From NCBI GenBank assembly GCA_017479385.1, contig JAFVCE010000017.1, positions 62,001 through 126,000 of the forward strand: a stretch of DNA of 64,000 bases, read 5' to 3'. Positions 1 through 64,000 of this stretch are shown here, piece by piece; position 1 is the stretch's first letter, and every line of letters starts with the position of its first letter. The position numbers and the translations under genes are program-made. Under the pieces are notes generated by a model that saw nothing but the letters and a program-made list of their open reading frames with translations, ran no database searches and was not told the DNA's origin. The stretch comes from Bacteroidales bacterium. Its GTDB lineage: Bacteria > Bacteroidota > Bacteroidia > Bacteroidales > P3.

Positions 1-206
1 CCTCGCCTACGGGCGACAAACGCGTGGTGGGCGTAGAGTTGCATTCGGGCAAGAACCGCATTGTTCGCCGAATGTTCGAACACTTGGGCTACGAGGTGCA
101 CAAGCTGGACCGCGTGGTCTTTGCAGGCCTCACCAAGAAGGACCTTCCGCGTGGTCGCTACCGCGAACTGACCGAGAAGGAAGTTGGGTATCTGAAGATG
201 ATTTAG
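1..206 (+). CDS. Pseudouridine synthase, RsuA/RluB family (C-terminal end only)
   Basis: The open frame runs in from the left window edge (frame starting at base 3) and stops with TAG at 204-206, so only about the last 67 residues are visible. The segment holds the C-terminal signature of the RsuA/RluB/RluE/RluF family: a GKNRIVRRMFEHLGYEV stretch, then LDRVVFAGL and a short lysine/arginine-rich end. The family isomerises a uridine in ribosomal RNA to pseudouridine. The catalytic aspartate lies outside the window. Which uridine is modified cannot be decided from this fragment, although RluB is the usual annotation in Bacteroidetes. Confidence 0.85.
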   Translation, partial: SPTGDKRVVGVELHSGKNRIVRRMFEHLGYEVHKLDRVVFAGLTKKDLPRGRYRELTEKEVGYLKMI

Positions 207-370
207 GCCGCCACAAACACTCGCCGCGACACCAAGCAGTAAATCATTATTCATCAACAATCAGCCACTTAGCCTAAACCCGCGCAACCGCAAAAATTTG
301 TTTGCCCCCGTGGCACAATAAAAATAGCCGTTAGGCGTTATTAAAAAGAGAAAGATTAACGAAACTCAAT

Positions 371-1645
371 ATGCTGCAACTTCAGTACATTAAAGACCAT
401 ACCGACGAAATAATCGCCCGTCTCAAAATCAAGAATGTCCAGAACGTCGAGGAACGCATTGCCGAAATCATAGCCCTCGACGACCGCCGTCGCTCGCTCC
501 AGAAGCAGGCCGACGACGTCAAGGCCGCCCAGAATGCCGCTGCCAAAGAAATAGGCCAACTCATGAAACAAGGCCTGCGCGACGAGGCTGAGGCCAAAAA
601 AGCCGCTACAGCTCAGCTCAAAGCCACCGAAAAAGAGCTCTCCGAACAGCAGGCAGCCGCAGAGAACGAGCTGAATGCCAAACTCATATCGCTGCCCAAC
701 GCCCCACACATCAGTGTGCCATGCGGCAAGTCGGAAGCCGACAACGTGGTGGTGGCCGAATTTGGCACCAAGCCCGACCTCGGTCCAAACGCTTTGCCGC
801 ACTGGGACCTTTGCGCCAAGTACGACATTGTAGACTTCGAGTTGGGCAACAAAATAACCGGTGCTGGATTCCCGCTCTATAAAGGAAAAGGGGCACGCCT
901 GCAGCGCGCGCTCATCAACTTCTTTCTCGACGAGGCCGCCAAAGCCGGTTTTGCCGAAGTGCAACCACCGCTCATGGTCAACGAGGCCAGCGGGCTCGGC
1001 ACCGGCCAACTGCCCGACAAAGAGGGGCAAATGTATGCCATACCCCTCGACGGCTACTACATGATACCTACCGCCGAGGTGCCTATTACCAACATCTACC
1101 GTAATGTAATCCTGGCCGAGAACCAGTTCCCCATACGCCACGCGGGCTACAGCGAGTGCTTCCGCCGCGAGGCTGGTAGCTACGGCAAGGATGTGCGCGG
1201 CCTCAACCGCCTGCACGAGTTTTCGAAGGTCGAGATTGTCGTCATCGAGCACCCCGACCGTTCCTACGACCAACTCGAAGAGATGAAGCGCCACGTGGGC
1301 CATTTGCTCGATATGCTCGGCCTGCCTTACCATATTCTCAAGCTCTGTGGTGGCGACATCAGTTTCACCTCGGCCATGACGTTCGACTTCGAGGTGTGGA
1401 GCGCTGCGCAGTGCAAGTGGCTCGAAGTGAGCTCGGTATCTAATTTCGAGACCTTCCAGGCCAACCGCATGAAGCTCCGCTTCAAAGACAAGAACGGCAA
1501 AACACAGCTCTGTCACACCCTCAACGGTTCGGCTCTCGCTTTGCCACGCATTGTGGCCGCCCTGCTCGAAAACAACCAAACGCCCGACGGTATCGTCATG
1601 CCGCAGTGCCTGCAGCCCTACCTCGGATTCAGCAAAATCGACTAA
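371..1645 (+). CDS. serS: Seryl-tRNA synthetase
   Basis: Class II aminoacyl-tRNA synthetase that charges tRNA-Ser (and tRNA-Sec where present) with serine in the cytoplasm. The 424-residue product has the normal family length. Residues 1-105 form the long antiparallel coiled-coil arm (heptads rich in K, E, A, Q) that binds the tRNA variable arm. The catalytic core follows, with motif 2 (FRREAGSYGKD) and motif 3 (NGSALALPRIVAALLENNQ). The start at 371 (MLQLQYIKDHTDEII) matches the usual N-terminus. It has 164 bases of upstream spacer and is transcribed alone toward the convergent gene at 2290. Confidence 0.97.
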   Translation: MLQLQYIKDHTDEIIARLKIKNVQNVEERIAEIIALDDRRRSLQKQADDVKAAQNAAAKEIGQLMKQGLRDEAEAKKAATAQLKATEKELSEQQAAAENELNAKLISLPNAPHISVPCGKSEADNVVVAEFGTKPDLGPNALPHWDLCAKYDIVDFELGNKITGAGFPLYKGKGARLQRALINFFLDEAAKAGFAEVQPPLMVNEASGLGTGQLPDKEGQMYAIPLDGYYMIPTAEVPITNIYRNVILAENQFPIRHAGYSECFRREAGSYGKDVRGLNRLHEFSKVEIVVIEHPDRSYDQLEEMKRHVGHLLDMLGLPYHILKLCGGDISFTSAMTFDFEVWSAAQCKWLEVSSVSNFETFQANRMKLRFKDKNGKTQLCHTLNGSALALPRIVAALLENNQTPDGIVMPQCLQPYLGFSKID

Positions 1646-1886
1646 TCGTCGCTCTTCACCCACCAAGCTGCCCAGCCTTGAGCGGCTTGGTAACAAACCA
1701 AAGTCGCACACGCCACATCGCTGGGTCGGTACAGAGCAGTATCAAAGTCGATAAAGAACCATACCAAAGAGGGCATTGCGTCGATAGCGAGTCGGCAAAG
1801 AAACAATAGAAAAACAGCCCAGAATCAATAGAAAGTCGCCCCAAAATTGGCTCATGAACGCCAAAAACAGGGGCGATTTTCGTATT

Positions 1887-1995
1887 GTAACTGTCTGAAT
1901 ATCAAGCGTTGTTCGACCTCAATACGACCTTAACCCCTCTTTAATACGACCTTAACCCTGAAAATCAACAACTTGCGAAGCTGAAATTGGACTAA
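1887..1995 (+). repeat. Dispersed 11-bp-unit repeat, copy A (core array 1914-1957)
   Basis: Core units of 11 bases run back to back: CGACCTCAATA (1914), CGACCTTAACC (1925), CCTCTTTAATA (1936) and CGACCTTAACC (1947). The core is preceded by a conserved left flank (AACTGtcTGAATATCAAgcgTTGTT) and followed by a partly conserved right flank (CTGAAAATCA...CTT). The same arrangement recurs near 40.06, 52.30 and 60.13 kb. It lies in the 644-base spacer between the convergent genes serS and the lipoprotein at 2290. The rest of that spacer holds a run of 12 C (2012-2023) and two hairpins listed separately; I see no gene in it. Confidence 0.85.
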
Positions 1996-2038
1996 AAAAT
2001 CAAAATTTTCGCCCCCCCCCCCCGAACTGATGAAAAAT

Positions 2039-2062
2039 CGCCTCGGCCGGTGTGCCGAGGCG
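2039..2062 (-). terminator. Rho-independent terminator for the minus-strand lipoprotein genes
   Basis: A perfect 9-base-pair GC-rich stem (CGCCTCGGC / GCCGAGGCG) closes a 6-base loop. Read on the minus strand the stem is followed by ATTTTT, the normal U-tract, so it would end transcripts coming from the lipoprotein pair at 4392-2290. On the plus strand no T-run follows. Confidence 0.6.
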
Positions 2063-2136
2063 AAATAAACATGGAGGCGGGTGGGGGAGTGGGACCTAAA
2101 GAGGTGCAGGCCTGTTTCGATTTAGCACCGTGGTCG

Positions 2137-2157
2137 TTGCGCGCCTTCGGCGCGCAA
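2137..2157. other. Perfect hairpin with UUCG-type loop
   Basis: TTGCGCGC, then C(TTCG)G, then CGCGCAA gives a 9-base-pair perfect stem around a three-base loop, equivalent to a stem closed by the very stable C-UUCG-G tetraloop. Neither strand has a T-run after it. A second imperfect GC-rich inverted repeat with a similar arm follows near 2189-2210. The role is unknown; it could be a second stop or processing signal for the minus-strand transcript. Confidence 0.45.
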
Positions 2158-2289
2158 GTTATATCCCAATTTTGTTGCCTCAGTTATGCTGTGTGCTGGC
2201 GCTTTTGGCGCGCATGATTCGTTTCATGTGGCACGTGCAGAGGCAGTATGGCTTGATTGTTTGTGCGGTTCGGCAGGGCTTTTTGTAGG

Positions 2290-2763
2290 TTATTTGCTAC
2301 TGCTTGCGCGTACCGCGTTGTCGTAGTCGGCTGTTGTTATTTCGTACCACATTGTAGAATAACCCATGTCGGTTTCGGTTGTCCATGATTTTGCATCTAA
2401 TACATTATGCTCAGCAGGTATAAATATCAAAGAGTCATTGTCGTCATAATAATAGTAATGTTTTATCGAGTATGTACTATCGAAAGTAAATTGTACGGAA
2501 TCGACCCATTTGTATGGTGAACTGTGTCTGTCTATATTATTGAGTAGCATATAAAGACCGTCTGGCAATGGGTCAACAGTATTTGTCCCGTTACTATTCG
2601 ATTTTTCAATTGTAACCTGATGCTCGGAAGTATTATCAATTAACCAAACTGCGATTGATGCGATGGGTTCAACTTCCACTGACCCACAAGCGACAACCGT
2701 AAATGCAAGAGTAGCGGCGAGCAAAATGTTTGTAAAAAGACGTGTGTTTTTCATGATTATCAT
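2290..2763 (-). CDS. Small lipoprotein of unknown function
   Basis: A 157-residue protein with a type II signal peptide: positive start, hydrophobic stretch LLAATLAFTV and lipobox VVAC at about residues 23-26, so it is predicted to be lipid-anchored. The mature part has no motif I recognise. The start could be M1 or M4 (MKNTRLF); the second gives a more typical signal peptide. It begins six bases after the stop of the larger lipoprotein upstream, so the two are co-transcribed. Both genes are visibly richer in A and T than their neighbours, which suggests an accessory cassette. Confidence 0.6.
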   Translation of the reverse strand: MIIMKNTRLFTNILLAATLAFTVVACGSVEVEPIASIAVWLIDNTSEHQVTIEKSNSNGTNTVDPLPDGLYMLLNNIDRHSSPYKWVDSVQFTFDSTYSIKHYYYYDDNDSLIFIPAEHNVLDAKSWTTETDMGYSTMWYEITTADYDNAVRASSSK

Positions 2764-2769
2764 TGTTTA

Positions 2770-4392
2770 TTAGTATCCAAAACCAGAATAATATCCAACC
2801 ATAGTTGATACATCAGACGTAGTTGTTCCATTCAATAAGTATGTATTAAGGGCATTTTGTAGAGTAGACAAATCGCGTGCAGAATATATAAGGTTGTCTT
2901 GAATTTGCTTTAGAGTATAATTGGATATATTATCATTTGGCAATTCATTGTAGTAGCTATGTTGGTTGTATGTATCCATCAAGTCAACGAATATCGCTGT
3001 ATAGGGGGTACATTCATCGCCTTGTTTTGTTCCAGGAATCAAATACTGATAGTGTCTTATATGACCATCATGCTCTGATAAGGTTACACCTTGTGAAGCG
3101 TAATAACTTCTTATCATAGCCCAGGCGATACATACAGCCCAACTTTCTTTTATGAATTTATTAGTTTGTACGAATTTATTCTTTCCTACAAAATTCAAGT
3201 GTGAGCGGTGTCCTAATTCGTGGAATGCAGTTTGAATAATTTGATGTGGTTTTCGTGGATGAAAGGTTGAATCAAGCCCCCATATTTTTATAATTTCTTT
3301 AGTAAAAATTGTTGAGCTACTGGTATGTATACCCCTATATGAAGGGTCGTAACCGTGAATATAACCAATTTTCATTTTAAAAGTTACAGTAGGCTTCTCT
3401 ATGTTTCCAAAATTTCCATAGTATGTTGTTATAAGCGCTCTGTGAATGAGTGCGAACATATTGTCTATGGTGCTTTCCTGCATATTGAGCGTCCAAGACG
3501 AATTGGATTTAGGGCCAGTTGTATAGGCTTGGTTCTTGTCATAGCGTATCTTCCAGTATTTTCTATCCCATTTTATTGAGTATTCTACCTTGTCGCGGAA
3601 TTTTTTTGAGGACTGGCATTGCCCAGCAGAGTTTGTAATGGCATCGCTAACTTTTGTGCCTTTCTTAAATACGACCCGAACTCCCCCAAGTGGAATATCT
3701 GAAGTCGAAGCAAGTTGGTCCTGGTATGTAATGGTCGCACTTGGTGTCCATTTTTGTGTTGACGCTTTTGTATCCACAGGTTTTTCTGAGTAGGTTCCAT
3801 TTTGGCTCGCCGCAATATCGCATGATGTTGCTTCTAACAAGTCGTAGAAATCTTTTATATCATTGTAGTCTGGAGCGTCTTCTGGTATGAATACATCATA
3901 AAGCACTTCGTAGAATATACTGTCGGCAAACTGGTAGTTGAGGGGTACTACTCCATAGAGCCAAGTAATAGAGTCTGTAGGTGTATTGGGGTCTTGATAG
4001 TAATAGCCTGCATTAACAACTTCACAATCTAAAGGGTAGTCAAACCAAAGTTGGTTTGTGTCGCTCTCTATATAGTCAAGTTGGTATTCGCTACTTGGCA
4101 ACACCCTTACGTACATTCCAGTTGGTGAAAGAGTCATGCCGGCTGGTCTGCTGGATAGGTTCAAAAAAATGCTATACATATTTTCGAACCTATACGGATC
4201 GTAGTTTGATTTCAACAGAGCCATCATATCTCCCGAAGTCGTTTTGGTTGCGACTTGGTGTCTCTGTTTTTGTGACGTTGGAAGCAAATCCTCGTCGTTT
4301 CTGCTGCAGGAATATGTTAGCATTACACTAAATATTCCCACAGCAGCACAGAGGATTAAACCGTTACGGTGTTTGTTTGTAGTAGTTTTCAT
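2770..4392 (-). CDS. Lipoprotein with HExxH zinc-protease motif
   Basis: A 540-residue product with a lipoprotein signal peptide (lipobox LTYSC near residue 29). The middle part (about 220-300: TITYQDQ...PLGGVRVVFK...TNSAGQ) looks like a transthyretin/carboxypeptidase-regulatory beta domain. The C-terminal part has HELGH at residues 391-395, followed by ESWA with E416, the layout of a gluzincin-type zinc site (two His plus a downstream Glu). I recall a similar architecture (regulatory-like beta domain plus HELxH) in uncharacterised Bacteroidetes lipoproteins. Substrate and true protease activity are unknown. Codon use is AT-rich compared with the surrounding genes. Confidence 0.65.
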   Translation of the reverse strand: MKTTTNKHRNGLILCAAVGIFSVMLTYSCSRNDEDLLPTSQKQRHQVATKTTSGDMMALLKSNYDPYRFENMYSIFLNLSSRPAGMTLSPTGMYVRVLPSSEYQLDYIESDTNQLWFDYPLDCEVVNAGYYYQDPNTPTDSITWLYGVVPLNYQFADSIFYEVLYDVFIPEDAPDYNDIKDFYDLLEATSCDIAASQNGTYSEKPVDTKASTQKWTPSATITYQDQLASTSDIPLGGVRVVFKKGTKVSDAITNSAGQCQSSKKFRDKVEYSIKWDRKYWKIRYDKNQAYTTGPKSNSSWTLNMQESTIDNMFALIHRALITTYYGNFGNIEKPTVTFKMKIGYIHGYDPSYRGIHTSSSTIFTKEIIKIWGLDSTFHPRKPHQIIQTAFHELGHRSHLNFVGKNKFVQTNKFIKESWAVCIAWAMIRSYYASQGVTLSEHDGHIRHYQYLIPGTKQGDECTPYTAIFVDLMDTYNQHSYYNELPNDNISNYTLKQIQDNLIYSARDLSTLQNALNTYLLNGTTTSDVSTMVGYYSGFGY

Positions 4393-4456
4393 TGTTTCAA
4401 ATATTTGTGGTATAAAATTGAATTTTGTAAATATGAGTCGCTTTAGTATTATTAAA

Positions 4457-5173
4457 TTAGAGGTGGAAACCTATGCGGAGCATGAGGGAGCCGACGGTGC
4501 GGGTTTGGCGGTTGCCAGGGGTAGTATAGTAAGCTTGCGTAGCAGGGTGGTTTTTGGCAGACTTGGCAGTCATATCGACGGTGTGTTGGCCCATGATGTA
4601 GTAGTGAATACCAGCCGAGACGTGGCGGCCAAAGTAAGCGCCGATACCAACTTCACCAGCAATGTTAAACGAAGGTTTGTAGGAGTAGTAGTTACTGGAG
4701 TTGTTTTTGTCTCCCTCGTTGGTCATGAATAATGCGTCGGCACCAATACCGGCTTCGCCGAAGAATGTGATGTCGCTAACAATCTGGTCGTTGAGGTAGC
4801 TCACGCCAACAAAGATGGGGACGTTGAAGTAGCTGGTCTTTTTGTAGTTGTATTGGGTGTAGTTGTCGCTGGTGTTTTTGCTCACAGTGTTCCACAGCAG
4901 GTCTATGTTGGCAAATGGGGCCACTTCGCCAGCTCCGACATCGAAGAGGTATTGAGCGCGATAGCCAGCGCCAAAACCTATCGAGGCATCCTTACCCATA
5001 TTTTTGGGGGTTAGGGGAACGGGGGTGTTGCTGGCCAGGCTGGTTGCCCACGAGCCCATTGGCAGGTTGCCGTTGAGGAAAATGGATTGACGGAGTTGAG
5101 CTTGGGCGGTGTTTGCGGTCAGCATAAACATTGCTGCAATGCACAAAGTGCTGAAAATGTGGATGTTTTTCAT
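4457..5173 (-). CDS. Outer-membrane beta-barrel protein
   Basis: A 238-residue protein with a clear type I signal peptide ending at AQAQ (about residue 26). The mature part alternates aromatic and small residues in short strands (FGAGYRAQYLFDVG, GEVGIGAYFGRHVSAGIHYY) and ends with LMLRIGFHL, the terminal-aromatic strand typical of small outer-membrane barrels. The specific function is unknown. A consensus Bacteroidetes promoter lies just upstream, so it may have its own transcript. Confidence 0.7.
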   Translation of the reverse strand: MKNIHIFSTLCIAAMFMLTANTAQAQLRQSIFLNGNLPMGSWATSLASNTPVPLTPKNMGKDASIGFGAGYRAQYLFDVGAGEVAPFANIDLLWNTVSKNTSDNYTQYNYKKTSYFNVPIFVGVSYLNDQIVSDITFFGEAGIGADALFMTNEGDKNNSSNYYSYKPSFNIAGEVGIGAYFGRHVSAGIHYYIMGQHTVDMTAKSAKNHPATQAYYTTPGNRQTRTVGSLMLRIGFHL

Positions 5174-5197
5174 GTTTTTCTGTATTTAATTTATCAG

Positions 5198-5228
5198 CAA
5201 AATTAATAAAAAAATATTATATGGCAAA
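5198..5228 (-). promoter_or_regulatory. Bacteroidetes-type promoter for the barrel protein at 5173
   Basis: On the minus strand TTTG (5228-5225), 19 bases, then TAATTTTG (5205-5198). This matches the Bacteroidetes -33/-7 consensus TTTG-N19-TAnnTTTG. Transcription would start about 20 bases before the ATG at 5173. Confidence 0.65.
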
Positions 5229-5341
5229 ATTTTTTTGCCTCGAAGTGCTTTTTTGTTATAAATTGTGTTTGTGTGTGTTGCCAGTGTGGTTGGTATGGGG
5301 CCTAAGGCCATTGTGTGCTGAGAGGAGGGGCAACTTTTGTT

Positions 5342-6823
5342 CTATTTGGCTTTTTTTAGCACAATGCGGAAGGTGGAGCCCTGCCCCGGCACCGAGTATT
5401 TGAGGTAGATAGAGCCTCGGTGGTAGTCGTTGATAATGCGCCGAGCGAGCGACAGGCCGAGTCCCCAGCCACGCTGCTTGGTGGTGAAGCCCGATTGGAA
5501 TATTTTTTTCTGTATCGAGGTTGGAATGCCTTTGCCTGTGTCGCTGATGTCGATATAGATGTGGCGGGCGTCTTGCGAGATTATTGTGCTAATGGTGCCC
5601 GAGCCGTTCATGGCGTCGATGGCGTTTTTGCACAGGTTTTCTATCACCCACTCGAATAGGTAGCTGTTTATGGGCGCTATGAACTGTTCGCCTTCGGGGA
5701 ACGAAGTGACGAACTTGACTTTGCGCGAGCTGCGATTTTGGAGGTAGGCTATGGCACTTTGCAGCACCTCGCCAACGTTTTCTTCTTTCAGTTCTGGCAC
5801 AGAGCCTATTTTCGAAAAGCGGCGCGTGATGGTGTCGAGGCGGTTAAGGTCTTTGCGAACCTCGTCGGCATACTGCGGCTCGAAAGTGCGCCCCTGCAGG
5901 TATTCGGTCCATGCCATAAGCGACGAGATGGGGGTGCCGAGCTGGTGGGCTGTCTCTTTGGCCATACCGACCCAAATGCGGTTTTGCTCGGCTGTTCGTG
6001 CGGTGCGGAAGAGGTTGTATGATATTATTACCAGAACGATAGCAATGATGAGGTAGAACAGCGGAGCGAGCTGTACAGAGCGCAACAGTGGTGTGTCTTC
6101 GTAGTAGACGTAGGCTGGCAGGTTGTTTGGCAGCAATATGCGTATGGGTTGGTTGAGGGCGCGCATATGGTTGAGTCGGGCAGCGAGCTTTTCGGGCGTG
6201 TTGACGCTGGCTGTGTCTATGTTTCCCATACCGATAATGGTTTGGCGGCGGCCGTCGACAATAATAACTGGCACGAACACAGAGTTGTTTGTAATTTCGG
6301 TAAGGAGCGACTCTCCCAGTTGGTCGAGGGTGTGGCGCAGGGTGCCGTATATGGCCGACTCTTTATAATAGAGCGTCATCGGCATACCCCAAATCGTGTA
6401 GTGGAATGGTGGGTTGGCCGAAAATTCGGAGAGCAGGCTGTCGGTTAGTTTTTGGCCGCTTAGTTCTTGCGGCACGGTGATGATGGAGTCGTTGCCGACA
6501 ATGAGAATTTCGGTGCGGCTGCTGTCGATAATATAGTTGACGTAGGCCAGGCTAAACTCTAAGTCGCTGTTGAGGTTAGGACTGTTGAACGACTCCAGTA
6601 TGTTGGTGTACATAGCCATCTTGCGACGCTCGTCGACTGCCACTTGGTTAAAAAAATGTTCGGTAGTGCTAACCAGTTGCGCTTTTTGGCTTATGGCGGC
6701 TGCCCAAAGGCGGATTTTGGCCGTTTCGGAGTCGCGTATTTGCGACGCAATGCGGTTGGTTTGCCACAAAGCGGCAAATGCTAAAACAATGGTGACGGCG
6801 AGTATAATCCACTTCTTGTTCAT
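5342..6823 (-). CDS. Sensor histidine kinase
   Basis: A 493-residue two-component kinase. Membrane segments at about 5-20 and 250-270 bracket a roughly 230-residue extracytoplasmic sensor region with no domain I recognise. The cytoplasmic part has the H-box (AHQLGTP, phospho-acceptor H293), the N-box (ENLCKNAIDAM, about 395-405), the G1 box DTGKG (428-432) and G2 GLGLSLA (about 454-460). No response regulator is encoded next to it in the window, so its partner must be elsewhere. It sits 15 bases after the LolC/E-like permease gene and is probably co-transcribed with it. Confidence 0.88.
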   Translation of the reverse strand: MNKKWIILAVTIVLAFAALWQTNRIASQIRDSETAKIRLWAAAISQKAQLVSTTEHFFNQVAVDERRKMAMYTNILESFNSPNLNSDLEFSLAYVNYIIDSSRTEILIVGNDSIITVPQELSGQKLTDSLLSEFSANPPFHYTIWGMPMTLYYKESAIYGTLRHTLDQLGESLLTEITNNSVFVPVIIVDGRRQTIIGMGNIDTASVNTPEKLAARLNHMRALNQPIRILLPNNLPAYVYYEDTPLLRSVQLAPLFYLIIAIVLVIISYNLFRTARTAEQNRIWVGMAKETAHQLGTPISSLMAWTEYLQGRTFEPQYADEVRKDLNRLDTITRRFSKIGSVPELKEENVGEVLQSAIAYLQNRSSRKVKFVTSFPEGEQFIAPINSYLFEWVIENLCKNAIDAMNGSGTISTIISQDARHIYIDISDTGKGIPTSIQKKIFQSGFTTKQRGWGLGLSLARRIINDYHRGSIYLKYSVPGQGSTFRIVLKKAK

Positions 6824-6838
6824 AGGCTTTGGGGAGGG

Positions 6839-8062
6839 TTAGTTCTCTACACGTATGCTCCGAGCAGGCTCAATGCGCGCAATAAACGATGTTGGCAGCA
6901 GCAAAGCGAGTAGGCATACGGCCAGTGTGCCGAGGGTGATGACTATGAATATCATGGGGTTGAGGTCGATAGGTACGGCCGACATAGAGTATATCTCGCT
7001 GTCGAGCTTTATAAGGTGGAACGATTTTTGCAACCAGCATAATATCAGTGCAATGGCGTTGCCAATGAGTAGTCCTCGACCGATGATAGAGGCCGATTTG
7101 AGCATGAAAATTCGTCGTATGGAGCTGTTGGTTGCCCCAAGCGTTTTGAGCACGCCTATAGTGGCCGTTTTTTCGAAAATCATAATGAGGAGCGACGACA
7201 CAATGGCCACCGCGCACACCAGCGCCATGAGCAGAATGATGAGCACGATGTTTGAATTGAGCAAGTCGAGCCACGAGAAGAGGGCCGGGTTGAGGTCAAC
7301 AATGGTTTGTTGCGTGAGGTCATAGTCGAGGCAGGTAAGCACCTGTGGCGCAATGCGACTAACCGAGGCAAAATCGTCGAGCAAAATCTCGTAGCCTTCA
7401 ACTTGGTCGGGTTGCCAGCCGTTTAGTCGTTGGACTTGACGCAGGTCGCCCACAATGTAGTGGTCGTCGAAATCTGTAAGGTCTGTGCTGTATATTCCCA
7501 CAACGGTCAGTGCGCGAGCACGATAGGTTGTTCCTTGCCAAAAGTAGGTGCGCACCTTGTCGCCCAGACCAAAGTTCATTTTTGCAGCCAAAGTCTGCGA
7601 CACTATTATCTCGTTGCTTGCAGTGCTATCGTCCAGCCTGAAGAGCCGTCCGGAAACGAGGTTCGAGGCAAAAAACGATGAGTCGAAGTTGCTGTCTACA
7701 CCTTTATAGATTATGCCGTGAATGTGGTTGTCGGTTTTCACCATGCCACCTTTGTTGGCAAAAAACTGGAGGTGCTTCACTCCTGGTATAAGTCGAATGT
7801 TCTCGACCTCGGTTCGGGCTGTAGATATGGGGGTGGATTCGTATGAGCCTTGAGCCCCGTAGCTGTGGACAACTATATGCGAACCAAAGCCTGCCACCTT
7901 GTTGGCTATCTCGTTTTGGAACCCTCGCAGTATGGTGACGGCCATGAGCATCACCAGCACTCCGAGGGCGATGCTCCCAGAGGCAATTCCTGCCAAATTA
8001 GACGAGAAGCGGGTCGCGTCCTTTGGCAGGAATTTTTTGGCTATGAACGATTCGAATTTCAA
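6839..8062 (-). CDS. ABC transporter permease, LolC/LolE-FtsX family
   Basis: A 407-residue permease with the lipoprotein-releasing (LolC/E) layout: an N-terminal transmembrane helix (about 28-50), a large periplasmic domain (about 50-265), then three helices in the FtsX domain (LLMALVCAVAIVSSLLIMIFEKT; the TIGVLKTLGATN loop; a C-terminal helix pair). It would work with a LolD ATPase to move lipoproteins out of the inner membrane. LolD is not in the window, as is common in Bacteroidetes where lolC/E and lolD are unlinked. It starts four bases after the tpiA stop. Confidence 0.85.
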   Translation of the reverse strand: MKFESFIAKKFLPKDATRFSSNLAGIASGSIALGVLVMLMAVTILRGFQNEIANKVAGFGSHIVVHSYGAQGSYESTPISTARTEVENIRLIPGVKHLQFFANKGGMVKTDNHIHGIIYKGVDSNFDSSFFASNLVSGRLFRLDDSTASNEIIVSQTLAAKMNFGLGDKVRTYFWQGTTYRARALTVVGIYSTDLTDFDDHYIVGDLRQVQRLNGWQPDQVEGYEILLDDFASVSRIAPQVLTCLDYDLTQQTIVDLNPALFSWLDLLNSNIVLIILLMALVCAVAIVSSLLIMIFEKTATIGVLKTLGATNSSIRRIFMLKSASIIGRGLLIGNAIALILCWLQKSFHLIKLDSEIYSMSAVPIDLNPMIFIVITLGTLAVCLLALLLPTSFIARIEPARSIRVEN

Positions 8063-8066
8063 TGTT

Positions 8067-8831
8067 TTAGAACGATTGAGCTATAGCGATGAAGTCGTTG
8101 GCATTGAGCGAGGCGCCACCAATCAGTCCGCCGTCGACATCGGGGTTGGCGAAGAGTTCTTTAGCGTTAGAAGGTTTGCAGCTGCCGCCGTAGAGAATGG
8201 AGGTTTCTTGAGCCACTTCGTCACCATATTTTTTGGCAATGAGGCTGCGGATAAAGGCGTGCATTTCTTGAGCTTGGTCGGGGGTGGCGGTGCGGCCGGT
8301 ACCGATGGCCCATACTGGTTCGTAGGCAATTATGATGTCGGCAAAATCGATGGCCGAGAGGTGGAAGAGGCCGTCGGTGATTTGGCGCTCAACCACTTCG
8401 AACTGTTTGTTGGCTTCGCGTTCTTCGAGCACTTCGCCACAGCAAACGATGGGGCGTATGTCTTGTGCGAGCAGTTGGTTGACCTTGGCGGCTACAATGG
8501 CGTCGGTCTCGTTATAATAAGTGCGGCGTTCGGAGTGCCCAACAATGCAGTAGTCAACCAGTTCGAGCGAGCGAAGAATTTCTGCGCTCACTTCGCCAGT
8601 GAAGGCACCACGTGCTTGGTCGCACACGTTTTGTGCACCAACAGCAAAGTAGGAATCGTTGGCATAGTCGGTGCACATTTCAAGGTATGGGAATGGTGGG
8701 CAAATTATAAGTTGGATGTCGCGACTGAGGTCTATTTGCTCAAGGTTGTCCATGATTTCGGACATCAGTTCATCGGCGTCTTCAAATGTTTTGTTCATCT
8801 TCCAGTTGCCGGCTACAATTTTTTTTCTCAT
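8067..8831 (-). CDS. tpiA: Triosephosphate isomerase
   Basis: A 254-residue glycolytic enzyme interconverting dihydroxyacetone phosphate and glyceraldehyde 3-phosphate. Visible signatures are the N-terminal GNWKMNKT (substrate-binding Asn/Lys), the catalytic histidine region GHSERR, the catalytic glutamate motif [10 protein letters not shown] with its mobile loop, and the C-terminal [10 protein letters not shown] and GGLIGGASL phosphate-binding loops. The open frame extends upstream to 8942, but the start at 8831 ([11 protein letters not shown]) fits the family and avoids overlap with the upstream gene ending at 8854. Confidence 0.97.
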
Positions 8832-8853
8832 GGTGGTATGGGTTTTAGGGTGG

Positions 8854-10323
8854 TTAATTATTTTCTTGTTGTTTGATTCGCAAGCCGAGTTGTTGCCAAC
8901 GCGAGAGCGGACGATTTGCCTGCTCGGGGTGCCGCTTCTCATAGTCGTTGAGGAATGGCAGTATAGACTTTGTGGGCAGGACTTTATTCATTATTATCTG
9001 GCGGTCTGCATTGAGTATTATCATGGTTGGGGCTCCATGCACGTTGTAGGCTTCTTGGTAGTCGATGTTAACATGGGTTCCACCAACGTTGACAAACGGT
9101 AGATGATGGTTGCGAACGTAGCGTTTCCATTTTTCTACGTCCGATTCGTAGCCCACTGCGTAGACTTCGAAGCGTCTGTCGGGTGCTTTTTGAAGAGAGT
9201 CGTATAGCGTTTTGAGCGTGGCAGTTTGCTCTTGGCAATGGTGGCAATCGGGGTCCCAAAACCATAGTATGACATAGCGCTCGGGGAATCTATGCGACGA
9301 AATCCAGTTGGCAGGGTCGTCGCTCTGTGTGGTGTCGGCCATGACGAGTTCGGCACCGTAGGCACCGATGAGCGATTTTTCAAGGTATTCGGCCTGCCGT
9401 TGCTTCGAGGTGAGGTCGCCTGGGGTTGCCCATGGGCAAAGTCCTGCAAGGTAATAGCGTCGCACGAGGTGGCACCACTCGGCGTCCCACCCAATGTTTT
9501 TGGTGGAGCGATAGTAGCGAGGCATGATGTGGTCGAGGAAGTATCGGAGCATGACAGAGTCGTGTTGAACTCGAGTCAAGATTGTGTCGGCATACTTTTT
9601 TATGGTGTCGAAGTCGGCGTTGTAGAGCACCCCAAAGAAATAATAGTTCATCTTATTATATAGGTTGGGGGTGAGTGTGAGCGAGTGGTCGGTCATGTCT
9701 ACATTATCCCAATAATGGTTTAGGTAGTAGTACAGTTTGTTGTCGATGGTGTCTGGCACATCTGGTTCGGCGAACATGGTGATGAGCCGGAAGAAGTACT
9801 GGTTGGCGTTGGTTTTTAGTGTTTGTTTTTCGTAGTTCTCCATCTCGGCAGAGAGTGCGGCGTAGTCTTTTTCGGCCTTTTGCTTTACTTCTGGGTCTGC
9901 CGAACGGCGCCGCTCGTTGATTTCGGTAGCGCGGTTGCGAGCCTCCATCTGCTTCGCTATGTATGCGAACATTTGGCTGTTGGCCTTGCAGCCGCTCACT
10001 TTCATGGCCGAAGCGTCGAACTGCTGATTGCAGGCTATGGTGAATTTTTGTGAACCGTCTACAACAAAGTCTGTAAATTGCTTAGTACGGTTCTGTGCCA
10101 GCAGAGCATAAATGCCACGCTCGAGTTTGGAGCCAGAAAAAGTGTATTGGTTGCCGTTGGCGGTAGCACTGTCGACGACGATGTAGCTGTCTCGGAAGTG
10201 TTGAGCTATGTAGAGCGTGCTGTCGGTCAAGCCTTCGGTTTTGAATGTGATTTTCCGAGGCTGGGCGGCCGAGCCAAGAGAGCTGGCAACGAGTAGGATG
10301 ACTATGACAAAATACTTACGCAT
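8854..10323 (-). CDS. Thioredoxin-like protein with DUF4369 and DUF5106-type regions
   Basis: A 489-residue secreted protein (signal peptide ending near SAAQ, residue 20). Residues about 24-110 resemble the DUF4369 beta domain found at the start of Bacteroidetes TlpA-like proteins. The central helical part (about 160-330) resembles DUF5106. The C-terminal part is a thioredoxin fold with active site CHHC (in [10 protein letters not shown]) and the cis-proline loop GAPTM. It probably acts in periplasmic thiol-disulfide exchange. Substrates are unknown. It lies 22 bases upstream of tpiA in a long co-directional block. Confidence 0.8.
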
Positions 10324-10365
10324 ATCAGTATAACTTGTTTTTGCGATTTTTATTGTGTTGCGAGG

Positions 10366-11592
10366 CTAAAAAATAAGTGTGGCAGATGAGAGGTACGCTA
10401 TGCGGTCGGCAGGATTGGCCCGATAGTAGCCTGCCATCGACGGCGCTATTTGGTAGGCTGCGGCAAAGCCAATGTATATACCGTTGAAGCACAAGAGGTT
10501 GGTGACGCCGCCCGAAAGTTCCATGAGGCCTTTGTCGGGGGCGTAGAGTGTTAGGCCATCGCTGTATGTAGCGTCGGATAAGCGGCTGCCGTCCCAAAGC
10601 ATACCCCAGCATGTGTTGGCTTGAAAGTAGAGTTTTGGTTTGGAGTATCCGTCGAGGTTCCACAGGGGCTTTGATGTGGATAAGCGTAGGCAGAGTTGAA
10701 GGTAGTTATTGGCTGCCAGTTCGGCTGGTTGAAGTGTGAGAAATGCGTTAGAGAAGTAGAAACTACTGCCATAGGTGCCTCCGAGGTCGAACATACGAGA
10801 GTAGGGGGTGCGAGTGGTACTGACACCGGCCTGACCATAGATACTGAAGTCGAGCAGATTGGCAAAATTGATAACATAGTTGTATTGTGCTATTGCACGG
10901 AGAAACAGCGTGTTGCCGCCGTTGGGTGAATAGGGTAGGTTAGTAATGCCTGTCAGTATTGACAGTTTGGCACGATTATTGTAGTTGAGAAGTACCGACA
11001 GTTCAGCAAAGTGGCGTTGAGGCTCGTGGCTGCCACTTTGTTGTTGAGGAAAGACCATTGACATTTGTTTGAATAGGTATTCCTCGCGCGAATAGCGTAG
11101 CGAGGCCGAGGCGTTGAATCGCGGGGCGAGGTGGCTTTCGGTAGTTAAAGCAAGGCGTTGGATGTGCGAAAAGCGTATGGCCATATACGAGCTGTTGGCC
11201 GAAAGGTTTGTAAGGGTGTACGATTCGAGTTGTCGAGAAGCGGCCTGCTCGATGTCGTCGACAAAATTCAACCCAACGCGTGTTTGTCGTGGTCCGCCGG
11301 CTTTGAACGATATTGCAGTCCCAAACTTGAATCGCTTGTCGTTTACGCCGTAGGCCCCGTAAATGTCAGCCCAAAGTTGCCGTCCTGCCGGTGTTCGGTC
11401 AAACGAATAGATGTAGCGCAATCCAGCTCCCCATCTGGTATGTTCGTATAGGTTATAGTTGAATAACCGGTCCATATCGAAGTATAGTGAGTGCTGCGAT
11501 GTTGGTTTGGTGAGCAGCAGGTACTGTGCGCTCGATTCGTTGGCAACGACAAGTAGCAGTAAAGACAGCACTATGCGCAGTTGGCGTTTCAT
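10366..11592 (-). CDS. Outer-membrane barrel protein of unknown function
   Basis: A 408-residue product with a signal peptide (LSLLLLVVANESSAQ) and a mature sequence made of short amphipathic strands rich in Y, F, S and N (for example HTRWGAGLRYIYSF and NYVINFANLLDFSIYGQAG). It closes with IAYLSSATLIF, a terminal-aromatic barrel strand. No catalytic motif is seen. It lies between the DUF5106-type thioredoxin gene and the C_GCAxxG_C_C gene in the same transcription unit. Its cargo or role is not evident. Confidence 0.6.
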   Translation of the reverse strand: MKRQLRIVLSLLLLVVANESSAQYLLLTKPTSQHSLYFDMDRLFNYNLYEHTRWGAGLRYIYSFDRTPAGRQLWADIYGAYGVNDKRFKFGTAISFKAGGPRQTRVGLNFVDDIEQAASRQLESYTLTNLSANSSYMAIRFSHIQRLALTTESHLAPRFNASASLRYSREEYLFKQMSMVFPQQQSGSHEPQRHFAELSVLLNYNNRAKLSILTGITNLPYSPNGGNTLFLRAIAQYNYVINFANLLDFSIYGQAGVSTTRTPYSRMFDLGGTYGSSFYFSNAFLTLQPAELAANNYLQLCLRLSTSKPLWNLDGYSKPKLYFQANTCWGMLWDGSRLSDATYSDGLTLYAPDKGLMELSGGVTNLLCFNGIYIGFAAAYQIAPSMAGYYRANPADRIAYLSSATLIF

Positions 11593-11598
11593 GTATTG

Positions 11599-11967
11599 CT
11601 ATTGTTTTTGGTCGCTAACTGAGTTGAGTAGTCCTGCCGCGAATGTCACAAGTTCGCCACACGGTTTCTTTCCAGATTGCAGCAGGCGACCGCACACAAT
11701 GTCGCCGTTTTCTTCGCGGAACTGCTCTATCAGTGGGCGAACCGAGTCGTTGTGGCCAGTAAGTCCGCACACCATTGCCATACCGCTGACGCAACCACAC
11801 ACTTCCCGGCAACCAGCGAGGCCGCGACCGAAGGGAGCGGCCATATTGCGAGCCTCTTCGTCTCCGATTGGCAGTTTGTCAGCGTATGTCATGACAACGG
11901 CCTGACAGCAATTGCAGCCCTGTTTGTGTAGCGTGTGGGCACGTTCCATACGTCCGTTTTTGTCCAT
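11599..11967 (-). CDS. C_GCAxxG_C_C family redox protein
   Basis: A 122-residue cysteine-rich protein. The N-terminal HKQGCNCCQAVVMTYAD and central GREVCGCVSGMAMVCG spacing fits the C_GCAxxG_C_C family, with a further conserved cysteine in IVCGRLL and another in KKPCGELV. Members are presumed redox or electron-transfer proteins, often encoded near oxidoreductases. It is seven bases downstream of the TrmH-type methyltransferase and seven upstream of the barrel gene, so it is co-transcribed. The precise partner is unknown. Confidence 0.8.
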   Translation of the reverse strand: MDKNGRMERAHTLHKQGCNCCQAVVMTYADKLPIGDEEARNMAAPFGRGLAGCREVCGCVSGMAMVCGLTGHNDSVRPLIEQFREENGDIVCGRLLQSGKKPCGELVTFAAGLLNSVSDQKQ

Positions 11968-11974
11968 TTCACTC

Positions 11975-12520
11975 TCAGTTTTTGGTTCTTAATAACTTGT
12001 ACATTTCCCAAATAGCTATGGCAGCTGCGCAACTGATGTTGAGACTGTGTTTGGTTCCTTCTTGTGGAATTTCTATCGCTTCGTCGCAAAGTTCCATAAC
12101 CTCTTCTTGCACACCCTCGATTTCGTTTCCGAAGACTATGGCCACCTTTCCGGCTGCCACCAACTGAGTGTTTTGCGCCCCCAACTTTATGCTGTTATGG
12201 GCAATCTCTACGGCAAATGTCTTGTAGCCTCGCTCCTTCAGTTCTCGCACGCATTCGACGGTATCGTCGTGGTGGCTCCATGCCACGCTCTCTTCGGCAC
12301 CGAGGGCAGTTTTGTGGATTTCGCGGTGGGGCGGGGTAGAGCAGATACCGCAAAGGGCTATATGTTCGACTCGGAAAGCGTCGGCAGTGCGAAATACTGA
12401 CCCAATATTGTTCTGTGAGCGCACGTTGTCGAGCACTACCACAAGGGGTAACTTCTCGCTTGCGCGATACTGCTCGACACTCATACGGTGCATTTCGTCG
12501 GTAGTTAGTTTCTGTGTCAT
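11975..12520 (-). CDS. RNA methyltransferase, TrmH (SPOUT) family
   Basis: A 181-residue SPOUT-fold S-adenosylmethionine-dependent RNA 2'-O-methyltransferase. Motif 1 is LDNVRSQNNIGSVFRTADAF. The knot motifs are VFGNEIEGVQ and the C-terminal HSLNISCAAAIAIWE. It lacks the N-terminal substrate-binding domain of the larger RlmB members, so a tRNA target is more likely, but the modified base cannot be read from sequence. Its start overlaps the stop of the lplA-lipA fusion by four bases (ATGA), pointing to translational coupling. Confidence 0.88.
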   Translation of the reverse strand: MTQKLTTDEMHRMSVEQYRASEKLPLVVVLDNVRSQNNIGSVFRTADAFRVEHIALCGICSTPPHREIHKTALGAEESVAWSHHDDTVECVRELKERGYKTFAVEIAHNSIKLGAQNTQLVAAGKVAIVFGNEIEGVQEEVMELCDEAIEIPQEGTKHSLNISCAAAIAIWEMYKLLRTKN

Positions 12521-14349
12521 TCTGTAGGTTGGTTGGATTGTTCGGCGTGGTACGACGAACGCACCAAAGGCCCACTAACGGCATGGGTGAAGCCCATCTC
12601 TATGGCCTTTACGCGCAGTCGGTTGAACTCGTCGGGGGTATAATAGCGCTGCACAGGAAGGTGGTTGTGGGTGGGTTGCAGGTATTGCCCAATGGTAAGG
12701 CGTTTGCAACCAGTGGAGCGTATGTCGCGCAGTAGTTCCATTATTTCGTCGTCGGTTTCGCCCAAGCCCAGCATAAAGCCCGTCTTGCTGGCAAATCCAC
12801 GCTCCTCGATATAGCGAAGCACATCCAAGCTTTGCTCGTAGCGCGCCACACTACGCACCGTTGGGGTTAGCCTGCGTGTGGTTTCCATATTGTGCCCCAC
12901 CACGTTGGGCTTGGCTTGCAGCACGGTGTCGATAAGCATGGTGCGTCCTTGAAAGTCGGGGATAAGCACCTCGATACGTGTGCGCGGACACACTTCGTGC
13001 ACCTTGCGCACGGAGGCTGCCCAGTGTGCGGCTCCGAGGTCGGGCAAGTCGTCGCGGTCCACACTGGTAATAACGGCATAGTGTAGCCCCATAAGCCTCA
13101 CACTTTCGGCAACCCGTGTGGGTTCGTCGGGGTCGAGTGGGTGAGGACGTCCGGTAAGGGTGTTGCAGAATCGGCAACGTCTTGTGCATATGTCGCCTCC
13201 TATCATAAAGGTGGCAGTACTGTTGCGCCAACATTCGGCACGGTTGGGGCACAGCCCACTACGGCAGATAGTGTGCAGCCCATGCTCGCGAATAATTCGC
13301 TCGGTGGCTTGGTAGGCCTCGCCCGAAGGGGCTTGCATTTTTAGCCAATGCGGTTTGCGCAAGGGTTTTTGTGGAAAGAGGAGGTCGAGCAGTGCTTCGT
13401 CTTCGAGCCCGCGCACAATATTGCCCAATGCTACGCCTTGCAGAGCCTGGGCCATAGGTTCGCGGTTGAACTCAACCCCTTTTATGTGTGCAAATAGTTC
13501 GGTATCGATGTCGGATAGTAGGAAGTAGTCGCCAGTGAAGTTGATGGCTTGCACCTTGTTGTTCTTTAGTTCGATACTTGCCTCGATTGTGCCAACCCCT
13601 TCTAAACGTGCTTTGCGCACAATACTATACTTGGGGTTGCAGCCATAGATGAACTCATCGGAGGCAATAATCCGTTCAAGGTTGGACACTTCGTGCAGTT
13701 CCTGCTCGGTCATGCGCCGCGCCTCGGAGCCACACAGAACTCGCCGTGCCTCGGCAGCATAGGTCTCGATGTCGAGGGCTGTGTGTTCTGCCACGTTGCC
13801 TACTCGTTGGCTTACCGAGGCTACACCTTTGCTTTGCAGCTTTGCGTGCGATGGGGTGATGGCTCGTTGCATTTGTTCGAAGTCGGTATCGAATAGTAGT
13901 GAGTTGTGCATTATGGCGCGGTTGGCGCAGCGATAGATAGCAGCGCCGCCCACTTTGCGCCCGCCCACCATTAGGTCGTTACGCCCCGACAGTTCGGCTT
14001 CGACACCTATGGCTTCGAGGGTTAGAGCAGTGTCGCGCATACGTTGGGCAAATATGCTTGCAGCATCGGCAGCTCGGTTGATATAGCTGAAGAGAAGGCA
14101 TCCGCTATCGCTATATATGCAACCGCCCCCACTTTTGCGTCGGGTGATGGCAATATGGTTTGTGTGGCAGAAGTCGATGTTTACTTCGTTGTCGACCAGC
14201 TGGTTGCGCCCAACCATTACGCAGGGGTCCACCTGCCATACCATAAAGTAGTCGTCGTCGGTCCAGTGCCGAGCCACGTATTCCTCGACTGCGAACCAGA
14301 ACGGAACTGTACGGTGCTGCGAGGCGTTGTCTATCTCGATGTATTTCAT
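12517..14349 (-). CDS. Lipoate-protein ligase / lipoyl synthase fusion
   Basis: A 610-residue two-enzyme fusion. Residues 1-325 are LplA-like: VGRNQL, RRKSGGGCIY and GGRKVGGAA with the catalytic lysine at about 132, followed by the small C-terminal LplA domain. Residues about 332-610 are lipoyl synthase: the auxiliary cluster motif C362-x4-C367-x5-C373, the radical-SAM motif C388-x3-C392-x2-C395, and the conserved RSSYHA near the end. The protein could both attach scavenged lipoate or octanoate and insert sulfur to make lipoyl groups on 2-oxoacid dehydrogenase or glycine-cleavage proteins. The reading frame is continuous with no stop between the parts. sufB, for Fe-S clusters, is immediately upstream. 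Confidence 0.9.
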   Translation of the reverse strand: MKYIEIDNASQHRTVPFWFAVEEYVARHWTDDDYFMVWQVDPCVMVGRNQLVDNEVNIDFCHTNHIAITRRKSGGGCIYSDSGCLLFSYINRAADAASIFAQRMRDTALTLEAIGVEAELSGRNDLMVGGRKVGGAAIYRCANRAIMHNSLLFDTDFEQMQRAITPSHAKLQSKGVASVSQRVGNVAEHTALDIETYAAEARRVLCGSEARRMTEQELHEVSNLERIIASDEFIYGCNPKYSIVRKARLEGVGTIEASIELKNNKVQAINFTGDYFLLSDIDTELFAHIKGVEFNREPMAQALQGVALGNIVRGLEDEALLDLLFPQKPLRKPHWLKMQAPSGEAYQATERIIREHGLHTICRSGLCPNRAECWRNSTATFMIGGDICTRRCRFCNTLTGRPHPLDPDEPTRVAESVRLMGLHYAVITSVDRDDLPDLGAAHWAASVRKVHEVCPRTRIEVLIPDFQGRTMLIDTVLQAKPNVVGHNMETTRRLTPTVRSVARYEQSLDVLRYIEERGFASKTGFMLGLGETDDEIMELLRDIRSTGCKRLTIGQYLQPTHNHLPVQRYYTPDEFNRLRVKAIEMGFTHAVSGPLVRSSYHAEQSNQPTE

Positions 14350-14350
14350 A

Positions 14351-15808
14351 TCAACCTATGCTGCCTTCAAGGCTTACGCTGAGTAGTTTCTGTGCCTCGA
14401 CGGCAAATTCCATCGGCAGTTTTTTAAGCACGTCTTTGGCGTAGCCGTTGACGATGAGACCCACGGCGCTCTCGGGGCTAATGCCGCGTTGCTGGCAATA
14501 GAAGAGTTGGTCTTCAGAAATCTTCGAGGTGGTGGCCTCGTGTTCCAAAATGGCGGTGTGGTTGTTGGCCTTGATGTAGGGCCAAGTGTGGGCGCCACAT
14601 TGGTCGCCGAGTAGCAGGCTGTCGCACTGCGAGTAGTTGCGAGCGTTGTCGGCCCCCTTGCCAATTTGCACTAAGCCGCGATAGGAGTTGTGGCTACGAC
14701 CGGCGCTTATGCCCTTGCTCATGATTGTGGAGCGTGTGTTTTTGCCAACATGAATCATCTTTGTTCCGGTATCGGCCTGCTGGTAGTTGTTGGTTACAGC
14801 AACCGAGTAGAACTCGGCAGTAGAGTCGTCGCCTTGCAAAATGCAACTCGGATACTTCCAAGTAACTGCCGAGCCGGTCTCGACCTGGGTCCACGACAGT
14901 TTGCTGTGTGAACCTTTGCATATGCCGCGCTTGGTGACAAAGTTGTAGATTCCACCTTTGCCGTTCTTGTCGCCCGGGTACCAGTTTTGCACAGTGCTGT
15001 ACTTGACTTCGGCATCTTTCATTACCACAATCTCGACTATGGCAGCGTGAAGCTGATTCTCGTCGCGCTGCGGGGCGGTGCACCCCTCCATATAACTAAC
15101 GTATGCTCCCTCGTCGGCAACAATCAGGGTTCGTTCGAACTGGCCGGTACCTTTGGCATTGATGCGGAAGTATGAACTTAGTTCCATCGGGCAGCGCACG
15201 CCTTTGGGGATATAACAGAACGACCCGTCGCTGAAAACGGCGCTGTTGAGTGCTGCAAAAAAGTTGTCGGCTGCTGGCACAACGCTGCCCAAGTATTTGC
15301 GAACCAAGTCGGGATGTTTCTGCACAGCCTCGCTTATGGGCATAAAAATAATGCCTTTCTCTTCGAGGACTTTCTGCGATGTGGTTTTGACGCTCACCGA
15401 GTCCATGATGGCGTCGTAGGCCACACCCGACGACGGTGAGCCGACGCCAGCCAGTGCCTCGCGTTCGCGGAGCGGTATACCCAGCTTGTCGAACGTGGCG
15501 AGCAACTCGGGGTCGACCTCATCCATACTTTTCTTCTGCTGTTTTGGGGCTGCAAAATAGATGATGTCTTGATAGTTAGGCGATTCGAATTCAAGGTGTG
15601 CCCAATCGGGTTCTTTCATGCTTTGCCAGCGGCGAAAAGCGTCGAGGCGGAACTGTAGCAGCCATTCGGGCTCGCCCTTTTTTTGCGAGATGAGGCGCAC
15701 TACCTCTTCGTCGAGGCCTTTGCGGATGGTTTCGGTATCGATGTTGGTGGTGAACCCCCATTTGTATTCTTCGGAGGTTACTTCTTTGATTATGTTGTCG
15801 TTGGCCAT
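14351..15808 (-). CDS. sufB: Fe-S cluster assembly protein SufB
   Basis: A 485-residue scaffold subunit of the SUF Fe-S assembly complex (SufBC2D). The sequence is recognisable throughout: N-terminal [56 protein letters not shown] with the conserved cysteine, and the C-terminal [19 protein letters not shown]. Unusually, sufC, sufD and sufS do not flank it: folC is 14 bases upstream and the lplA-lipA fusion starts one base downstream. The link to lipA makes sense because lipoyl synthase needs two 4Fe-4S clusters. The other suf genes must lie elsewhere in the genome. Confidence 0.95.
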
Positions 15809-15822
15809 AGTGTTTGGCAGGG

Positions 15823-17199
15823 TTATTTTATTTGGTCTTTCACAGCCATGGTGTCGGCTATGAGAAAAATGCTTCCGGTGATGAGTACCAAGTCGTCGGC
15901 CGAAGCTTCGGCAAGGGCTGCTTTGATGGCAGAAAGCACGTCGGTGTATTGCTCGCCTTGCAGGCCCGAGGCTGTGGCAGTTGCAGCCAACTGCTCGACG
16001 GGCATTCGGCGCGGTACCGACGGCTGGGTGAAGTAGTACTTGGCTTGGCGTGGCATGAGGCTGAGTATGGAGCTTAAATCCTTGTCGACCACGCAGCCAT
16101 AAACAATATGTAACTTGTTATAGACAAGTGTTGTGAGCTTTTCAAGCATCGACCTCACGCCGGGTTCGTTGTGGGCAGTTTCGCACACGGTGAGCGGTTG
16201 GGTGGCAATAACCTCCCAACGCCCGTGGAGGCCAGTGTTATTGACCACGCCAGCAATGCCGCGACGAATGTGGTCTGGCTCGAGGTGGAACCGTCCCTGG
16301 TGGTTGATTGCTTCGAGTGCGGCAAAGAGAGTGGCAAAGTTGTGCAGTTGGTAGGCTCCGGCCAGGGGGGTGGCGAGGTCGGTCATGAGTGGTTCGTTGT
16401 TGCGAAAAATATCGACCTTTTCTCGACCTTGATACGACCTTAACCCGACCTTAACCCGACCTTGACCCGACTTTGAGTCGACCTCAATACGACCTTGACC
16501 CGACTCTGTGACGAACCGTGCACGGTAGTGGTCGTCGGCAAAAACGATGGGGCTACCGAGCCGCTGGGCCGTGGCTTGGAATACAGGGCGAGTTTCGGGG
16601 TGGCTTTCGCCAATCACTACGGGGGTGCCAGGTTTGATTATGCCGGCCTTTTCGGTGGCGATTTGGGGCAATGTGGTGCCGAGAAACTGGGTGTGGTCGA
16701 AGCCAATGTTGGTTATGACCGAGAGCTCGGGGCTGATGACGTTGGTAGAGTCGAGCCGACCGCCCATGCCTACCTCTATTATGGCAATATCGACTTTCTG
16801 CGCAAAGTAGTCGAATGCCATACCTACCATCATTTCGAAGAACGAGAGTTGCAGTTGTTGAAACGTGTCGTGGTGGCGCTCAACAAAGTTGACCACGGCC
16901 TGTTGCGGTATCATTTGGCCGTTGATGCGGATTCGTTCGCGCATATCGACCAGGTGGGGCGAGGTGTATAAGCCCACGTTGTAGCCTGCCTCTTGAAATA
17001 TTGAGGCGAGCAGGTGGCTTACCGAACCTTTGCCATTGGTGCCGGCCACGTGGATGGAGCGGAATTGACGTTCGGGATGGCTGAGGTGCTCCATGAGTTG
17101 CACTGTCGAGGCAATGTCGGCCTTGTAGGCGGCAGCCCCGATGCGGTGATACATGGGTAGTGAGTTGTATAGGTAGTCTATTGTTTGTTGGTAGTCCAT
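15823..17199 (-). CDS. folC: Folylpolyglutamate / dihydrofolate synthase with an in-frame repeat insertion
   Basis: A 458-residue Mur-ligase-family enzyme that adds glutamate to dihydropteroate or folates. Visible motifs: the P-loop [12 protein letters not shown], the [12 protein letters not shown] metal/substrate loop, [11 protein letters not shown], and TAHNEPG in the C-terminal domain. Residues about 230-262 are an insert made of three 11-residue repeats ([33 protein letters not shown]). These are the translation of nine 11-base DNA units on the opposite strand (16413-16511). The insert lies between the N-terminal ATPase core and the next conserved stretch LAGAYQLHN. Without it the length (about 425) would be normal. 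Confidence 0.93.
16413..16511 (+). repeat. Nine-unit 11-bp tandem array inside folC
   Basis: Nine consecutive 11-base units, each beginning CGAC: 16413, 16424, 16435, 16446, 16457, 16468, 16479, 16490 and 16501. Units CGACCTTAACC (twice), CGACCTTGACC (twice), CGACCTTGATA and CGACCTCAATA are the same or one base different from units in the extragenic arrays. The total of 99 bases is divisible by three, so folC stays in frame on the other strand and the array is translated as three 11-residue repeats. The array reads on the plus strand, like every other copy in the window. Confidence 0.92.
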
Positions 17200-17205
17200 G
17201 GGTTC

Positions 17206-18939
17206 TTATCTGGGTAGGGTATAGGTTAGGCCGGCAATGATTATGCCGCGTTGCGACGGGTAGTTGGCCCAAAGCATATAGCGCTGAAAAGCAAGGTTGT
17301 CGGCGCGGAGAAAGAAACTCAGTGCGCGGTTGTGGCGGTATTCCACTTCGGCGTTTATGCCATAGCGCAGCGGCATGGTTTGGTTGGCCAGAGGGTCTTC
17401 CATCTTGCTCAAAATCATGCTGCCAAGGTGGAAGAGCCATTTGTCGTGGTAATTGAGGTCAATGCCGGCGTGTATGTCGAAGTCGGGGCGGTAGAGCAGT
17501 TGGGTCGAGCTGCCGGTTAGTTGGTAGTGGTAGTAGTTGCCGCCGAGGGTTATTTTGAGCATCTCGTCGTTGACGAACGTGATGTCGCCGCCGGCGGTGA
17601 GGCGATTGTTGTCGAAGTAGTATGGGCTATAAACGTTGCCGAGGCTGTATTGCTGGTCGAGGCAGAAGGTGAGGTCGTCGCGCAGCAGGGCGTATTCTAC
17701 GGTGGCTTTAACTTCGAGTTTTTTGTTAATCATCCACCGGCCGTGGGCCACGAAGTCGTAGTGGCGTGTGGCTCGCATTTCTGCGTCGGGAGCCACGTAG
17801 GGGTTAATGGTGCTTATGCTGCTCCAACTGTTGGCGTCGAAGCCTCCCGTAGCACCAAGACTGAACACAAGACTACCCGAGAGCAGTTGTTTGCTCACCA
17901 CCACGTCGGGGAAGAATCGGAATGCGGTGCTGCTCGACGTAAAAGCGTCCCAGCCGGCCGTGGCACCAACGTGGAACTGTAGGCCACGGAACATGAAGTC
18001 GGCGTAGGGGTTGAGGCGTACGATGTTGCGTGTGTGGTGAACGCTGTCGGGTGTGGTGCCTACGTAGCCAAGCGGCATAGGGTTGTCTGGTTTTACGGTG
18101 TTGCTATAAGCGTCCCAATCGATATGGAGAAACGCCACACCTTTATATTTTCGCAACACGGTGAAGCCGTAGTTTACGTCGCCCGAGAGGTTCATGTTGA
18201 ACTCGTTTTGGTCGTAGGTGGCCCAGAGGTCGGTTAGGCGCAGGTTGGCCGAGTAGCCCAGCTTGCCTTTGTCGAGTTCCATGTTTTTAACGCCGAGGTT
18301 CCAGCGCACGGTGTTATGGTTGGTACGGTAGTCTGAGGTGCCAATGTCGTTACGCGAAAGCGAAAGGATGTTGGCCAAAGTGGCATCACTAAACCCGTAG
18401 TATAGGTCGTGGTTGTTGGTATAGGTAAGGTCCGACGAGAGTTGTATTTTCTCTTTCACGATGTATTTTCCGAACGCCGAAGCCGAAGTGTAGGCGTAGT
18501 GGTCGGGGCCGTAGTCGGGCAACTTGTCCCACGACGAACGGTGGGTGAGGGCGGCACCATAGGTCAACTTCTTGTCGCGCAAAGAACTGAAGTAGGCCTC
18601 GGCCAAAGGAGTCCAGTAGTTTCCGAACCCGAGGCGAAAGTAGTTGTTGTAGAGCTTTGTGGTTGGTTCGCCTACAATGCGAGCGGCTTTTATGCGGGCT
18701 GGCTCATAGAGCGAGGTGAGGCGGCGGGGTTCGACCGAGTAGTTGAACTTGTGCTCGAGGGTGGTGATGGTATCGGTCATGACGGGTGGGATGTTGATTT
18801 TTACAGCATCGTCAATTTCGGGGCGGTATGAGCCTGTTACTATCACCTGTTCGTTATATTCTTGCGGTTCGTCTTGTGCCACGGCGGGCAGCACCGTGGC
18901 TGCGAAAAATATGGCTATGAGTAAACGTATTTTTTTCAT
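17206..18939 (-). CDS. TonB-receptor-like outer-membrane barrel protein
   Basis: A 577-residue protein with a signal peptide (IAIFFAATVLPAVAQ). The mature N-terminus EYNEQVIVTGSYRPEI resembles the start of a TonB-dependent receptor plug, but the plug is short or missing and most of the protein is a barrel of alternating aromatic strands (NYFRLGFGNYW, GGNYYHYQLTG). It ends with IIIAGLTYTLPR. The gene follows the large TPR protein by 30 bases. I recall a barrel/TPR gene pair of this kind in other Bacteroidetes genomes, but the function is unknown. Confidence 0.65.
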   Translation of the reverse strand: MKKIRLLIAIFFAATVLPAVAQDEPQEYNEQVIVTGSYRPEIDDAVKINIPPVMTDTITTLEHKFNYSVEPRRLTSLYEPARIKAARIVGEPTTKLYNNYFRLGFGNYWTPLAEAYFSSLRDKKLTYGAALTHRSSWDKLPDYGPDHYAYTSASAFGKYIVKEKIQLSSDLTYTNNHDLYYGFSDATLANILSLSRNDIGTSDYRTNHNTVRWNLGVKNMELDKGKLGYSANLRLTDLWATYDQNEFNMNLSGDVNYGFTVLRKYKGVAFLHIDWDAYSNTVKPDNPMPLGYVGTTPDSVHHTRNIVRLNPYADFMFRGLQFHVGATAGWDAFTSSSTAFRFFPDVVVSKQLLSGSLVFSLGATGGFDANSWSSISTINPYVAPDAEMRATRHYDFVAHGRWMINKKLEVKATVEYALLRDDLTFCLDQQYSLGNVYSPYYFDNNRLTAGGDITFVNDEMLKITLGGNYYHYQLTGSSTQLLYRPDFDIHAGIDLNYHDKWLFHLGSMILSKMEDPLANQTMPLRYGINAEVEYRHNRALSFFLRADNLAFQRYMLWANYPSQRGIIIAGLTYTLPR

Positions 18940-18969
18940 TTTTATTGTAACGCGAGGTTCGTTTTTTTG

Positions 18970-21900
18970 TTAAAGTTCTATAATTATTTCATCGTCGCCT
19001 GTAGGTTGCGGACGGTTCTCTTCGGCCGCGATAGCGTTAAGGCGTTCGGTTGCAATCTTCACCAGCTCGTCGCCATCATAGTTGTCAATTATGCTTTGCA
19101 GAGTTTGCTTGGCTTGTAGGTTGTTGCCGCGGGCTTTGTATATGTCGGCCCAGATAATGAATGCGTAGGCTAACCAGTAATCGCTCGAAGCGTCGTTGAT
19201 GATGGTTTTGATGATGGCTTCAGATTGGTCGTAGTTGTGCCGCAAGTATTGTATCTCGGCTTGTCGGCAGAGGGCTTCGCCGCTGTATTCGCCGTTGGCC
19301 GACGAGGTGAGGTTGCTGTAGTAGGTGTAGGCGCTGTCGAGCATATTGTTGTCGAAGCAGCTGCGCGACATCAGCACGAGGGCCTCGTCGCGGTTCTCGA
19401 CCGTGGCTTTCGTGTCGGCCAGTAGTGTGCGACCCGACTTCATAAGCAGGTTGTGGTCGGTCAGTGCTGCAGCTGTGCGCACCATACCCATGTGGCCTTG
19501 CAAGCGACTGGCGGCCGATTCGGCTTCGGTGGCCAAGCGTGTATAGAGTTCTTTGGCTGTTGCGTAGTTCTGCAAATTGTATGCTATTTCGGCGGCAGCA
19601 GCAATCGAACGTTCGGTGTAGCTGTTTTTCGAGCCGGCGGCAATGGTTTGGTAAAGTGGGAGGGCATCTTCGGGACGACCCAGGTGCATATAGCTGTCGG
19701 CCAAATAGTAGCGAGCTTTGAGTGCGAAAAGTCCTTTGGGGAATTTTTTCAAATAGCGCTCAAAGCCTTCGGCAGCCTGACTGTATTGGCCATCGTCGTA
19801 GCGAGTCTCGACGGCGAGGAATGTCGTCGAGTCTTGTTCGGCAGTCGAGATGGCGACGTTGGTGGCTCGTCCGACGTATGCAAAGTATTCGTCCACACGG
19901 TTTTGGGCCATATATATGTTCTTAATTGCGGCGAGGGCATCGCGAGCCTCGTCGGTCCCGGGGTAGTTGGTAAGCAGTCGGTCGAAGGTTTGCAGAGCCT
20001 GCTCGTCGCGTTCGGTGTTGTAGTAAATCAGGCCCATACTCAGAAGTGCGTTTTTGACATAGGCGCTGCGTGGGTACTTCTTTACGAAGTTGGTGTAGTA
20101 GGTCATTGCCATTTCGTTGTTGTCGAACGCCAGATAGGTGTTGGCAATTTCGAGCATAGCTTTCGAGGAGAGGGGCGAGTTGTCGAAGCGTTCAAAGATG
20201 TAGTTCAGATAGGTTAGTTTTTCGCTGTTGCGGCCTTGTGCACCGTAGGCCATAGCCTTTTGGTATGTGGCGTAGTCGGCGTCGCGTCCGCGACTGTCTA
20301 TAACCTTGGTATAGTAACGAATAGCGTCGTCGTAGTGCGAGTTGATGTAGTGGCAATCGCCGAGTCGGTTGTTGGCGTCGTCAATCACAGTGCGGTCGAG
20401 GCTACCATCGTCGAGTGCCAGCAACTGTTCGAAGGCTTCCTGTGCGTCGTCGTAGTGCTTCTGTTTCATTTTCAGGTAGCCATAGGTGTAGCGTGCGGGT
20501 AGGGCGTAGGCCGAGGAACGCGAGAAGGAGGAGTTGATGAATCGTGTAAGCGACTTGTCGGCCGCGGCATAGCGCCCTTGGCGATACGAGGTCTCGCCGC
20601 TGAGGTACGAGGCGTCGGTTGTCATCTTCGGAACGGCGTTGATTTTCACCGCTTTGTCGAAGTGTTCAAGCGCCGAGCCAAGTTCTCCCTGGTTCATCAG
20701 TTCCACACCGCGGTTGATTACTGCGCGCTGGTAGGCTTGCTCGAGGGCCGAGTTGCGCTGCGGAATTTTTTCGAGCATTGTGATGGCATCTTTATAGTTT
20801 TTTGTGGTGCAGTAGAGAGAGGTTAATATCTCTTGAATCTCGGTGCGGTGCTTGGTTTTGGGGTAACTTTTCAGGTAGTTCTCGAACGAGTGGATTGACT
20901 CGTTGTAGGGGTTTTGCTTTAGTTCGCAGCCCAGTTTTGCGTAGTTAAATAGCGCCTCTTCTTTGATTTTCGGGTCGTGCTTCATGGTCGAAGCTTGCAG
21001 GAATATGCTGCGAGCTTCGCTTTTGCGATTGGTTTTTAGGTAACAATCGGCCAGCAAGTACAGTGCGTTTTGGGCAACGCTGTCGTCGCACGTTGTTTTG
21101 CGAACGAGGTAGGTTGCTGCCGAGTCGTAGTTGCCCAGTTGGTAGTGGCAGTAGCCAATTTGGTAGTCGTTGTCTTGCGGTGTGCAACGGTCGGCGTCGG
21201 CATCGGCATTGGCGCGATATTGCTCGAGTGCGCGCGCATATTCGCCTCGGTTGAAGTATGTTTGGCCTATCATTTGGTGAATCTCGTTGCGACGGAATGT
21301 CTCCTCGTCTTGGAGCAGTTGGGGAGCCATTTGGAGCAGTTCGTCCTCGCGACCAAGATAGTAGTAGATTCGTGCAATATAGCTTGGAACGATGCGTGCA
21401 AAGCGCTTGTCTTGTTGCAGCTCGCGGAAGTTGCGCAGGGACGATTCGTACTCGCCTTGCATATACTGGATGTGGGCATAGTAGTAGAGCGACGACGAGG
21501 CGTATTTGGAGCGTCCGCCCACCTGTTGGGCAAAGAGCGAAGAGGCCTCTTTGTAGCGTCCGGCGTCGAATAGGCAATAGGCTGTCTTGAAGTTGTATTC
21601 GGCGCGGTGGCCATACTCAATTTCGTTTGGAACCACTTCGCGGTAGTATGAGAGGGCGCGTGTAAGGTCGGTGCGCGAGTAGTAGAAGTTGCCCAGATAG
21701 AAGCGAGCCATGTTGCAGCGGTTGCTTTGTGGATAGAGGCGCAGGAACTGCTCGAGGCGGAAGGCTGCGTCGTCGTTGTCGAGGCGCTCTGAGCATACAG
21801 CTGCGTAGTAGCAGGCGTCGGCCGTGGCAAGGTCGTTTTGCGACTGCCGGTTGTTGGCTGCTTGGTCAAAAATGTGTTGCGCAGCGGCATATTTTTGTTT

Positions 21901-22032
21901 GCCAAAGAGGTCCATTCCTTGACGATAGAGCTCGGTTTGGGCCTCGGTGGGAGTGGTTTTCTGCGCGTTTGCGTGGGGTAGGAGTGCTGTTAGAAACAGC
22001 GTAACTACAAGTATTATAGTGCGTTGTGTCAT
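18970..22032 (-). CDS. Large secreted tetratricopeptide-repeat protein
   Basis: A 1020-residue protein with a signal peptide (LVVTLFLTALLPHANAQ) followed by TPR-type helical hairpins nearly to the end (for example AAQHIFDQAA, ALSYYREVVPNEIEYGHRAEYN, AAEGFERYLKKFPKGLFALKARYYLADSYMHLGR). Some repeats resemble the YbgF/BamD type with the pattern FPxS...A...LG. It ends in an acidic tail (TGDDEIIIEL). It probably acts as a periplasmic scaffold for envelope assembly with the barrel encoded next. It is the first gene of the long minus-strand block and has a promoter upstream. Confidence 0.8.
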   Translation of the reverse strand: MTQRTIILVVTLFLTALLPHANAQKTTPTEAQTELYRQGMDLFGKQKYAAAQHIFDQAANNRQSQNDLATADACYYAAVCSERLDNDDAAFRLEQFLRLYPQSNRCNMARFYLGNFYYSRTDLTRALSYYREVVPNEIEYGHRAEYNFKTAYCLFDAGRYKEASSLFAQQVGGRSKYASSSLYYYAHIQYMQGEYESSLRNFRELQQDKRFARIVPSYIARIYYYLGREDELLQMAPQLLQDEETFRRNEIHQMIGQTYFNRGEYARALEQYRANADADADRCTPQDNDYQIGYCHYQLGNYDSAATYLVRKTTCDDSVAQNALYLLADCYLKTNRKSEARSIFLQASTMKHDPKIKEEALFNYAKLGCELKQNPYNESIHSFENYLKSYPKTKHRTEIQEILTSLYCTTKNYKDAITMLEKIPQRNSALEQAYQRAVINRGVELMNQGELGSALEHFDKAVKINAVPKMTTDASYLSGETSYRQGRYAAADKSLTRFINSSFSRSSAYALPARYTYGYLKMKQKHYDDAQEAFEQLLALDDGSLDRTVIDDANNRLGDCHYINSHYDDAIRYYTKVIDSRGRDADYATYQKAMAYGAQGRNSEKLTYLNYIFERFDNSPLSSKAMLEIANTYLAFDNNEMAMTYYTNFVKKYPRSAYVKNALLSMGLIYYNTERDEQALQTFDRLLTNYPGTDEARDALAAIKNIYMAQNRVDEYFAYVGRATNVAISTAEQDSTTFLAVETRYDDGQYSQAAEGFERYLKKFPKGLFALKARYYLADSYMHLGRPEDALPLYQTIAAGSKNSYTERSIAAAAEIAYNLQNYATAKELYTRLATEAESAASRLQGHMGMVRTAAALTDHNLLMKSGRTLLADTKATVENRDEALVLMSRSCFDNNMLDSAYTYYSNLTSSANGEYSGEALCRQAEIQYLRHNYDQSEAIIKTIINDASSDYWLAYAFIIWADIYKARGNNLQAKQTLQSIIDNYDGDELVKIATERLNAIAAEENRPQPTGDDEIIIEL

Positions 22033-22054
22033 TTTTGCGTCTTTTTTTACAATT

Positions 22055-22086
22055 CAAAATTACTAATAAAAAACGACATACGCAAA
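22055..22086 (-). promoter_or_regulatory. Promoter of the 22-kb minus-strand block
   Basis: On the minus strand TTTG (22086-22083), 20 bases, TAATTTTG (22062-22055), close to the Bacteroidetes -33/-7 consensus. It lies about 23 bases upstream of the TPR gene start at 22032 and downstream of the 11-base repeat array at 22162-22205. Confidence 0.6.
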
Positions 22087-22161
22087 TGTTTGTCGCAATA
22101 TTTTTTTGCACCGCGGCCTGGGTGTTCGCGTAGCGACTTCGTGGGGTGGAAAATTGATGGT

Positions 22162-22205
22162 CGATGTTAGGGCGATGTTAATACGACCTTAATACGACCC
22201 TAACC
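22162..22205 (+). repeat. Dispersed 11-bp-unit repeat, copy E
   Basis: Four 11-base units: CGATGTTAGGG (22162), CGATGTTAATA (22173), CGACCTTAATA (22184) and CGACCCTAACC (22195). The first two are diverged. The conserved left flank seen in copies A-D is not recognisable here. This is the only extragenic copy not at a convergent junction: it lies between the end of mltG and the promoter of the TPR gene. The 222-base spacer otherwise holds only that promoter. Confidence 0.7.
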
Positions 22206-22254
22206 TATTTATGTGGTTGATTTTCAATGATTTGTGTAACTATTTGATTATGAG

Positions 22255-23280
22255 TTACTTGATGTTTCTGGCGTTGAGGGCTTGGTGGTATCGGTTGGCG
22301 TTGGCTTGGTGTTGTTTTAGGGTGGCGGCAAAGTTGTGTCGCCCACTGAAGTCTTCTTTGGCGCAGAAGTAGAGGTAGTTGGTCTGCAAATTGGCGAGCA
22401 CGGCGTCGATGGTTTTGGGTAGTGGTGTGCATATCGGGCCTGGTGGAAGACCACGATTGAGATAGGTGTTGTATGGGCTAACGATCTGTGTATGAGAAGT
22501 TAAGATGCGGCGAATGGTGAAGTCGCCCAGCGCGTAGCGCACGGTGGGGTCGGCCTGTAGGGGTATGCCTCGACGCAGACGGTTCAGGTAGACGCTGGCC
22601 ATTGTGTCTTTCTCGGCAGCGACGTTGGTTTCTTCGTCGATGATAGAGGCGAGGGTGAGCACCTGCTCGGGTGTGAGGCCGAGGCTTTGGCAGCGGTCGA
22701 GGCGCGTGGGGTTCCAGAAGTGGTTAGACTCGCGTTTCATGCGGTCGAGGAGTTTGTTGGGCTTGATGTCCCAATAAACTTCGTAGGTGTTTTGTGGGAA
22801 TAGTAGGAAGACCGTCTGCGGAGTGCAGCCATAGTTGGCGAGGGTGGCGCTGTCGGTGAGCAGGGCGTATATGGTGTCGGCTTCGAGGTCGAGTTTGGCT
22901 CCGAGGTGGTCGGCCAATTGGCGCGTGGTGCGGTATTTGCCTATGGTGAGTTTTATTGGGTCTTGGTTGCCGGTATAGAGTTTTTGGATAACGGTGGCGA
23001 GGCTCATGTGTGGTTGCATTAGGTACGAGCCCGAGCGGACGTTGGTGGCGAGGCCGCGTGCGTGTCCGGCAGCGCTGAAGAGGGCTCGGTTGTTGAGGCA
23101 ATTGTGGGCCTCGAGCGAGTCGAGCAGTGCGTCGTATGTTGAGCCGCGTGGTATTTCGACGCGTACCGGCTGGTTTATGGCGAGTGCTTGGTGGCGGTAG
23201 GTGGCAGCGCTGACGCCCACGAGGGCAGCAACTACTGCCACCACTATGGCGACGACGATAATTATCTGGGTGCGTTTCAT
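22255..23280 (-). CDS. mltG: Endolytic murein transglycosylase MltG
   Basis: A 341-residue single-pass inner-membrane enzyme (YceG family) that cuts nascent glycan strands and so sets their length. An N-terminal helix (IIIVVAIVVAVVAALVGVSAA) anchors it. A LysM-like region follows (VRVEIPRGSTYDALLDSLEAHN). The catalytic region ASIIDEET contains the conserved glutamate, with SVYLNRLRRGIPLQADPTVRYAL after it. The frame is open to 23313, but the start at 23280 overlaps the upstream GNAT stop as ATGA, the usual coupled arrangement. Confidence 0.93.
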   Translation of the reverse strand: MKRTQIIIVVAIVVAVVAALVGVSAATYRHQALAINQPVRVEIPRGSTYDALLDSLEAHNCLNNRALFSAAGHARGLATNVRSGSYLMQPHMSLATVIQKLYTGNQDPIKLTIGKYRTTRQLADHLGAKLDLEADTIYALLTDSATLANYGCTPQTVFLLFPQNTYEVYWDIKPNKLLDRMKRESNHFWNPTRLDRCQSLGLTPEQVLTLASIIDEETNVAAEKDTMASVYLNRLRRGIPLQADPTVRYALGDFTIRRILTSHTQIVSPYNTYLNRGLPPGPICTPLPKTIDAVLANLQTNYLYFCAKEDFSGRHNFAATLKQHQANANRYHQALNARNIK

Positions 23281-23660
23281 AGTATTTTTTGCATTCTTAT
23301 TACGTCTATCCATTTGTCCCCAATCTCAACCCATTCTTGCAGTGTGGCGCATTTTTTATAGCCTTTTTTTATGAACAGGTCGAAGCTGGGCGTGTTTGTA
23401 ACCACGATGTCGCAATACAGTTGATGGAGCGAATAGGTTGTGGTACAGATTGTTGACAGCTCGTCGAGCATATCAGAGGCAATGCCCTGCCGGCGATGGT
23501 TGCGGTCTACGGCTATGCCCACCGCGGCGCGACGATTGAGGGGGTCGTAGTTATAGAGGTCTACGGTGCCGACGGGCGTAGTGCTGTCGTTGTCGACAAA
23601 GGCGTAGAAGGTTATCGAACCCGACGAGAGCGATGAGTTTGGGGCGGCTTTGAGTGTCAT
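23277..23660 (-). CDS. GNAT-family N-acetyltransferase, short at the N-terminus
   Basis: A 127-residue protein with the central and C-terminal parts of a GNAT fold: TVDLYNYDPLNRRAAVGIAV, the acetyl-CoA pyrophosphate loop RNHRRQGIA, and the last strand-helix (NTPSFDLFIKKGYKK). Bacteroidetes relatives of this type are usually about 165-175 residues and begin with a RxLEPxDxxxLYxWEND segment. That first 40-odd residues is absent, because recG ends at 23667 just seven bases before this start. It may be a naturally short form or a decayed gene. The substrate is unknown. Confidence 0.7.
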   Translation of the reverse strand: MTLKAAPNSSLSSGSITFYAFVDNDSTTPVGTVDLYNYDPLNRRAAVGIAVDRNHRRQGIASDMLDELSTICTTTYSLHQLYCDIVVTNTPSFDLFIKKGYKKCATLQEWVEIGDKWIDVIRMQKIL

Positions 23661-23666
23661 AGCGTT

Positions 23667-25760
23667 TCAGCTTATTTGTTCCCAGTTAGGTTTATTGGCG
23701 TTGCTGGCAATGTGCAGCCTGAGTGGCGCGTTGTCGGGCATGGCGAGGGTGGGGTCGGCGTCGAGTATGCGAGCCACACACTCGCGCGTGGCGGTGACGA
23801 GGGGTTCGTCGTTCACTATGTCGGCCACTTTGAGGTTGAGTATGCCGCTTTGTTGCAGGCCTTGAATGTCGCCAGGTCCGCGCAAACGCATATCGGCCTC
23901 GGCAATGCGAAAACCGTCGGTGGTGGCACACATGGTGGCAATGCGCTCGGCGGCGTTTTTCGATAGGTGGTCTTTGGTCATGAGTATGCAGTACGACTGT
24001 CCGCCACCGCGTCCCACACGTCCGCGCAGTTGGTGTAACTGGCTGAGGCCGAAACGCTCGGCGTTTTCTATAACCATCACTGTGGCGTTGGGCACGTCGA
24101 CCCCAACTTCGATAACCGTGGTCGAAACCATTATGTGCGTCTCGCCACGCTTGAAGCGGTCCATCTCGTAGGCTTTGGCCTCGGCAGACATCTTTCCGTG
24201 CACAATCGAGAGTTGATATTGCGGCTGAGGGAATGAGCGCGATATGCTTTCGTAGCCATCCATGAGGTCTTTCAGGTCGAGCGACTCAGACTCGTTGATG
24301 AGTGGGTAGACTACATATATCTGACGCCCTTCGGCAATCTGGCGTTGCATAAAACTGAAGAGTACCAGTCGCTTGGCGTCGGTGGCGTGTGTGGTCTTGA
24401 CGGGTTGGCGCCCGGGGGGCAGTTCGTCGATGATAGAGCATTCCAAATCGCCGTAGAGCGTCATGGCCAAGGTGCGCGGAATGGGGGTGGCGGTCATAAC
24501 CAGAATGTGTGGCGGAACGGCACCGTTCTTGGCCCAAAGTTTGGCCCGTTGCTCAACGCCAAAGCGGTGCTGCTCGTCTATTACCACAAGGCCTAACTGC
24601 TTGAAGTTCACGCTGTCTTCTATCAGTGCGTGAGTTCCTATCAGCAGGTCTACCTCGCCAGCTGCAAGGCGCTTTTTTATCTCTTTTTTTTGACTTGGGC
24701 GCAACGAGCCGGTAAGCAATTCGGTTGTTATGCCGAGCCCGTCGAGCATTTTCGAGAAGGTGGCAAAGTGTTGCGAAGCCAAAATTTCGGTCGGCGCCAT
24801 GAGGCAAGCTTGGCAGCCGTTGTCGAGGGCTATGAGCATCGACATCAGCGCTACAAGTGTCTTTCCGCTACCCACATCGCCTTGAAGCAGGCGGTTCATT
24901 TGTCGCCCCGACTTCATGTCGGCACGAATTTCCTTGATAACGCGTTTTTGTGCGCCGGTTAATTCGAACGGTATTTTTTGGGTGTAGAAGTTGTTGAAGT
25001 GCTCCCCGATGGTGGCAAAAACGAGCCCTTGCGATTGGCGTTTGCGCGACGTCATTCGATATTGCATATCGAGTTGCAAGAAGAACAGCTCTTCGAATTT
25101 TTGCCGGTGTATGGCTTGCTCCAACATTTCGGGCGAGGTGGGGAAGTGTATGTTGCGTAGCGAGAGGCTGCTTGGCATTAAGTTACTGGCTTTCAGCACA
25201 TAGTGTGGCAGCGTCTCGGGTATGCTGTTGCCTATTTGTGCGAGCAGAGTTTCGACCAGTCGGCTAATGCCTCGTGGGTTGAGACCAGCGGCTTTGAGTT
25301 TCTCGGTGGTGTTATAGACTGGCAAATAATTGTGCCGCTCTTCGTCGTAAGAAAAAGGTTCTATGTCGGGGTGAGCCATCTGCGGCTCGCCGTTGAACCA
25401 CGACACGTTGCCATAGACGAGGTATTCTATGTTTGGTTTTAGCTTTTCTTTGACCCATTTTGTGCCTTGAAACCACACAAGGTCAATTGTGCCAGTGCCG
25501 TCGAAGAGCGTTGCGTTGAGCCGTTCGCTGTGTTTCGAAGTAGCCGTGGTTCTCATGCTTCGAATAATGCCTTTGAACACTACGAATTGTGCGCTGCCAT
25601 CGAGTTGGTCGATAGGGCTAACAACAGAGCGGTCTACATATCTGAAAGGGAAGAAGTGTAACAAGTCGTCATAGGTAAAAATAGACAACTCGCGTCCGAG
25701 CAACTGGGCGCGTTGTGGGCCTACCCCTTTGAGATACAGTATGTCATTGTCGAGCTCCAT
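23667..25760 (-). CDS. recG: ATP-dependent DNA helicase RecG
   Basis: A 697-residue branch-migration helicase that rewinds stalled forks and resolves recombination intermediates. An N-terminal wedge (OB) domain (about 50-160) is followed by the helicase core: Q-motif-like FELTGAQKRVIKEI, Walker A LLQGDVGSGKTLVA, DEQHRFGVEQR box (Walker B), TATPIPRTLAM, and C-terminal motifs VIEVGVDVPNATVMVIE and QLRGRVGRGG. The length is normal. Its start overlaps the end of coaD by 17 bases, so expression is probably coupled. Confidence 0.97.
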   Translation of the reverse strand: MELDNDILYLKGVGPQRAQLLGRELSIFTYDDLLHFFPFRYVDRSVVSPIDQLDGSAQFVVFKGIIRSMRTTATSKHSERLNATLFDGTGTIDLVWFQGTKWVKEKLKPNIEYLVYGNVSWFNGEPQMAHPDIEPFSYDEERHNYLPVYNTTEKLKAAGLNPRGISRLVETLLAQIGNSIPETLPHYVLKASNLMPSSLSLRNIHFPTSPEMLEQAIHRQKFEELFFLQLDMQYRMTSRKRQSQGLVFATIGEHFNNFYTQKIPFELTGAQKRVIKEIRADMKSGRQMNRLLQGDVGSGKTLVALMSMLIALDNGCQACLMAPTEILASQHFATFSKMLDGLGITTELLTGSLRPSQKKEIKKRLAAGEVDLLIGTHALIEDSVNFKQLGLVVIDEQHRFGVEQRAKLWAKNGAVPPHILVMTATPIPRTLAMTLYGDLECSIIDELPPGRQPVKTTHATDAKRLVLFSFMQRQIAEGRQIYVVYPLINESESLDLKDLMDGYESISRSFPQPQYQLSIVHGKMSAEAKAYEMDRFKRGETHIMVSTTVIEVGVDVPNATVMVIENAERFGLSQLHQLRGRVGRGGGQSYCILMTKDHLSKNAAERIATMCATTDGFRIAEADMRLRGPGDIQGLQQSGILNLKVADIVNDEPLVTATRECVARILDADPTLAMPDNAPLRLHIASNANKPNWEQIS

Positions 25761-26169
25761 GCGTTAATTGTTCGCGTATTAGAGTCGAAGAGATGTCTCG
25801 GTGTTGCTCGTCGGCCAATAGGAGCACGGTCTCGATGTTTGGGTCGAGAGCTTGGTTGACGGCAGCAACGGTTTGTTCATAGTCCAAGTCGGCAGAATTG
25901 CGTATTCCACGCACAATACACTGCGCGCCAAGCTGATGGCAGAGGTCGATAGTCATTCCACTGTAGGCTATTACTTCGACCGATGGCTCGTTTGCAAACA
26001 AGGCTTTGATTTTTGCCACGCGTTCTTCGGGAGAGAACATATAGTGCTTGTCGCTGTTCACGCCGACGGCAATAACAACGCTGTCGAACAGTCGCATAGC
26101 GCGCCGTGCGATGGCTTCGTGCCCTGGAGTTATGGGGTCGAACGACCCTGGAAAAATTGCAGTAGTCAT
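25744..26169 (-). CDS. coaD: Phosphopantetheine adenylyltransferase
   Basis: A 141-residue nucleotidyltransferase making dephospho-CoA from 4'-phosphopantetheine and ATP, the fourth step of CoA synthesis. It carries the N-terminal FPGSFDPITPGHEAIARRA (TxGH-type nucleotide motif), VRGIRNSADLDYE and the C-terminal ISSTLIRE motif. It is slightly shorter than the usual 150-165 residues, at the C-terminus. The ATG shares one base with the stop of the upstream barrel gene (TAATG), and its end overlaps recG. Confidence 0.95.
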   Translation of the reverse strand: MTTAIFPGSFDPITPGHEAIARRAMRLFDSVVIAVGVNSDKHYMFSPEERVAKIKALFANEPSVEVIAYSGMTIDLCHQLGAQCIVRGIRNSADLDYEQTVAAVNQALDPNIETVLLLADEQHRDISSTLIREQLTHGARQ

Positions 26170-26837
26170 TAGCGTCGTTTTTTTCTATAGTTAGGTTCTT
26201 GTCCAAATTGCCACAATAGACGTATGGTGATAGAGTTGTTGTAGCAGTTGCGGGTCCAAGTGTCGGTGGTGTGGTTATAGTGGTGTTCGGTGAAGAGCCA
26301 ATCTTTCTTTACAGGGAACACTGAATGCTGCCACCTGAGGCTCATGTGTAGGCCTCGCCACACTTGGAAACGCATCTCGGCAGCGAGCGAAAAGTCATTC
26401 TTCAGAAAAGCCATGTTGTTTATGTCGGGCATGAATGTCATGCTGTCTGAGCTGACTACGCCGTGGGGTTGAGCGATGAGTCGACCATAGACGGGGCCGA
26501 TGCCCACCATGAGCCGCCCAATTGGGTCGCGGTAGTGTATTAATAGTGGAATATCGATATAGTCGAGGGCGATGTAGATATTGTATGGGTTACCGCTGTT
26601 GTTGAATGAGCCACGGCGTGTGTAGATGGCTTCGGTTGAGAGGAACCACAGCCCGTATTGGTCGAGCGAGGCGATGGTGCCGATGCCTGTGCTCCACCCA
26701 AGATTGTCGAATCCGTCGAGTTCGTCGCCTTGAATTTGCGACACCGTACCGCCGCCAGATATGTAGGCACTAATCACCTGGGCTTGCGCAGCAGTGACTA
26801 TGCATAATAATAGGGCTATGATGGCTATTCTTTTCAT
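26169..26837 (-). CDS. Outer-membrane beta-barrel protein, PorT-like
   Basis: A 222-residue protein with a signal peptide (IIALLLCIVTAAQAQ). The body contains strands such as YISGGGTVSQIQGDE, LDYIDIPLLIHYRDPIGRLMVGIGPVYGRL and FSLAAEMRFQVWRGLHMSLRWQHS, which match the small outer-membrane barrel family (PF13568 type) that includes PorT of the type IX secretion system. Whether it is PorT proper cannot be said, because no other por genes are in the window. It overlaps the glycosyltransferase stop by four bases and coaD by one. Confidence 0.65.
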   Translation of the reverse strand: MKRIAIIALLLCIVTAAQAQVISAYISGGGTVSQIQGDELDGFDNLGWSTGIGTIASLDQYGLWFLSTEAIYTRRGSFNNSGNPYNIYIALDYIDIPLLIHYRDPIGRLMVGIGPVYGRLIAQPHGVVSSDSMTFMPDINNMAFLKNDFSLAAEMRFQVWRGLHMSLRWQHSVFPVKKDWLFTEHHYNHTTDTWTRNCYNNSITIRLLWQFGQEPNYRKKRR

Positions 26838-28711
26838 ATCTTAGTGATGTTGCGGACCAATATTGCCCAGTCGGTGGATAGGCTGTATTTTTGCATATAC
26901 TTATAGTTGAGGCGGGAGGCGAGTTGTGGTGAGGGACAATCCATGATGTCTGACGGAGCGAATATGCCTTTGCGGTTAGTGTAGCCCACCCATGTGTAGC
27001 GCCCTATGAGTACCGAAAGGCAGTGGCCCACGTAGTGTTTTGGGTCGTGTTGAAACCATATTAAAACCGGTGTGGCGAGGGTGAGCAGTAGAGCAGTGGC
27101 TATGTCGAACAGGCGTTTCTTGCGCTGGCTGGAAGGGGAGGCAATGGTCTCGATTGGTACAGCCACGCCATCGTCGTCGGTATCGATACCGTTGCTGCCA
27201 ATGATGTAGTCGCTTTCGGATGGGGCTATCTTGTATTCGATGCCGGTTGTTTTGAGCGAAGCCATGAGGGTGATGATTTCTTGGGCAGGAATGTTCTTCG
27301 AGCAGAAAACCACCTGGCCGGCATTGTGGTAGCGGATGAGGTCGGGTAAACGAGGGGTTTCGGTCGTATTAACATCGACTGTTGGGGCAAGATTGAGCGA
27401 CTTATACATTTCTGCAACTCGGTGGCACTCGTCGGGCTCGCCCACGATGAGGCATACTTTTTTGCGTTTGGCAAACACCGTGTAGCCATCAACTCCAGCA
27501 AGGCCGAGCAGTGTGCGGTCGGCTATCATGACCAGAGTGGTCCAAGCCGAGCCCAGGATGAGTAGCATACGCGAGTAGCGTTGCGACTCGTCGAGCAGCG
27601 AGTAGAAAGCCAGCAGCAATGCCAATCCGATGGCCATACCTTTAATTACTTTGCCAAGTTTTATCGGTTTGTCGTAGCCACCACAGAGCCAAGTGCTTAC
27701 CATCAGTGCTAAGATGTAGGCAGGAATGACTAAATAGGTGTATTCTGGCGGATAGTAGTTGACGTTGGCCGCCCAATAGGTGGCCCACAGGTGCTTTATG
27801 GCAACGAATCCGCCAAAGGCCACTGCGAAGTCGACCACTGGCAATGCAAGCTTTTTGGCGATACGCTCGGCAAACGAAAGACTTGCCCTGAGCCAAATGG
27901 CAACGTGCAGCAAGGCGTTGAAGAGGCGCGCGTTGCTGCCCGAAAAATAGTGGCTCACGAATATGGACATGGCGTTGTAGAAGGTGTAGACGTAGTTGAT
28001 AGAGCTTTTTTTTGTGCTCTCGCCCTTGTAGTGTATTATTCTGGCTTGTGGCAGGTAGTAGTTTTTGAAACCCGCCAAGCGTATGCGCCACGAGTAGTCA
28101 ATGTCTTCGCCATACATGAAGTAGCTTTCGTCGAGCAGGCCGATGGCATCGAAAGCTTTGCGGCTGAGCATCATAAACGCACCTGGCAAGATTTCTACTT
28201 CGTTGGTTTCGTCGTCGGGCAGGTGGCCCATATAGTATGCACCTATCTTTTTTGAATGAGGGAACAGGCGTATCAAGCCCGAAATTTTGTAGAAAGATGT
28301 CTCGGGCGAAGGGAAACCACGTTTGCTTTCTTTCAGAAAGTTGCCTTTCCCGTCAATCATCTTAACTCCCAGTCCGCCGCAGTCGGGGGTGGCCTCCATA
28401 AACTCGATACATTTGGCAAACGTGTCGCGCTCGACAATGGTGTCGGGGTTGAGCAACAGTAAGTAGTCGCCTGTACAGAGTTTTAGCGCTTGGTTGTTGG
28501 CTTTGGCGAACCCTACATTTTCGGTGTTGGCAATAAGGTTCACCTGTGGGAAGCGGCGGCGAACCATCTCTACCGAGTCGTCTACCGAGTCATTGTCGAC
28601 CACAAATACTTCCTTGTCAACGTCGCCAGTATCCGAAGCGAATACCGATTCGAGACATTGTTCAAGGAAGTACTTGACATTGTAGTTGACTATGACAACA
28701 GAGAGCGTCAT
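26834..28711 (-). CDS. Family 2 glycosyltransferase fused to a membrane sugar-transferase-like region
   Basis: A 625-residue protein. Residues 1-250 are a GT2 domain (LSVVIVNYNVKYFLEQCLESV, VDNDSVDDSVEM, NVGFAKANNQAL, LLLNPDTIV, FMYGEDIDYSWR), as in rhamnosyltransferase-type enzymes. Residues about 290-410 contain four hydrophobic helices. The remainder (KRKKVCLIVGEPDECHRVAEM..., then KKRLFDIATALLLT) resembles the nucleotide-fold and membrane parts of WcaJ/WbaP-type enzymes, but I do not see their catalytic C-terminal Lys-Arg/Asp-Glu core intact. It probably glycosylates a lipid carrier or an envelope glycan. Its stop overlaps the barrel gene start. Confidence 0.78.
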   Translation of the reverse strand: MTLSVVIVNYNVKYFLEQCLESVFASDTGDVDKEVFVVDNDSVDDSVEMVRRRFPQVNLIANTENVGFAKANNQALKLCTGDYLLLLNPDTIVERDTFAKCIEFMEATPDCGGLGVKMIDGKGNFLKESKRGFPSPETSFYKISGLIRLFPHSKKIGAYYMGHLPDDETNEVEILPGAFMMLSRKAFDAIGLLDESYFMYGEDIDYSWRIRLAGFKNYYLPQARIIHYKGESTKKSSINYVYTFYNAMSIFVSHYFSGSNARLFNALLHVAIWLRASLSFAERIAKKLALPVVDFAVAFGGFVAIKHLWATYWAANVNYYPPEYTYLVIPAYILALMVSTWLCGGYDKPIKLGKVIKGMAIGLALLLAFYSLLDESQRYSRMLLILGSAWTTLVMIADRTLLGLAGVDGYTVFAKRKKVCLIVGEPDECHRVAEMYKSLNLAPTVDVNTTETPRLPDLIRYHNAGQVVFCSKNIPAQEIITLMASLKTTGIEYKIAPSESDYIIGSNGIDTDDDGVAVPIETIASPSSQRKKRLFDIATALLLTLATPVLIWFQHDPKHYVGHCLSVLIGRYTWVGYTNRKGIFAPSDIMDCPSPQLASRLNYKYMQKYSLSTDWAILVRNITKI

Positions 28712-31041
28712 TTTTTGCGCGAAGCTTTCTTGGTGGTCGATTCTGTGATGATTTTCGTAGCCTGCTCTATGGTGAGGTTGAGCGGGTCTATGTCTTTAGC
28801 CAGACGGTAATTGTTCCCTTTGTAGTTGAGGTAGGGCCCGAAGCGACCGATGTTCGAAACCACGGGTTCGTCTTCGATGGTGCCAATGGTGTGCGGATAG
28901 AGTTCTTTTAGTTTCTCTTTGGCTTTTTCCGATTCGCGTTTGGTGAGTATGATTTCAATGCAGCGGTCGAGCGTAATCTCGTATGGGTCGTCGTTTTTTC
29001 CCAGAGAGTAGAATTTTGAGCCCAAGCGGACGTATGGGCCAAACTTGCCGATGCTTACAATGACGTCGGTGTTTTCGAATTGGCCAACCGTGCGTGGCAA
29101 ATCGAACAAGGCCAAAGCTTCGTCGAGGGTTATGGTCTCGATGCTTTGACCCTTCTTTAGGCTTGCAAAACGAGGCTTCTCGTCATTGTTGGTTTCGCCT
29201 ATCTGAATCAGCGTGCCAAAACGGCCAATCTTGGCATACACGTTGTGGCCACTTTTGGGGTCGGTACCGAGTAGTCTGGCACCAGTTGAGCGGTGGCTAT
29301 TTTGCTGAGTTACAACGACATTCTGGTGGAAAGGTTTGTAGAATGAGTCTATAACGTTGTGCCATTCTTTTTCGCCATTGGCAATGTCGTCGAAGTCCTT
29401 CTCTACGGTCGCTGTAAAGTTGTAGTCCATAATGTCGCAGAAGTTGGAGAGTAGGAAGTCGTTGACCACCGTTCCAATGTCTGTCGGCACAAGTTTACCT
29501 TTCTCGATATTGCCTTTTTCGGTGTGGATTTCGCTATGCACTTTACCATCTTTGAGGCTCAAAATTAAATATTGCGTCGGAGAACCTTCACGGTCCTCCT
29601 TCAGAATGTATTCGCGTTTGAGGATGGTGCTAATAGTGGGCGCGTAGGTCGAAGGACGGCCAATGCCGAGGTCTTCGAGCTTCTTGACGAGGCTGGCCTC
29701 GGTGTAGCGTGGAGGGTGTTGGGTGTAGCGCTGCGTTGCGGTGCAGTCGGTAAGGTCGAGGCTCGAGCCCACTGCTATTTTTGGTAGCAGTGTAGTGTTT
29801 TCGGCCGGTTGGTCGTTTTCGTCGTCGGTCGACTCAATGTAGACTTTCAGAAAACCGTCGAACATGAGTTGCTCACCCGAACATTCGAAGTGACAACCTG
29901 TCGACTCGCCTTTTATGTCAATATTGGTACGCTCCAGTTCAGCGTCGGCCATCTGGCTGGCCACTGTGCGCTTCCAAATCAGCTCGTAAAGTCTGCGTTG
30001 AGCTGTGTCTTCGTTGATGGTATGGTTCTCTATATGTGTGGGACGAATAGCTTCGTGGGCCTCTTGTGCGCCTTTGGTTTTGGTGTGGTAACGACGCGTT
30101 TGAATATAGCGTGGACCGTAGAGTTTGCCTATCTCTTCTTTAGCCATGGATAGAGCCACATCGCTCAGGTTTACACTATCGGTACGCATATATGTGATGT
30201 AGCCGCCTTCGTAGAGCTGTTGGGCGATTTGCATAGTGCGAGCTACGCTAAAGCCGAGTTTTCGACTGGCTTCTTGCTGCAGCGTAGAAGTGGTGAAGGG
30301 TGGGGCAGGGGTGCGGTGGGCAGGCTTGGTCTCGACATTTGCAATTTTGAACGACTCGCCATTCAAGCTTTCGAGCAAATCGGAGGCCTCTTTTTCGGTG
30401 TCGAACCGGTGGCTCAGTTCGGCTGTTATGGTTTGTTTCGAGGATGGAATGACGAATCGAGCCACTACGCGATAGTAGGTTTGTGGCGTGAAGCCCTTGA
30501 TTTCGTTTTCGCGCTCCACAACCAGGCGTACAGCTACACTCTGAACGCGTCCGGCACTCAGTGCGGGTTTTATTTTGGCCCAGAGTATGGGGCTTATTTC
30601 GTAGCCCACAATGCGGTCGAGTACGCGGCGGGCTTGCTGGGCGTCGACAAGGTTCATGTTTACCGAACGGGGATTCTCTATTGCGTTGAGAATTGCCGAC
30701 TTTGTGATTTCGTTGAAGGTAATGCGACGAGTGTTTTGCGGATTGGGTTTGAGTGTTTCTTGTAGGTGCCAAGCAATGGCCTCTCCTTCGCGGTCCTCAT
30801 CAGACGCGAGCCACACGTTCTCGGCGCTTTTCACTGCTTTTTGCAATTCGGCTACAACTTTTTTCTTGTCGTCTGGAATTTCGTATTCGGGTTTGTAGCC
30901 ACCAGCAATATCAATACTCATCTCTTTTTTGGCCAGGTCGCGAATGTGACCGTAGCTGGAACGGACGGTGAAGTCGGACCCCAATATCTTCTCGATGGTC
31001 TTGGCTTTGGCTGGCGACTCCACAATAACAAGGTTTTTCAT
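28708..31041 (-). CDS. topA: DNA topoisomerase I
   Basis: A 777-residue type IA topoisomerase relaxing negative supercoils. The N-terminal Toprim domain (NLVIVESPAKAKTIEKIL; ASDEDREGEAIAWHL) is followed by the catalytic region YITYMRTDSVNLS with the active tyrosine. The C-terminal part has repeats of the type GRFGTLIQIGE, GKFGPYVRLGS and GRFGPYLNYKG in place of zinc ribbons, then a lysine-rich tail, as in other Bacteroidetes. It is the first gene of a block down to mltG, with a consensus promoter upstream, and its end overlaps the glycosyltransferase start by four bases. Confidence 0.97.
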   Translation of the reverse strand: MKNLVIVESPAKAKTIEKILGSDFTVRSSYGHIRDLAKKEMSIDIAGGYKPEYEIPDDKKKVVAELQKAVKSAENVWLASDEDREGEAIAWHLQETLKPNPQNTRRITFNEITKSAILNAIENPRSVNMNLVDAQQARRVLDRIVGYEISPILWAKIKPALSAGRVQSVAVRLVVERENEIKGFTPQTYYRVVARFVIPSSKQTITAELSHRFDTEKEASDLLESLNGESFKIANVETKPAHRTPAPPFTTSTLQQEASRKLGFSVARTMQIAQQLYEGGYITYMRTDSVNLSDVALSMAKEEIGKLYGPRYIQTRRYHTKTKGAQEAHEAIRPTHIENHTINEDTAQRRLYELIWKRTVASQMADAELERTNIDIKGESTGCHFECSGEQLMFDGFLKVYIESTDDENDQPAENTTLLPKIAVGSSLDLTDCTATQRYTQHPPRYTEASLVKKLEDLGIGRPSTYAPTISTILKREYILKEDREGSPTQYLILSLKDGKVHSEIHTEKGNIEKGKLVPTDIGTVVNDFLLSNFCDIMDYNFTATVEKDFDDIANGEKEWHNVIDSFYKPFHQNVVVTQQNSHRSTGARLLGTDPKSGHNVYAKIGRFGTLIQIGETNNDEKPRFASLKKGQSIETITLDEALALFDLPRTVGQFENTDVIVSIGKFGPYVRLGSKFYSLGKNDDPYEITLDRCIEIILTKRESEKAKEKLKELYPHTIGTIEDEPVVSNIGRFGPYLNYKGNNYRLAKDIDPLNLTIEQATKIITESTTKKASRKK

Positions 31042-31079
31042 TTATTATATATTATTTATTGTCGTTGTAATTCGGGGTG

Positions 31080-31110
31080 CAAAAATAATAACTTTTTTTC
31101 AATTGTCAAA
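31080..31110 (-). promoter_or_regulatory. Promoter of the topA operon
   Basis: On the minus strand TTTG (31110-31107), exactly 19 bases, TATTTTTG (31087-31080): a full match to the Bacteroidetes -33/-7 consensus, with about 35 bases of leader before the topA ATG at 31041. Confidence 0.75.
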
Positions 31111-31137
31111 AAAAGTTTTAGCGATACGCCACTTTGG

Positions 31138-32241
31138 TTACCATTTCACACCTCTTTTTAGGCACCATGTTTGTGCTTCAGCGTTGCCAAGTTTGGCGGC
31201 TCGCTTGTAATTGGCTTGCTCGCGTTTAGGGTTGTTTTGCTTGGCATATAGTTGAGCTATAAGTATGTAGGTTTGGCTGTCAGAGTTGTCCAATTCGGCT
31301 GCGCGCTGATAGTTTCGTATTGCGGCAGGGTAGTCGCCACGTTCGGCATAGGCTCTGCCCATAAGTTTGTAGCCTTCGGTTTGGGTTGGGGCTTTGCGCG
31401 TTGCTTGTCTATGCATGGCAATGGCTCGTTCGTAGTCTCCTTGCGAAAAGTAGATGTCGCCCATACGATTGTAGGCATCGATATACATACTATCTATCTC
31501 CAATACAGTTTGGTAACATTGTAGGGCTTTTGTCTTGTCGCCACGTAGGGTGTAAGCCCACCCGAGGCAGTGATATAGTTTGACCGATTCGCGGTGACGC
31601 TGCAGCCCTTTGCGCAGTGTGCTGATGGCAGACTCGTGGTTGTTCCTTATGCAATACATGGTGCCGAGGTTGAAGTAGGCATCACGGTTGTCTGGGTCTA
31701 CCTGCAAAGCATGGCGGAAGCGGCTTATGGCTTCGTTGTCGTTGCCAAGGTTGTAGCTTACAATGCCTGCTACGTTCCACGCTCGAGGGCTGTCGGGGGC
31801 CAGTTTCGATGCTTCACTCGACCAATGCCCTGCATTTTTCAGGTTTTTGGTGTGGCAGTAGTATAGCGCGAGCGAAGCCATTGCCGAGGCTTCGTCGGCA
31901 GGCGAATTGCCTATCTCTATGGCTTTTTCGGCCGCCTGTTTGGCCCGTTCCCATTCGTTGCATTCTGCAAGACATTCTGCCAAGTGAGCCATGGTCTGCG
32001 CTGATGTGTCGGCTATTGTGAAATGCGTAACAGCATCGGCAAAATGTTCTTTCTTTTCGAGTATCAAGCCAAGCTGTAGGTGGGCGGCTTTATTGTCCTC
32101 TTCTTCAATGGATTGGATAAAATATTTTTCGGCCAAATCGAGAAGTCCTTTTTGCAGTGCGTTGAGGCCTTTCTCGTAGGTGCTCTGACCCATCGCCGAT
32201 AGTGTTATTGTTAGCAATAGTGCAACGATTGTTCTCTTCAT
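31138..32241 (-). CDS. Secreted tetratricopeptide-repeat protein
   Basis: A 367-residue protein. The start at 32241 gives a clean signal peptide (MKRTIVALLLTITLSAMGQ), whereas the longer open frame to 32322 would add an unlikely 27-residue extension. The mature part is about nine canonical TPR units (for example AISRFRHALQVDPDNRDAYFNLGTMY, ALQCYQTVLEIDSMYIDAYNRMGDIYFSQGDYERAI), with the W/L/G/Y/A/F/A/P pattern. It probably acts as a periplasmic protein-protein scaffold. It ends 96 bases upstream of topA and does not overlap it. A divergent AT-rich region separates it from lpdA; I saw no consensus promoter for it there. Confidence 0.8.
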   Translation of the reverse strand: MKRTIVALLLTITLSAMGQSTYEKGLNALQKGLLDLAEKYFIQSIEEEDNKAAHLQLGLILEKKEHFADAVTHFTIADTSAQTMAHLAECLAECNEWERAKQAAEKAIEIGNSPADEASAMASLALYYCHTKNLKNAGHWSSEASKLAPDSPRAWNVAGIVSYNLGNDNEAISRFRHALQVDPDNRDAYFNLGTMYCIRNNHESAISTLRKGLQRHRESVKLYHCLGWAYTLRGDKTKALQCYQTVLEIDSMYIDAYNRMGDIYFSQGDYERAIAMHRQATRKAPTQTEGYKLMGRAYAERGDYPAAIRNYQRAAELDNSDSQTYILIAQLYAKQNNPKREQANYKRAAKLGNAEAQTWCLKRGVKW

Positions 32242-32465
32242 AATGTTTATAAACGGAGAGCGGAATTTTTTATTGTGTAAACCATCAAAAAAAACTTTCA
32301 TTATATTAAAGTTTAAATTCATATAATTATAATTAATTTATTTAAAATAAGTATGTTATATATTATATGTTAATGTTTTAGTAAAGATGTAGTTTGTAAA
32401 CATTTGTTAATCAATAGATTTTAAATATTATTCTAACTTTTGGGCTTTCTTTGGATTTTTTTTTG

Positions 32466-32473
32466 TATTTTTG
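32466..32473 (+). promoter_or_regulatory. Putative -7 element for lpdA
   Basis: TATTTTTG matches TAnnTTTG and lies 42 bases before the ATG at 32516. Two TTTG candidates (32439 and 32450) are at 23 and 12 bases spacing, not the preferred 19, so the -33 part is uncertain. The 274-base divergent spacer 32242-32515 is very AT-rich and holds nothing else I can identify. Confidence 0.4.
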
Positions 32474-32515
32474 CAATTATTTTTATATTCGAAAAACAAA
32501 AAACTTTATACAAAA

Positions 32516-33907
32516 ATGAACTACGACTTAATAGTTATCGGAAGCGGCCCAGGAGGTTATGTGGCTGCAGTGAAGAGTGCCCAAATGGGTATGAAAACGG
32601 CTGTCATCGAACGCGAAAATCTTGGCGGAATTTGCCTCAATTGGGGTTGCATACCGACCAAAGCTTTGCTTAAGAGTGCGCAAGTTTTCAACTATGTTAA
32701 CCATGCTGCCGCCTACGGCGTTGATGCCCAGCCTGCCGAGCCCAACCTCGCAGCCATGGTGCAGCGCAGTCGCGGCGTGGCCGATACGATGAGCAAAGGC
32801 GTTCAGTTCCTCCTCAAAAAGAATGGCGTTGATGTCATTATGGGTACTGCCCGCCTGCAACCCGACCACAAAGTCGAGGTCGTTGGAGCCGACGGCACCA
32901 CAGTCTACGAAGCCAATCATATCATAGTCGCCACTGGTGCTCGTAGCAAGGTAATGCCAGCCATGCCCCAAGACGGCCGCCACATAATTGGCTACCGCGA
33001 AGCCATGACTCTCCCATTCAAACCCCAAACCATGCTCGTTTGTGGTTCGGGTGCCATAGGTAGCGAGTTTGCATTCTTCTACCAAAGCATTGGCGTTCAA
33101 GTTACTCTGGTGGAATTCATGCCCCAAATTCTTCCCAACGAGGACGAAGACACAGCTTCGCAAATCAGTCGCAGTTTCCGCAAAATGGGCATGAAGGTGA
33201 TGACCTCGTCCAGCGTCGAAAAAGTCGACATCGATGGCGACATTTGTCACGTAACCGTCCACGACAGCAAGAAAAATACCGATACCATTATCGATTGCGA
33301 CGTTGTTCTCTCGGCTGTCGGAGTTGTCACCAACCTCGAAAACATTGGTCTCGAAGAGGTCGGCATAAACGTCGAGCGTGGCAAGATAGTGGTCGACGAC
33401 TACTACCAGACCAACGTCCCTGGCTACTACGCTATTGGCGATGTGGTTCACGGACCGGCCCTTGCCCACGTGGCCTCGGCCGAAGCTATTTGCTGCGTCG
33501 AAAAAATTGCAGGCGAAGACCCACAACCGATTAATTATCAGAATGTTCCTGGTTGCACCTACACCACCCCCGAGGTGGCCAGCGTAGGCCTTACCGAGAA
33601 AAAAGCCATCGAGGCCGGCTACGAGGTTCGCGTAGGCAAATTCTTCTTCAAGGCCTCTGGCAAAGCCACTGCTGCTGGCAATACCGACGGTTTTGTTAAG
33701 GTCGTTATCGACGCCAAGACTGACCTCATTCTTGGCTGTCACCTCTGTGGCGACAATGTTACCGAGATGATTTCGGGCCTCGTAGTTGCCCGTCAGAACG
33801 GACTTACCGCCAAGCAGATAGCCTCGTCGGTACACCCTCACCCCACTATGAGCGAAGCCATTATGGAGGCCATAGAAGCTGCCTACGGCAAAGCTATCCA
33901 CGGTTAA
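32516..33907 (+). CDS. lpdA: Dihydrolipoamide dehydrogenase
   Basis: A 463-residue FAD flavoprotein (E3) that reoxidises dihydrolipoyl groups on 2-oxoacid dehydrogenase or glycine-cleavage complexes with NAD. Visible: the FAD-binding GSGPGGYVAAVKSAQ, the redox-active disulfide CLNWGC, the NAD-binding GSGAIGSEFAFFYQ, FAD-binding YAIGDVVHGPALAH, and the C-terminal catalytic His-Glu in SVHPHPTMSEAIMEAIE. The start at 32516 (MNYDLIVIGSG) replaces a 15-residue longer open frame. No E1 or E2 genes are nearby. The lplA-lipA fusion at 12.5-14.3 kb would supply its lipoyl substrate proteins. Confidence 0.96.
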   Translation: MNYDLIVIGSGPGGYVAAVKSAQMGMKTAVIERENLGGICLNWGCIPTKALLKSAQVFNYVNHAAAYGVDAQPAEPNLAAMVQRSRGVADTMSKGVQFLLKKNGVDVIMGTARLQPDHKVEVVGADGTTVYEANHIIVATGARSKVMPAMPQDGRHIIGYREAMTLPFKPQTMLVCGSGAIGSEFAFFYQSIGVQVTLVEFMPQILPNEDEDTASQISRSFRKMGMKVMTSSSVEKVDIDGDICHVTVHDSKKNTDTIIDCDVVLSAVGVVTNLENIGLEEVGINVERGKIVVDDYYQTNVPGYYAIGDVVHGPALAHVASAEAICCVEKIAGEDPQPINYQNVPGCTYTTPEVASVGLTEKKAIEAGYEVRVGKFFFKASGKATAAGNTDGFVKVVIDAKTDLILGCHLCGDNVTEMISGLVVARQNGLTAKQIASSVHPHPTMSEAIMEAIEAAYGKAIHG

Positions 33908-33927
33908 CAACCCATCGATAACACGCA

Positions 33928-34899
33928 ATGAAACTATTTTCATACAAAATAGAGAAAGTGGCCGATGGTATGCGATTGCCCGTTTCGCAGCACTTCAAGT
34001 ATACCAGTTTTGGTGTGCACGACAATATTGGCAAAGTGCACTCTTCCGGTCGATATATCGGCTCTGCCGAACCTGGAGTGGGCTTCTTTGCGCGCGAAAC
34101 GGCCAGCCACAGCTATCAGCATTTCGTGAACGATTGCCGCAAGAAGCAGGACACAAACTACTTCAAGATGCTTTTTGGTGGCGAACCTTCGTTCGAGAAG
34201 CTTATGCGTCGTGTTAACGCTGCCTTGAAGTCGGAAACCGACCCCGAAAAGAAGCGTATACTCGAGGCCTATCTCACCTCGCTCACCTATGCTCGCACAA
34301 ATGAACATCTCGAGCGCATTGTCAGAGCCGTAAAAAACAAAATCAAAGGCTCTATCGACCGTTCACAAAGCAGCATATTGAGCCACTTTAAGAACAAACT
34401 CTCCAAGGTCGAACGCGAGATGTCGAACATACAACTCGATGCTTCCACCATGTGTTCGCCCGAGCAGTTCGAGCGCTTCTCGCAGATGGTTGCCGCTTTC
34501 GACAAAGTTGCAGCCCTACGCCATATTTGGATGTCGACCGACACATATTCGGACAAATATCAGCAGGTATTCTTCGATTTTGGCATTTTCGATTTCATCA
34601 AATCGCCGCTCGACACCCCAATCATGCGCGACGCGAAGGGTATACATTATTATTTTTACCCCAACTACGTGCTCAAAGCTCGCAGTTCGGTCGATTTCGA
34701 CCTCATACCCCTGCGTGGTATGGAGTTTATCTGCAACGAGGCAAACCTCGCCAATGCGACCGACTCTGTTAGTTCGGTTGCGGGCGACATTGCCTCTATA
34801 CTCACCATCCCCGCACTCGGCTTGACCTATTATTTTACCCATATGCACGTCGTAGCGGCCTTTGCCGAGGCAGCCAACGCCTACACTAAATCGATTTAA
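33928..34899 (+). CDS. Protein of unknown function
   Basis: A 323-residue protein I do not recognise. It has no signal peptide. An N-terminal glycine/aromatic-rich part (KYTSFGVHDNIGKVHSSGRYIGSAEPGVGFF) is followed by a charged helical middle (about 85-175: EKLMRRVNAALKSE, HFKNKLSKVEREMSNIQ). The C-terminal part ends in a hydrophobic, possibly membrane-associated stretch (SVAGDIASILTIPALGLTYYFTHMHVVAAFA). It lies 20 bases after lpdA and 14 before the M23 peptidase, so it is likely co-transcribed with them. Confidence 0.5.
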   Translation: MKLFSYKIEKVADGMRLPVSQHFKYTSFGVHDNIGKVHSSGRYIGSAEPGVGFFARETASHSYQHFVNDCRKKQDTNYFKMLFGGEPSFEKLMRRVNAALKSETDPEKKRILEAYLTSLTYARTNEHLERIVRAVKNKIKGSIDRSQSSILSHFKNKLSKVEREMSNIQLDASTMCSPEQFERFSQMVAAFDKVAALRHIWMSTDTYSDKYQQVFFDFGIFDFIKSPLDTPIMRDAKGIHYYFYPNYVLKARSSVDFDLIPLRGMEFICNEANLANATDSVSSVAGDIASILTIPALGLTYYFTHMHVVAAFAEAANAYTKSI

Positions 34900-34913
34900 C
34901 ACCACCTTGCACG

Positions 34914-35897
34914 ATGAAAAATAAGAAACACACCTATAAATTCAATCCGCACACTTTGTCGTACGAGAAAGTGATAGTAACCATGCGCGAGCGCGTCAAG
35001 AAAGTATCGTTCGCAGTGGCATTCGGATTGGTTCTTGGGGTGTTGTTTCTTATTATCGGCTTCCAGGTAATCGATTCGCCCAAAGAAAAAAGTCTAAAAC
35101 GCGAGATAGCGCAATACAAACGCCAGCTCAACAAGCTCAACGACCGCGTTAATCGTGCCGAAGAGGTATTGCTCGACATCGAGGAACGCGACGACAATCT
35201 TTACCGCACCATCTTCGAGTCCGAGCCAGTGCCGTCCGAGGTACGCAACAGCGGCATTGGCGGTGTAGAGCGTTACGCCGATATAGAAGGCTACGACTGC
35301 AGCGAAAGCATTATTGCCACTTCGCGCAAGGTCGACGACCTATCGAAACGCCTCTATGTAGAGTCGCGTTCGCTCGACGAAATCTACGAGATGGCGCGCA
35401 CCAAAAACGAGCGCATGGCGGCAATACCGGCAATCATGCCTGTGCCCAAAAACCAGTGCAAAATCGTGTCGGGCTTCGGAGTTCGCTACCACCCGATACT
35501 CAAGTCGCGCCGCGCTCACACAGGCATAGATTTCGCAGCCCACAAGGGTACGCGTATCTACGCCACTGGCGACGGCACCGTGGTCGCCGCTGGCCGCAAC
35601 CTGCAGGGCTACTCGGGCTACGGCGTGGTGTGCGTAATCAACCACGGCTACGGGTTTCAGACGCTCTACGCCCACATGGCCGAAGTTAAAGTGCGCCCAG
35701 GTCAGAAAATCAAACGCGGCGAACTCATTGGCATTGTGGGCAGTACGGGCCTCTCGCAGGGCTCTCACTTGCACTATGAGGTTATACTCAACGGCAAAAA
35801 AGTAGACCCCGTTTATTATTTCTTCAACGACCTCACCCCATCCGAGTACGAGGAGGTAATAGAGGCTGCCAAACAAGACAACAAAGTATTAAGCTGA
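34914..35897 (+). CDS. M23-family metallopeptidase
   Basis: A 327-residue cell-wall peptidase. One N-terminal membrane helix (VSFAVAFGLVLGVLFLIIGFQVI, about 30-52) is followed by a coiled coil (about 58-90) and the LytM/M23 domain with the zinc ligands in HTGIDFAAHKG (HxxxD) and HLHYE. The glycine-rich loops GYSGYGVVCVINHG and YAHM are typical. The layout resembles Bacteroidetes M23 proteins that cut peptidoglycan cross-bridges during growth or division. The stop shares a base with the ispH start. Confidence 0.9.
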   Translation: MKNKKHTYKFNPHTLSYEKVIVTMRERVKKVSFAVAFGLVLGVLFLIIGFQVIDSPKEKSLKREIAQYKRQLNKLNDRVNRAEEVLLDIEERDDNLYRTIFESEPVPSEVRNSGIGGVERYADIEGYDCSESIIATSRKVDDLSKRLYVESRSLDEIYEMARTKNERMAAIPAIMPVPKNQCKIVSGFGVRYHPILKSRRAHTGIDFAAHKGTRIYATGDGTVVAAGRNLQGYSGYGVVCVINHGYGFQTLYAHMAEVKVRPGQKIKRGELIGIVGSTGLSQGSHLHYEVILNGKKVDPVYYFFNDLTPSEYEEVIEAAKQDNKVLS

Positions 35898-36751
35898 TGA
35901 AGACGGTAATCGATAGCAACGCCGGCTTCTGTTTCGGTGTGGTCAAAGCAATAGGCACTGCCGAGGACGAGCTCTCGCGCAGCGATAGGCTCTTTTGTTT
36001 GGGCGACATTGTACACAACAGTGCCGAAGTTCTCCGTCTGCGCCAGAAAGGGCTCGAGGTGATAAACCACGACGAGTTTGCCCAGCTGCGCAACACGCGC
36101 GTACTTATCCGTGCCCATGGCGAGCCGCCTTCGACCTACACCACCGCGCGCGACCACGGGGTGACACTAATCGACGCCACTTGCCCCATTGTGCTCGCGC
36201 TGCAACAAAAAGTACGCAAAGGCTACTACGAGATGAAACGTGTTGACGGACAGGTTGTTATATTCGGCAAACCCGGCCATGCCGAGGTTATTGGCCTCAA
36301 CGGACAAACCGACAACACGGCCATCATAGTCAGCTCGCCAGACGACATCGAGACCATCGATTTCTCGCGTCCCATTCGCCTCTACTCGCAAACAACCAAG
36401 AGTCGCGAACAGTACGAGAAGTTGAAAAGCAACATCGCTGTCCGCGCCAACGACTTTGTGGCCCACGACACCATTTGTGGCCGAGTAGCCAACCGCACGG
36501 GCGAACTGCGCCAGTTTGCACAAAGTGTTGATTTATTGCTCTTTGTCTGCGGAACCAATAGCTCTAACGGGCGCTATCTGTACGAATATAGCCGCCAATT
36601 TCAGCCCAACACACACATGATTGCCGCCACGACCGACATCAACGCTGCCTGGTTCTCTGGGGTGACCACCGTGGGCATTAGTGGCGCCACAAGCACCCCC
36701 CGCTGGCTGATGGAGGAGGTGAAAACTGCAATCGACCACAACGCCATCTAA
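35897..36751 (+). CDS. ispH: 4-hydroxy-3-methylbut-2-enyl diphosphate reductase
   Basis: A 284-residue Fe-S enzyme of the MEP pathway making IPP and DMAPP. The three cluster cysteines lie in GFCFGVVKAI (C12), DATCPIV (about 97) and TICGRVANRTGE (about 194). Conserved RAHGEPP and IVFGKPGHAEVIGLNGQ are present, as are the C-terminal FVCGTNSSNGRYLYE and GISGATSTP. Together with ispG at 38.7 kb it covers the last two steps of the pathway. It overlaps the M23 stop by one base and precedes recF by 22 bases. Confidence 0.96.
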   Translation: MKTVIDSNAGFCFGVVKAIGTAEDELSRSDRLFCLGDIVHNSAEVLRLRQKGLEVINHDEFAQLRNTRVLIRAHGEPPSTYTTARDHGVTLIDATCPIVLALQQKVRKGYYEMKRVDGQVVIFGKPGHAEVIGLNGQTDNTAIIVSSPDDIETIDFSRPIRLYSQTTKSREQYEKLKSNIAVRANDFVAHDTICGRVANRTGELRQFAQSVDLLLFVCGTNSSNGRYLYEYSRQFQPNTHMIAATTDINAAWFSGVTTVGISGATSTPRWLMEEVKTAIDHNAI

Positions 36752-36773
36752 CCCTAAAAACCTAACTACTGCC

Positions 36774-37880
36774 ATGACTCTCGACCGCCTTTCGCTTGTC
36801 AACTTCAAGAACTACGCACAAATCGACGTAGAACTCTGCCCCAACGTCAACTGCTTTGTGGGCAACAATGGCGTGGGCAAAACCAACCTCCTCGACGCAG
36901 TTTATTACCTCTCGTTCTGCAAAAGCTACCTTAACCCTATCGACACGCAGAACATACGCCACGGCGAGGACTTCTTTGCCATTCATGGCGACTATGGCGA
37001 GCTCAAAGTGAGTTGTGTGCTCAAGCGTGGCCAACCCAAGCAGATGCGCGTTGGCAAAAAAACATATCATGCTCTGTCCGAGCACATTGGACGCATACCA
37101 CTCGTCATAGTCTCGCCGTCTGACCAGAACCTCATTATCGGAGGCAGCGAGGCGCGACGGCGCTTTGTCGATGGTGTTATCTCGCAGTCTGACAGCGGTT
37201 ACCTCAACCACCTGCTACAGTACAATAAAGCCCTCGACCAGCGCAACCGCCTGCTAAAACAGATGTTCGAAGACCGCCAGTGGGACGAACCATCGGTGCT
37301 CCTGTGGGACGAGCAGCTGGTGCGCCACGGCCAGTTCATAACCCAGGGGCGCCAACAGTTCATGACCGGTTTTGTGCCGCTATTCAACGACTACTTTAAC
37401 TTCATTGCCGACGGTCGCGAACAGGTTCGGGTTAGCCTCGACACCCAAGCGGGCGACCTATCCGACCTGCTGTTGCAAGCTCGCCAAGCCGACCGCTACG
37501 CGCAATACACCACCGTCGGCCCACACAAAGACGACCTCGAATTCATAATCATGCCCGATATGCCGGTAAAACGCTTCGGCTCGCAAGGACAGCAAAAAAC
37601 CTTCCTCCTCGCCCTCAAGTTGGCTCAGTTCGAATACATCTATAAGACCTGCGGAATGAAGCCCATACTGCTACTCGACGACATTTTCGACAAGCTCGAC
37701 ATTAACCGTGTTCGCCAACTGGTACAGCTCGTGGCGGGCGACCGCTTTGGCCAGGTGCTGCTAACCGACACCCAACCCGGCCGCGTCGAGGCCATATTCG
37801 ACGACCTGCCAAACGTCGAACACCGCATTTTCGACGTGGCTAACGACGGCACTTCTACCCTCATAACTATCAGTCAATGA
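36774..37880 (+). CDS. recF: DNA replication and repair protein RecF
   Basis: A 368-residue SMC-like ATPase that helps load RecA at gaps with RecO and RecR. Walker A VGNNGVGKTNLLDAVYY is near residue 30. RRRFVDGVISQSD and TVGPHKDDLEFII are family signatures, with the ABC-type signature GSQGQQKTFLLALKLA and Walker B PILLLDDIFDKLD near the end. It is not beside dnaA, dnaN or gyrB, as usual for Bacteroidetes. Its stop overlaps the DUF721 gene start by four bases (ATGA). Confidence 0.95.
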   Translation: MTLDRLSLVNFKNYAQIDVELCPNVNCFVGNNGVGKTNLLDAVYYLSFCKSYLNPIDTQNIRHGEDFFAIHGDYGELKVSCVLKRGQPKQMRVGKKTYHALSEHIGRIPLVIVSPSDQNLIIGGSEARRRFVDGVISQSDSGYLNHLLQYNKALDQRNRLLKQMFEDRQWDEPSVLLWDEQLVRHGQFITQGRQQFMTGFVPLFNDYFNFIADGREQVRVSLDTQAGDLSDLLLQARQADRYAQYTTVGPHKDDLEFIIMPDMPVKRFGSQGQQKTFLLALKLAQFEYIYKTCGMKPILLLDDIFDKLDINRVRQLVQLVAGDRFGQVLLTDTQPGRVEAIFDDLPNVEHRIFDVANDGTSTLITISQ

Positions 37881-38164
37881 AAGAGAAAGACTATACCATA
37901 GGCGCGTGGCTAAACCAAGCCCTGCACCAAATGAGCATGGACGACACCGCTACCGAAATCGAGGTGCGCAACGCCTACAAAGCCTTGGTGGGCGACTTGA
38001 TTGTGAAGCTGACGTGGGACATTCATTACGATAAAGGTGTGTTGCGCCTACGCCTCGCTTCGGCCGCCCTCAAGCAAGAACTGCTCATGCGCAGAGATTC
38101 GCTTCGCGAGCAACTTAACAACACCCTCGGTCGCAACGCCGTGAAGCAAATAATTTTTCTCTGA
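37877..38164 (+). CDS. DUF721 (DciA-like) protein
   Basis: A 95-residue protein matching the compact Bacteroidetes DUF721 form, including a variable N-terminus ending in ...YKALVGDLIVKLT and a conserved core (GVLRLRLASAALKQELLMRRDSLREQLNNTLG, then VKQIIFL). In other phyla the DciA family recruits replicative helicase DnaB to the replication origin. A link to replication is supported here by translational coupling to recF, but the short form has not been assigned from this sequence alone. Confidence 0.8.
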   Translation: MKEKDYTIGAWLNQALHQMSMDDTATEIEVRNAYKALVGDLIVKLTWDIHYDKGVLRLRLASAALKQELLMRRDSLREQLNNTLGRNAVKQIIFL

Positions 38165-38179
38165 TTACAAAAAAAAGCG

Positions 38180-38187
38180 TATATTTG
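38180..38187 (+). promoter_or_regulatory. Putative -7 element before the DUF2027-like gene
   Basis: TATATTTG fits TAnnTTTG and lies 26 bases upstream of the ATG at 38213. No clear TTTG was found at the -33 distance, so it is a partial match. Confidence 0.4.
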
Positions 38188-38212
38188 CACCGTTAAACAA
38201 TTTCAGAAAACG

Positions 38213-38578
38213 ATGGAACAATCTAAATATCAGGTCGGAGACCGCGTCAAGTTTGTCAACGCCATCGGCGGCGGAGTGGTAACCAAGGTCGAAAAGGGCC
38301 TCGTCTATGTCGAAGACGAGTCGGGTTTCGATGTCCCCATGCCGCCACAAGAACTGATTCGAATGGCCGACCAAGATAAAGTAGGCCGCGTCTTTAACGA
38401 CGAAACCATTGGGTCGGTGATTAACAAAGCCAAAGAAGAAAACCGCGAGCCCACCCTCTACGAACTCGAGGAGGAAAACCGTCGCCTGCGTTCGCAAAAC
38501 GCCAACTTGCAAGACCAAATCAAGCAGCTCAAGTCGCAAGTACTGTCGCTCCAACGCACCGTAGCGCGCATATCGTAA
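38213..38578 (+). CDS. DUF2027-like N-terminal domain with coiled coil
   Basis: A 121-residue protein. Residues 6-55 (YQVGDRVKFVNAIGGGVVTKVEKGLVYVEDESGFDVPMPPQELI as a stretch) match the KOW/Tudor-like beginning of Bacteroidetes DUF2027 proteins. Those usually run to about 340 residues and end in an Smr domain. Here the rest is missing and replaced by a charged coiled coil (YELEEENRRLRSQNANLQDQIKQLKSQ). It could be a shortened DNA- or RNA-binding relative. It has its own -7-like element and is followed 97 bases later by ispG. Confidence 0.6.
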   Translation: MEQSKYQVGDRVKFVNAIGGGVVTKVEKGLVYVEDESGFDVPMPPQELIRMADQDKVGRVFNDETIGSVINKAKEENREPTLYELEEENRRLRSQNANLQDQIKQLKSQVLSLQRTVARIS

Positions 38579-38675
38579 ATATGAGCGGAACTTCGCGCTA
38601 CTGGTAACAAGAGCCATCTGCCAGGTGTTGCTAATTTAGAGCCGTTGCAAACCATCATGTCAAAATGAACATATA

Positions 38676-39845
38676 ATGAGCAAACAAATACGTATAGGCA
38701 ACCTCGCCCTGGGCGGCGGAGCCCCCGTCAGGGTTCAAAGCATGACCAATACCGACACTATGGACACACGCGCCACGGTGGAGCAAACTTTGCGCTTGGT
38801 TGAGGCCGGCTGCGAACTGGTGCGCATAACCGCGCCCGACGTGAAGGCGGCAGAGAACCTGGGCCGCATTAAGGAAGAGCTCCTGCGCCACGGCTGCGAA
38901 GTGCCGCTGGTGGCAGACATCCACTTCAACCCCAAAGCCGCAGAGGTGGCCGCCACGTTGGTCGAAAAGGTACGCATAAACCCTGGCAACTACACCGACC
39001 GCAACAACGGTAAGTGGCTCGCGCTCAGCCAGTCGGCCACCGAAGCCGAGTGGCAAAAAGAGTACGAGTCCGAGCTCGCCCGAATTGGCGAAAAGATGAC
39101 CTCGCTCATCGAGGTTTGCAAAGCCCACGGCACTGCCATGCGCATAGGCACCAACCACGGTTCGCTCTCCGAACGCATCGTTAGCCGCTATGGCAACACA
39201 CCCGAAGGTATGGCCCAAAGCGCCATAGAGTTTGCCCAAGTTTGCTCGGCTCAAGGCTACGACAAGCTCGTTTTTTCGATGAAAGCTTCGAGCGTCAAGG
39301 TCATGGTGCAGAGCACACGCCTCTTTGTCGAAAAAATGCGCGAGCGCGGAATGGACTTTCCCATCCACCTCGGCGTAACCGAGGCCGGCGACGGAATGCA
39401 GGCCCGACTCAAGAGCGCGGCCGGCATTGGCGCGCTGCTCATCGACGGCATTGGCGACACCATTCGCGTATCGCTCACCGAAGACCCTGTGGCCGAAGTG
39501 CCTGTGGCCTACGACATACTGCAAGCCGTCGGGGCACGAGTGTCGCAAGCCGAGTTCATAGCCTGCCCCTCGTGTGGCCGCACGCAGTACGACATCCAGC
39601 GCGCGCTGGCCGAAATCAAGAGCCGCACCGCGCACCTCAAAGGACTGAAAATCGGCGTCATGGGCTGCATTGTCAACGGCCCTGGCGAGATGGGCGACGC
39701 CGACTTTGGCTACGTCGGTTCCGGCCCAGGGCTGATAACCCTCTACAAAGGTCGCGAGGTGGTGAAGCGAGACCTGCCACAAGCTGCCGCCGTAGACGAG
39801 TTGGTGGCCCTCATTCGTGCCGAAGGCCGCTGGGTAGAGCCTTGA
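38676..39845 (+). CDS. ispG: (E)-4-hydroxy-3-methylbut-2-enyl-diphosphate synthase, domain-deleted large type
   Basis: A 389-residue MEP-pathway enzyme converting MEcPP to HMBPP. Residues 1-282 are the TIM barrel and residues about 293-389 the 4Fe-4S domain, with cluster ligands C297, C300 (CPSCGRT), C331 (MGCIVNGPGE) and E338. Segments NPGNYTDRNNGKW, RIGTNHGSLSERIVSRYG and HLKGLKIGVMGCIVNGPGEMGDADFGYVG are those of the large Bacteroidetes/plant type (usually about 600 residues with an extra middle domain). Here that roughly 220-residue domain is absent and the two ends are joined by about ten residues. Confidence 0.93.
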   Translation: MSKQIRIGNLALGGGAPVRVQSMTNTDTMDTRATVEQTLRLVEAGCELVRITAPDVKAAENLGRIKEELLRHGCEVPLVADIHFNPKAAEVAATLVEKVRINPGNYTDRNNGKWLALSQSATEAEWQKEYESELARIGEKMTSLIEVCKAHGTAMRIGTNHGSLSERIVSRYGNTPEGMAQSAIEFAQVCSAQGYDKLVFSMKASSVKVMVQSTRLFVEKMRERGMDFPIHLGVTEAGDGMQARLKSAAGIGALLIDGIGDTIRVSLTEDPVAEVPVAYDILQAVGARVSQAEFIACPSCGRTQYDIQRALAEIKSRTAHLKGLKIGVMGCIVNGPGEMGDADFGYVGSGPGLITLYKGREVVKRDLPQAAAVDELVALIRAEGRWVEP

Positions 39846-39875
39846 GAACCAGTTACTTCTAACATACATCTGTGC

Positions 39876-39902
39876 TCTCGGCCTCGCAAGGGGCTGCCGA
39901 GA
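39876..39902. terminator. Hairpin after ispG
   Basis: TCTCGGC (39876-39882) pairs with GCCGAGA (39896-39902) across a 13-base loop, 31 bases after the ispG stop. No T-run follows, so it may be a weak or factor-dependent stop. Confidence 0.35.
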
Positions 39903-40033
39903 ACAATAGAATGAGGCGGCACAATGAGTGGTTCTACACGCAGGTGGCACCGCGGAGCGATAGGGCAAGCATTAGGGAATTATGCCGTAATGGAGCGGTT
40001 TGTATCGATAAACGGCCGTTGCGAGGGCTATTC

Positions 40034-40140
40034 GTAATTGCTTCAAAATCAAGGCTTGTTCGACCTCAATACGACCTTAACCCGACCTTAATACGACCGA
40101 AGGCCTGTTTTTCAGCCTGTTACAAAGGCCCAAAAGTACG
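40034..40140 (+). repeat. Dispersed 11-bp-unit repeat, copy B (core array 40061-40104)
   Basis: Units CGACCTCAATA (40061), CGACCTTAACC (40072), CGACCTTAATA (40083) and a diverged CGACCGAAGGC (40094), preceded by the shared left flank (TAATTGCTTCAAAATCAAGGCTTGTT) and followed by the right flank (CTGTTTTTCAGCC...AAGGCCC). It lies in the 377-base spacer between the convergent ispG and amidohydrolase genes. The rest of that spacer contains two hairpins (39876-39902 and 40125-40154) and no gene. Confidence 0.85.
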
Positions 40141-40154
40141 CATTTTTGGGCCTT
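40125..40154. terminator. Bidirectional terminator-like hairpin
   Basis: AAGGCCCAAAA (40125-40135) and TTTTGGGCCTT (40144-40154) form a perfect 11-base-pair stem around an 8-base loop. It is symmetric, so it can fold on both strands between two convergent genes. T residues lie inside the arm rather than after it. Confidence 0.45.
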
Positions 40155-40222
40155 GGGAGGGGGTGGGTTTATCGATATTGGGAGATTGATTGGCGTTTGC
40201 AGCAGGGTGGGGTAGCGGCCTT

Positions 40223-41458
40223 TCAGCCCATTAGCCGAGAGGCACAGCGGCGCGCTTGGGCCACCACCTCGGCTTCGCCTTCGACCTGGCGGTTGCGCAT
40301 AACGACGCGCCCGTTGCAGACCACGGTGCTTATGGCGTCGGAGTGGGCGGCGTAGAGCAGGTTCGACAGCGTGTTGTGGTTGGGAACGAAGGCCAGGTTG
40401 CCGAGGTCGACAAGCATGAGGTCGGCCAACCAGCCAGCTTCGACACGACCGGCTTTTAGCCCGAGGGCGGCAAAACCGTGGCGACTGGCCATTTCCATGA
40501 CGAGTGCGGCGGGAGCGGCGGTGGGGTCGTTGCGCCAGCCTTTTTGGAGCAAGGCGGCGGTCTTGGCGGCTTCGAGCATACAGAGGTTGTTCGACGAGGC
40601 GCAGCCGTCGGTGCCCAGAGTCACGTTGGCTCCGGCCTGCGATAGTTCGGCCATTAGGAAGCGGTGTCCCGACCCGAGTTTGAGGTTCGAATTGGGGTTA
40701 TGAACCACCGTACAGCCGTGATTGCCAAGCAGTTGCACCTCGTCGTCGGCCAGGTGGAGGCTGTGGGCGGCAATGATTTTTGGCCCCAGAGCGGCCAACA
40801 CGCCGAGGCGGTCGAGCCATTCGGCTGGGCGGCAACCATGCTCGGCCAGGCAGTCGCTTACCTCTTTTTGCGTTTCGGAGAGGTGGATGTGGAAAGCGGT
40901 GTTGTGGCTTTGGGCGAAGAGGGTGGCGCGGCGCAGGCCGTGTTCGTTCACGGTGTAGACAGCGTGGGGGGCCACAGAGTAGCTAACCAGTGGGTGTGGC
41001 TGTGGGTCGAAGGTGTCGAGCTCGTCGGCGTTGCCAAAGAGGTTCAGTCCTAACTGGGCGCGAATGCCGCTGTCGGCCACGGCTTGGGCCATGGCGGGCA
41101 GCCTGAAATACATATCGTTGAAAGCGGTGGTGCCGCTCTTAATCATCTCTATGCAGGCCAAGCGTGTGCCCCAGTATATGGCTTCGTCGTCGAGGCGGCG
41201 CTCGCGCGGCCAGATGTGGTTGTTGAGCCAGAGGTCGAGCGGTGTGTCGTCGCCCACGCCGCGCAGTAGCACCATCGGGGCGTGGCTGTGCATATTGGCA
41301 AAGGTGGGAAAAACGGCCGTGTTGCAGCCGTCGATTATTTCTGCGCCCTGGGGCACAGCCAGTTGCTGGCCCACGGCAGAAATCGTATTGTCTTTTATTA
41401 TGATGTCGGTGCGCAGGTCGTTGAGTAGTGTTCCTTGTATGACCAGGGTGTTTGTCAC
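40223..41458 (-). CDS. Amidohydrolase, probable MtaD-type nucleoside/adenosine deaminase
   Basis: A 411-residue metal-dependent hydrolase of the MtaD/SsnA/TrzN group. Metal motif HSHAPMVLLRG follows the N-terminal beta sandwich. Further signatures are HLSETQKEVSDC, AAHSLHLADDEV, and LGTDGCASSNNLCMLEAAK with the metal-binding Asp. Members deaminate S-adenosylhomocysteine, methylthioadenosine or related compounds; the substrate here cannot be fixed from sequence. It starts three bases downstream of the atpC stop, which is an unusual partner for an ATP synthase subunit gene. Confidence 0.82.
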   Translation of the reverse strand: MTNTLVIQGTLLNDLRTDIIIKDNTISAVGQQLAVPQGAEIIDGCNTAVFPTFANMHSHAPMVLLRGVGDDTPLDLWLNNHIWPRERRLDDEAIYWGTRLACIEMIKSGTTAFNDMYFRLPAMAQAVADSGIRAQLGLNLFGNADELDTFDPQPHPLVSYSVAPHAVYTVNEHGLRRATLFAQSHNTAFHIHLSETQKEVSDCLAEHGCRPAEWLDRLGVLAALGPKIIAAHSLHLADDEVQLLGNHGCTVVHNPNSNLKLGSGHRFLMAELSQAGANVTLGTDGCASSNNLCMLEAAKTAALLQKGWRNDPTAAPAALVMEMASRHGFAALGLKAGRVEAGWLADLMLVDLGNLAFVPNHNTLSNLLYAAHSDAISTVVCNGRVVMRNRQVEGEAEVVAQARRCASRLMG

Positions 41459-41461
41459 GGC

Positions 41462-41698
41462 CTATTGCACCAGTATTAAGATGTCGTTTTGTTGCCCTTT
41501 GGCCACGCCGCCGCGCACTTCGAAGGTCAACTCGCGGTCGTCGTTGGCAATGAGTCGCAGTGTGCCTTTGGCGAGGGTGGAGATGATGGGGGCGTGGTTG
41601 TTCATTATCTCGAACAAACCAGCGGTGCCAGGCAGTTGCACCAGCTTGGCTTCGCCGTCGAAGAGGGTTGCGTCGGGTTTGGTTATCTTTACTTTCAT
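41462..41698 (-). CDS. atpC: ATP synthase F1 epsilon subunit (short form)
   Basis: A 78-residue protein equal to the N-terminal beta-sandwich domain of the F1 epsilon subunit (KVKITKPDATLFDGEAKLVQLPGTAGLFEIMNNHAPIISTL as the recognisable stretch). The C-terminal two-helix inhibitory domain of the roughly 135-residue E. coli protein is absent, which is normal for Bacteroidetes. It follows atpD by 59 bases and the two form a unit separate from the remaining ATP synthase genes, which are not in the window. Confidence 0.92.
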   Translation of the reverse strand: MKVKITKPDATLFDGEAKLVQLPGTAGLFEIMNNHAPIISTLAKGTLRLIANDDRELTFEVRGGVAKGQQNDILILVQ

Positions 41699-41757
41699 AC
41701 CGAGGTTGTTGGTAAAGGCCGGGGCGGGTGTGGTGGCTACCCCGGCCTAAAGTGGTG

Positions 41758-43278
<1,521 letters not shown>

Positions 43279-43295
43279 CTATTCAAAAAGGCGAG

Positions 43296-43303
43296 CAAAG
43301 TTA
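43296..43303 (-). promoter_or_regulatory. -7 element of the atpD-atpC promoter
   Basis: TAACTTTG on the minus strand (43303-43296) fits TAnnTTTG exactly, about 35 bases upstream of the atpD ATG, within a very AT-rich 109-base spacer. TTTG occurrences upstream are at 12 and 31 bases, not 19, so the -33 part is unclear. Confidence 0.5.
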
Positions 43304-43369
43304 CAAAATCTTTAGCAAATATTTTTATTTTTTGCAAAAAAAATATTAAAAAATATCTAAGTAATTGTC

Positions 43370-44476
43370 TTACAGTGCTTTGTAAACTTTGCCAGGGAGG
43401 CACCTGACGCTGTTTTTCAGCTCGAGAGCGAACAATACAGCCGTCAATTTGGCGAATGACAGTGGAGTGAGGGTCGAAAGTTCGTCGATAGGAAGCTGCC
43501 CGCGCGAGCGCAAAATGGTCATAACAGCCTCCTCGTCGGGGTCGAGTTCGACAAAGAGTTGGGTCTGCTTGCCGGTTGCAGACTTGCCAAGTGCCCAGTT
43601 GAGGGTTTGGCAGAGCTCTTCGGCCGAGCGGTAGAGCGAGGCTTTATTGTTGGCAATGAGGTTGTTGCAACCTGCAGAGAGAGGGTCGTCGAGGCGTCCA
43701 GGGAGGGCAAAAACTTCGCGCTGGTAGCTGGTTGCAATGTTGGCGGTGATGAGTGCGCCGCCCTTTTCGGAGGCTTCGACCACAATCACGGCATCGCTCA
43801 TAGCGGCAATAATGCGGTTGCGAGCTGGGAAGTAGCGTGCGTTGATGGCCGTGCCGCTTGTGTATTCTGTCATCAGCGCCCCTCTGTGTGCCACAATCTG
43901 GTGGGCAAGAGTTCGGTTTTCGGGTGGGTAAATGCGGTCAAGACCATGACCGAGCACCGCCACGGTAGGTATGTCGCGGTCTACGGCCGAGCGGTGGGCC
44001 ACGGTGTCAATGCCATAGGCCAGTCCGCTAACAACCACTATGCCTGCGGCTTGCAGGTCGGCCACGATTTTTTCGGCCTGGTCGCGGCCATACTCGGTGG
44101 CGCGGCGGGTGCCGACAATGCCAACAGTCTTTTCGTGATTAAGGTCGCAACCGCCAGCGGTGTAGACAAGGGTGGGGCAGTCTTCGCACTCTGCACGGTT
44201 CAGGCGGCGAGGGTAGCGTTCGTCGGTCATAAAGAGAGGTTCGACACCATGTTTTTCGCAAAAGCGCATCTCCTCTTCGGCGCGGGCAAAGGTGCTTTTG
44301 TTGAAAATACTGTTGGCAATGTTGCGATGGGTACCGAACAGCTGTTGCAACTCCTTGAGCGGCAGGCTAAAAAGCTCTTTGGCACTGCCCACAATATCGA
44401 TGAGCCGCCTTGTGCCCGTGGCGCCCAGTCCGCTAACCATGGTCAGGGCCACCTCTTCTATGCCCGTGCTGCTCAT
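43370..44476 (-). CDS. dprA: DNA-processing protein DprA
   Basis: A 368-residue protein that binds incoming single-stranded DNA and loads RecA during transformation. The Rossmann-like core shows VGIVGTRRATEYGRDQAEKI, VVSGLAYGIDTVAHRSA, TVAVLGHGLDRIYPPENR, YFPARNRIIAAMSDAVIVVEAS and KGGALITANIA. An N-terminal helix-hairpin-helix-like part and a C-terminal winged-helix part (ELDPDEEAVMTILRSRGQLPIDEL) complete the usual layout. Its start overlaps the Nudix stop by four bases. Confidence 0.95.
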   Translation of the reverse strand: MSSTGIEEVALTMVSGLGATGTRRLIDIVGSAKELFSLPLKELQQLFGTHRNIANSIFNKSTFARAEEEMRFCEKHGVEPLFMTDERYPRRLNRAECEDCPTLVYTAGGCDLNHEKTVGIVGTRRATEYGRDQAEKIVADLQAAGIVVVSGLAYGIDTVAHRSAVDRDIPTVAVLGHGLDRIYPPENRTLAHQIVAHRGALMTEYTSGTAINARYFPARNRIIAAMSDAVIVVEASEKGGALITANIATSYQREVFALPGRLDDPLSAGCNNLIANNKASLYRSAEELCQTLNWALGKSATGKQTQLFVELDPDEEAVMTILRSRGQLPIDELSTLTPLSFAKLTAVLFALELKNSVRCLPGKVYKAL

Positions 44477-44958
44477 GGTTGGCGGTTGAATAGATGTTTA
44501 ACAATAATCCTCATGGTGCCATACGAGCTTTCGAGGGCCGTTCTCCACTGGTCGGCTGGCAGCCATTGACCGCCCTCGATGCCCTCTTCGGTTTGGCCGA
44601 CGATGGGGTAGGGGGCGTCGGTCGACATCGCAAACCACGAAGTTTGTTTCAAGTGCCAGCCGCCATATAAATTATATATGTGGTAAGTCTTCAAAAGCAG
44701 GGGCCCGCAAGCTATTTTTGTGAGGCCAGTTTCCTCCTCCACTTCGCGCACAGCAGCCTGCGCAAGGGTCTCGTTGGCCTCGACTTTGCCTTTCGGGAGG
44801 TCGGTTCGGCCATTGCGATAAATAAGTAACAGCTTTTCGCCAGGTTCGGTCACCACGCCGCCAGCGGCTTTGACATAGCGAAACCGGCGTGTCAACAATC
44901 GCCACATCCAGCGAGTAGTCGGCACACGGAAAGTGCTGTGTTTGTACGAGATAAGCAT
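44473..44958 (-). CDS. Nudix hydrolase
   Basis: A 161-residue hydrolase of nucleoside-diphosphate-linked compounds. The Nudix box reads GKVEANETLAQAAVREVEEETGL with all metal-binding glutamates present, after the first strand AAGGVVTEPGEKLLLIYRNGRTDLPKG. The N-terminal 30 residues (HSTFRVPTTRWMWRLL...) are not conserved, so the start may be at a later Met. The substrate is unknown. It is the first gene of a unit with dprA, driven by a consensus promoter. Confidence 0.88.
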   Translation of the reverse strand: MLISYKHSTFRVPTTRWMWRLLTRRFRYVKAAGGVVTEPGEKLLLIYRNGRTDLPKGKVEANETLAQAAVREVEEETGLTKIACGPLLLKTYHIYNLYGGWHLKQTSWFAMSTDAPYPIVGQTEEGIEGGQWLPADQWRTALESSYGTMRIIVKHLFNRQP

Positions 44959-44983
44959 ATACTTCTATCTTGTTTTCAATCTG

Positions 44984-45014
44984 CAAATTTACGACTTTTT
45001 TCTGTAAAAACAAA
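44984..45014 (-). promoter_or_regulatory. Promoter of the Nudix-dprA unit
   Basis: On the minus strand TTTG (45014-45011), exactly 19 bases, TAAATTTG (44991-44984), a full consensus match about 25 bases upstream of the Nudix start. It is divergent to the pyrE promoter on the other strand. Confidence 0.7.
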
Positions 45015-45055
45015 CCATTGTGAAAAAGTTTTTAATATTTTTTTTCGATTAATTA

Positions 45056-45085
45056 TTGTTAATTCACAATTTATTTGTACTTTTG
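45056..45085 (+). promoter_or_regulatory. Promoter of pyrE, giving an almost leaderless transcript
   Basis: TACTTTTG (45078-45085) matches TAnnTTTG; ATTG at 45056-45059 with 18-base spacing is a weak -33. The pyrE ATG at 45091 is only five bases after the -7 box, so transcription would start at or within a base or two of the start codon. Confidence 0.55.
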
Positions 45086-45090
45086 CAGTC

Positions 45091-45747
45091 ATGAAAAATA
45101 TCAACGGAATGGCTGCCCATACAGCCCTGTTTTTACTACAAGTCAAAGCTGTAAAGCTCAACAACGAACACCCTTTCACATGGGCTTCTGGTCGCAAATC
45201 GCCAATCTATTGCGACAATCGTGTAACCCTGTCCTACCCCGAAGTGCGCACCTTTATCCGCCAACGTTTCGTCGATATTGTCAACGAGGCGTGGGGCGAT
45301 GTTGATGTCATCGCTGGTGTGGCCACCGGTGGCATTGCCCAGGGCGCTCTCGTGGCTCAAGAACTTGGAAAGCCGTTTGTCTACGTCCGCTCCGAAGCAA
45401 AATCGCACGGCTTGACCAACCAGATTGAGGGCGAAATCCACGCTGGCCAGTCGGTTGTTGTTATCGAAGACCTCGTTTCGACCGGCAAAAGCAGCCTCGT
45501 AGCTGTCAACGCCCTGCGCGAAAAAGGTTGCCACGTCAAAGGTATGGCCGCCATCTTTACCTACGGCCTTGCCGTGGCTGCCAAAAACTTTGCCGATGCC
45601 GAAGTCGAACTCCATACCCTAACCGACTACGACACCCTTATCCAAGTCGCTCAAGAACAAGAATATATTCAAGATTCAGACCTCCAGTCGCTCGCTGCGT
45701 GGCGCAAAAATCCCGAGCAGTGGTCGGAGGAAAGAATGAACGGTTAA
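45091..45747 (+). CDS. pyrE: Orotate phosphoribosyltransferase
   Basis: A 218-residue pyrimidine-synthesis enzyme joining orotate to PRPP. The PRPP-binding motif is VVVIEDLVSTGKSS. The region WASGRKSPIYCDNR contains the conserved orotate-binding residues, and YVRSEAKSHGLTNQIEG is the mobile loop. The frame is open from 44938, but the start at 45091 (MKNINGMAAHTALFLLQ) fits the family. The upstream extension would run through the promoter. Confidence 0.95.
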   Translation: MKNINGMAAHTALFLLQVKAVKLNNEHPFTWASGRKSPIYCDNRVTLSYPEVRTFIRQRFVDIVNEAWGDVDVIAGVATGGIAQGALVAQELGKPFVYVRSEAKSHGLTNQIEGEIHAGQSVVVIEDLVSTGKSSLVAVNALREKGCHVKGMAAIFTYGLAVAAKNFADAEVELHTLTDYDTLIQVAQEQEYIQDSDLQSLAAWRKNPEQWSEERMNG

Positions 45748-45763
45748 CAAAAAACTTGATGTT

Positions 45764-46558
45764 TTGAAACCGCTGTGGTTCATACTGTTAGCGTTGCTGC
45801 CACTGGCGGCTACGAAAGCGCAAACCGCCGACTCGGCTGGCGTTTTGCATTTCTCGTTAGGCAACGTCGAGTTCGAGATGATTCCTGTCGAAGGTGGCAC
45901 CTTTATGATGGGAACCAACGTTGTCGACAAACGTAAACCCACCTACGAGGCCGAACGTCCAGCTCATGAGGTGACTATCGGCAGTTTCTATATGTCTCGT
46001 TTCGAGGTCACCCAGCCACTCTGGGTAGCCGTTATGGGGTCGAACCCATCGCAATGGCAAGACAACGACAGTCTCCCTGTCGAACAAGTATCGTGGACTG
46101 CCGCCCAGAATTTCGTCACCCTGTTGAGCCAAATGCTGGGCTATACCTTCCGACTCCCTACCGAGGCCGAGTGGGAGTATGCTGCCAAAGGTGGCAACCA
46201 GCGCCAACCAGCCATTTCTGCAGATAACCTATACGACCACGCTTGGTACTGTGCCAATAGCAAAGGACGAACCCATCCCGTGGGACAGAAGGCGCCCAAT
46301 GTATTAGGTTTATACGATATGGCTGGCAACGTTTCTGAATGGTGTTCAGACTGGATGAGCACCTATCAACCGACATCACAAACCAACCCCCAAGGGCCTC
46401 GCAATGGCGAAAGCCGCATACTGCGCGGCGGTAACTATAACAGCCCTTCCTACAACTGCACCGCCACAGACCGCTCTTGGTACTTGCCTCAGTCGGCATA
46501 CCAATATTTCGGCCTGCGCATAGTACTCGAATCGCTTGAACCACTGATAGATGACTGA
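45764..46558 (+). CDS. Formylglycine-generating-enzyme-fold (SUMF1) secreted protein
   Basis: A 264-residue protein with a signal peptide (FILLALLPLAATKAQ) and a complete FGE-sulfatase/SUMF1 domain: FEMIPVEGGTFMMGTN, SRFEVTQPLWVAVMGSNPS, PVEQVSWTAAQNFV, YTFRLPTEAEWEYAAKGG, GLYDMAGNVSEWCSDWM, RILRGGNYNSP and FGLRIVLE. The two catalytic cysteines of true formylglycine enzymes are not obvious, so it is more likely a lectin-like or GldJ/GldK-like member than a sulfatase activator. It begins with TTG; the nearby ATG at 45759 is out of frame. It lies 16 bases after pyrE. Confidence 0.8.
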   Translation: MKPLWFILLALLPLAATKAQTADSAGVLHFSLGNVEFEMIPVEGGTFMMGTNVVDKRKPTYEAERPAHEVTIGSFYMSRFEVTQPLWVAVMGSNPSQWQDNDSLPVEQVSWTAAQNFVTLLSQMLGYTFRLPTEAEWEYAAKGGNQRQPAISADNLYDHAWYCANSKGRTHPVGQKAPNVLGLYDMAGNVSEWCSDWMSTYQPTSQTNPQGPRNGESRILRGGNYNSPSYNCTATDRSWYLPQSAYQYFGLRIVLESLEPLIDD

Positions 46559-46561
46559 CCT

Positions 46562-47101
46562 ATGAAGACCGTATCCATATATGGCAAAAAGTTCAAGCTT
46601 TATATGAGCGACGCCGAAATAGAATCGACAGTGCAACGTTTGGCGCATACCATTTCGGCCGATTTTACCGGCATGAACCCCATTCTTTGCCCCGTATTGA
46701 CCGGCAGTTATATGTTCGCAGCCGACCTCTCGCGCCAGTTGACAATCGACCATGAGGTCAGTTTTGTTAAATTTTCCTCCTATCAAGGAATGAAGTCGAC
46801 AGGCAGTGTAAAGCCTATTCTCGACTACCCACGGTCGTGTCAAGGTCGAAGTGTGATTATAGTTGAAGACATTGTCGATACTGGTCTAACAATGGACTTT
46901 ATGCTTCGCCGCCTAAAGGAACTCGAACCAGCCTCCATTTCAATTTGTTCCTTCTTTTTTAAACCTACGAGTTTTAAGTATAACTTCAATATCGACTATA
47001 TAGGTCGCTCTATTCCAGATGATTTTGTTGTTGGCTATGGCCTTGATTACGATGAGTTTGGTCGCCATTTGCCAGACATTTATATATTGGACGAACAATG
47101 A
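46562..47101 (+). CDS. hpt: Hypoxanthine phosphoribosyltransferase
   Basis: A 179-residue purine-salvage enzyme converting hypoxanthine or guanine to nucleotides with PRPP. The PRPP loop is VIIVEDIVDTGLTMDF. The PVLTGSYMFAADLSRQ loop and C-terminal FVVGYGLDYDEFGRHLPDIYIL are diagnostic. It follows the SUMF1-like gene by three bases and overlaps the following lipoprotein start by four (ATGA), in an operon with pyrE. Confidence 0.95.
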   Translation: MKTVSIYGKKFKLYMSDAEIESTVQRLAHTISADFTGMNPILCPVLTGSYMFAADLSRQLTIDHEVSFVKFSSYQGMKSTGSVKPILDYPRSCQGRSVIIVEDIVDTGLTMDFMLRRLKELEPASISICSFFFKPTSFKYNFNIDYIGRSIPDDFVVGYGLDYDEFGRHLPDIYILDEQ

Positions 47102-47505
47102 AAAAAGGATTCTTTCGCAAACATGGTATCGCAACAACGCTGGCTTTGCTATTATTGCCATTGTTTGTAGCCTCGTGTGGAACCGACAGCAAAAAGCAAG
47201 GGCTCGAGCTGCAGCCCTCGCAGTTGTATGGTCTTTGGTACTCCGAAAGCAGCGTCACGCACGGCTATTGGCGATACAACAGCAATATGACCGGTACAGC
47301 ATGGGACCCAGATGAGGATGTTGAAGAAGGCGAGTCGAACACGATATTTACTTGGGAGGTGGAAGAAGACCAACTTACGCACATCTTTACAGGTATCGAA
47401 GGCTATCAGGCTGTGCCAAAGATATATACGGTAACTGCAATATCGGATAATGCTATGACCTGGAAGGACTCGTATGGTAATATTAAAACATTCACAAAGC
47501 AATGA
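47098..47505 (+). CDS. Small lipoprotein, lipocalin-like
   Basis: A 135-residue protein with a lipoprotein signal peptide (lipobox FVASC, about residue 27). The mature part begins QLYGLWYSES and has a predicted beta pattern (YWRYNSNMTGTAWD, FTWEVEEDQLTHIF, YTVTAISDNAMTWKD). This resembles small lipocalin-like Bacteroidetes lipoproteins. Its ligand is unknown. It is coupled by four-base overlaps to hpt upstream and the AsmA-like gene downstream, suggesting a shared transcript with an envelope role. Confidence 0.65.
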   Translation: MKKGFFRKHGIATTLALLLLPLFVASCGTDSKKQGLELQPSQLYGLWYSESSVTHGYWRYNSNMTGTAWDPDEDVEEGESNTIFTWEVEEDQLTHIFTGIEGYQAVPKIYTVTAISDNAMTWKDSYGNIKTFTKQ

Positions 47506-50500
47506 AGAAGGGACTTAAAATAGCATTAATCTCACTTGGTTCGCTCATCGGTCTGGTGCTGCTTGTGGTACTGCTTGTGTGTTATCTTGTATTCACCCCA
47601 TCGCGATTGACTTCGATTGTGAATAAGGTTGCAGACAAAGTCCTTCTGTGTGATGCTGAGTTCGAGTCGGTCGACCTGACACTTTTATCCACCTTCCCAG
47701 ATGCTGGCTTGAAGATAAAGAACGTCTTGGTTATCAATCCGTTCGATGGAGCACAGTCCGACACTTTAGCCGCGATTGGCAGCCTAACGGTTGGTCTTGA
47801 CGTAAAGGCATACCTACAAGATAAAAACATAATTGTCCATCAAGTCGAGCTAAAAGACGTGTTAGCCAATCTTTACACCGACTCGTGCGGAAACTCAAAT
47901 TTCAATATTTTCAACTCTTCAGACACCACAGAGGATGATAACGATACCTCTTCGTTCTCAATGCCCAATATACTTGATATAAAGTCTGTTGAATTCTCTA
48001 ATCTCAACTTGAACTTTAATAGCGAAGCACAAAACATTCTCGCTTCGCTCTCGAACATTGCCCTGTCGCTCAAAGGCCAGTTGAAGGAGGAAAAAATCAA
48101 TGCAAAACTCAAGCTGAACTTTGATATTGATACTTTGCAAATGCTTGATTCGCTTGGTAGTACAACTCTTGCAACACACCTTAATGACGTTGCCCTCAAA
48201 CTCTCTGTTGCAGGCGACCTCGACACAGCCTCGGGCAAACTCAACCTTTCCGTTCCTAAAGGCAAGGTCTCGTTGAGTGGAACGGAATATGTTACTAATA
48301 CTCTCTATACAAGCGATAAAGATTTACTTCAAGCGGAGTTACCTTTTGCGCTGAAATACAATGATTTTATTGTCGGTATTGACGATGCTACTTTAAGTCT
48401 TGATGATTATAAATTCTTTATTTCAGGCCTCTTGAATCTACCGAAAGATGACCGACCACTCTCGACAGACTTAGCATTATCTACCTCTACGCTTCATATA
48501 AAACCGCTGTTAGACATTCTGCCGCCTGCGTTTACCTCGTGGCGAAAGGGAATGTCCGTCGATGGCGACGCAAAGTTAGAGGCTACAGTTGTTGGTGAGG
48601 TAACAGACTCTACAATGCCGATTATCAACGCTTTCGTCAGTTTTGCTGACGGCAAATTTTCCTATCCCAAGGCTTTGCCTTACAAGCTTGACCATATTGG
48701 TGCAGACCTTGCCGCGTATGTTGATTTGTCTAAAGGTGGAGTTAGTAGCGTAGATATCAAGAAGTTGAAAGCGCATACCCGCAGCACCAATGTGTCTGTT
48801 ACGGGTCATGTAAGCGACTTGATGGGCAATATGCACATCGATGCTCGAATAAAAGGCTCGGCTCCGTTTGCCGACCTCGAGCCATTGTTGCCAGACAGCC
48901 TTCCACTCGCAGCCAGTTGCGACATTGACATAGATGTGGCTCTCAATTCTTATTTGAGTCAGTTAACCGATGTCGACCTTGAGCACATCAATGCTTCGGG
49001 TATGGTTAAAATAAAGAACCTCGATGCTGTTTACGATTCGATTACAGCCCAGTCGCCGAACCTCGATATTGCGTTGAACTTGCCAGCCAAAAATAACAAA
49101 GATAAGGTTGCTTCGGCTCATCTGACAAGTAGCAATTTGAAGGTTCAGATGCCTCAGTCTGGTTTAAGTGTTGGTTTAAATAATGCGGATATTGATTTGA
49201 ATATCAATAATATACTAAAGCAACAAGCTGCACCATATATTGCTCTCAAGACAGGCGAAGTTGAGGGTCAATACGATTCTATAATGTTCTCGTTGGGGGG
49301 GATAAACCTTTCTGGCAGTGCGCGACTCGATTCGACCCAAACCAACATTTTGCGCAAGTTTAATCCAAACCTTGACATCGACCTCCATAGCGTTGTGGCT
49401 TATTCGCCTGATTTGCCCGATGCTGTGCGTATGCCCCAATTCCAGTTTAACTATTCTCCGGAGGTTTGCAACATCAAGTCGCTCGACTTGCGAGTCGGAA
49501 TGTCCGAGTTCCAACTCTACGGCGAAGTTTTCAACCTCGAGGAGTGGCTTTCGCACGAGGCAATGTTAAAGGGAGACCTCAATTTTGTGTCGGATTATGC
49601 TGACGTTGACCAACTTATGTCGCTCGTCAGTGGCCTGGGCTCCGACCCCGATACACTCGAATCCCAGCGCGAGGAAGACAAAGTTGACAAAGAGGCCAAC
49701 CCCTTCATCGTTCCTCGCGATGTGAACCTCACGCTCAACACCCACGTCAAACGAGCAATCGCCTTTGGCAACGACTTGAGCGACGTGGCAGGTTCGCTAA
49801 CCATCAACGATGGTACCGCCATCCTCGACCAGATGGGTTTTGTGTGTAAAGCTGCAACGATGCAACTAACGGCTATATACCGCTCGCCAAGGCCTAACAA
49901 CCTGTTTGTTGCTCTCGACTTCCATCTGCTTGATATACAGATTGATGAGTTGTTGAAGATGATACCGACCGTAGATACACTCGTGCCGATGTTGGCCGCC
50001 TTTAAGGGAAATGCCAACTTCCATCTCGCTGGCGAATCTTACCTCTTTGCCAACTATAAGCCAAAGATGAGCACCCTGCTTGGTTCGGCCGCCATCAACG
50101 GCAAAAACCTTGTGGTGTTCGACAACGAGACTCTTTCGCAGGTGGCCAAGCTCATGCAGCTCAAGTCGTGGAAAGAAAAGGATAACACCATCCATGTCGA
50201 TAGTATCAGCGTCGAGTTGACCTGCTTCCGCAAAGAAATTGAGGTCTTCCCGTTCGTGGTCAGCATTGGCAACTACAGTTTTTGCGCAGCTGGCAAACAT
50301 AACCTTGACAATTTCGGAAACTACCACCTCGAACTGCTTAAAAATCCGTTACTTGCGCGCGTGGCAGTCGACGTGAACGGTCCTCTGAGCAAGCCCCAAA
50401 TCAAGTTGGGCAGCATTCAGTATGCCGACCTCTATAAGCCAGAAAAACAGGGCGCTGCCGAGGCACAAGCCATGAAAATGAAGGCCATGGTGCGTAGTGC

Positions 50501-50522
50501 GTTGGAGGCCAACGTTAGGTAA
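47502..50522 (+). CDS. AsmA-family protein
   Basis: A 1006-residue protein with one N-terminal membrane helix (ALISLGSLIGLVLLVVLLVCYLVF) and a long periplasmic body. The start VFTPSRLTSIVNKVADKVL and following strand are the AsmA N-terminal domain. The body shows repeating short strand units like those of AsmA/TamB bridge proteins that carry lipids between membranes, ending in an AsmA_2-like C-terminus (KQPQIKLGSIQYADL region). The first two thirds use AT-rich codons and the last third GC-rich ones. It is translationally coupled to the preceding lipoprotein. Confidence 0.85.
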   Translation: MKKGLKIALISLGSLIGLVLLVVLLVCYLVFTPSRLTSIVNKVADKVLLCDAEFESVDLTLLSTFPDAGLKIKNVLVINPFDGAQSDTLAAIGSLTVGLDVKAYLQDKNIIVHQVELKDVLANLYTDSCGNSNFNIFNSSDTTEDDNDTSSFSMPNILDIKSVEFSNLNLNFNSEAQNILASLSNIALSLKGQLKEEKINAKLKLNFDIDTLQMLDSLGSTTLATHLNDVALKLSVAGDLDTASGKLNLSVPKGKVSLSGTEYVTNTLYTSDKDLLQAELPFALKYNDFIVGIDDATLSLDDYKFFISGLLNLPKDDRPLSTDLALSTSTLHIKPLLDILPPAFTSWRKGMSVDGDAKLEATVVGEVTDSTMPIINAFVSFADGKFSYPKALPYKLDHIGADLAAYVDLSKGGVSSVDIKKLKAHTRSTNVSVTGHVSDLMGNMHIDARIKGSAPFADLEPLLPDSLPLAASCDIDIDVALNSYLSQLTDVDLEHINASGMVKIKNLDAVYDSITAQSPNLDIALNLPAKNNKDKVASAHLTSSNLKVQMPQSGLSVGLNNADIDLNINNILKQQAAPYIALKTGEVEGQYDSIMFSLGGINLSGSARLDSTQTNILRKFNPNLDIDLHSVVAYSPDLPDAVRMPQFQFNYSPEVCNIKSLDLRVGMSEFQLYGEVFNLEEWLSHEAMLKGDLNFVSDYADVDQLMSLVSGLGSDPDTLESQREEDKVDKEANPFIVPRDVNLTLNTHVKRAIAFGNDLSDVAGSLTINDGTAILDQMGFVCKAATMQLTAIYRSPRPNNLFVALDFHLLDIQIDELLKMIPTVDTLVPMLAAFKGNANFHLAGESYLFANYKPKMSTLLGSAAINGKNLVVFDNETLSQVAKLMQLKSWKEKDNTIHVDSISVELTCFRKEIEVFPFVVSIGNYSFCAAGKHNLDNFGNYHLELLKNPLLARVAVDVNGPLSKPQIKLGSIQYADLYKPEKQGAAEAQAMKMKAMVRSALEANVR

Positions 50523-50538
50523 AAAAAGTTAAATGGTG

Positions 50539-50568
50539 TTTGTATTCAAAAAAAAATATGTAAATTTG
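50539..50568 (+). promoter_or_regulatory. Promoter of the thioredoxin-fold gene at 50625
   Basis: TTTG (50539-50542), 18 bases, TAAATTTG (50561-50568) is close to the Bacteroidetes consensus. Transcription would begin about 50574, giving a leader of about 50 bases. Confidence 0.65.
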
Positions 50569-50624
50569 CACATATAACCACAATTCGGAATGCTCCACAA
50601 CAGGTTGAAAATGAGTTTATAACA

Positions 50625-52124
50625 ATGAAAAACAAGGTCACAAAACGCTCGCATTGCCTCTCGGTTGCCGCATTGGTGCTACTTTTATCGGCGCTGACGC
50701 ATACTTCGGCCGTGGCACAAACCAACGTGGTGTTGCGTGGCCAGACCGTGAATTGCGCCGACAAGGAAATAGGCCTCTACACTTATAGTGACCAACTGTC
50801 GCAAGAAGAGATTTTGCTCGATAACACACTGATTGACAGTACCCAAAGTTTCGAGCTCAAGACCTACATAAACTATCCAACACTGGTTTTTGTGCAGATT
50901 GAGAACTATAGCCAGTCGTTCTATATCGAACCAGGACGAACCTACGATATATACATCCCGCGCTTCGATTGGAATATGGACGAGTCGCGCAACGTCTATC
51001 TTGACCCCGAAGCGCTCACGCTCGAATTTATGAACCTGCCGCCCGACGAACTTAACCTACAAATAGGCCGTTTCGACGAATTTGTGGACAGTTTTGTGCA
51101 GGCCAATATCTATTTCTTCGACAACCGCTTCCGTCCTCAAGGTCGCTATTTCGACACGTTGGTGAAAACTGTTGAAGAAACATTCACCACCACCGATAAC
51201 GAATTTTTTGAGCGTTACAAACGCTACACCCTCGCCCAAATGCGCTACCAATTCCGCTTCACGTCGCGCCGCGCTACAATCGAAAAGCAGATAGCCATGC
51301 AGCCCATACTCTACTACGACGAGAGTTATATGTCGCTCTTTTTCAGCCTGTTCGAGAACAGCATATCGAAGGGAACCGGCCACATCGGCCTGCAACGGCT
51401 GATAGATTGGGTAGACCATTGCGACCTTGACCGTATGCTCGACTCGCTTGGCCTCGACCCACTCTTGCGCAACGAGCAAGTGCGCGAACTGGCTGCCCTG
51501 CAGGCTCTCAAGGAGGCTTATTACAGTCGCCATTATCGTCGCGACAACGTGCTATGTATGGTCGAGAGGCTGGCGACCGAAACCAAATTTCCCGACCATC
51601 GCAAACTGGCCAACAACCTCATGCTTTCGTTTCGCAAATTAGAAAAAGGTGTCGAGGTGCCAAGCGTCACGCTGCTCGATGTTGATAAAAATCCGGTCAG
51701 TCTCGACGCGTTTCGTGGTAAGTGGGTCTACCTCAGTTTTGTACGTGTGAGCGACCCCAATTCCTTGAGCGAAATCCGAACTTTGGCCCACTTCCGCGAC
51801 AGCGTCTACTCGCGCAGCAGCAACATCGAGTTTGTCACAATCGACTGCGACCGCGAGTTCCAAAAAATGTACCATTTTCTGCGCAACAACCCCCATGGTA
51901 GCAACCGCTACAACTGGACATGGCTCCATTTTGGTGGCAATTTCAGACTCCTCGAACAGTTTGGAGTGGTTTCGTACCCCACGTTCCTCCTCATCAACCC
52001 AGAGGGTGAGCTCCATTTCACCATAACCCCACCTCCGGCTTCGGGCATACTGCTCAACGGCCCGTGGGAGCCTCGCCCCAAGCAAGAAGCACCCACTGGC
52101 ACCCCGTTCTACCAGTTACACTAA
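50625..52124 (+). CDS. TlpA-like protein without a redox cysteine pair
   Basis: A 499-residue secreted protein (signal peptide to AVAQ). The N-terminal beta domain resembles DUF4369. The C-terminal part is a TlpA-type thioredoxin fold: PSVTLLDVDKNPVSLDAFRGKWVYLSF, a loop where CxxC would be (VRVSDPNSLSEIR, no cysteine), FVTIDCDREFQ, and the cis-proline loop VVSYPTFLLINPEGE. It therefore cannot do thiol-disulfide exchange and may be a binding or structural protein. It faces the DUF4369 lipoprotein at 52557 tail to tail. Confidence 0.75.
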   Translation: MKNKVTKRSHCLSVAALVLLLSALTHTSAVAQTNVVLRGQTVNCADKEIGLYTYSDQLSQEEILLDNTLIDSTQSFELKTYINYPTLVFVQIENYSQSFYIEPGRTYDIYIPRFDWNMDESRNVYLDPEALTLEFMNLPPDELNLQIGRFDEFVDSFVQANIYFFDNRFRPQGRYFDTLVKTVEETFTTTDNEFFERYKRYTLAQMRYQFRFTSRRATIEKQIAMQPILYYDESYMSLFFSLFENSISKGTGHIGLQRLIDWVDHCDLDRMLDSLGLDPLLRNEQVRELAALQALKEAYYSRHYRRDNVLCMVERLATETKFPDHRKLANNLMLSFRKLEKGVEVPSVTLLDVDKNPVSLDAFRGKWVYLSFVRVSDPNSLSEIRTLAHFRDSVYSRSSNIEFVTIDCDREFQKMYHFLRNNPHGSNRYNWTWLHFGGNFRLLEQFGVVSYPTFLLINPEGELHFTITPPPASGILLNGPWEPRPKQEAPTGTPFYQLH

Positions 52125-52225
52125 CCACACAACTGGCGATACTGCCATCAACCACCACCCACAGACCATCAAAAACCGCTTAATGCTCGCCCAATAGCAG
52201 GGCAAAAGATAAGCCAACATTGCCT

Positions 52226-52247
52226 CCTCCTCGCTCGAGCGAGGAGG
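52226..52247. terminator. Perfect 22-bp GC-rich palindrome
   Basis: CCTCCTCGCTC followed directly by its exact inverse complement gives an 11-base-pair perfect inverted repeat centred on TCGA. It lies 102 bases after the stop of the gene at 52124, inside a convergent spacer. No T-run follows on either strand, so termination is only one possible role; a protein-binding site is another. Confidence 0.4.
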
Positions 52248-52269
52248 TAAAGTAGGATAGTTTACGCTT

Positions 52270-52375
52270 GCTAACTGCTTGATTTACAAGTGCTATTCGA
52301 CCTCAATACGACCTTAACCCCTCTTTAATAGGTCTTCAATACTGAATGACAGGTAGTTACAGAAGCCGAAACTAT
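52270..52375 (+). repeat. Dispersed 11-bp-unit repeat, copy C (core array 52298-52341)
   Basis: Units CGACCTCAATA (52298), CGACCTTAACC (52309), CCTCTTTAATA (52320) and GGTCTTCAATA (52331). Left flank TAACTGCTTGATTTACAAGTGC and right flank CTGAATGACAGGTAGTTACAGAAGCCGAAAC correspond to those of copies A, B and D. It lies in the 432-base spacer between the convergent genes ending at 52124 and 52557. Apart from the palindrome at 52226 and a run of T after 52379, I see nothing else in that spacer. Confidence 0.85.
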
Positions 52376-52556
52376 CTGTTTTTTTTTTCGTTTTTTTAAG
52401 AATTGGGAAGGGTTGTGCCACTCGGCCCTGGTGGTGGCGATAGTCTGTTGGTTGAGGGTTGGGTTTTGAAGGTTAAGGTCACACTCCCCTAATATGAAGC
52501 ACGCGATGTTGCTCAGTTTTGGTTAAACAGCTTTGTGTACGGTTGTTCACGTCGCA

Positions 52557-53318
52557 CTATTGCGCCTGTTGTTGGGCGAGTTGGAAGCGCAGGCGCTCTA
52601 CCGTGTTCTTGAAATGAATGGTGTGAGGGTTTTCGGGGCATTGCTCTTGCAGCCCTTCGAGCACGAGCTCGTAGTAGTCGAATCCGTTCTCGGGCGTGAT
52701 GAGAGAGCGATTGTTGAACGGCTTGTAGAGGGCTATCAGTGTGGCAAGCGAGCCAGAATTTTCCTCAATAAAGCGGCAGATATATTGCTGTTGGGCCTCG
52801 AAGGCGAGCCGGTATATGGAGTCGGTCTCGGCTTTCTTGGCCTTTTGTTCGGCAGCGGTGATTAGGCCGCCGGCCAGCAGTTGGCTGTAGTGTTGGGTGG
52901 TATCGACCAGTTCGATGATAAGCCGCGAACCGTCGTTGGTGTAGTCTTGCAGCTGCCAAAGGAGTATTGATTCGGGCGAGCCGCTCACGTCGTAGGTCAT
53001 CGAGAGGTTGGCGTAGTTGGCGTCGAGAACTATCTTTTCTCCATAGTCGGGCAGAATGACGGCGTAGTTATCGGCCGTAGTGTGCAGGTTGTACAGGCTG
53101 CGATAGGGCATACGGTAGGTGTATTTGTAGTGCCCACGGCCGTCGAGCGCGATAGAGTCGATGAAGAGGGGCCCATTTGGGGTGAGCTCTTCGAGGTAAA
53201 GACTTTTTCCCTCGCCGCCTGTGATTGTGCCGCTGATGGTGAAGCTTTTTTGGTGGCAGGCGGTGGCGAGCAGTAGTGTGAGCATGGCCACAAAGAGGAC
53301 TGTGGTGTAGCGTTTCAT
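52557..53318 (-). CDS. DUF4369 lipoprotein lacking a thioredoxin domain
   Basis: A 253-residue lipoprotein (lipobox LATAC near residue 21). The beginning (FTISGTITGGEGKSLYLEEL...IDSIALDGRGHYKYTY) is a DUF4369 beta domain as found at the start of TlpA-like proteins. The remainder is helical (EQKAKKAETDSIYRLAFEAQQQYICRFIEE) and stops where the thioredoxin domain normally begins. It may bind rather than reduce its target. It follows aroC by five bases in an operon headed by butyrate kinase. Confidence 0.72.
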   Translation of the reverse strand: MKRYTTVLFVAMLTLLLATACHQKSFTISGTITGGEGKSLYLEELTPNGPLFIDSIALDGRGHYKYTYRMPYRSLYNLHTTADNYAVILPDYGEKIVLDANYANLSMTYDVSGSPESILLWQLQDYTNDGSRLIIELVDTTQHYSQLLAGGLITAAEQKAKKAETDSIYRLAFEAQQQYICRFIEENSGSLATLIALYKPFNNRSLITPENGFDYYELVLEGLQEQCPENPHTIHFKNTVERLRFQLAQQQAQ

Positions 53319-53323
53319 CGGGG

Positions 53324-54253
53324 TCAGAGTTTTATGTGGTTAGCAATTGCAATGGCGGCCATGGCTTCGACAACTACGGGCAGTCGGTGTACGTGGCAGC
53401 GGTCGTGACGTCCGCCGAGGGCGAGATATTCTATCGTGCCGTCGCTCGATATGCACTGTGTGGCTTCGGGTATAGTTGCAACTGGGTGAAAATGAACGGT
53501 AAACGTTATTTCGTTGCCATTCGAAATGCCGCCTTGTATACCGCCGCAATGGTTAGTTTCGGTAACGAATGGTGCCACCCATTTGTCGACAAATTGGCTG
53601 CCGTTCATGTCAGACGCGGCTGTTCCACAACCAATTTCGAAGGCTGTTGCCGACGGAATGCTCATGGCTGCGGCGGCCAGCTCGGAGTCGAGCCCGCCAA
53701 AAATCGGGTCGCCCACACCGGCCTTTATTCCCCTAATGTGGCAGACCACAGCGCCACCTCGGGTGTCGCCATCGCGCTCGGGGGCGAGTTTTAAGACTTC
53801 GGCGCCGACGCTAACCCCGACTGTGGCCAGCACCTGCTTGGCAATGTTGCCGGCAACCACGCGAGTGGCAGTTTCGCGCCCCGAGGCCCGTCCGCCACCA
53901 CGGTGGTCGCGTGTGCCGTAGCGGGCCTGATAGGTGTAGTCAGCGTGGCCAGCGCGGAATCGGTCTTTTAGCAACTCGTAGTCGGCCGAGCGGCAGTCGC
54001 CATTGCGCAGAAAGAAGGCTATTGGCGTGCCGAGGGTAAGGCCACCTTTTAGGCCAGAGACGAACTCCACTTCGTCGGTCTCGTGCCGTTGAGTTGTGTC
54101 GGCGCGGTTGCCACGACGCCGCTTTAAGTCGGTCGAGATGGCTTCAAAATCTATCTCAATGTTGGCAGGACACCCATCCACAATGCCACCAACGGCGAGC
54201 CCGTGGGACTCGCCGAATGATGTGAAGCGGAAATTATGCCCTATCGTATTCAT
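53324..54253 (-). CDS. aroC: Chorismate synthase, internally shortened
   Basis: A 309-residue enzyme for the last step of the shikimate pathway (EPSP to chorismate, FMN-dependent). Conserved parts are present: [14 protein letters not shown] with H17, [57 protein letters not shown] with H103, [12 protein letters not shown] and the [18 protein letters not shown] tail. Against the usual 355-365 residues about 37 are missing near residue 157, where VGAEVLKLA runs directly into [12 protein letters not shown]. This drops the segment around the conserved CPDP. The C-terminus is also short. The overlap with the FKBP stop is four bases. Confidence 0.93.
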
Positions 54254-55062
54254 TTCGAGGGATTTATTTCGAGCAATTCGACTTCGAAAACAAGTGTCGA
54301 GCCGCCAGGTATTGCGCCTTGTGGGCGTGTGCCGTAGCCCAAGTTGTAGGGAATGTAGAGTTTGTAGGTCGAACCCTCGTCCATGAGCTGTAGGCCTTCG
54401 GTCCAGCCTGGAATTACTTGGTTGAGGCCAAAAACGGCGGGTTCGCCGCGGTCTACGCTGCTGTCGAACTTGGTGCCATCGATTAGGGTGCCGGTATAGT
54501 GCACCTTGACGCGGTCGGTGGCTTTGGGGCGTTTGCCGTTGCCGGCCTTAATGCGCTGATATTTCAGACCGCTCTCGGTGGTGTAGACCGATTTGTTGTT
54601 CGAGATGCGCTTCATGTAAGCCTCGCCGTCGGCAATGTTTTGTTCGATGCCAGCGTTCTGTTTGCGCTCAAATTCCATTTGGAAGCGCTGCAAGAGCGGC
54701 CTTGCAGTGGCGTCGGTCATAAAGTTTCGGTTGTGGGCAAGGTCGAGCAGCGACTGGGCCACAGCTTCGAGGTTGATGCCGAGTTTTTGCGACTGCCAGT
54801 TTTGGGCAATGTCGCGGCCAATAGCGTAGGAGGCCGAGTCGTTGAATTTGGTAATTGGCACTCCGGCTTCGGCTTTGGCCAGCTTCTGCTTGGTTTGTTG
54901 CAGGTCGGTCTTGGTCTTGTCGTAGGCTTCGGCTTTGGCTTTCAGTTCGTTATACTGGGCTTCGGTCATGGTGACTTTGCCGCGTTTGATTTTCACGTCT
55001 TGTGAAAATGCTGCCTGCGAACAAAGCAGTGCGCAGGCAGCTATGATGATTATCCTTTTCAT
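54250..55062 (-). CDS. FKBP-type peptidyl-prolyl isomerase
   Basis: A 270-residue periplasmic foldase with a signal peptide ([15 protein letters not shown]). A charged coiled coil (about 33-70) and an FkpA-like helical dimerisation domain ([30 protein letters not shown]) precede the FKBP domain at about 160-266: [43 protein letters not shown], then IPYNLGYG and [13 protein letters not shown]. It follows butyrate kinase by two bases and overlaps aroC, so it is co-transcribed with both. Confidence 0.92.
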
Positions 55063-55064
55063 TA

Positions 55065-56156
55065 TTATCTATATTCTTTGGCGGGTACTCCGTCGAGGAC
55101 TTCTTTACCACAGATGGCAAGAGCGAGCATTTCGTTTTCGCCTTTATATATTTTGACGGGGGCAATCCAGTCTACTCGTTCGGCAATCTGAGCCATCCAG
55201 GGTTTGCTGTAAGCAATGCCACCGGTGAGGAGGATGGCGTCGACAGCGCCGCAAACCACGGCAGCCAAGCGGCTGATTTCCATCGAAACCTGGTAGCAGA
55301 ATGCGTCGACAAGAAGTTTGCATTTTTCGTCGCCAGCGAGGGCGCGTTTCTCAACTTCGTAGGCGTCGTTGGTGCCGAGGTAGGCCACGAAGCCACCTTC
55401 GGCGGTGACCATCTTTTTGAGTTGAGCTTCGGTGTATTTGCCACTGCAGGCCACTTCGATGAGTTTGCTGGCATTGATGCTGCCGCAGCGGGTGGGAGAG
55501 AAGGCTCCGAGGCCGCAGAGGGCACGGTTCACTTCGACCACGCGGCCGTGGTTGTGGATACCCACGCTCACGCCGCCACCCATGTGGGCGATGATGAGGT
55601 TGAGGTCTTCGTAGTGTTTACCCAACTCGCGAGCATAGAGTTTTGCGGTCATTTTCTGGTTCAGGCAGTGCCAAATGGGGCCTTCGACGCGTTCGTCGAG
55701 GTCGAAAACTGGGTGACCACTGATTTTAGCAAATTCGGGGCGCTCGTCGACGATGCCTGGGTCGGCAATGTAGGCGCATTCGAGGCCGATTTCGCGAGCG
55801 ATAGAATCGCTGATAAGGGCACCGAGGTTGCAGGCGTGTTTGCCTTGAATACCGTCGTGGCATTCTTGTTTCATCAGTTCGTTGACGCGATAGCAGCCGC
55901 TTTCGCAGGGGCGGGTGAGGCCGCCGCGGCCCATAACGATGGCAATGCTGTCGGTGCTTATTTCGTGGCGCTTCAGCATATCGAGGATGGCGCCTTTGCG
56001 ATAGTCAAACTGGTCGGCAACCTCTTTATATTTCTGAATTTCTTCGATAGGGTGGGAGAGGTTTTCGGTGAAAACTTCGGTCTCGCCCTCATAAACTGCT
56101 GCTTTTGTTGACGTTGCACCAGGGTTGATTACCAGTGTATACTTTTTGTTGCTCAT
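55065..56156 (-). CDS. buk: Butyrate kinase
   Basis: A 363-residue acetokinase-family enzyme converting butyryl phosphate and ADP to butyrate and ATP (the family also uses branched acyl phosphates). Visible: [18 protein letters not shown], the [18 protein letters not shown] region, [50 protein letters not shown], and the C-terminal GGIAYSKPW. The usual partner phosphate butyryltransferase (ptb) is not upstream; a DUF58 gene is there instead, separated by an AT-rich promoter region. Confidence 0.95.
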
Positions 56157-56201
56157 GTTTGTATGGTTGCTTTTAATTCTTTTTTATTTATTTCGATTTT
56201 G

Positions 56202-56209
56202 CAAAGTTA
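56202..56209 (-). promoter_or_regulatory. -7 element of the butyrate kinase operon promoter
   Basis: TAACTTTG on the minus strand (56209-56202) is an exact TAnnTTTG match about 45 bases before the buk ATG. I did not find TTTG at the 19-base distance. The 117-base spacer is AT-rich and holds nothing else. Confidence 0.5.
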
Positions 56210-56273
56210 CGATTTTTTTTTTGATTTTTAGCATTTTTAACAAAAAAGATGAAATATTTTTTGTTTCATAGCG

Positions 56274-57203
56274 TTATGATTGACGTTGGCGCTTGAGCAG
56301 GAAGGGTAGCAAAATCTGGTTAAAACTGTTGCCAATATCGACTGGCTGATAGTCTATGTTGTATTGTATGGCGCGCTGTTTCAGCTCGTTTTGTTGCCTA
56401 AGCATCTCGGTGCGGTAGGTTTCGGCAACCTCGGCGGGTTGCACCTTGAGTCGGCGGCCGCTCTCGAGGTCGACAAAGAGGTGGGGCCGGTTGTCGAACT
56501 GGAAGTCGATTTCGAGCCTGTTGTCGAATGTGTGGAAAAAGAGTACCTCGTGCTTGCAATGGCGCAGGTGGCGTAGGGCGTCGAAGAGTTCGTCGCGGTC
56601 GTGGTCAGAGCCGACAAAGGCGTCGGTGAATATAACCACCATCGAGCGCCGGTGGAGTTGCTCGGCAGTGAGGTGGAGTGTTTCGGCCACCGAGGCAGTT
56701 GCCTTGTGTTGAGCCGTAGCATCGACTGGAGCCATGAGCGGTTCGAGCAGCGAGTAGAGGTACAGCTGGTGGGTGCGGTTGCTTCGGGCCGGAGTGCTGA
56801 GGTCGATGTGGTCGCTGAAAAGAGTAAGCCCAAAAGCGTCGCGTTGGCGCAGCAGGAGTTCGGTTAGTGCTGCAGCGGCATAGACGCTGAAAGTGAGCTT
56901 ATTGGGGCGTTCCAAGTTGCCTTGCCCCTCGACCGGAAAGAGCATCGAGCCGCTTTGGTCAATCAGGAGTTGGCAGCGCAGGTTGGTCTCCTCCTCAAAG
57001 GTCTTGACAAAAAGCTTGTCGGTCCGACCAAAGAGCTTCCAGTCGATGTTGCGCGTCGACTCGCCACTGTTGTACTGGCGGTGTTCGGAAAATTCTACCG
57101 AGAAACCGTGGAACGGGCTTTTGTGAAGACCAGTAATAAATCCCTCGACGACCTGCCGTGCAAAGAAGTCGAGAGATTTATAGCGTTCAAGTTCTTCAAA
57201 CAT
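56274..57203 (-). CDS. DUF58 protein with von Willebrand A-like domain
   Basis: A 309-residue cytoplasmic protein of the family encoded with MoxR ATPases and Bat proteins. The N-terminal DUF58 signature reads GFSVEFSEHRQYNSGESTRNIDWKLFGRTDKLFVKTFEEETNL. The MIDAS metal site LLIDQSGSM (DxSxS) follows, and VVIFTDAFVGSDHDRDELF supplies the later vWA loop. MoxR/BatA-type genes are not in the window. It is 13 bases downstream of trxA and probably co-transcribed with it. Confidence 0.85.
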   Translation of the reverse strand: MFEELERYKSLDFFARQVVEGFITGLHKSPFHGFSVEFSEHRQYNSGESTRNIDWKLFGRTDKLFVKTFEEETNLRCQLLIDQSGSMLFPVEGQGNLERPNKLTFSVYAAAALTELLLRQRDAFGLTLFSDHIDLSTPARSNRTHQLYLYSLLEPLMAPVDATAQHKATASVAETLHLTAEQLHRRSMVVIFTDAFVGSDHDRDELFDALRHLRHCKHEVLFFHTFDNRLEIDFQFDNRPHLFVDLESGRRLKVQPAEVAETYRTEMLRQQNELKQRAIQYNIDYQPVDIGNSFNQILLPFLLKRQRQS

Positions 57204-57216
57204 TCAGGTTTGAGGC

Positions 57217-57531
57217 TTACAACAGGGTGTTGAGTTTGTCGGTCAGAGTGGATTTGGCAACGAGTCCGACGCTTTTGTCGACGGCTTCGCCGTTTTTGAA
57301 GAAGAGTATGGTTGGGACGTTGCGTATGCGGAAGCGGGCTGCGAGGTCGCTGCATTCGTCGACGTCGGCGGTTCCAACCACTACGCGGCCTTCATATTCG
57401 CGAGCCACTTCTTCGACCACCGGGGCCAGAGCTTTGCAGGGGCCGCACCAGGTGGCGCCAAAATCTATCATTGCGGGTTTGCCAGAAGCGATGAGTTCAT
57501 CGAAATTTTTTTCTGTAACTATCTGTGCCAT
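57217..57531 (-). CDS. trxA: Thioredoxin
   Basis: A 104-residue redox protein with active site ATWCGPCKALAP, buried aspartate in MIDFGATW, cis-proline loop VPTILFFKNGE and a normal C-terminal helix. The open frame extends to 57663, but the start at 57531 (MAQIVTEKNFDEL) fits the family and lies correctly downstream of a consensus promoter. It reduces cytoplasmic disulfides. It is followed 13 bases later by the DUF58 gene. Confidence 0.95.
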   Translation of the reverse strand: MAQIVTEKNFDELIASGKPAMIDFGATWCGPCKALAPVVEEVAREYEGRVVVGTADVDECSDLAARFRIRNVPTILFFKNGEAVDKSVGLVAKSTLTDKLNTLL

Positions 57532-57569
57532 AATTATTTTTGTTGTTGTTTCGGTTGTTGATTGTTTTA

Positions 57570-57599
57570 CAAAGATAGTGTTATTTTTGGTTTTACAAA
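57570..57599 (-). promoter_or_regulatory. Promoter of trxA
   Basis: On the minus strand TTTG (57599-57596), 18 bases, TATCTTTG (57577-57570), a near-perfect Bacteroidetes promoter. It supports the downstream start at 57531, since the longer frame would begin upstream of the promoter. Confidence 0.72.
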
Positions 57600-57748
57600 G
57601 CGGTGTGTCGAAAGTTTTTTTTGACAAGGGTTGTGAATATTTACCTAATAGCCACATTGTCAACCTGTTGAAGTGTGATTTTTTTTCGAAAATAAATTTT
57701 TTTTCATATATATATAATTAATTCTTTTTTTTTGCGTTATTATAGTGT

Positions 57749-58984
57749 ATGCAGATGCGACGATTGAAGATATTACTGTTGGTGGCGGTGCTTGCGGTGG
57801 CGGCACCGGCAAGGGCTCAAGACGAGGTTGAAGCTCTTGTAAATCAGTATACTGAGGCTTACGACAGCCTGATGAATAGTTTCTACATGCGCCGTTATGC
57901 CCAGACCCACTCTCACCGTAACCGCACTATCGGCGCCGCTGAGTTCGACCAGGTGCCCGACTCGGTGATTGCGGCTCGCCTCGCCTCGCTCCACACCGTA
58001 ATTCCGATGACATATAACAGCGAGGTTCGCGCCTATATAAGGATGTACCTTAACCGAATGTCGACCCGCCTCGACGTTATGCAGACTTTGTGCGAATATT
58101 ACCACCCCATGTTCGAGGAGGTGCTGAGCCGCTACGATGTGCCCGAAGAGCTGAAGTATCTGCCCATAGTCGAGTCGGCCATGAACCCCAAGGCCACCTC
58201 GCGCGTTGGCGCCGCTGGCCTTTGGCAGTTTATGTACACCACCGGCAAAAATTACGACTTGGAGGTGAATTCGATTGTCGACGACCGCCGCGACCCCTAC
58301 AAGTCGACCGTGGCGGCAGCCCATTTTTTGAGCGACTTACACACTGTGTTCAACGACTGGACGCTCGCCATCGCGGCCTATAATTGTGGCCCTGGCAACA
58401 TCAACAAGGCCATTGCCCGCTCGGGCGGCAAACGCGATTTTTGGGAGATATACTATTATCTGCCGCGCGAAACGAGGGGCTACATTCCGGCTTTTATTGC
58501 TGCCACCTATGTGATGAACTTCTATACCGACCACGGGTTGCGTTGCACAAACACCTCGTTGCCAGTGCGTTCCGACACCATCATGGTGCGCCATGACCTG
58601 CTTTTCCACTATGTTTCGAAAGTCACCGGAATAGAGATGGATGAGTTGCGCACCCTTAACCCGCAGTATCGCGCCGACTTTATACCCGCCTCGTCGGGCA
58701 ATTACTCGCTTTGCCTGCCGGTGAGCAAAATCAAAGACTTCATCATGGTCGAAGATACGCTCTACGCCCAGACGCGCGACTCCGTAAGTCGCCGCCCGGT
58801 GCGCATGGCCAAGCCTCAGGCACAGACCTCCTCGTCGGGCGGAACGGTCTACTACACTGTCCGTAGCGGCGACACCCTCTCAAAGATTGCTTCCAAATAT
58901 GGCATAAGTGTGGCCACGCTCAAGAAGCGCAACGGCCTCTCGTCTGACCGCATTCGCGTGGGTCAACGCCTCAAAATAAGATAA
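57749..58984 (+). CDS. Lytic transglycosylase with LysM domain (MltD-like)
   Basis: A 411-residue secreted peptidoglycan-cleaving enzyme (signal peptide LLLVAVLAVAAPARAQ). The SLT domain at about 125-270 shows the catalytic glutamate in LPIVESAMNPKATSRVGAAG with LWQFM, then DDRRDPYKSTVAAAHFL and AIAAYNCGPGNINKAI. A LysM domain closes the protein (YYTVRSGDTLSKIASKYGISVATLKKRN). It is the first of three plus-strand envelope genes. No consensus -7 box was seen in the AT-rich leader. Confidence 0.93.
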   Translation: MQMRRLKILLLVAVLAVAAPARAQDEVEALVNQYTEAYDSLMNSFYMRRYAQTHSHRNRTIGAAEFDQVPDSVIAARLASLHTVIPMTYNSEVRAYIRMYLNRMSTRLDVMQTLCEYYHPMFEEVLSRYDVPEELKYLPIVESAMNPKATSRVGAAGLWQFMYTTGKNYDLEVNSIVDDRRDPYKSTVAAAHFLSDLHTVFNDWTLAIAAYNCGPGNINKAIARSGGKRDFWEIYYYLPRETRGYIPAFIAATYVMNFYTDHGLRCTNTSLPVRSDTIMVRHDLLFHYVSKVTGIEMDELRTLNPQYRADFIPASSGNYSLCLPVSKIKDFIMVEDTLYAQTRDSVSRRPVRMAKPQAQTSSSGGTVYYTVRSGDTLSKIASKYGISVATLKKRNGLSSDRIRVGQRLKIR

Positions 58985-59024
58985 CAACCCCGAACATCCA
59001 TTTGCAGAAAAACAACATCGATAT

Positions 59025-59330
59025 ATGAAACAACGAATACTGAAATCGCTCAAATTTCTTGGCAACAAATATGTCATAGCAACCATCATCTTCTTGCTGC
59101 TGATACTTTTCCTCGACGACTATAATCTGATGGATACTCGCCGCCTGCGCCGCCAGGTTAAGGAACTACGTGCCGAGGAGCGCGAACTGCGCAACGATAT
59201 GGTTGAAGACAGCGTCAGAGCGGCCTCGTTGCGTGGCAACCTCGACGCCATTGAGCGCTACGGCCGCGAAAATTATTATATGAAACGTTCCGACGAGGAC
59301 ATCTACGTCATTAAAGACCGCAAAAAATGA
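59025..59330 (+). CDS. Septum-formation protein, FtsB/DivIC family
   Basis: A 101-residue bitopic membrane protein: a short cytoplasmic start, a membrane helix (YVIATIIFLLLILFL, about 16-30), then a coiled coil (RRLRRQVKELRAEERELRNDMV) and a conserved end (NLDAIERYGRENYYMKRSDEDIYVI) typical of the family. It would form part of the division complex with FtsL and FtsQ. It follows the transglycosylase by 40 bases and overlaps the NlpC/P60 gene by four. Confidence 0.88.
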   Translation: MKQRILKSLKFLGNKYVIATIIFLLLILFLDDYNLMDTRRLRRQVKELRAEERELRNDMVEDSVRAASLRGNLDAIERYGRENYYMKRSDEDIYVIKDRKK

Positions 59331-59938
59331 AACGCATTGCTTTCCCTCTCATAGTAGCTGCCACGCTCCTCTTGTCCAGTTGCGAGGCCATACGCAACTT
59401 CCTGTCGCACGACCTGGAGGAAGAAGATTTCATCATAGGCAAGCTCTACGAGGACGAGTATGTGGCCGAAACGCCCGTCATCTCGCGCCCCGTGCAGCGC
59501 CAACAGGCTGCCACCGCCAAGCCAACCACCAATCCACTCGGGCTCGACTATAGTGCCACCGACAACCAGAAACTCTACGACGCCATCAACTCGTGGCTCG
59601 GTGTGCCCTACAAGTATGGTGGCACAACACGCGACGGCATTGACTGCTCTGCCTTCGTTGGCCATATATATAAAGAGGTGTATGGCCTCACCCTCAACCG
59701 CACCGCCAACGATATGCAGCAGGATGTCCGCCTCATAGACCGCACCCAGTTGCGCGAGGGCGACCTGCTCTTCTTTATCAATAGTAAGGGTAAGGTCTCG
59801 CACGTGGGTATCTATCTAAAAGACAGCCTCTTTGCCCACGCCTCGACCTCGAACGGGGTATGCCTCAGCCGCCTAACCGATACCTACTGGACCACGCACT
59901 TCTACCGCGGCGGTCGCCACAAGAAATTCGCCAACTGA
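59327..59938 (+). CDS. NlpC/P60 (C40) peptidase lipoprotein
   Basis: A 203-residue lipoprotein (lipobox LLSSC near residue 19) with a C40 cysteine peptidase domain: WLGVPYKYGGTTRDGIDCSAFVGHIYKEVYG with the catalytic cysteine, LREGDLLFFI, and the catalytic histidine in KVSHVGIYLKDSLFAHASTSNGV. Such enzymes cut stem peptides of peptidoglycan. It is translationally coupled to the FtsB/DivIC-like gene. Confidence 0.93.
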   Translation: MKRIAFPLIVAATLLLSSCEAIRNFLSHDLEEEDFIIGKLYEDEYVAETPVISRPVQRQQAATAKPTTNPLGLDYSATDNQKLYDAINSWLGVPYKYGGTTRDGIDCSAFVGHIYKEVYGLTLNRTANDMQQDVRLIDRTQLREGDLLFFINSKGKVSHVGIYLKDSLFAHASTSNGVCLSRLTDTYWTTHFYRGGRHKKFAN

Positions 59939-59963
59939 CGGCTCGGCCTGCGGCCTCGCCGTC
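59937..59963. terminator. Hairpin overlapping the NlpC/P60 stop codon
   Basis: GACGGC / GCCGTC outer stem and GGCC / GGCC inner stem, with a symmetric TC/TC internal loop and a TGC loop. The outer stem begins inside the TGA stop. No T-run follows. It is a possible terminator or mRNA-end stabiliser. Confidence 0.35.
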
Positions 59964-60098
59964 CCCTCTCCACCACACGGCCACGAGAAGACAACCCCAA
60001 CACCCATACAAACTTCCCAGCAGAGTCGGCCCAACACCTAAAAAACATCCACAAAACAATCGCCAACCATCGGGTTGGGGAGGGTAAAAATGCGCTAC

Positions 60099-60205
60099 CT
60101 AACTGCTTGAATATCAATGCTTGTTCGACCTCAATACGACCCTAACCCCTCCTTAACACGACCTTAACCCTGTAAATCAGCCACTTATAGAGCCCGAATT
60201 TAGCC
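60099..60205 (+). repeat. Dispersed 11-bp-unit repeat, copy D (core array 60126-60169)
   Basis: Units CGACCTCAATA (60126), CGACCCTAACC (60137), CCTCCTTAACA (60148) and CGACCTTAACC (60159). The left flank TAACTGCTTGAATATCAATGC is nearly identical to copy A, and the right flank CTGTAAATCAGCCACTTATAGAGCCCGAA is shared in outline. It lies in the 348-base spacer between the convergent NlpC/P60 and DUF799-like genes. The remainder of the spacer is C-rich after the hairpin at 59937 and then holds the terminator at 60220-60251. Confidence 0.87.
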
Positions 60206-60215
60206 CATTTATGAC

Positions 60216-60251
60216 CAAAAATGTTCCCCCGGCACACAGTTGAGGAACATT
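60216..60251 (-). terminator. Rho-independent terminator for the lipoprotein operon
   Basis: AATGTTCC and GGAACATT form an 8-base-pair stem around a 16-base loop. Read on the minus strand the 3' arm continues as TTTTT, giving the usual stem plus U-tract, 36 bases after the stop of the DUF799-like gene. Confidence 0.55.
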
Positions 60252-60286
60252 AAAAAATTTTGCTTGTTTAGTACAAAAAAAAACTC

Positions 60287-61084
60287 TTACTTCGAATTAA
60301 CGAAACATTCGTCCTCGAATACCTCTTCGGTTATGCGCTTCATCTCGACCGAGCCGTCGCGGTCGACGAGCAGCGATACGTACTCGGTGGAGCGCGAGGC
60401 GATGTAGCGGTCGCTGTTGTGCTGACGCCGGCGGCTGCCAAGAGGCAAGTCGTTTAGGATAAACTGGTTAAGCGTCTCGCCGAGCTTGCAACGTTGTGCT
60501 GTTGCGAGGTCACAGTCCCACTGGTCGGCAAACTCTATGTCGGGTTTGAGGGGTAGGGGATTGCCGCGGTGGTCGGTGGGCAGGAGTTTCGTGGCGCGTA
60601 CCCAAACGTGCATAAGGTCTTCGCTCGTCTTGGTCGAACGCAACTGGTATTCGGCAAAGACAGTCCACTCGCACGACTTTTCGCGCCAGTTGTGTATGGT
60701 TATCAGCAGCACGGCGTCGGCGCCGAGGTCGTCGGCCAAGCGGCCGATATTCTCTTGCTGCAGCTGCTTGCGCGTGAAGGGTTCGGAGGGGGCAAGCTGG
60801 GCAGTGGCGAGTGGCCCGATGGCGTAGTAGCCGCTGTTGACAAGCGGGGTCGAAGCCGAAAGGTAGAGGTATTTGGCGGCGATGTTGAGCGAGGCGTTAT
60901 AGTTCTTGTCGTTCAGTTCGCGTTCGGCGTTGCGCGGCGAGAGGTCGCTCAATGGAGCTACATAGATGGTGAGCGGTTCCTCTTTGTAGATGTCGCCATA
61001 GTAGGTGGCCTTTTTGCTGCTTTTGCAGCCAACAACGACGAGCGCTGCCACTATTGCTATGAGTGGTAATATTTTGGTTTTCAT
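60287..61084 (-). CDS. DUF799 (GNA1162-like) lipoprotein
   Basis: A 265-residue lipoprotein (lipobox VVVGC near residue 20). The body matches the DUF799/GNA1162 family: IYVAPLSDLSPRNAERE, a GYYAIGPLATAQLAPSEPFTRKQLQQENIGRLADDLGADAVLLITIHNW stretch, then RSTKTSEDLMHVWV. The family is usually found with a CsgG-like pore and a DUF4810 lipoprotein, forming an outer-membrane-associated assembly of unknown role. The partner lipoprotein is directly upstream (four-base overlap), but no CsgG gene is next to it. Confidence 0.78.
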   Translation of the reverse strand: MKTKILPLIAIVAALVVVGCKSSKKATYYGDIYKEEPLTIYVAPLSDLSPRNAERELNDKNYNASLNIAAKYLYLSASTPLVNSGYYAIGPLATAQLAPSEPFTRKQLQQENIGRLADDLGADAVLLITIHNWREKSCEWTVFAEYQLRSTKTSEDLMHVWVRATKLLPTDHRGNPLPLKPDIEFADQWDCDLATAQRCKLGETLNQFILNDLPLGSRRRQHNSDRYIASRSTEYVSLLVDRDGSVEMKRITEEVFEDECFVNSK

Positions 61085-62217
61085 TGGTTTGGTGTCTGTT
61101 TGGTTTTTTCTTTCTTCTCGGCCTCGCGAGCCTCTTGTGCTGCCTTCTTCTCGGCTTCGCGAGCCTCTTGTGCCGCCTTCTTTTCGGCCTCGCGAGCCTC
61201 TTGTGCGGCCTTCTTTTCGGCCTCACGAGCCTCTTGCGCGGCCTTCTTTTCGGCCTCGCGAGCCTCTTGTGCAGCCTTCTTTTCGGCCTCGCGAGCCTCT
61301 TGCGCAGCCTTCTTTTCGGCCTCGCGAGCCTCTTGCGCAGCCTTCTTTTCGGCCTCGCGAGCCTCTTGTGCAGCCTTCTTCTCGGCCTCGCGAGCTTCTT
61401 GTGCGGCCTTCTTCTCGGCCTCGCGAGCCTCTTGTGCGGCCTTCTTTTCGGCCTCACGCAGCTTGCTCAACCTGTCGTTTTCTTTTTTACGCTGTTTCTG
61501 TTGAGCCTTTTGCTGCTTTTTCTTTTCTTTTTGTTGCTTTTCTTTCAGCTTTTTAGCCTCCTTCTTCGAGTTTTCTCGGTCCTTCTTGGCCTGAATTTTC
61601 TCCTCGTCCTGCTTCTTTTTCAGGTCGGCTGCGGCCTGTTGCTGCTCGGCCAACTGCTCGCGTTTTTGGTTGGCAGTGAGTCGAAGTGGGGCTTCGACCG
61701 AGTCGGTTGGCGTTTGCAGCCTCAGGCGCACGGTGTCGGTGCTGTCTATAATGCTACCGCAGTGAGGCACAGTGCGTTCGGCGGTGATGGTATCGAGCGA
61801 AAGAGAGGCAATGATAGCAAGGTTGATGGTATCGGCAGGGCCGAAGCTGAGGGTGTCGGCGGCGAAGTCGGGCACGAGCCGCCGTTTGAGTGCCATGACG
61901 TAGCGGCGCGACTGCGGGAAAGTGTACATCTCGCGGTTAAACATACGGTTAGCCTCCTCCTCTTCGCCGAGCATGGCCAGCGCCACGCCATATTCGGCCA
62001 TCAGTCCAGGGTGAGCAGTATCGACCTTGGCGGCTTCGTTGGCAGTGGTGGCATAGGCGGCTGCCAACTGTTGCAGGTTGCCATAGGTGGGGCGGTCGGC
62101 ATAGTCGAGCAGGGCAGCGTGCGACACAGCTTTATACTGTCCCGAGCAGGCTGTGAGCAATACTGCCACAAGCAGGAGAGCTATCGTTGTTTTGTTTTGT
62201 TTCGCGTTTGTCATCAC
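61081..62217 (-). CDS. DUF4810-like lipoprotein with an 11-residue-repeat tail
   Basis: A 378-residue lipoprotein (lipobox LLTAC near residue 24). Residues about 30-115 (ALLDYADRPTYGNLQQLAAAYATT ... GLMAEYGVALAMLGEEEEANRMFNREM) resemble DUF4810 lipoproteins that accompany GNA1162. After a short linker, residues about 185-255 are a lysine/glutamine-rich helix. Residues 256-365 are ten copies of REAEKKAAQEA, followed by a partial eleventh copy and KEKTKQTPNQ. The tail should form one long charged helix, about 25-30 nm with the preceding part, comparable to TolA domain II. It could span the periplasm from a lipid anchor. Confidence 0.75.
   Translation of the reverse strand: MMTNAKQNKTTIALLLVAVLLTACSGQYKAVSHAALLDYADRPTYGNLQQLAAAYATTANEAAKVDTAHPGLMAEYGVALAMLGEEEEANRMFNREMYTFPQSRRYVMALKRRLVPDFAADTLSFGPADTINLAIIASLSLDTITAERTVPHCGSIIDSTDTVRLRLQTPTDSVEAPLRLTANQKREQLAEQQQAAADLKKKQDEEKIQAKKDRENSKKEAKKLKEKQQKEKKKQQKAQQKQRKKENDRLSKLREAEKKAAQEAREAEKKAAQEAREAEKKAAQEAREAEKKAAQEAREAEKKAAQEAREAEKKAAQEAREAEKKAAQEAREAEKKAAQEAREAEKKAAQEAREAEKKAAQEAREAEKKEKTKQTPNQ
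61121..61450 (-). repeat. Ten tandem 33-bp repeats coding the hendecad tail
   Basis: Ten consecutive 33-base units begin at 61121, 61154, 61187, 61220, 61253, 61286, 61319, 61352, 61385 and 61418, with a partial eleventh at 61451. Units differ only at a few, mostly synonymous, positions. Near identity at DNA level indicates recent expansion by slippage or unequal recombination, and copy number is likely to vary between strains. Confidence 0.92.
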
Positions 62218-62237
62218 AGTTTTTGTTTGTTTTTTTA

Positions 62238-62622
62238 TAAAAAGCGGCAGCTTGTAAGCCGGGTTCTGTCGTCAGCGCTCGCGCTGCGTTCCATCATTAA
62301 TCTACTGCCGTCGTCGCCGGCGGCCTCTATCGACCTACCCCTCGGCCATCGGGCGAGCCTTCCCTACGTGCGGCCGATATATTTGGTCTTTCAACCCATA
62401 AGGTTTACCATCCGGCACATCGCTGTGCGCGGTCGTGAGCTCTTGCCTCGCGGTTTCACCCTTACCAAGTTGTGGCTTGGCGGTTTGGTTTCTGTGGCAC
62501 TGGCTGTGGCCAGCGGGTTGCCCCTGCTGGCCCCTTCCTGTTAGGAAGTATGGTGGCTCGTGTTGCCCGGACTTTCCTCCCGATTGTTGCCAATCCGGCG
62601 ATGGAACCGCTGCCGCTTTTTT
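62238..62622 (-). ncRNA. rnpB: RNase P RNA
   Basis: Catalytic RNA that matures the 5' ends of tRNAs. On the minus strand the 5' end begins GCGGCAGCGGTTCC and the 3' end closes with AAGCTGCCGC, pairing as helix P1. The universal 5' P4 segment GAGGAAAGTCCGGGC lies at 62580-62565 and the 3' counterpart ACAGAACCCGGCTTA at 62269-62255. A GGTAAGGGTGAAACC-type element (P10/11 region) lies between. The 3' end is followed by a T-run. Length about 385 is normal for bacterial type A. End positions are estimated to within a few bases. Confidence 0.95.
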
Positions 62623-62628
62623 CATTTG

Positions 62629-62659
62629 CAAAGTTACATATTTTTTTTGAATTGCCAAA
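62629..62659 (-). promoter_or_regulatory. rnpB promoter
   Basis: On the minus strand TTTG (62659-62656), exactly 19 bases, TAACTTTG (62636-62629). It is a perfect Bacteroidetes consensus placed just upstream of the RNase P RNA 5' end. Confidence 0.8.
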
Positions 62660-62693
62660 AACATTTTTTTTCGCACCTGTATACTGGCCGAGG

Positions 62694-64000
62694 TCAATCG
62701 GCTGCTGGACCAGCCTCTTTGCGCGGTTTGCGTGCTGGTGGAACGTAACCCGGGCGGAACACTTTGAGCTGGCTCAAAAGCAGCGCGGCCGCAAGCAACG
62801 CGCCCAGCACGTCGCACACCGTGCAGGTAACCCACACGCCGGTGAGTCCGTCGGCGCCAGCGTTGACAAACAGGGTGGGAATGACAAACATGAGCGGTAT
62901 GAGGAACAACACTTGGCGCGAAAGGCTGGTGGTGATGGCAATCCACGGCTTGTCTATGCTCTGGAAGAATTGCGAGTTGGTTATGGTGAAGGCAATGAGC
63001 GGCATCATCACGTTGAGGTAGCGCATGGCAGGCGCGCCGATGTCGAGCAGCTGGTCGCCCGTGGTGAAAGCGCGAAGAATGATACGCGGCATAATCATGG
63101 CCAGCAGTGCACCTATTGTTCCCACCACGAGGCTTACCTTCATGGTGAGGGTAAACACTTGGCGCAGACGGTGGTTGTGGCCAGCGCCGTAGTTGTAGCC
63201 CGCTATGGGTTGCATACCCTGGCAGAGGCCGAGAATGAGCATTACGAGGAACGAGCCGTAGGTGTTGACTAAGCCGTAGGCACCCACCGCCAAGTCGCCA
63301 CCGTAGCGTATGAGTTGGCGGTTGAGCAGCGCCACCACAAACGAGGCTGCGAAGTTCATCAGGAACGGACTCATGCCGATAAGCAGAATATTGCGGAAGA
63401 TGTAAAACTTTGGTTGCCAGATATGTTCGCGGAAGCGGATAAAGCTATTCTTGTCCAAAAAGTGAGCCACTGCCACGACAGCGGTGGTAAACATCGATAT
63501 TGTCGAAGCCCAAGCTGCGCCGCCTATGCCGAGTTTGAACACCATAATGAACAGCGCGTCGAGAAAGATGTTGAGTATTGCTCCGCCGGCCATTATCCAC
63601 ATACTCTTGGTAGGGTAGCCGCTGGCGCGGATGAGGCCCGTGAGGTTGAATGTGAGCGTGGTGAAGAACATACCGGGAAGTATAATGACCATATATTGGC
63701 GGGCGAAGCCTATGGTGTCTGCCGAGGCGCCGAACATTTCGAGAATGCGGTCCATGAAAAGGTATCCGCCGCTGATGAACAGTATTCCGAAAAAGATGGT
63801 GAGCAATATGCTGTTGCCCAAAATCTTCTCGGCCCAATGTTTATCCTTGCGGCCGAGGACGATGCTCATGCGGCTCGAGGCTCCTACGCCCACAAGCGAG
63901 CCAAAGGCGTGGATAATGTTCATGATGGGCATGGTTATGGCAAGGCCGGCAATGGCCAGTTCGCCAACATATTGGCCGAGAAAAATGCGGTCCACAATGT
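62694..64000 (-). CDS. MATE-family efflux transporter (start outside the window)
   Basis: At least 434 residues are visible; the frame is open through the right edge, and the first visible residues IVDRIFLGQYVGELAIAGLAI are the family's usual position about 30-40 residues from the true start. The protein has about eleven hydrophobic helices and MATE signatures, including VGVGASSRMSIVLGRKD, GLIRASGYPTKSM and LGLCQGMQPIAGYNYGAG. It should export drugs or metabolites against sodium or protons. The C-terminus is a basic tail (VPPARKPRKEAG). Confidence 0.9.
   Translation of the reverse strand, partial: IVDRIFLGQYVGELAIAGLAITMPIMNIIHAFGSLVGVGASSRMSIVLGRKDKHWAEKILGNSILLTIFFGILFISGGYLFMDRILEMFGASADTIGFARQYMVIILPGMFFTTLTFNLTGLIRASGYPTKSMWIMAGGAILNIFLDALFIMVFKLGIGGAAWASTISMFTTAVVAVAHFLDKNSFIRFREHIWQPKFYIFRNILLIGMSPFLMNFAASFVVALLNRQLIRYGGDLAVGAYGLVNTYGSFLVMLILGLCQGMQPIAGYNYGAGHNHRLRQVFTLTMKVSLVVGTIGALLAMIMPRIILRAFTTGDQLLDIGAPAMRYLNVMMPLIAFTITNSQFFQSIDKPWIAITTSLSRQVLFLIPLMFVIPTLFVNAGADGLTGVWVTCTVCDVLGALLAAALLLSQLKVFRPGYVPPARKPRKEAGPAAD

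Follow-up and report, generated by a model that had tools for sequence, protein, structure and literature searches.

The window, as we call the whole stretch of DNA analysed here, is 64,000 nucleotides long and corresponds to positions 62001-126000 of contig C5 of the genome under study (G000; 2,277,571 bases in 24 contigs). An earlier note on this DNA had described a dispersed repeat with one array at each of the four convergent gene junctions, and we could confirm these four arrays, whose cores begin at 1914, 40061, 52298 and 60126, all on the plus strand and all within elements of one family, here termed family I. Element A (1888..1975) lies in the convergent spacer 1646-2289; its left arm starts at 1888, units 1-2 occupy 1914-1935 and units 3-4 occupy 1936-1957, and the right arm extends to 1975. 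Element B (40035..40122, core 40061-40082) lies in the spacer 39846-40222 between a GcpE/IspG gene on the left and an amidohydrolase gene on the right, element C (52272..52359, core 52298-52319) in the spacer 52125-52556 and element D (60100..60187, core 60126-60147) in the spacer 59939-60286. Genes were called with our own hexamer-based caller rather than taken from a standard annotation, and some tandem spacers may therefore conceal small genes. For the window this independent caller yielded the layout already described, with four convergent spacers and three divergent spacers free of arrays.

The single extragenic copy that had been placed elsewhere, at 22162-22205, is also real. It is a short form without left arm (22173..22205, plus strand, CGATGTTAATA-CGACCTTAATA-CGACCCTAACC, core 22184-22205) which lies in a tandem spacer and is oriented opposite to the flanking genes. 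The claim of a shared core holds for the four arrays at their coordinates, but it has to be qualified, as unit 2 of element D reads CGACCCTAACC and as a further array of about eight eleven-base units, without arms but with units of the same family, is found at 16413..16505 (plus strand) inside a Mur-ligase-family open reading frame (15823-17199, minus strand), which we take to be FolC-like. This array is located between two Pfam domains. It keeps the reading frame open and can be read as a low-complexity insert with SGQGR-type repeats at the boundary of the middle and the C-terminal domain. Altogether the pattern CGACCTYAAYM, with at most one mismatch, matches 46 times in the window, compared with 6.0 expected matches and a maximum of 12 in 100 shuffles. 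Among the other features of the window are ten 33-bp tandem repeats with 94% matches (61112-61455), where reading frames are open on both strands, and the RNase P RNA (62239-62617), which was the sole match in an Rfam scan; the repeat elements had no match at gathering score. The best 80 IspG relatives came mostly from uncultured Bacteroidales or Bacteroidetes, many of them ruminant-derived, and the gene order around ispG varies among the relatives (19 loci).

The elements measure about 90-150 bp, occur in both orientations and consist of imperfect inverted arms (GTAAsTGnyTGAnnnTCArG) enclosing four 11-bp units. Our family I set comprises 49 copies, initially found via the core, of which 33 are located in convergent and 13 in tandem spacers and 3 not between called genes. 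In this family the left arm TAAsTGnyTsAwTATCAAG is followed by TTGTT, unit 1 (CGACCTCAATA), unit 2 (CGACCYTAACC), unit 3 (CCTCYTTAAYM), a looser unit 4 and the right arm CTGnnTTTCAGGnAGTTA, and the outer parts are looser still. We dropped the idea that the right arm is an IHF-like site (WATCARNNNNTTR); the motif fits some of the right arms and not the left ones. The arm profile matches the elements on the opposite strand as 7 weaker hits, so that terminal inverted repeats of the kind that defines MITEs are present, and 6 of the 47 arm matches in 775 kb lie away from arrays.

The earlier note had proposed to compare convergent spacers with divergent and tandem ones, and we carried out this comparison on contigs C5, C1 and C14, i.e., on 775 kb of the 2.28 Mb genome. 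Element clusters were defined by the 22-base core with at most three mismatches. Of the resulting 80 clusters 69 fall between called genes; among the 11 unplaced clusters 3 are at contig ends and 2 (C1 60748 and C1 80627) resemble very short tandem spacers on inspection, and one of the 80 (C1:89) was left out of the flank table, the contig end being too close. The link to convergent junctions has strong support: when spacers of at least 100 bp are considered, an element is present in 46/50 convergent, 3/52 divergent and 19/129 tandem spacers (convergent versus the rest, p = 7e-27). Outside the window the respective counts are 42/46, 3/49 and 18/119, and over all spacer lengths they are 46/62, 3/64 and 20/511. 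Spacers longer than 200 bp are occupied in 39/40 convergent, 3/31 divergent and 17/62 tandem cases, spacers of 100-200 bp in 7/10, 0/21 and 2/67. The 16 element-free convergent spacers are either shorter than 100 bp (12, some of them overlapping) or measure 104-207 bp (4). With length-weighted random placement only 12 of the 69 elements are expected between convergent genes, with a maximum of 24 in 5000 draws, while 46 were observed.

Two elements in one spacer were never found in the 775 kb. Randomizing the 46 elements among the convergent spacers gave 11.3 doubles with length weights (minimum 5) and 10.5 with equal weights (minimum 4) in 5000 draws. The 46 convergent copies consist of 33 family I copies and 13 copies with other flanks, which have nothing but the array in common with family I and exclude family I copies from their spacers. 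Regarding orientation, the convergent copies are split 23:23; in tandem spacers 16 copies oppose the direction of transcription and 4 follow it (p = 0.012), and when one copy is excluded that actually has a tRNA gene on one side and a gene facing it on the other the ratio is 15:4 (p = 0.019). We do not claim a replication polarity (orientation versus GC skew, p = 0.11; versus gene strand, p = 0.08); a runs test of orientation gave z values of -3.1 for C5, -0.3 for C1 and +1.6 for C14. In the same 775 kb the sequence TATCGATAA occurs 25 times, 15 times in convergent spacers, 9 times within genes and once in a tandem spacer, with several copies adjoining a T-run, and it is perhaps a second motif of convergent junctions.

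A host DNA-binding protein sitting on the 11-bp array could turn the element into an insulator, an RNA-polymerase roadblock or a topoisomerase or supercoil-handling site between converging transcription units. Such a co-opted boundary role is possible but unproven, and we consider it the main rival to a mobile repeat, albeit one that we rather doubt. It would account for the occupation of 46 of the 50 convergent spacers that reach 100 bp, none of them doubly, for the interchange of different flank types, and for the 'tandem' copy that in fact separates the tRNA gene from the gene facing it. The conservation of the 49 family I copies is in line with this role, too. The mean major-base frequency falls from 0.99 in unit 1 and 0.96 in unit 2 (0.97 on average for both) to 0.86 in unit 3 and 0.68 in unit 4; the left arm reaches 0.82, the right arm 0.68 and the sequence outside 0.45-0.55, so that units 1-2 and about ten positions of the left arm are nearly invariant while the flanks drift. 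Moreover, invariant positions alternate with free neighbours, which would be expected of a bound site and not of uniform decay. A core-masked profile trained on these same 49 copies recovered all of them, each with a core of at most two mismatches, and revealed no arm-only copy. On the other hand the element is missing from all 24 congeners, which argues against a general need, and in eight orthologous pairs of the sister species G042 and G020, which carry an unrelated 11-bp family described below, the core is not conserved beyond its surroundings. In addition, an enrichment between convergent genes is common in parasitic repeats, according to the excerpted text of PMC3049150.

The elements could also act on the RNA level as bidirectional terminators, the transcribed element being folded or bound by a termination factor. 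Runs of at least five T cluster near -38 and +85 relative to the core, and a T-tract hairpin begins at -41 to -39 in 7 of the 33 convergent junctions of family I. The C-rich strand of the array with its C pairs every 11 nt is reminiscent of a rut site, which we count in favor of this explanation. Folding z-scores below -2 were obtained with a short piece for 9/49 copies in sense and 6/49 in antisense direction and with a long piece for 11/49 and 14/49; the mean z-score over the 49 copies, however, is merely -0.6 to -1.2, a weak excess. Covariation was absent from the arms (z -0.9 for the left arm, 1.3 for the right arm and -0.5 from arm to arm), apart from one of six slid registers with a z of 2.25. 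At position -17 both G (0.69) and C (0.31) occur, yet its pairing partner -11 is C in 0.98, and hence there is no conserved palindromic stem as in REP/BIME elements. Using our own detector we found hairpin terminators at the 33 convergent family I junctions in sense direction at 15, in antisense direction at 13, in both at 6 and in neither at 11, and a hairpin followed by a U-tract, as in an intrinsic terminator, is thus not seen at every junction. Furthermore most copies in tandem spacers have the opposite orientation, and the core of the G042 element is not C-rich. We therefore regard an RNA terminator as very unlikely.

Terminators could instead be the target. In this special form of the mobile repeat explanation, which overlaps with it and does not compete for the same probability, the tract between two facing terminators would offer one target per junction, which is consumed by the first insertion. 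This would explain why a junction has a single copy, why orientation is split 23:23 between convergent genes and why a T/A run adjoins the left end, and one copy in G042 (L228) is indeed flanked by a T6 tract on one side and an A6 tract on the other. The run at the left end, however, is perhaps part of the element itself, a G being present at -43 in 76% of the copies. On the right side we found no A-run at a constant distance, and tandem spacers, in which terminators are to be expected as well, are rarely occupied (19/129). On these grounds we think that targeting of terminators is unlikely.

The repeat is abundant in its genome. With at most two mismatches the 22-base core has 120 + 119 = 239 matches in G000, a number exceeding that of the elements since some of them match more than once, and the reversed control had none. 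The same search in 40 relatives, namely the 24 congeners and 16 genomes of the order, gave no match. Exact searches with a 24-mer against genome contigs and with a 22-mer against viral contigs, both of which may omit the genome itself, gave no hit, and one element compared with phages had no match. PF01797 (Y1/RAYT transposase), the sole transposase family sought, has no match in G000 and was detected in 5 of 14 control genomes. In the open-access literature we found no paper on this repeat. DNA-uptake sequences are oligomers of about 10-12 bp with many copies both within and between genes; this identity was rejected, because 69 of the 80 clusters in the 775 kb are intergenic.

Arrays of this periodicity are not confined to G000. 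Among intergenic tandem arrays a period of 11, 22 or 33 was found for 57/87 in G000, for 84/245 in 12 congeners and for 2/21 in 9 outgroup genomes of the order, the latter counted without the 1.3 kb stretch of G039 (congeners versus outgroup, p = 0.026). The leading period is 7 bp in the congeners G002 and G007, and G046 and G017 have zero or one array of period 11. In G002 (L178-L184) the 7-bp intergenic arrays, e.g., of ATGAGTG, are dense, and 82 of 108 intergenic arrays of all periods lie in tandem spacers. Judged by their sequences, the 11-bp families of several congeners are unrelated to the repeat of G000. In G044 the unit TGTTCTTCGAT stands opposite its complement, with 806 pattern matches, several per element; in the 59 genomes searched the pattern has 31 further matches in G001, 16 in G012 and at most 5 in five others. 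The G044 element (L190-L194, L216-L217) is a facing pair with about four 11-bp units per direction. In 139 kb of this genome 6 of 8 elements are located in tandem spacers.

The sister species G042 and G020 share a family with three 11-bp units and the unit GTAACGATGCT, which matches 72 and 65 times in these two and once or twice in three others of the 59 genomes. Our sample consisted of 20 listed copies with an exact core, of which 13 are convergent, 5 tandem against and 1 tandem with transcription, none divergent and 1 at a contig end; as it contains six orthologous pairs, 9 of 14 loci are convergent. In an unbiased 119 kb of G042 we found 4 clusters: two in convergent spacers, of which the stretch has 6 measuring 100 bp or more, one divergent and one tandem. 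For three further G042 copies we inspected the orthologous site in G020; two sites were occupied and one (L246, corresponding to the G042 copy L229) was empty. The extra segment in G042 measures about 418 bp and is bounded by inverted ends reading TTAA(A)CCCAAATCGGTCATTAGG apart from one or two differences, and the site shows an overlap of 5 bp. The simpler reading of this difference would be an insertion, although a precise loss is possible. Beside the empty site about 990 bp are present in G020 and missing from G042. Ends of the CCCAAATCGGTCATTAGG type (at most 4/18 mismatches, within 700 bp) occur on at least one side of 17 of the 20 copies at varying distance. In the eight orthologous pairs the element outside the core is 93-99% and the 33-base core 91-100% identical, 22 of the 33 core bases in G042 being exact by choice; other spacer DNA is 84-98% and third codon positions are 79-94% identical. 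That the core is no better conserved than the rest of the element counts against a general function of the core in these species.

The families of the genus could also be combined with the boundary role. Species of the genus would then possess, or once have possessed, 11-bp recognition codes of their own; MITE-like carriers would renew such a code through their turnover, and a DNA-binding protein would read it and co-evolve with it. There would be one boundary element per junction of convergent transcription, and in G000 the element would have reached most convergent junctions. To us this extended form seems rather unlikely.

The best explanation, to which we assign an even chance of being right, is that the repeat belongs to the small interspersed repeats of the MITE/REP-like type, is non-autonomous and species-specific, and shows a one-copy-per-junction behavior, any host benefit being secondary and unproven. 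Its copies would spread through a transposase, would be lost from promoter-bearing spacers and would be retained between facing 3' ends; the 11-bp array would be the putative binding site of a sequence-specific protein required for the spread, and occupation or immunity may exclude a second copy. A lineage-specific expansion, with 239 core matches in G000 and none in 40 relatives, argues for the mobile repeat, as do the imperfect inverted arms with their 7 opposite-strand profile hits and the insert-like array between the two Pfam domains. The sister species point the same way with their convergent lean, the presence/absence site and the CCCAAATCGGTCATTAGG-type ends on at least one side of 17 out of 20 copies. 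The avoidance of divergent spacers (3/52) is in line with the convergent bias reported for BOX, RUP and SPRITE in the excerpts of PMC3049150 and for REPs in those of PMC3733652. Several findings are at odds with the mobile repeat. Random insertion does not yield one copy per junction, the central array and not the ends is most conserved, unlike in ordinary MITE decay, and family I copies and copies with other flanks are mutually exclusive although only the array is similar. In addition, just 2 of 6 convergent spacers are occupied in the unbiased stretch of G042, 6 of 8 elements are tandem in G044, and the presence/absence site is explicable by precise loss. The earlier note had left the choice between a role where transcripts meet and an element that survives only there. 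The latter fits best, given the MITE-like element of the sister species with its similar lean and one presence/absence site; termination, a form of the former, finds little support in view of the missing arm covariation, the weak folding, the 11 of 33 junctions without hairpin and the 16:4 orientation against transcription.

A co-opted repeat would amount to a bacterial version of insulators or roadblock terminators, present at most converging gene pairs and having a species-specific recognition code. If it is selfish, the repeat would be a natural example, and an extreme one, of how insertion choice together with purging and the exclusion of copies can shape a distribution. Either way, the old question of what makes REP-like repeats accumulate at convergent 3' ends becomes testable in a nearly saturated genome.

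Several known repeats are comparable. BOX, RUP and SPRITE of Streptococcus pneumoniae are, in the excerpted text of PMC3049150, small interspersed repeats enriched between convergent genes and judged parasitic by the authors; 16/86, 23/88 and 15/30 of the tabulated copies are convergent, and with 149 repeat-free convergent intergenic sites in the list that genome is far from saturated. In G000 46 of the 69 intergenic copies are convergent, and the excerpts mention no 11-bp array for the pneumococcal repeats. REP/BIME elements, as portrayed in the excerpts of PMC3733652 and PMC1525189, are often species-specific and biased to 3' ends and convergent spacers, those of Escherichia coli being reported to bind gyrase and IHF; they carry a GTAG tag to which the GTAA of the G000 arm is similar. 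Unlike these elements, the G000 repeat lacks stem covariation and has an array of 11-bp direct repeats in its center, and our PF01797 search showed no Y1 transposase in the genome. BrickBuilt, a Bacteroidales MITE from Porphyromonas gingivalis, has an interior of tandem direct repeats and is always intergenic according to the excerpts of PMC4596501, which give 19 copies, a 23-nt unit repeated 1 to 22.8 times and mixed contexts, compared with 239 core matches, an 11-bp unit, short arrays and a convergent bias in G000. The TAACTGA heptamers (PMC4679880, in excerpt) are intergenic short tandem repeats found also in some Bacteroidetes; in the genome examined there most of them closely precede start codons. 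They differ in period, and no arms are mentioned in that excerpt; 7-bp arrays dominate the congeners G002 and G007. As far as the excerpts of PMC3049150 and PMC3733652 go, convergent enrichment of parasitic repeats is already published, and it is in its near saturation, its single copy per junction and its invariant 11-bp array that the repeat of G000 differs.
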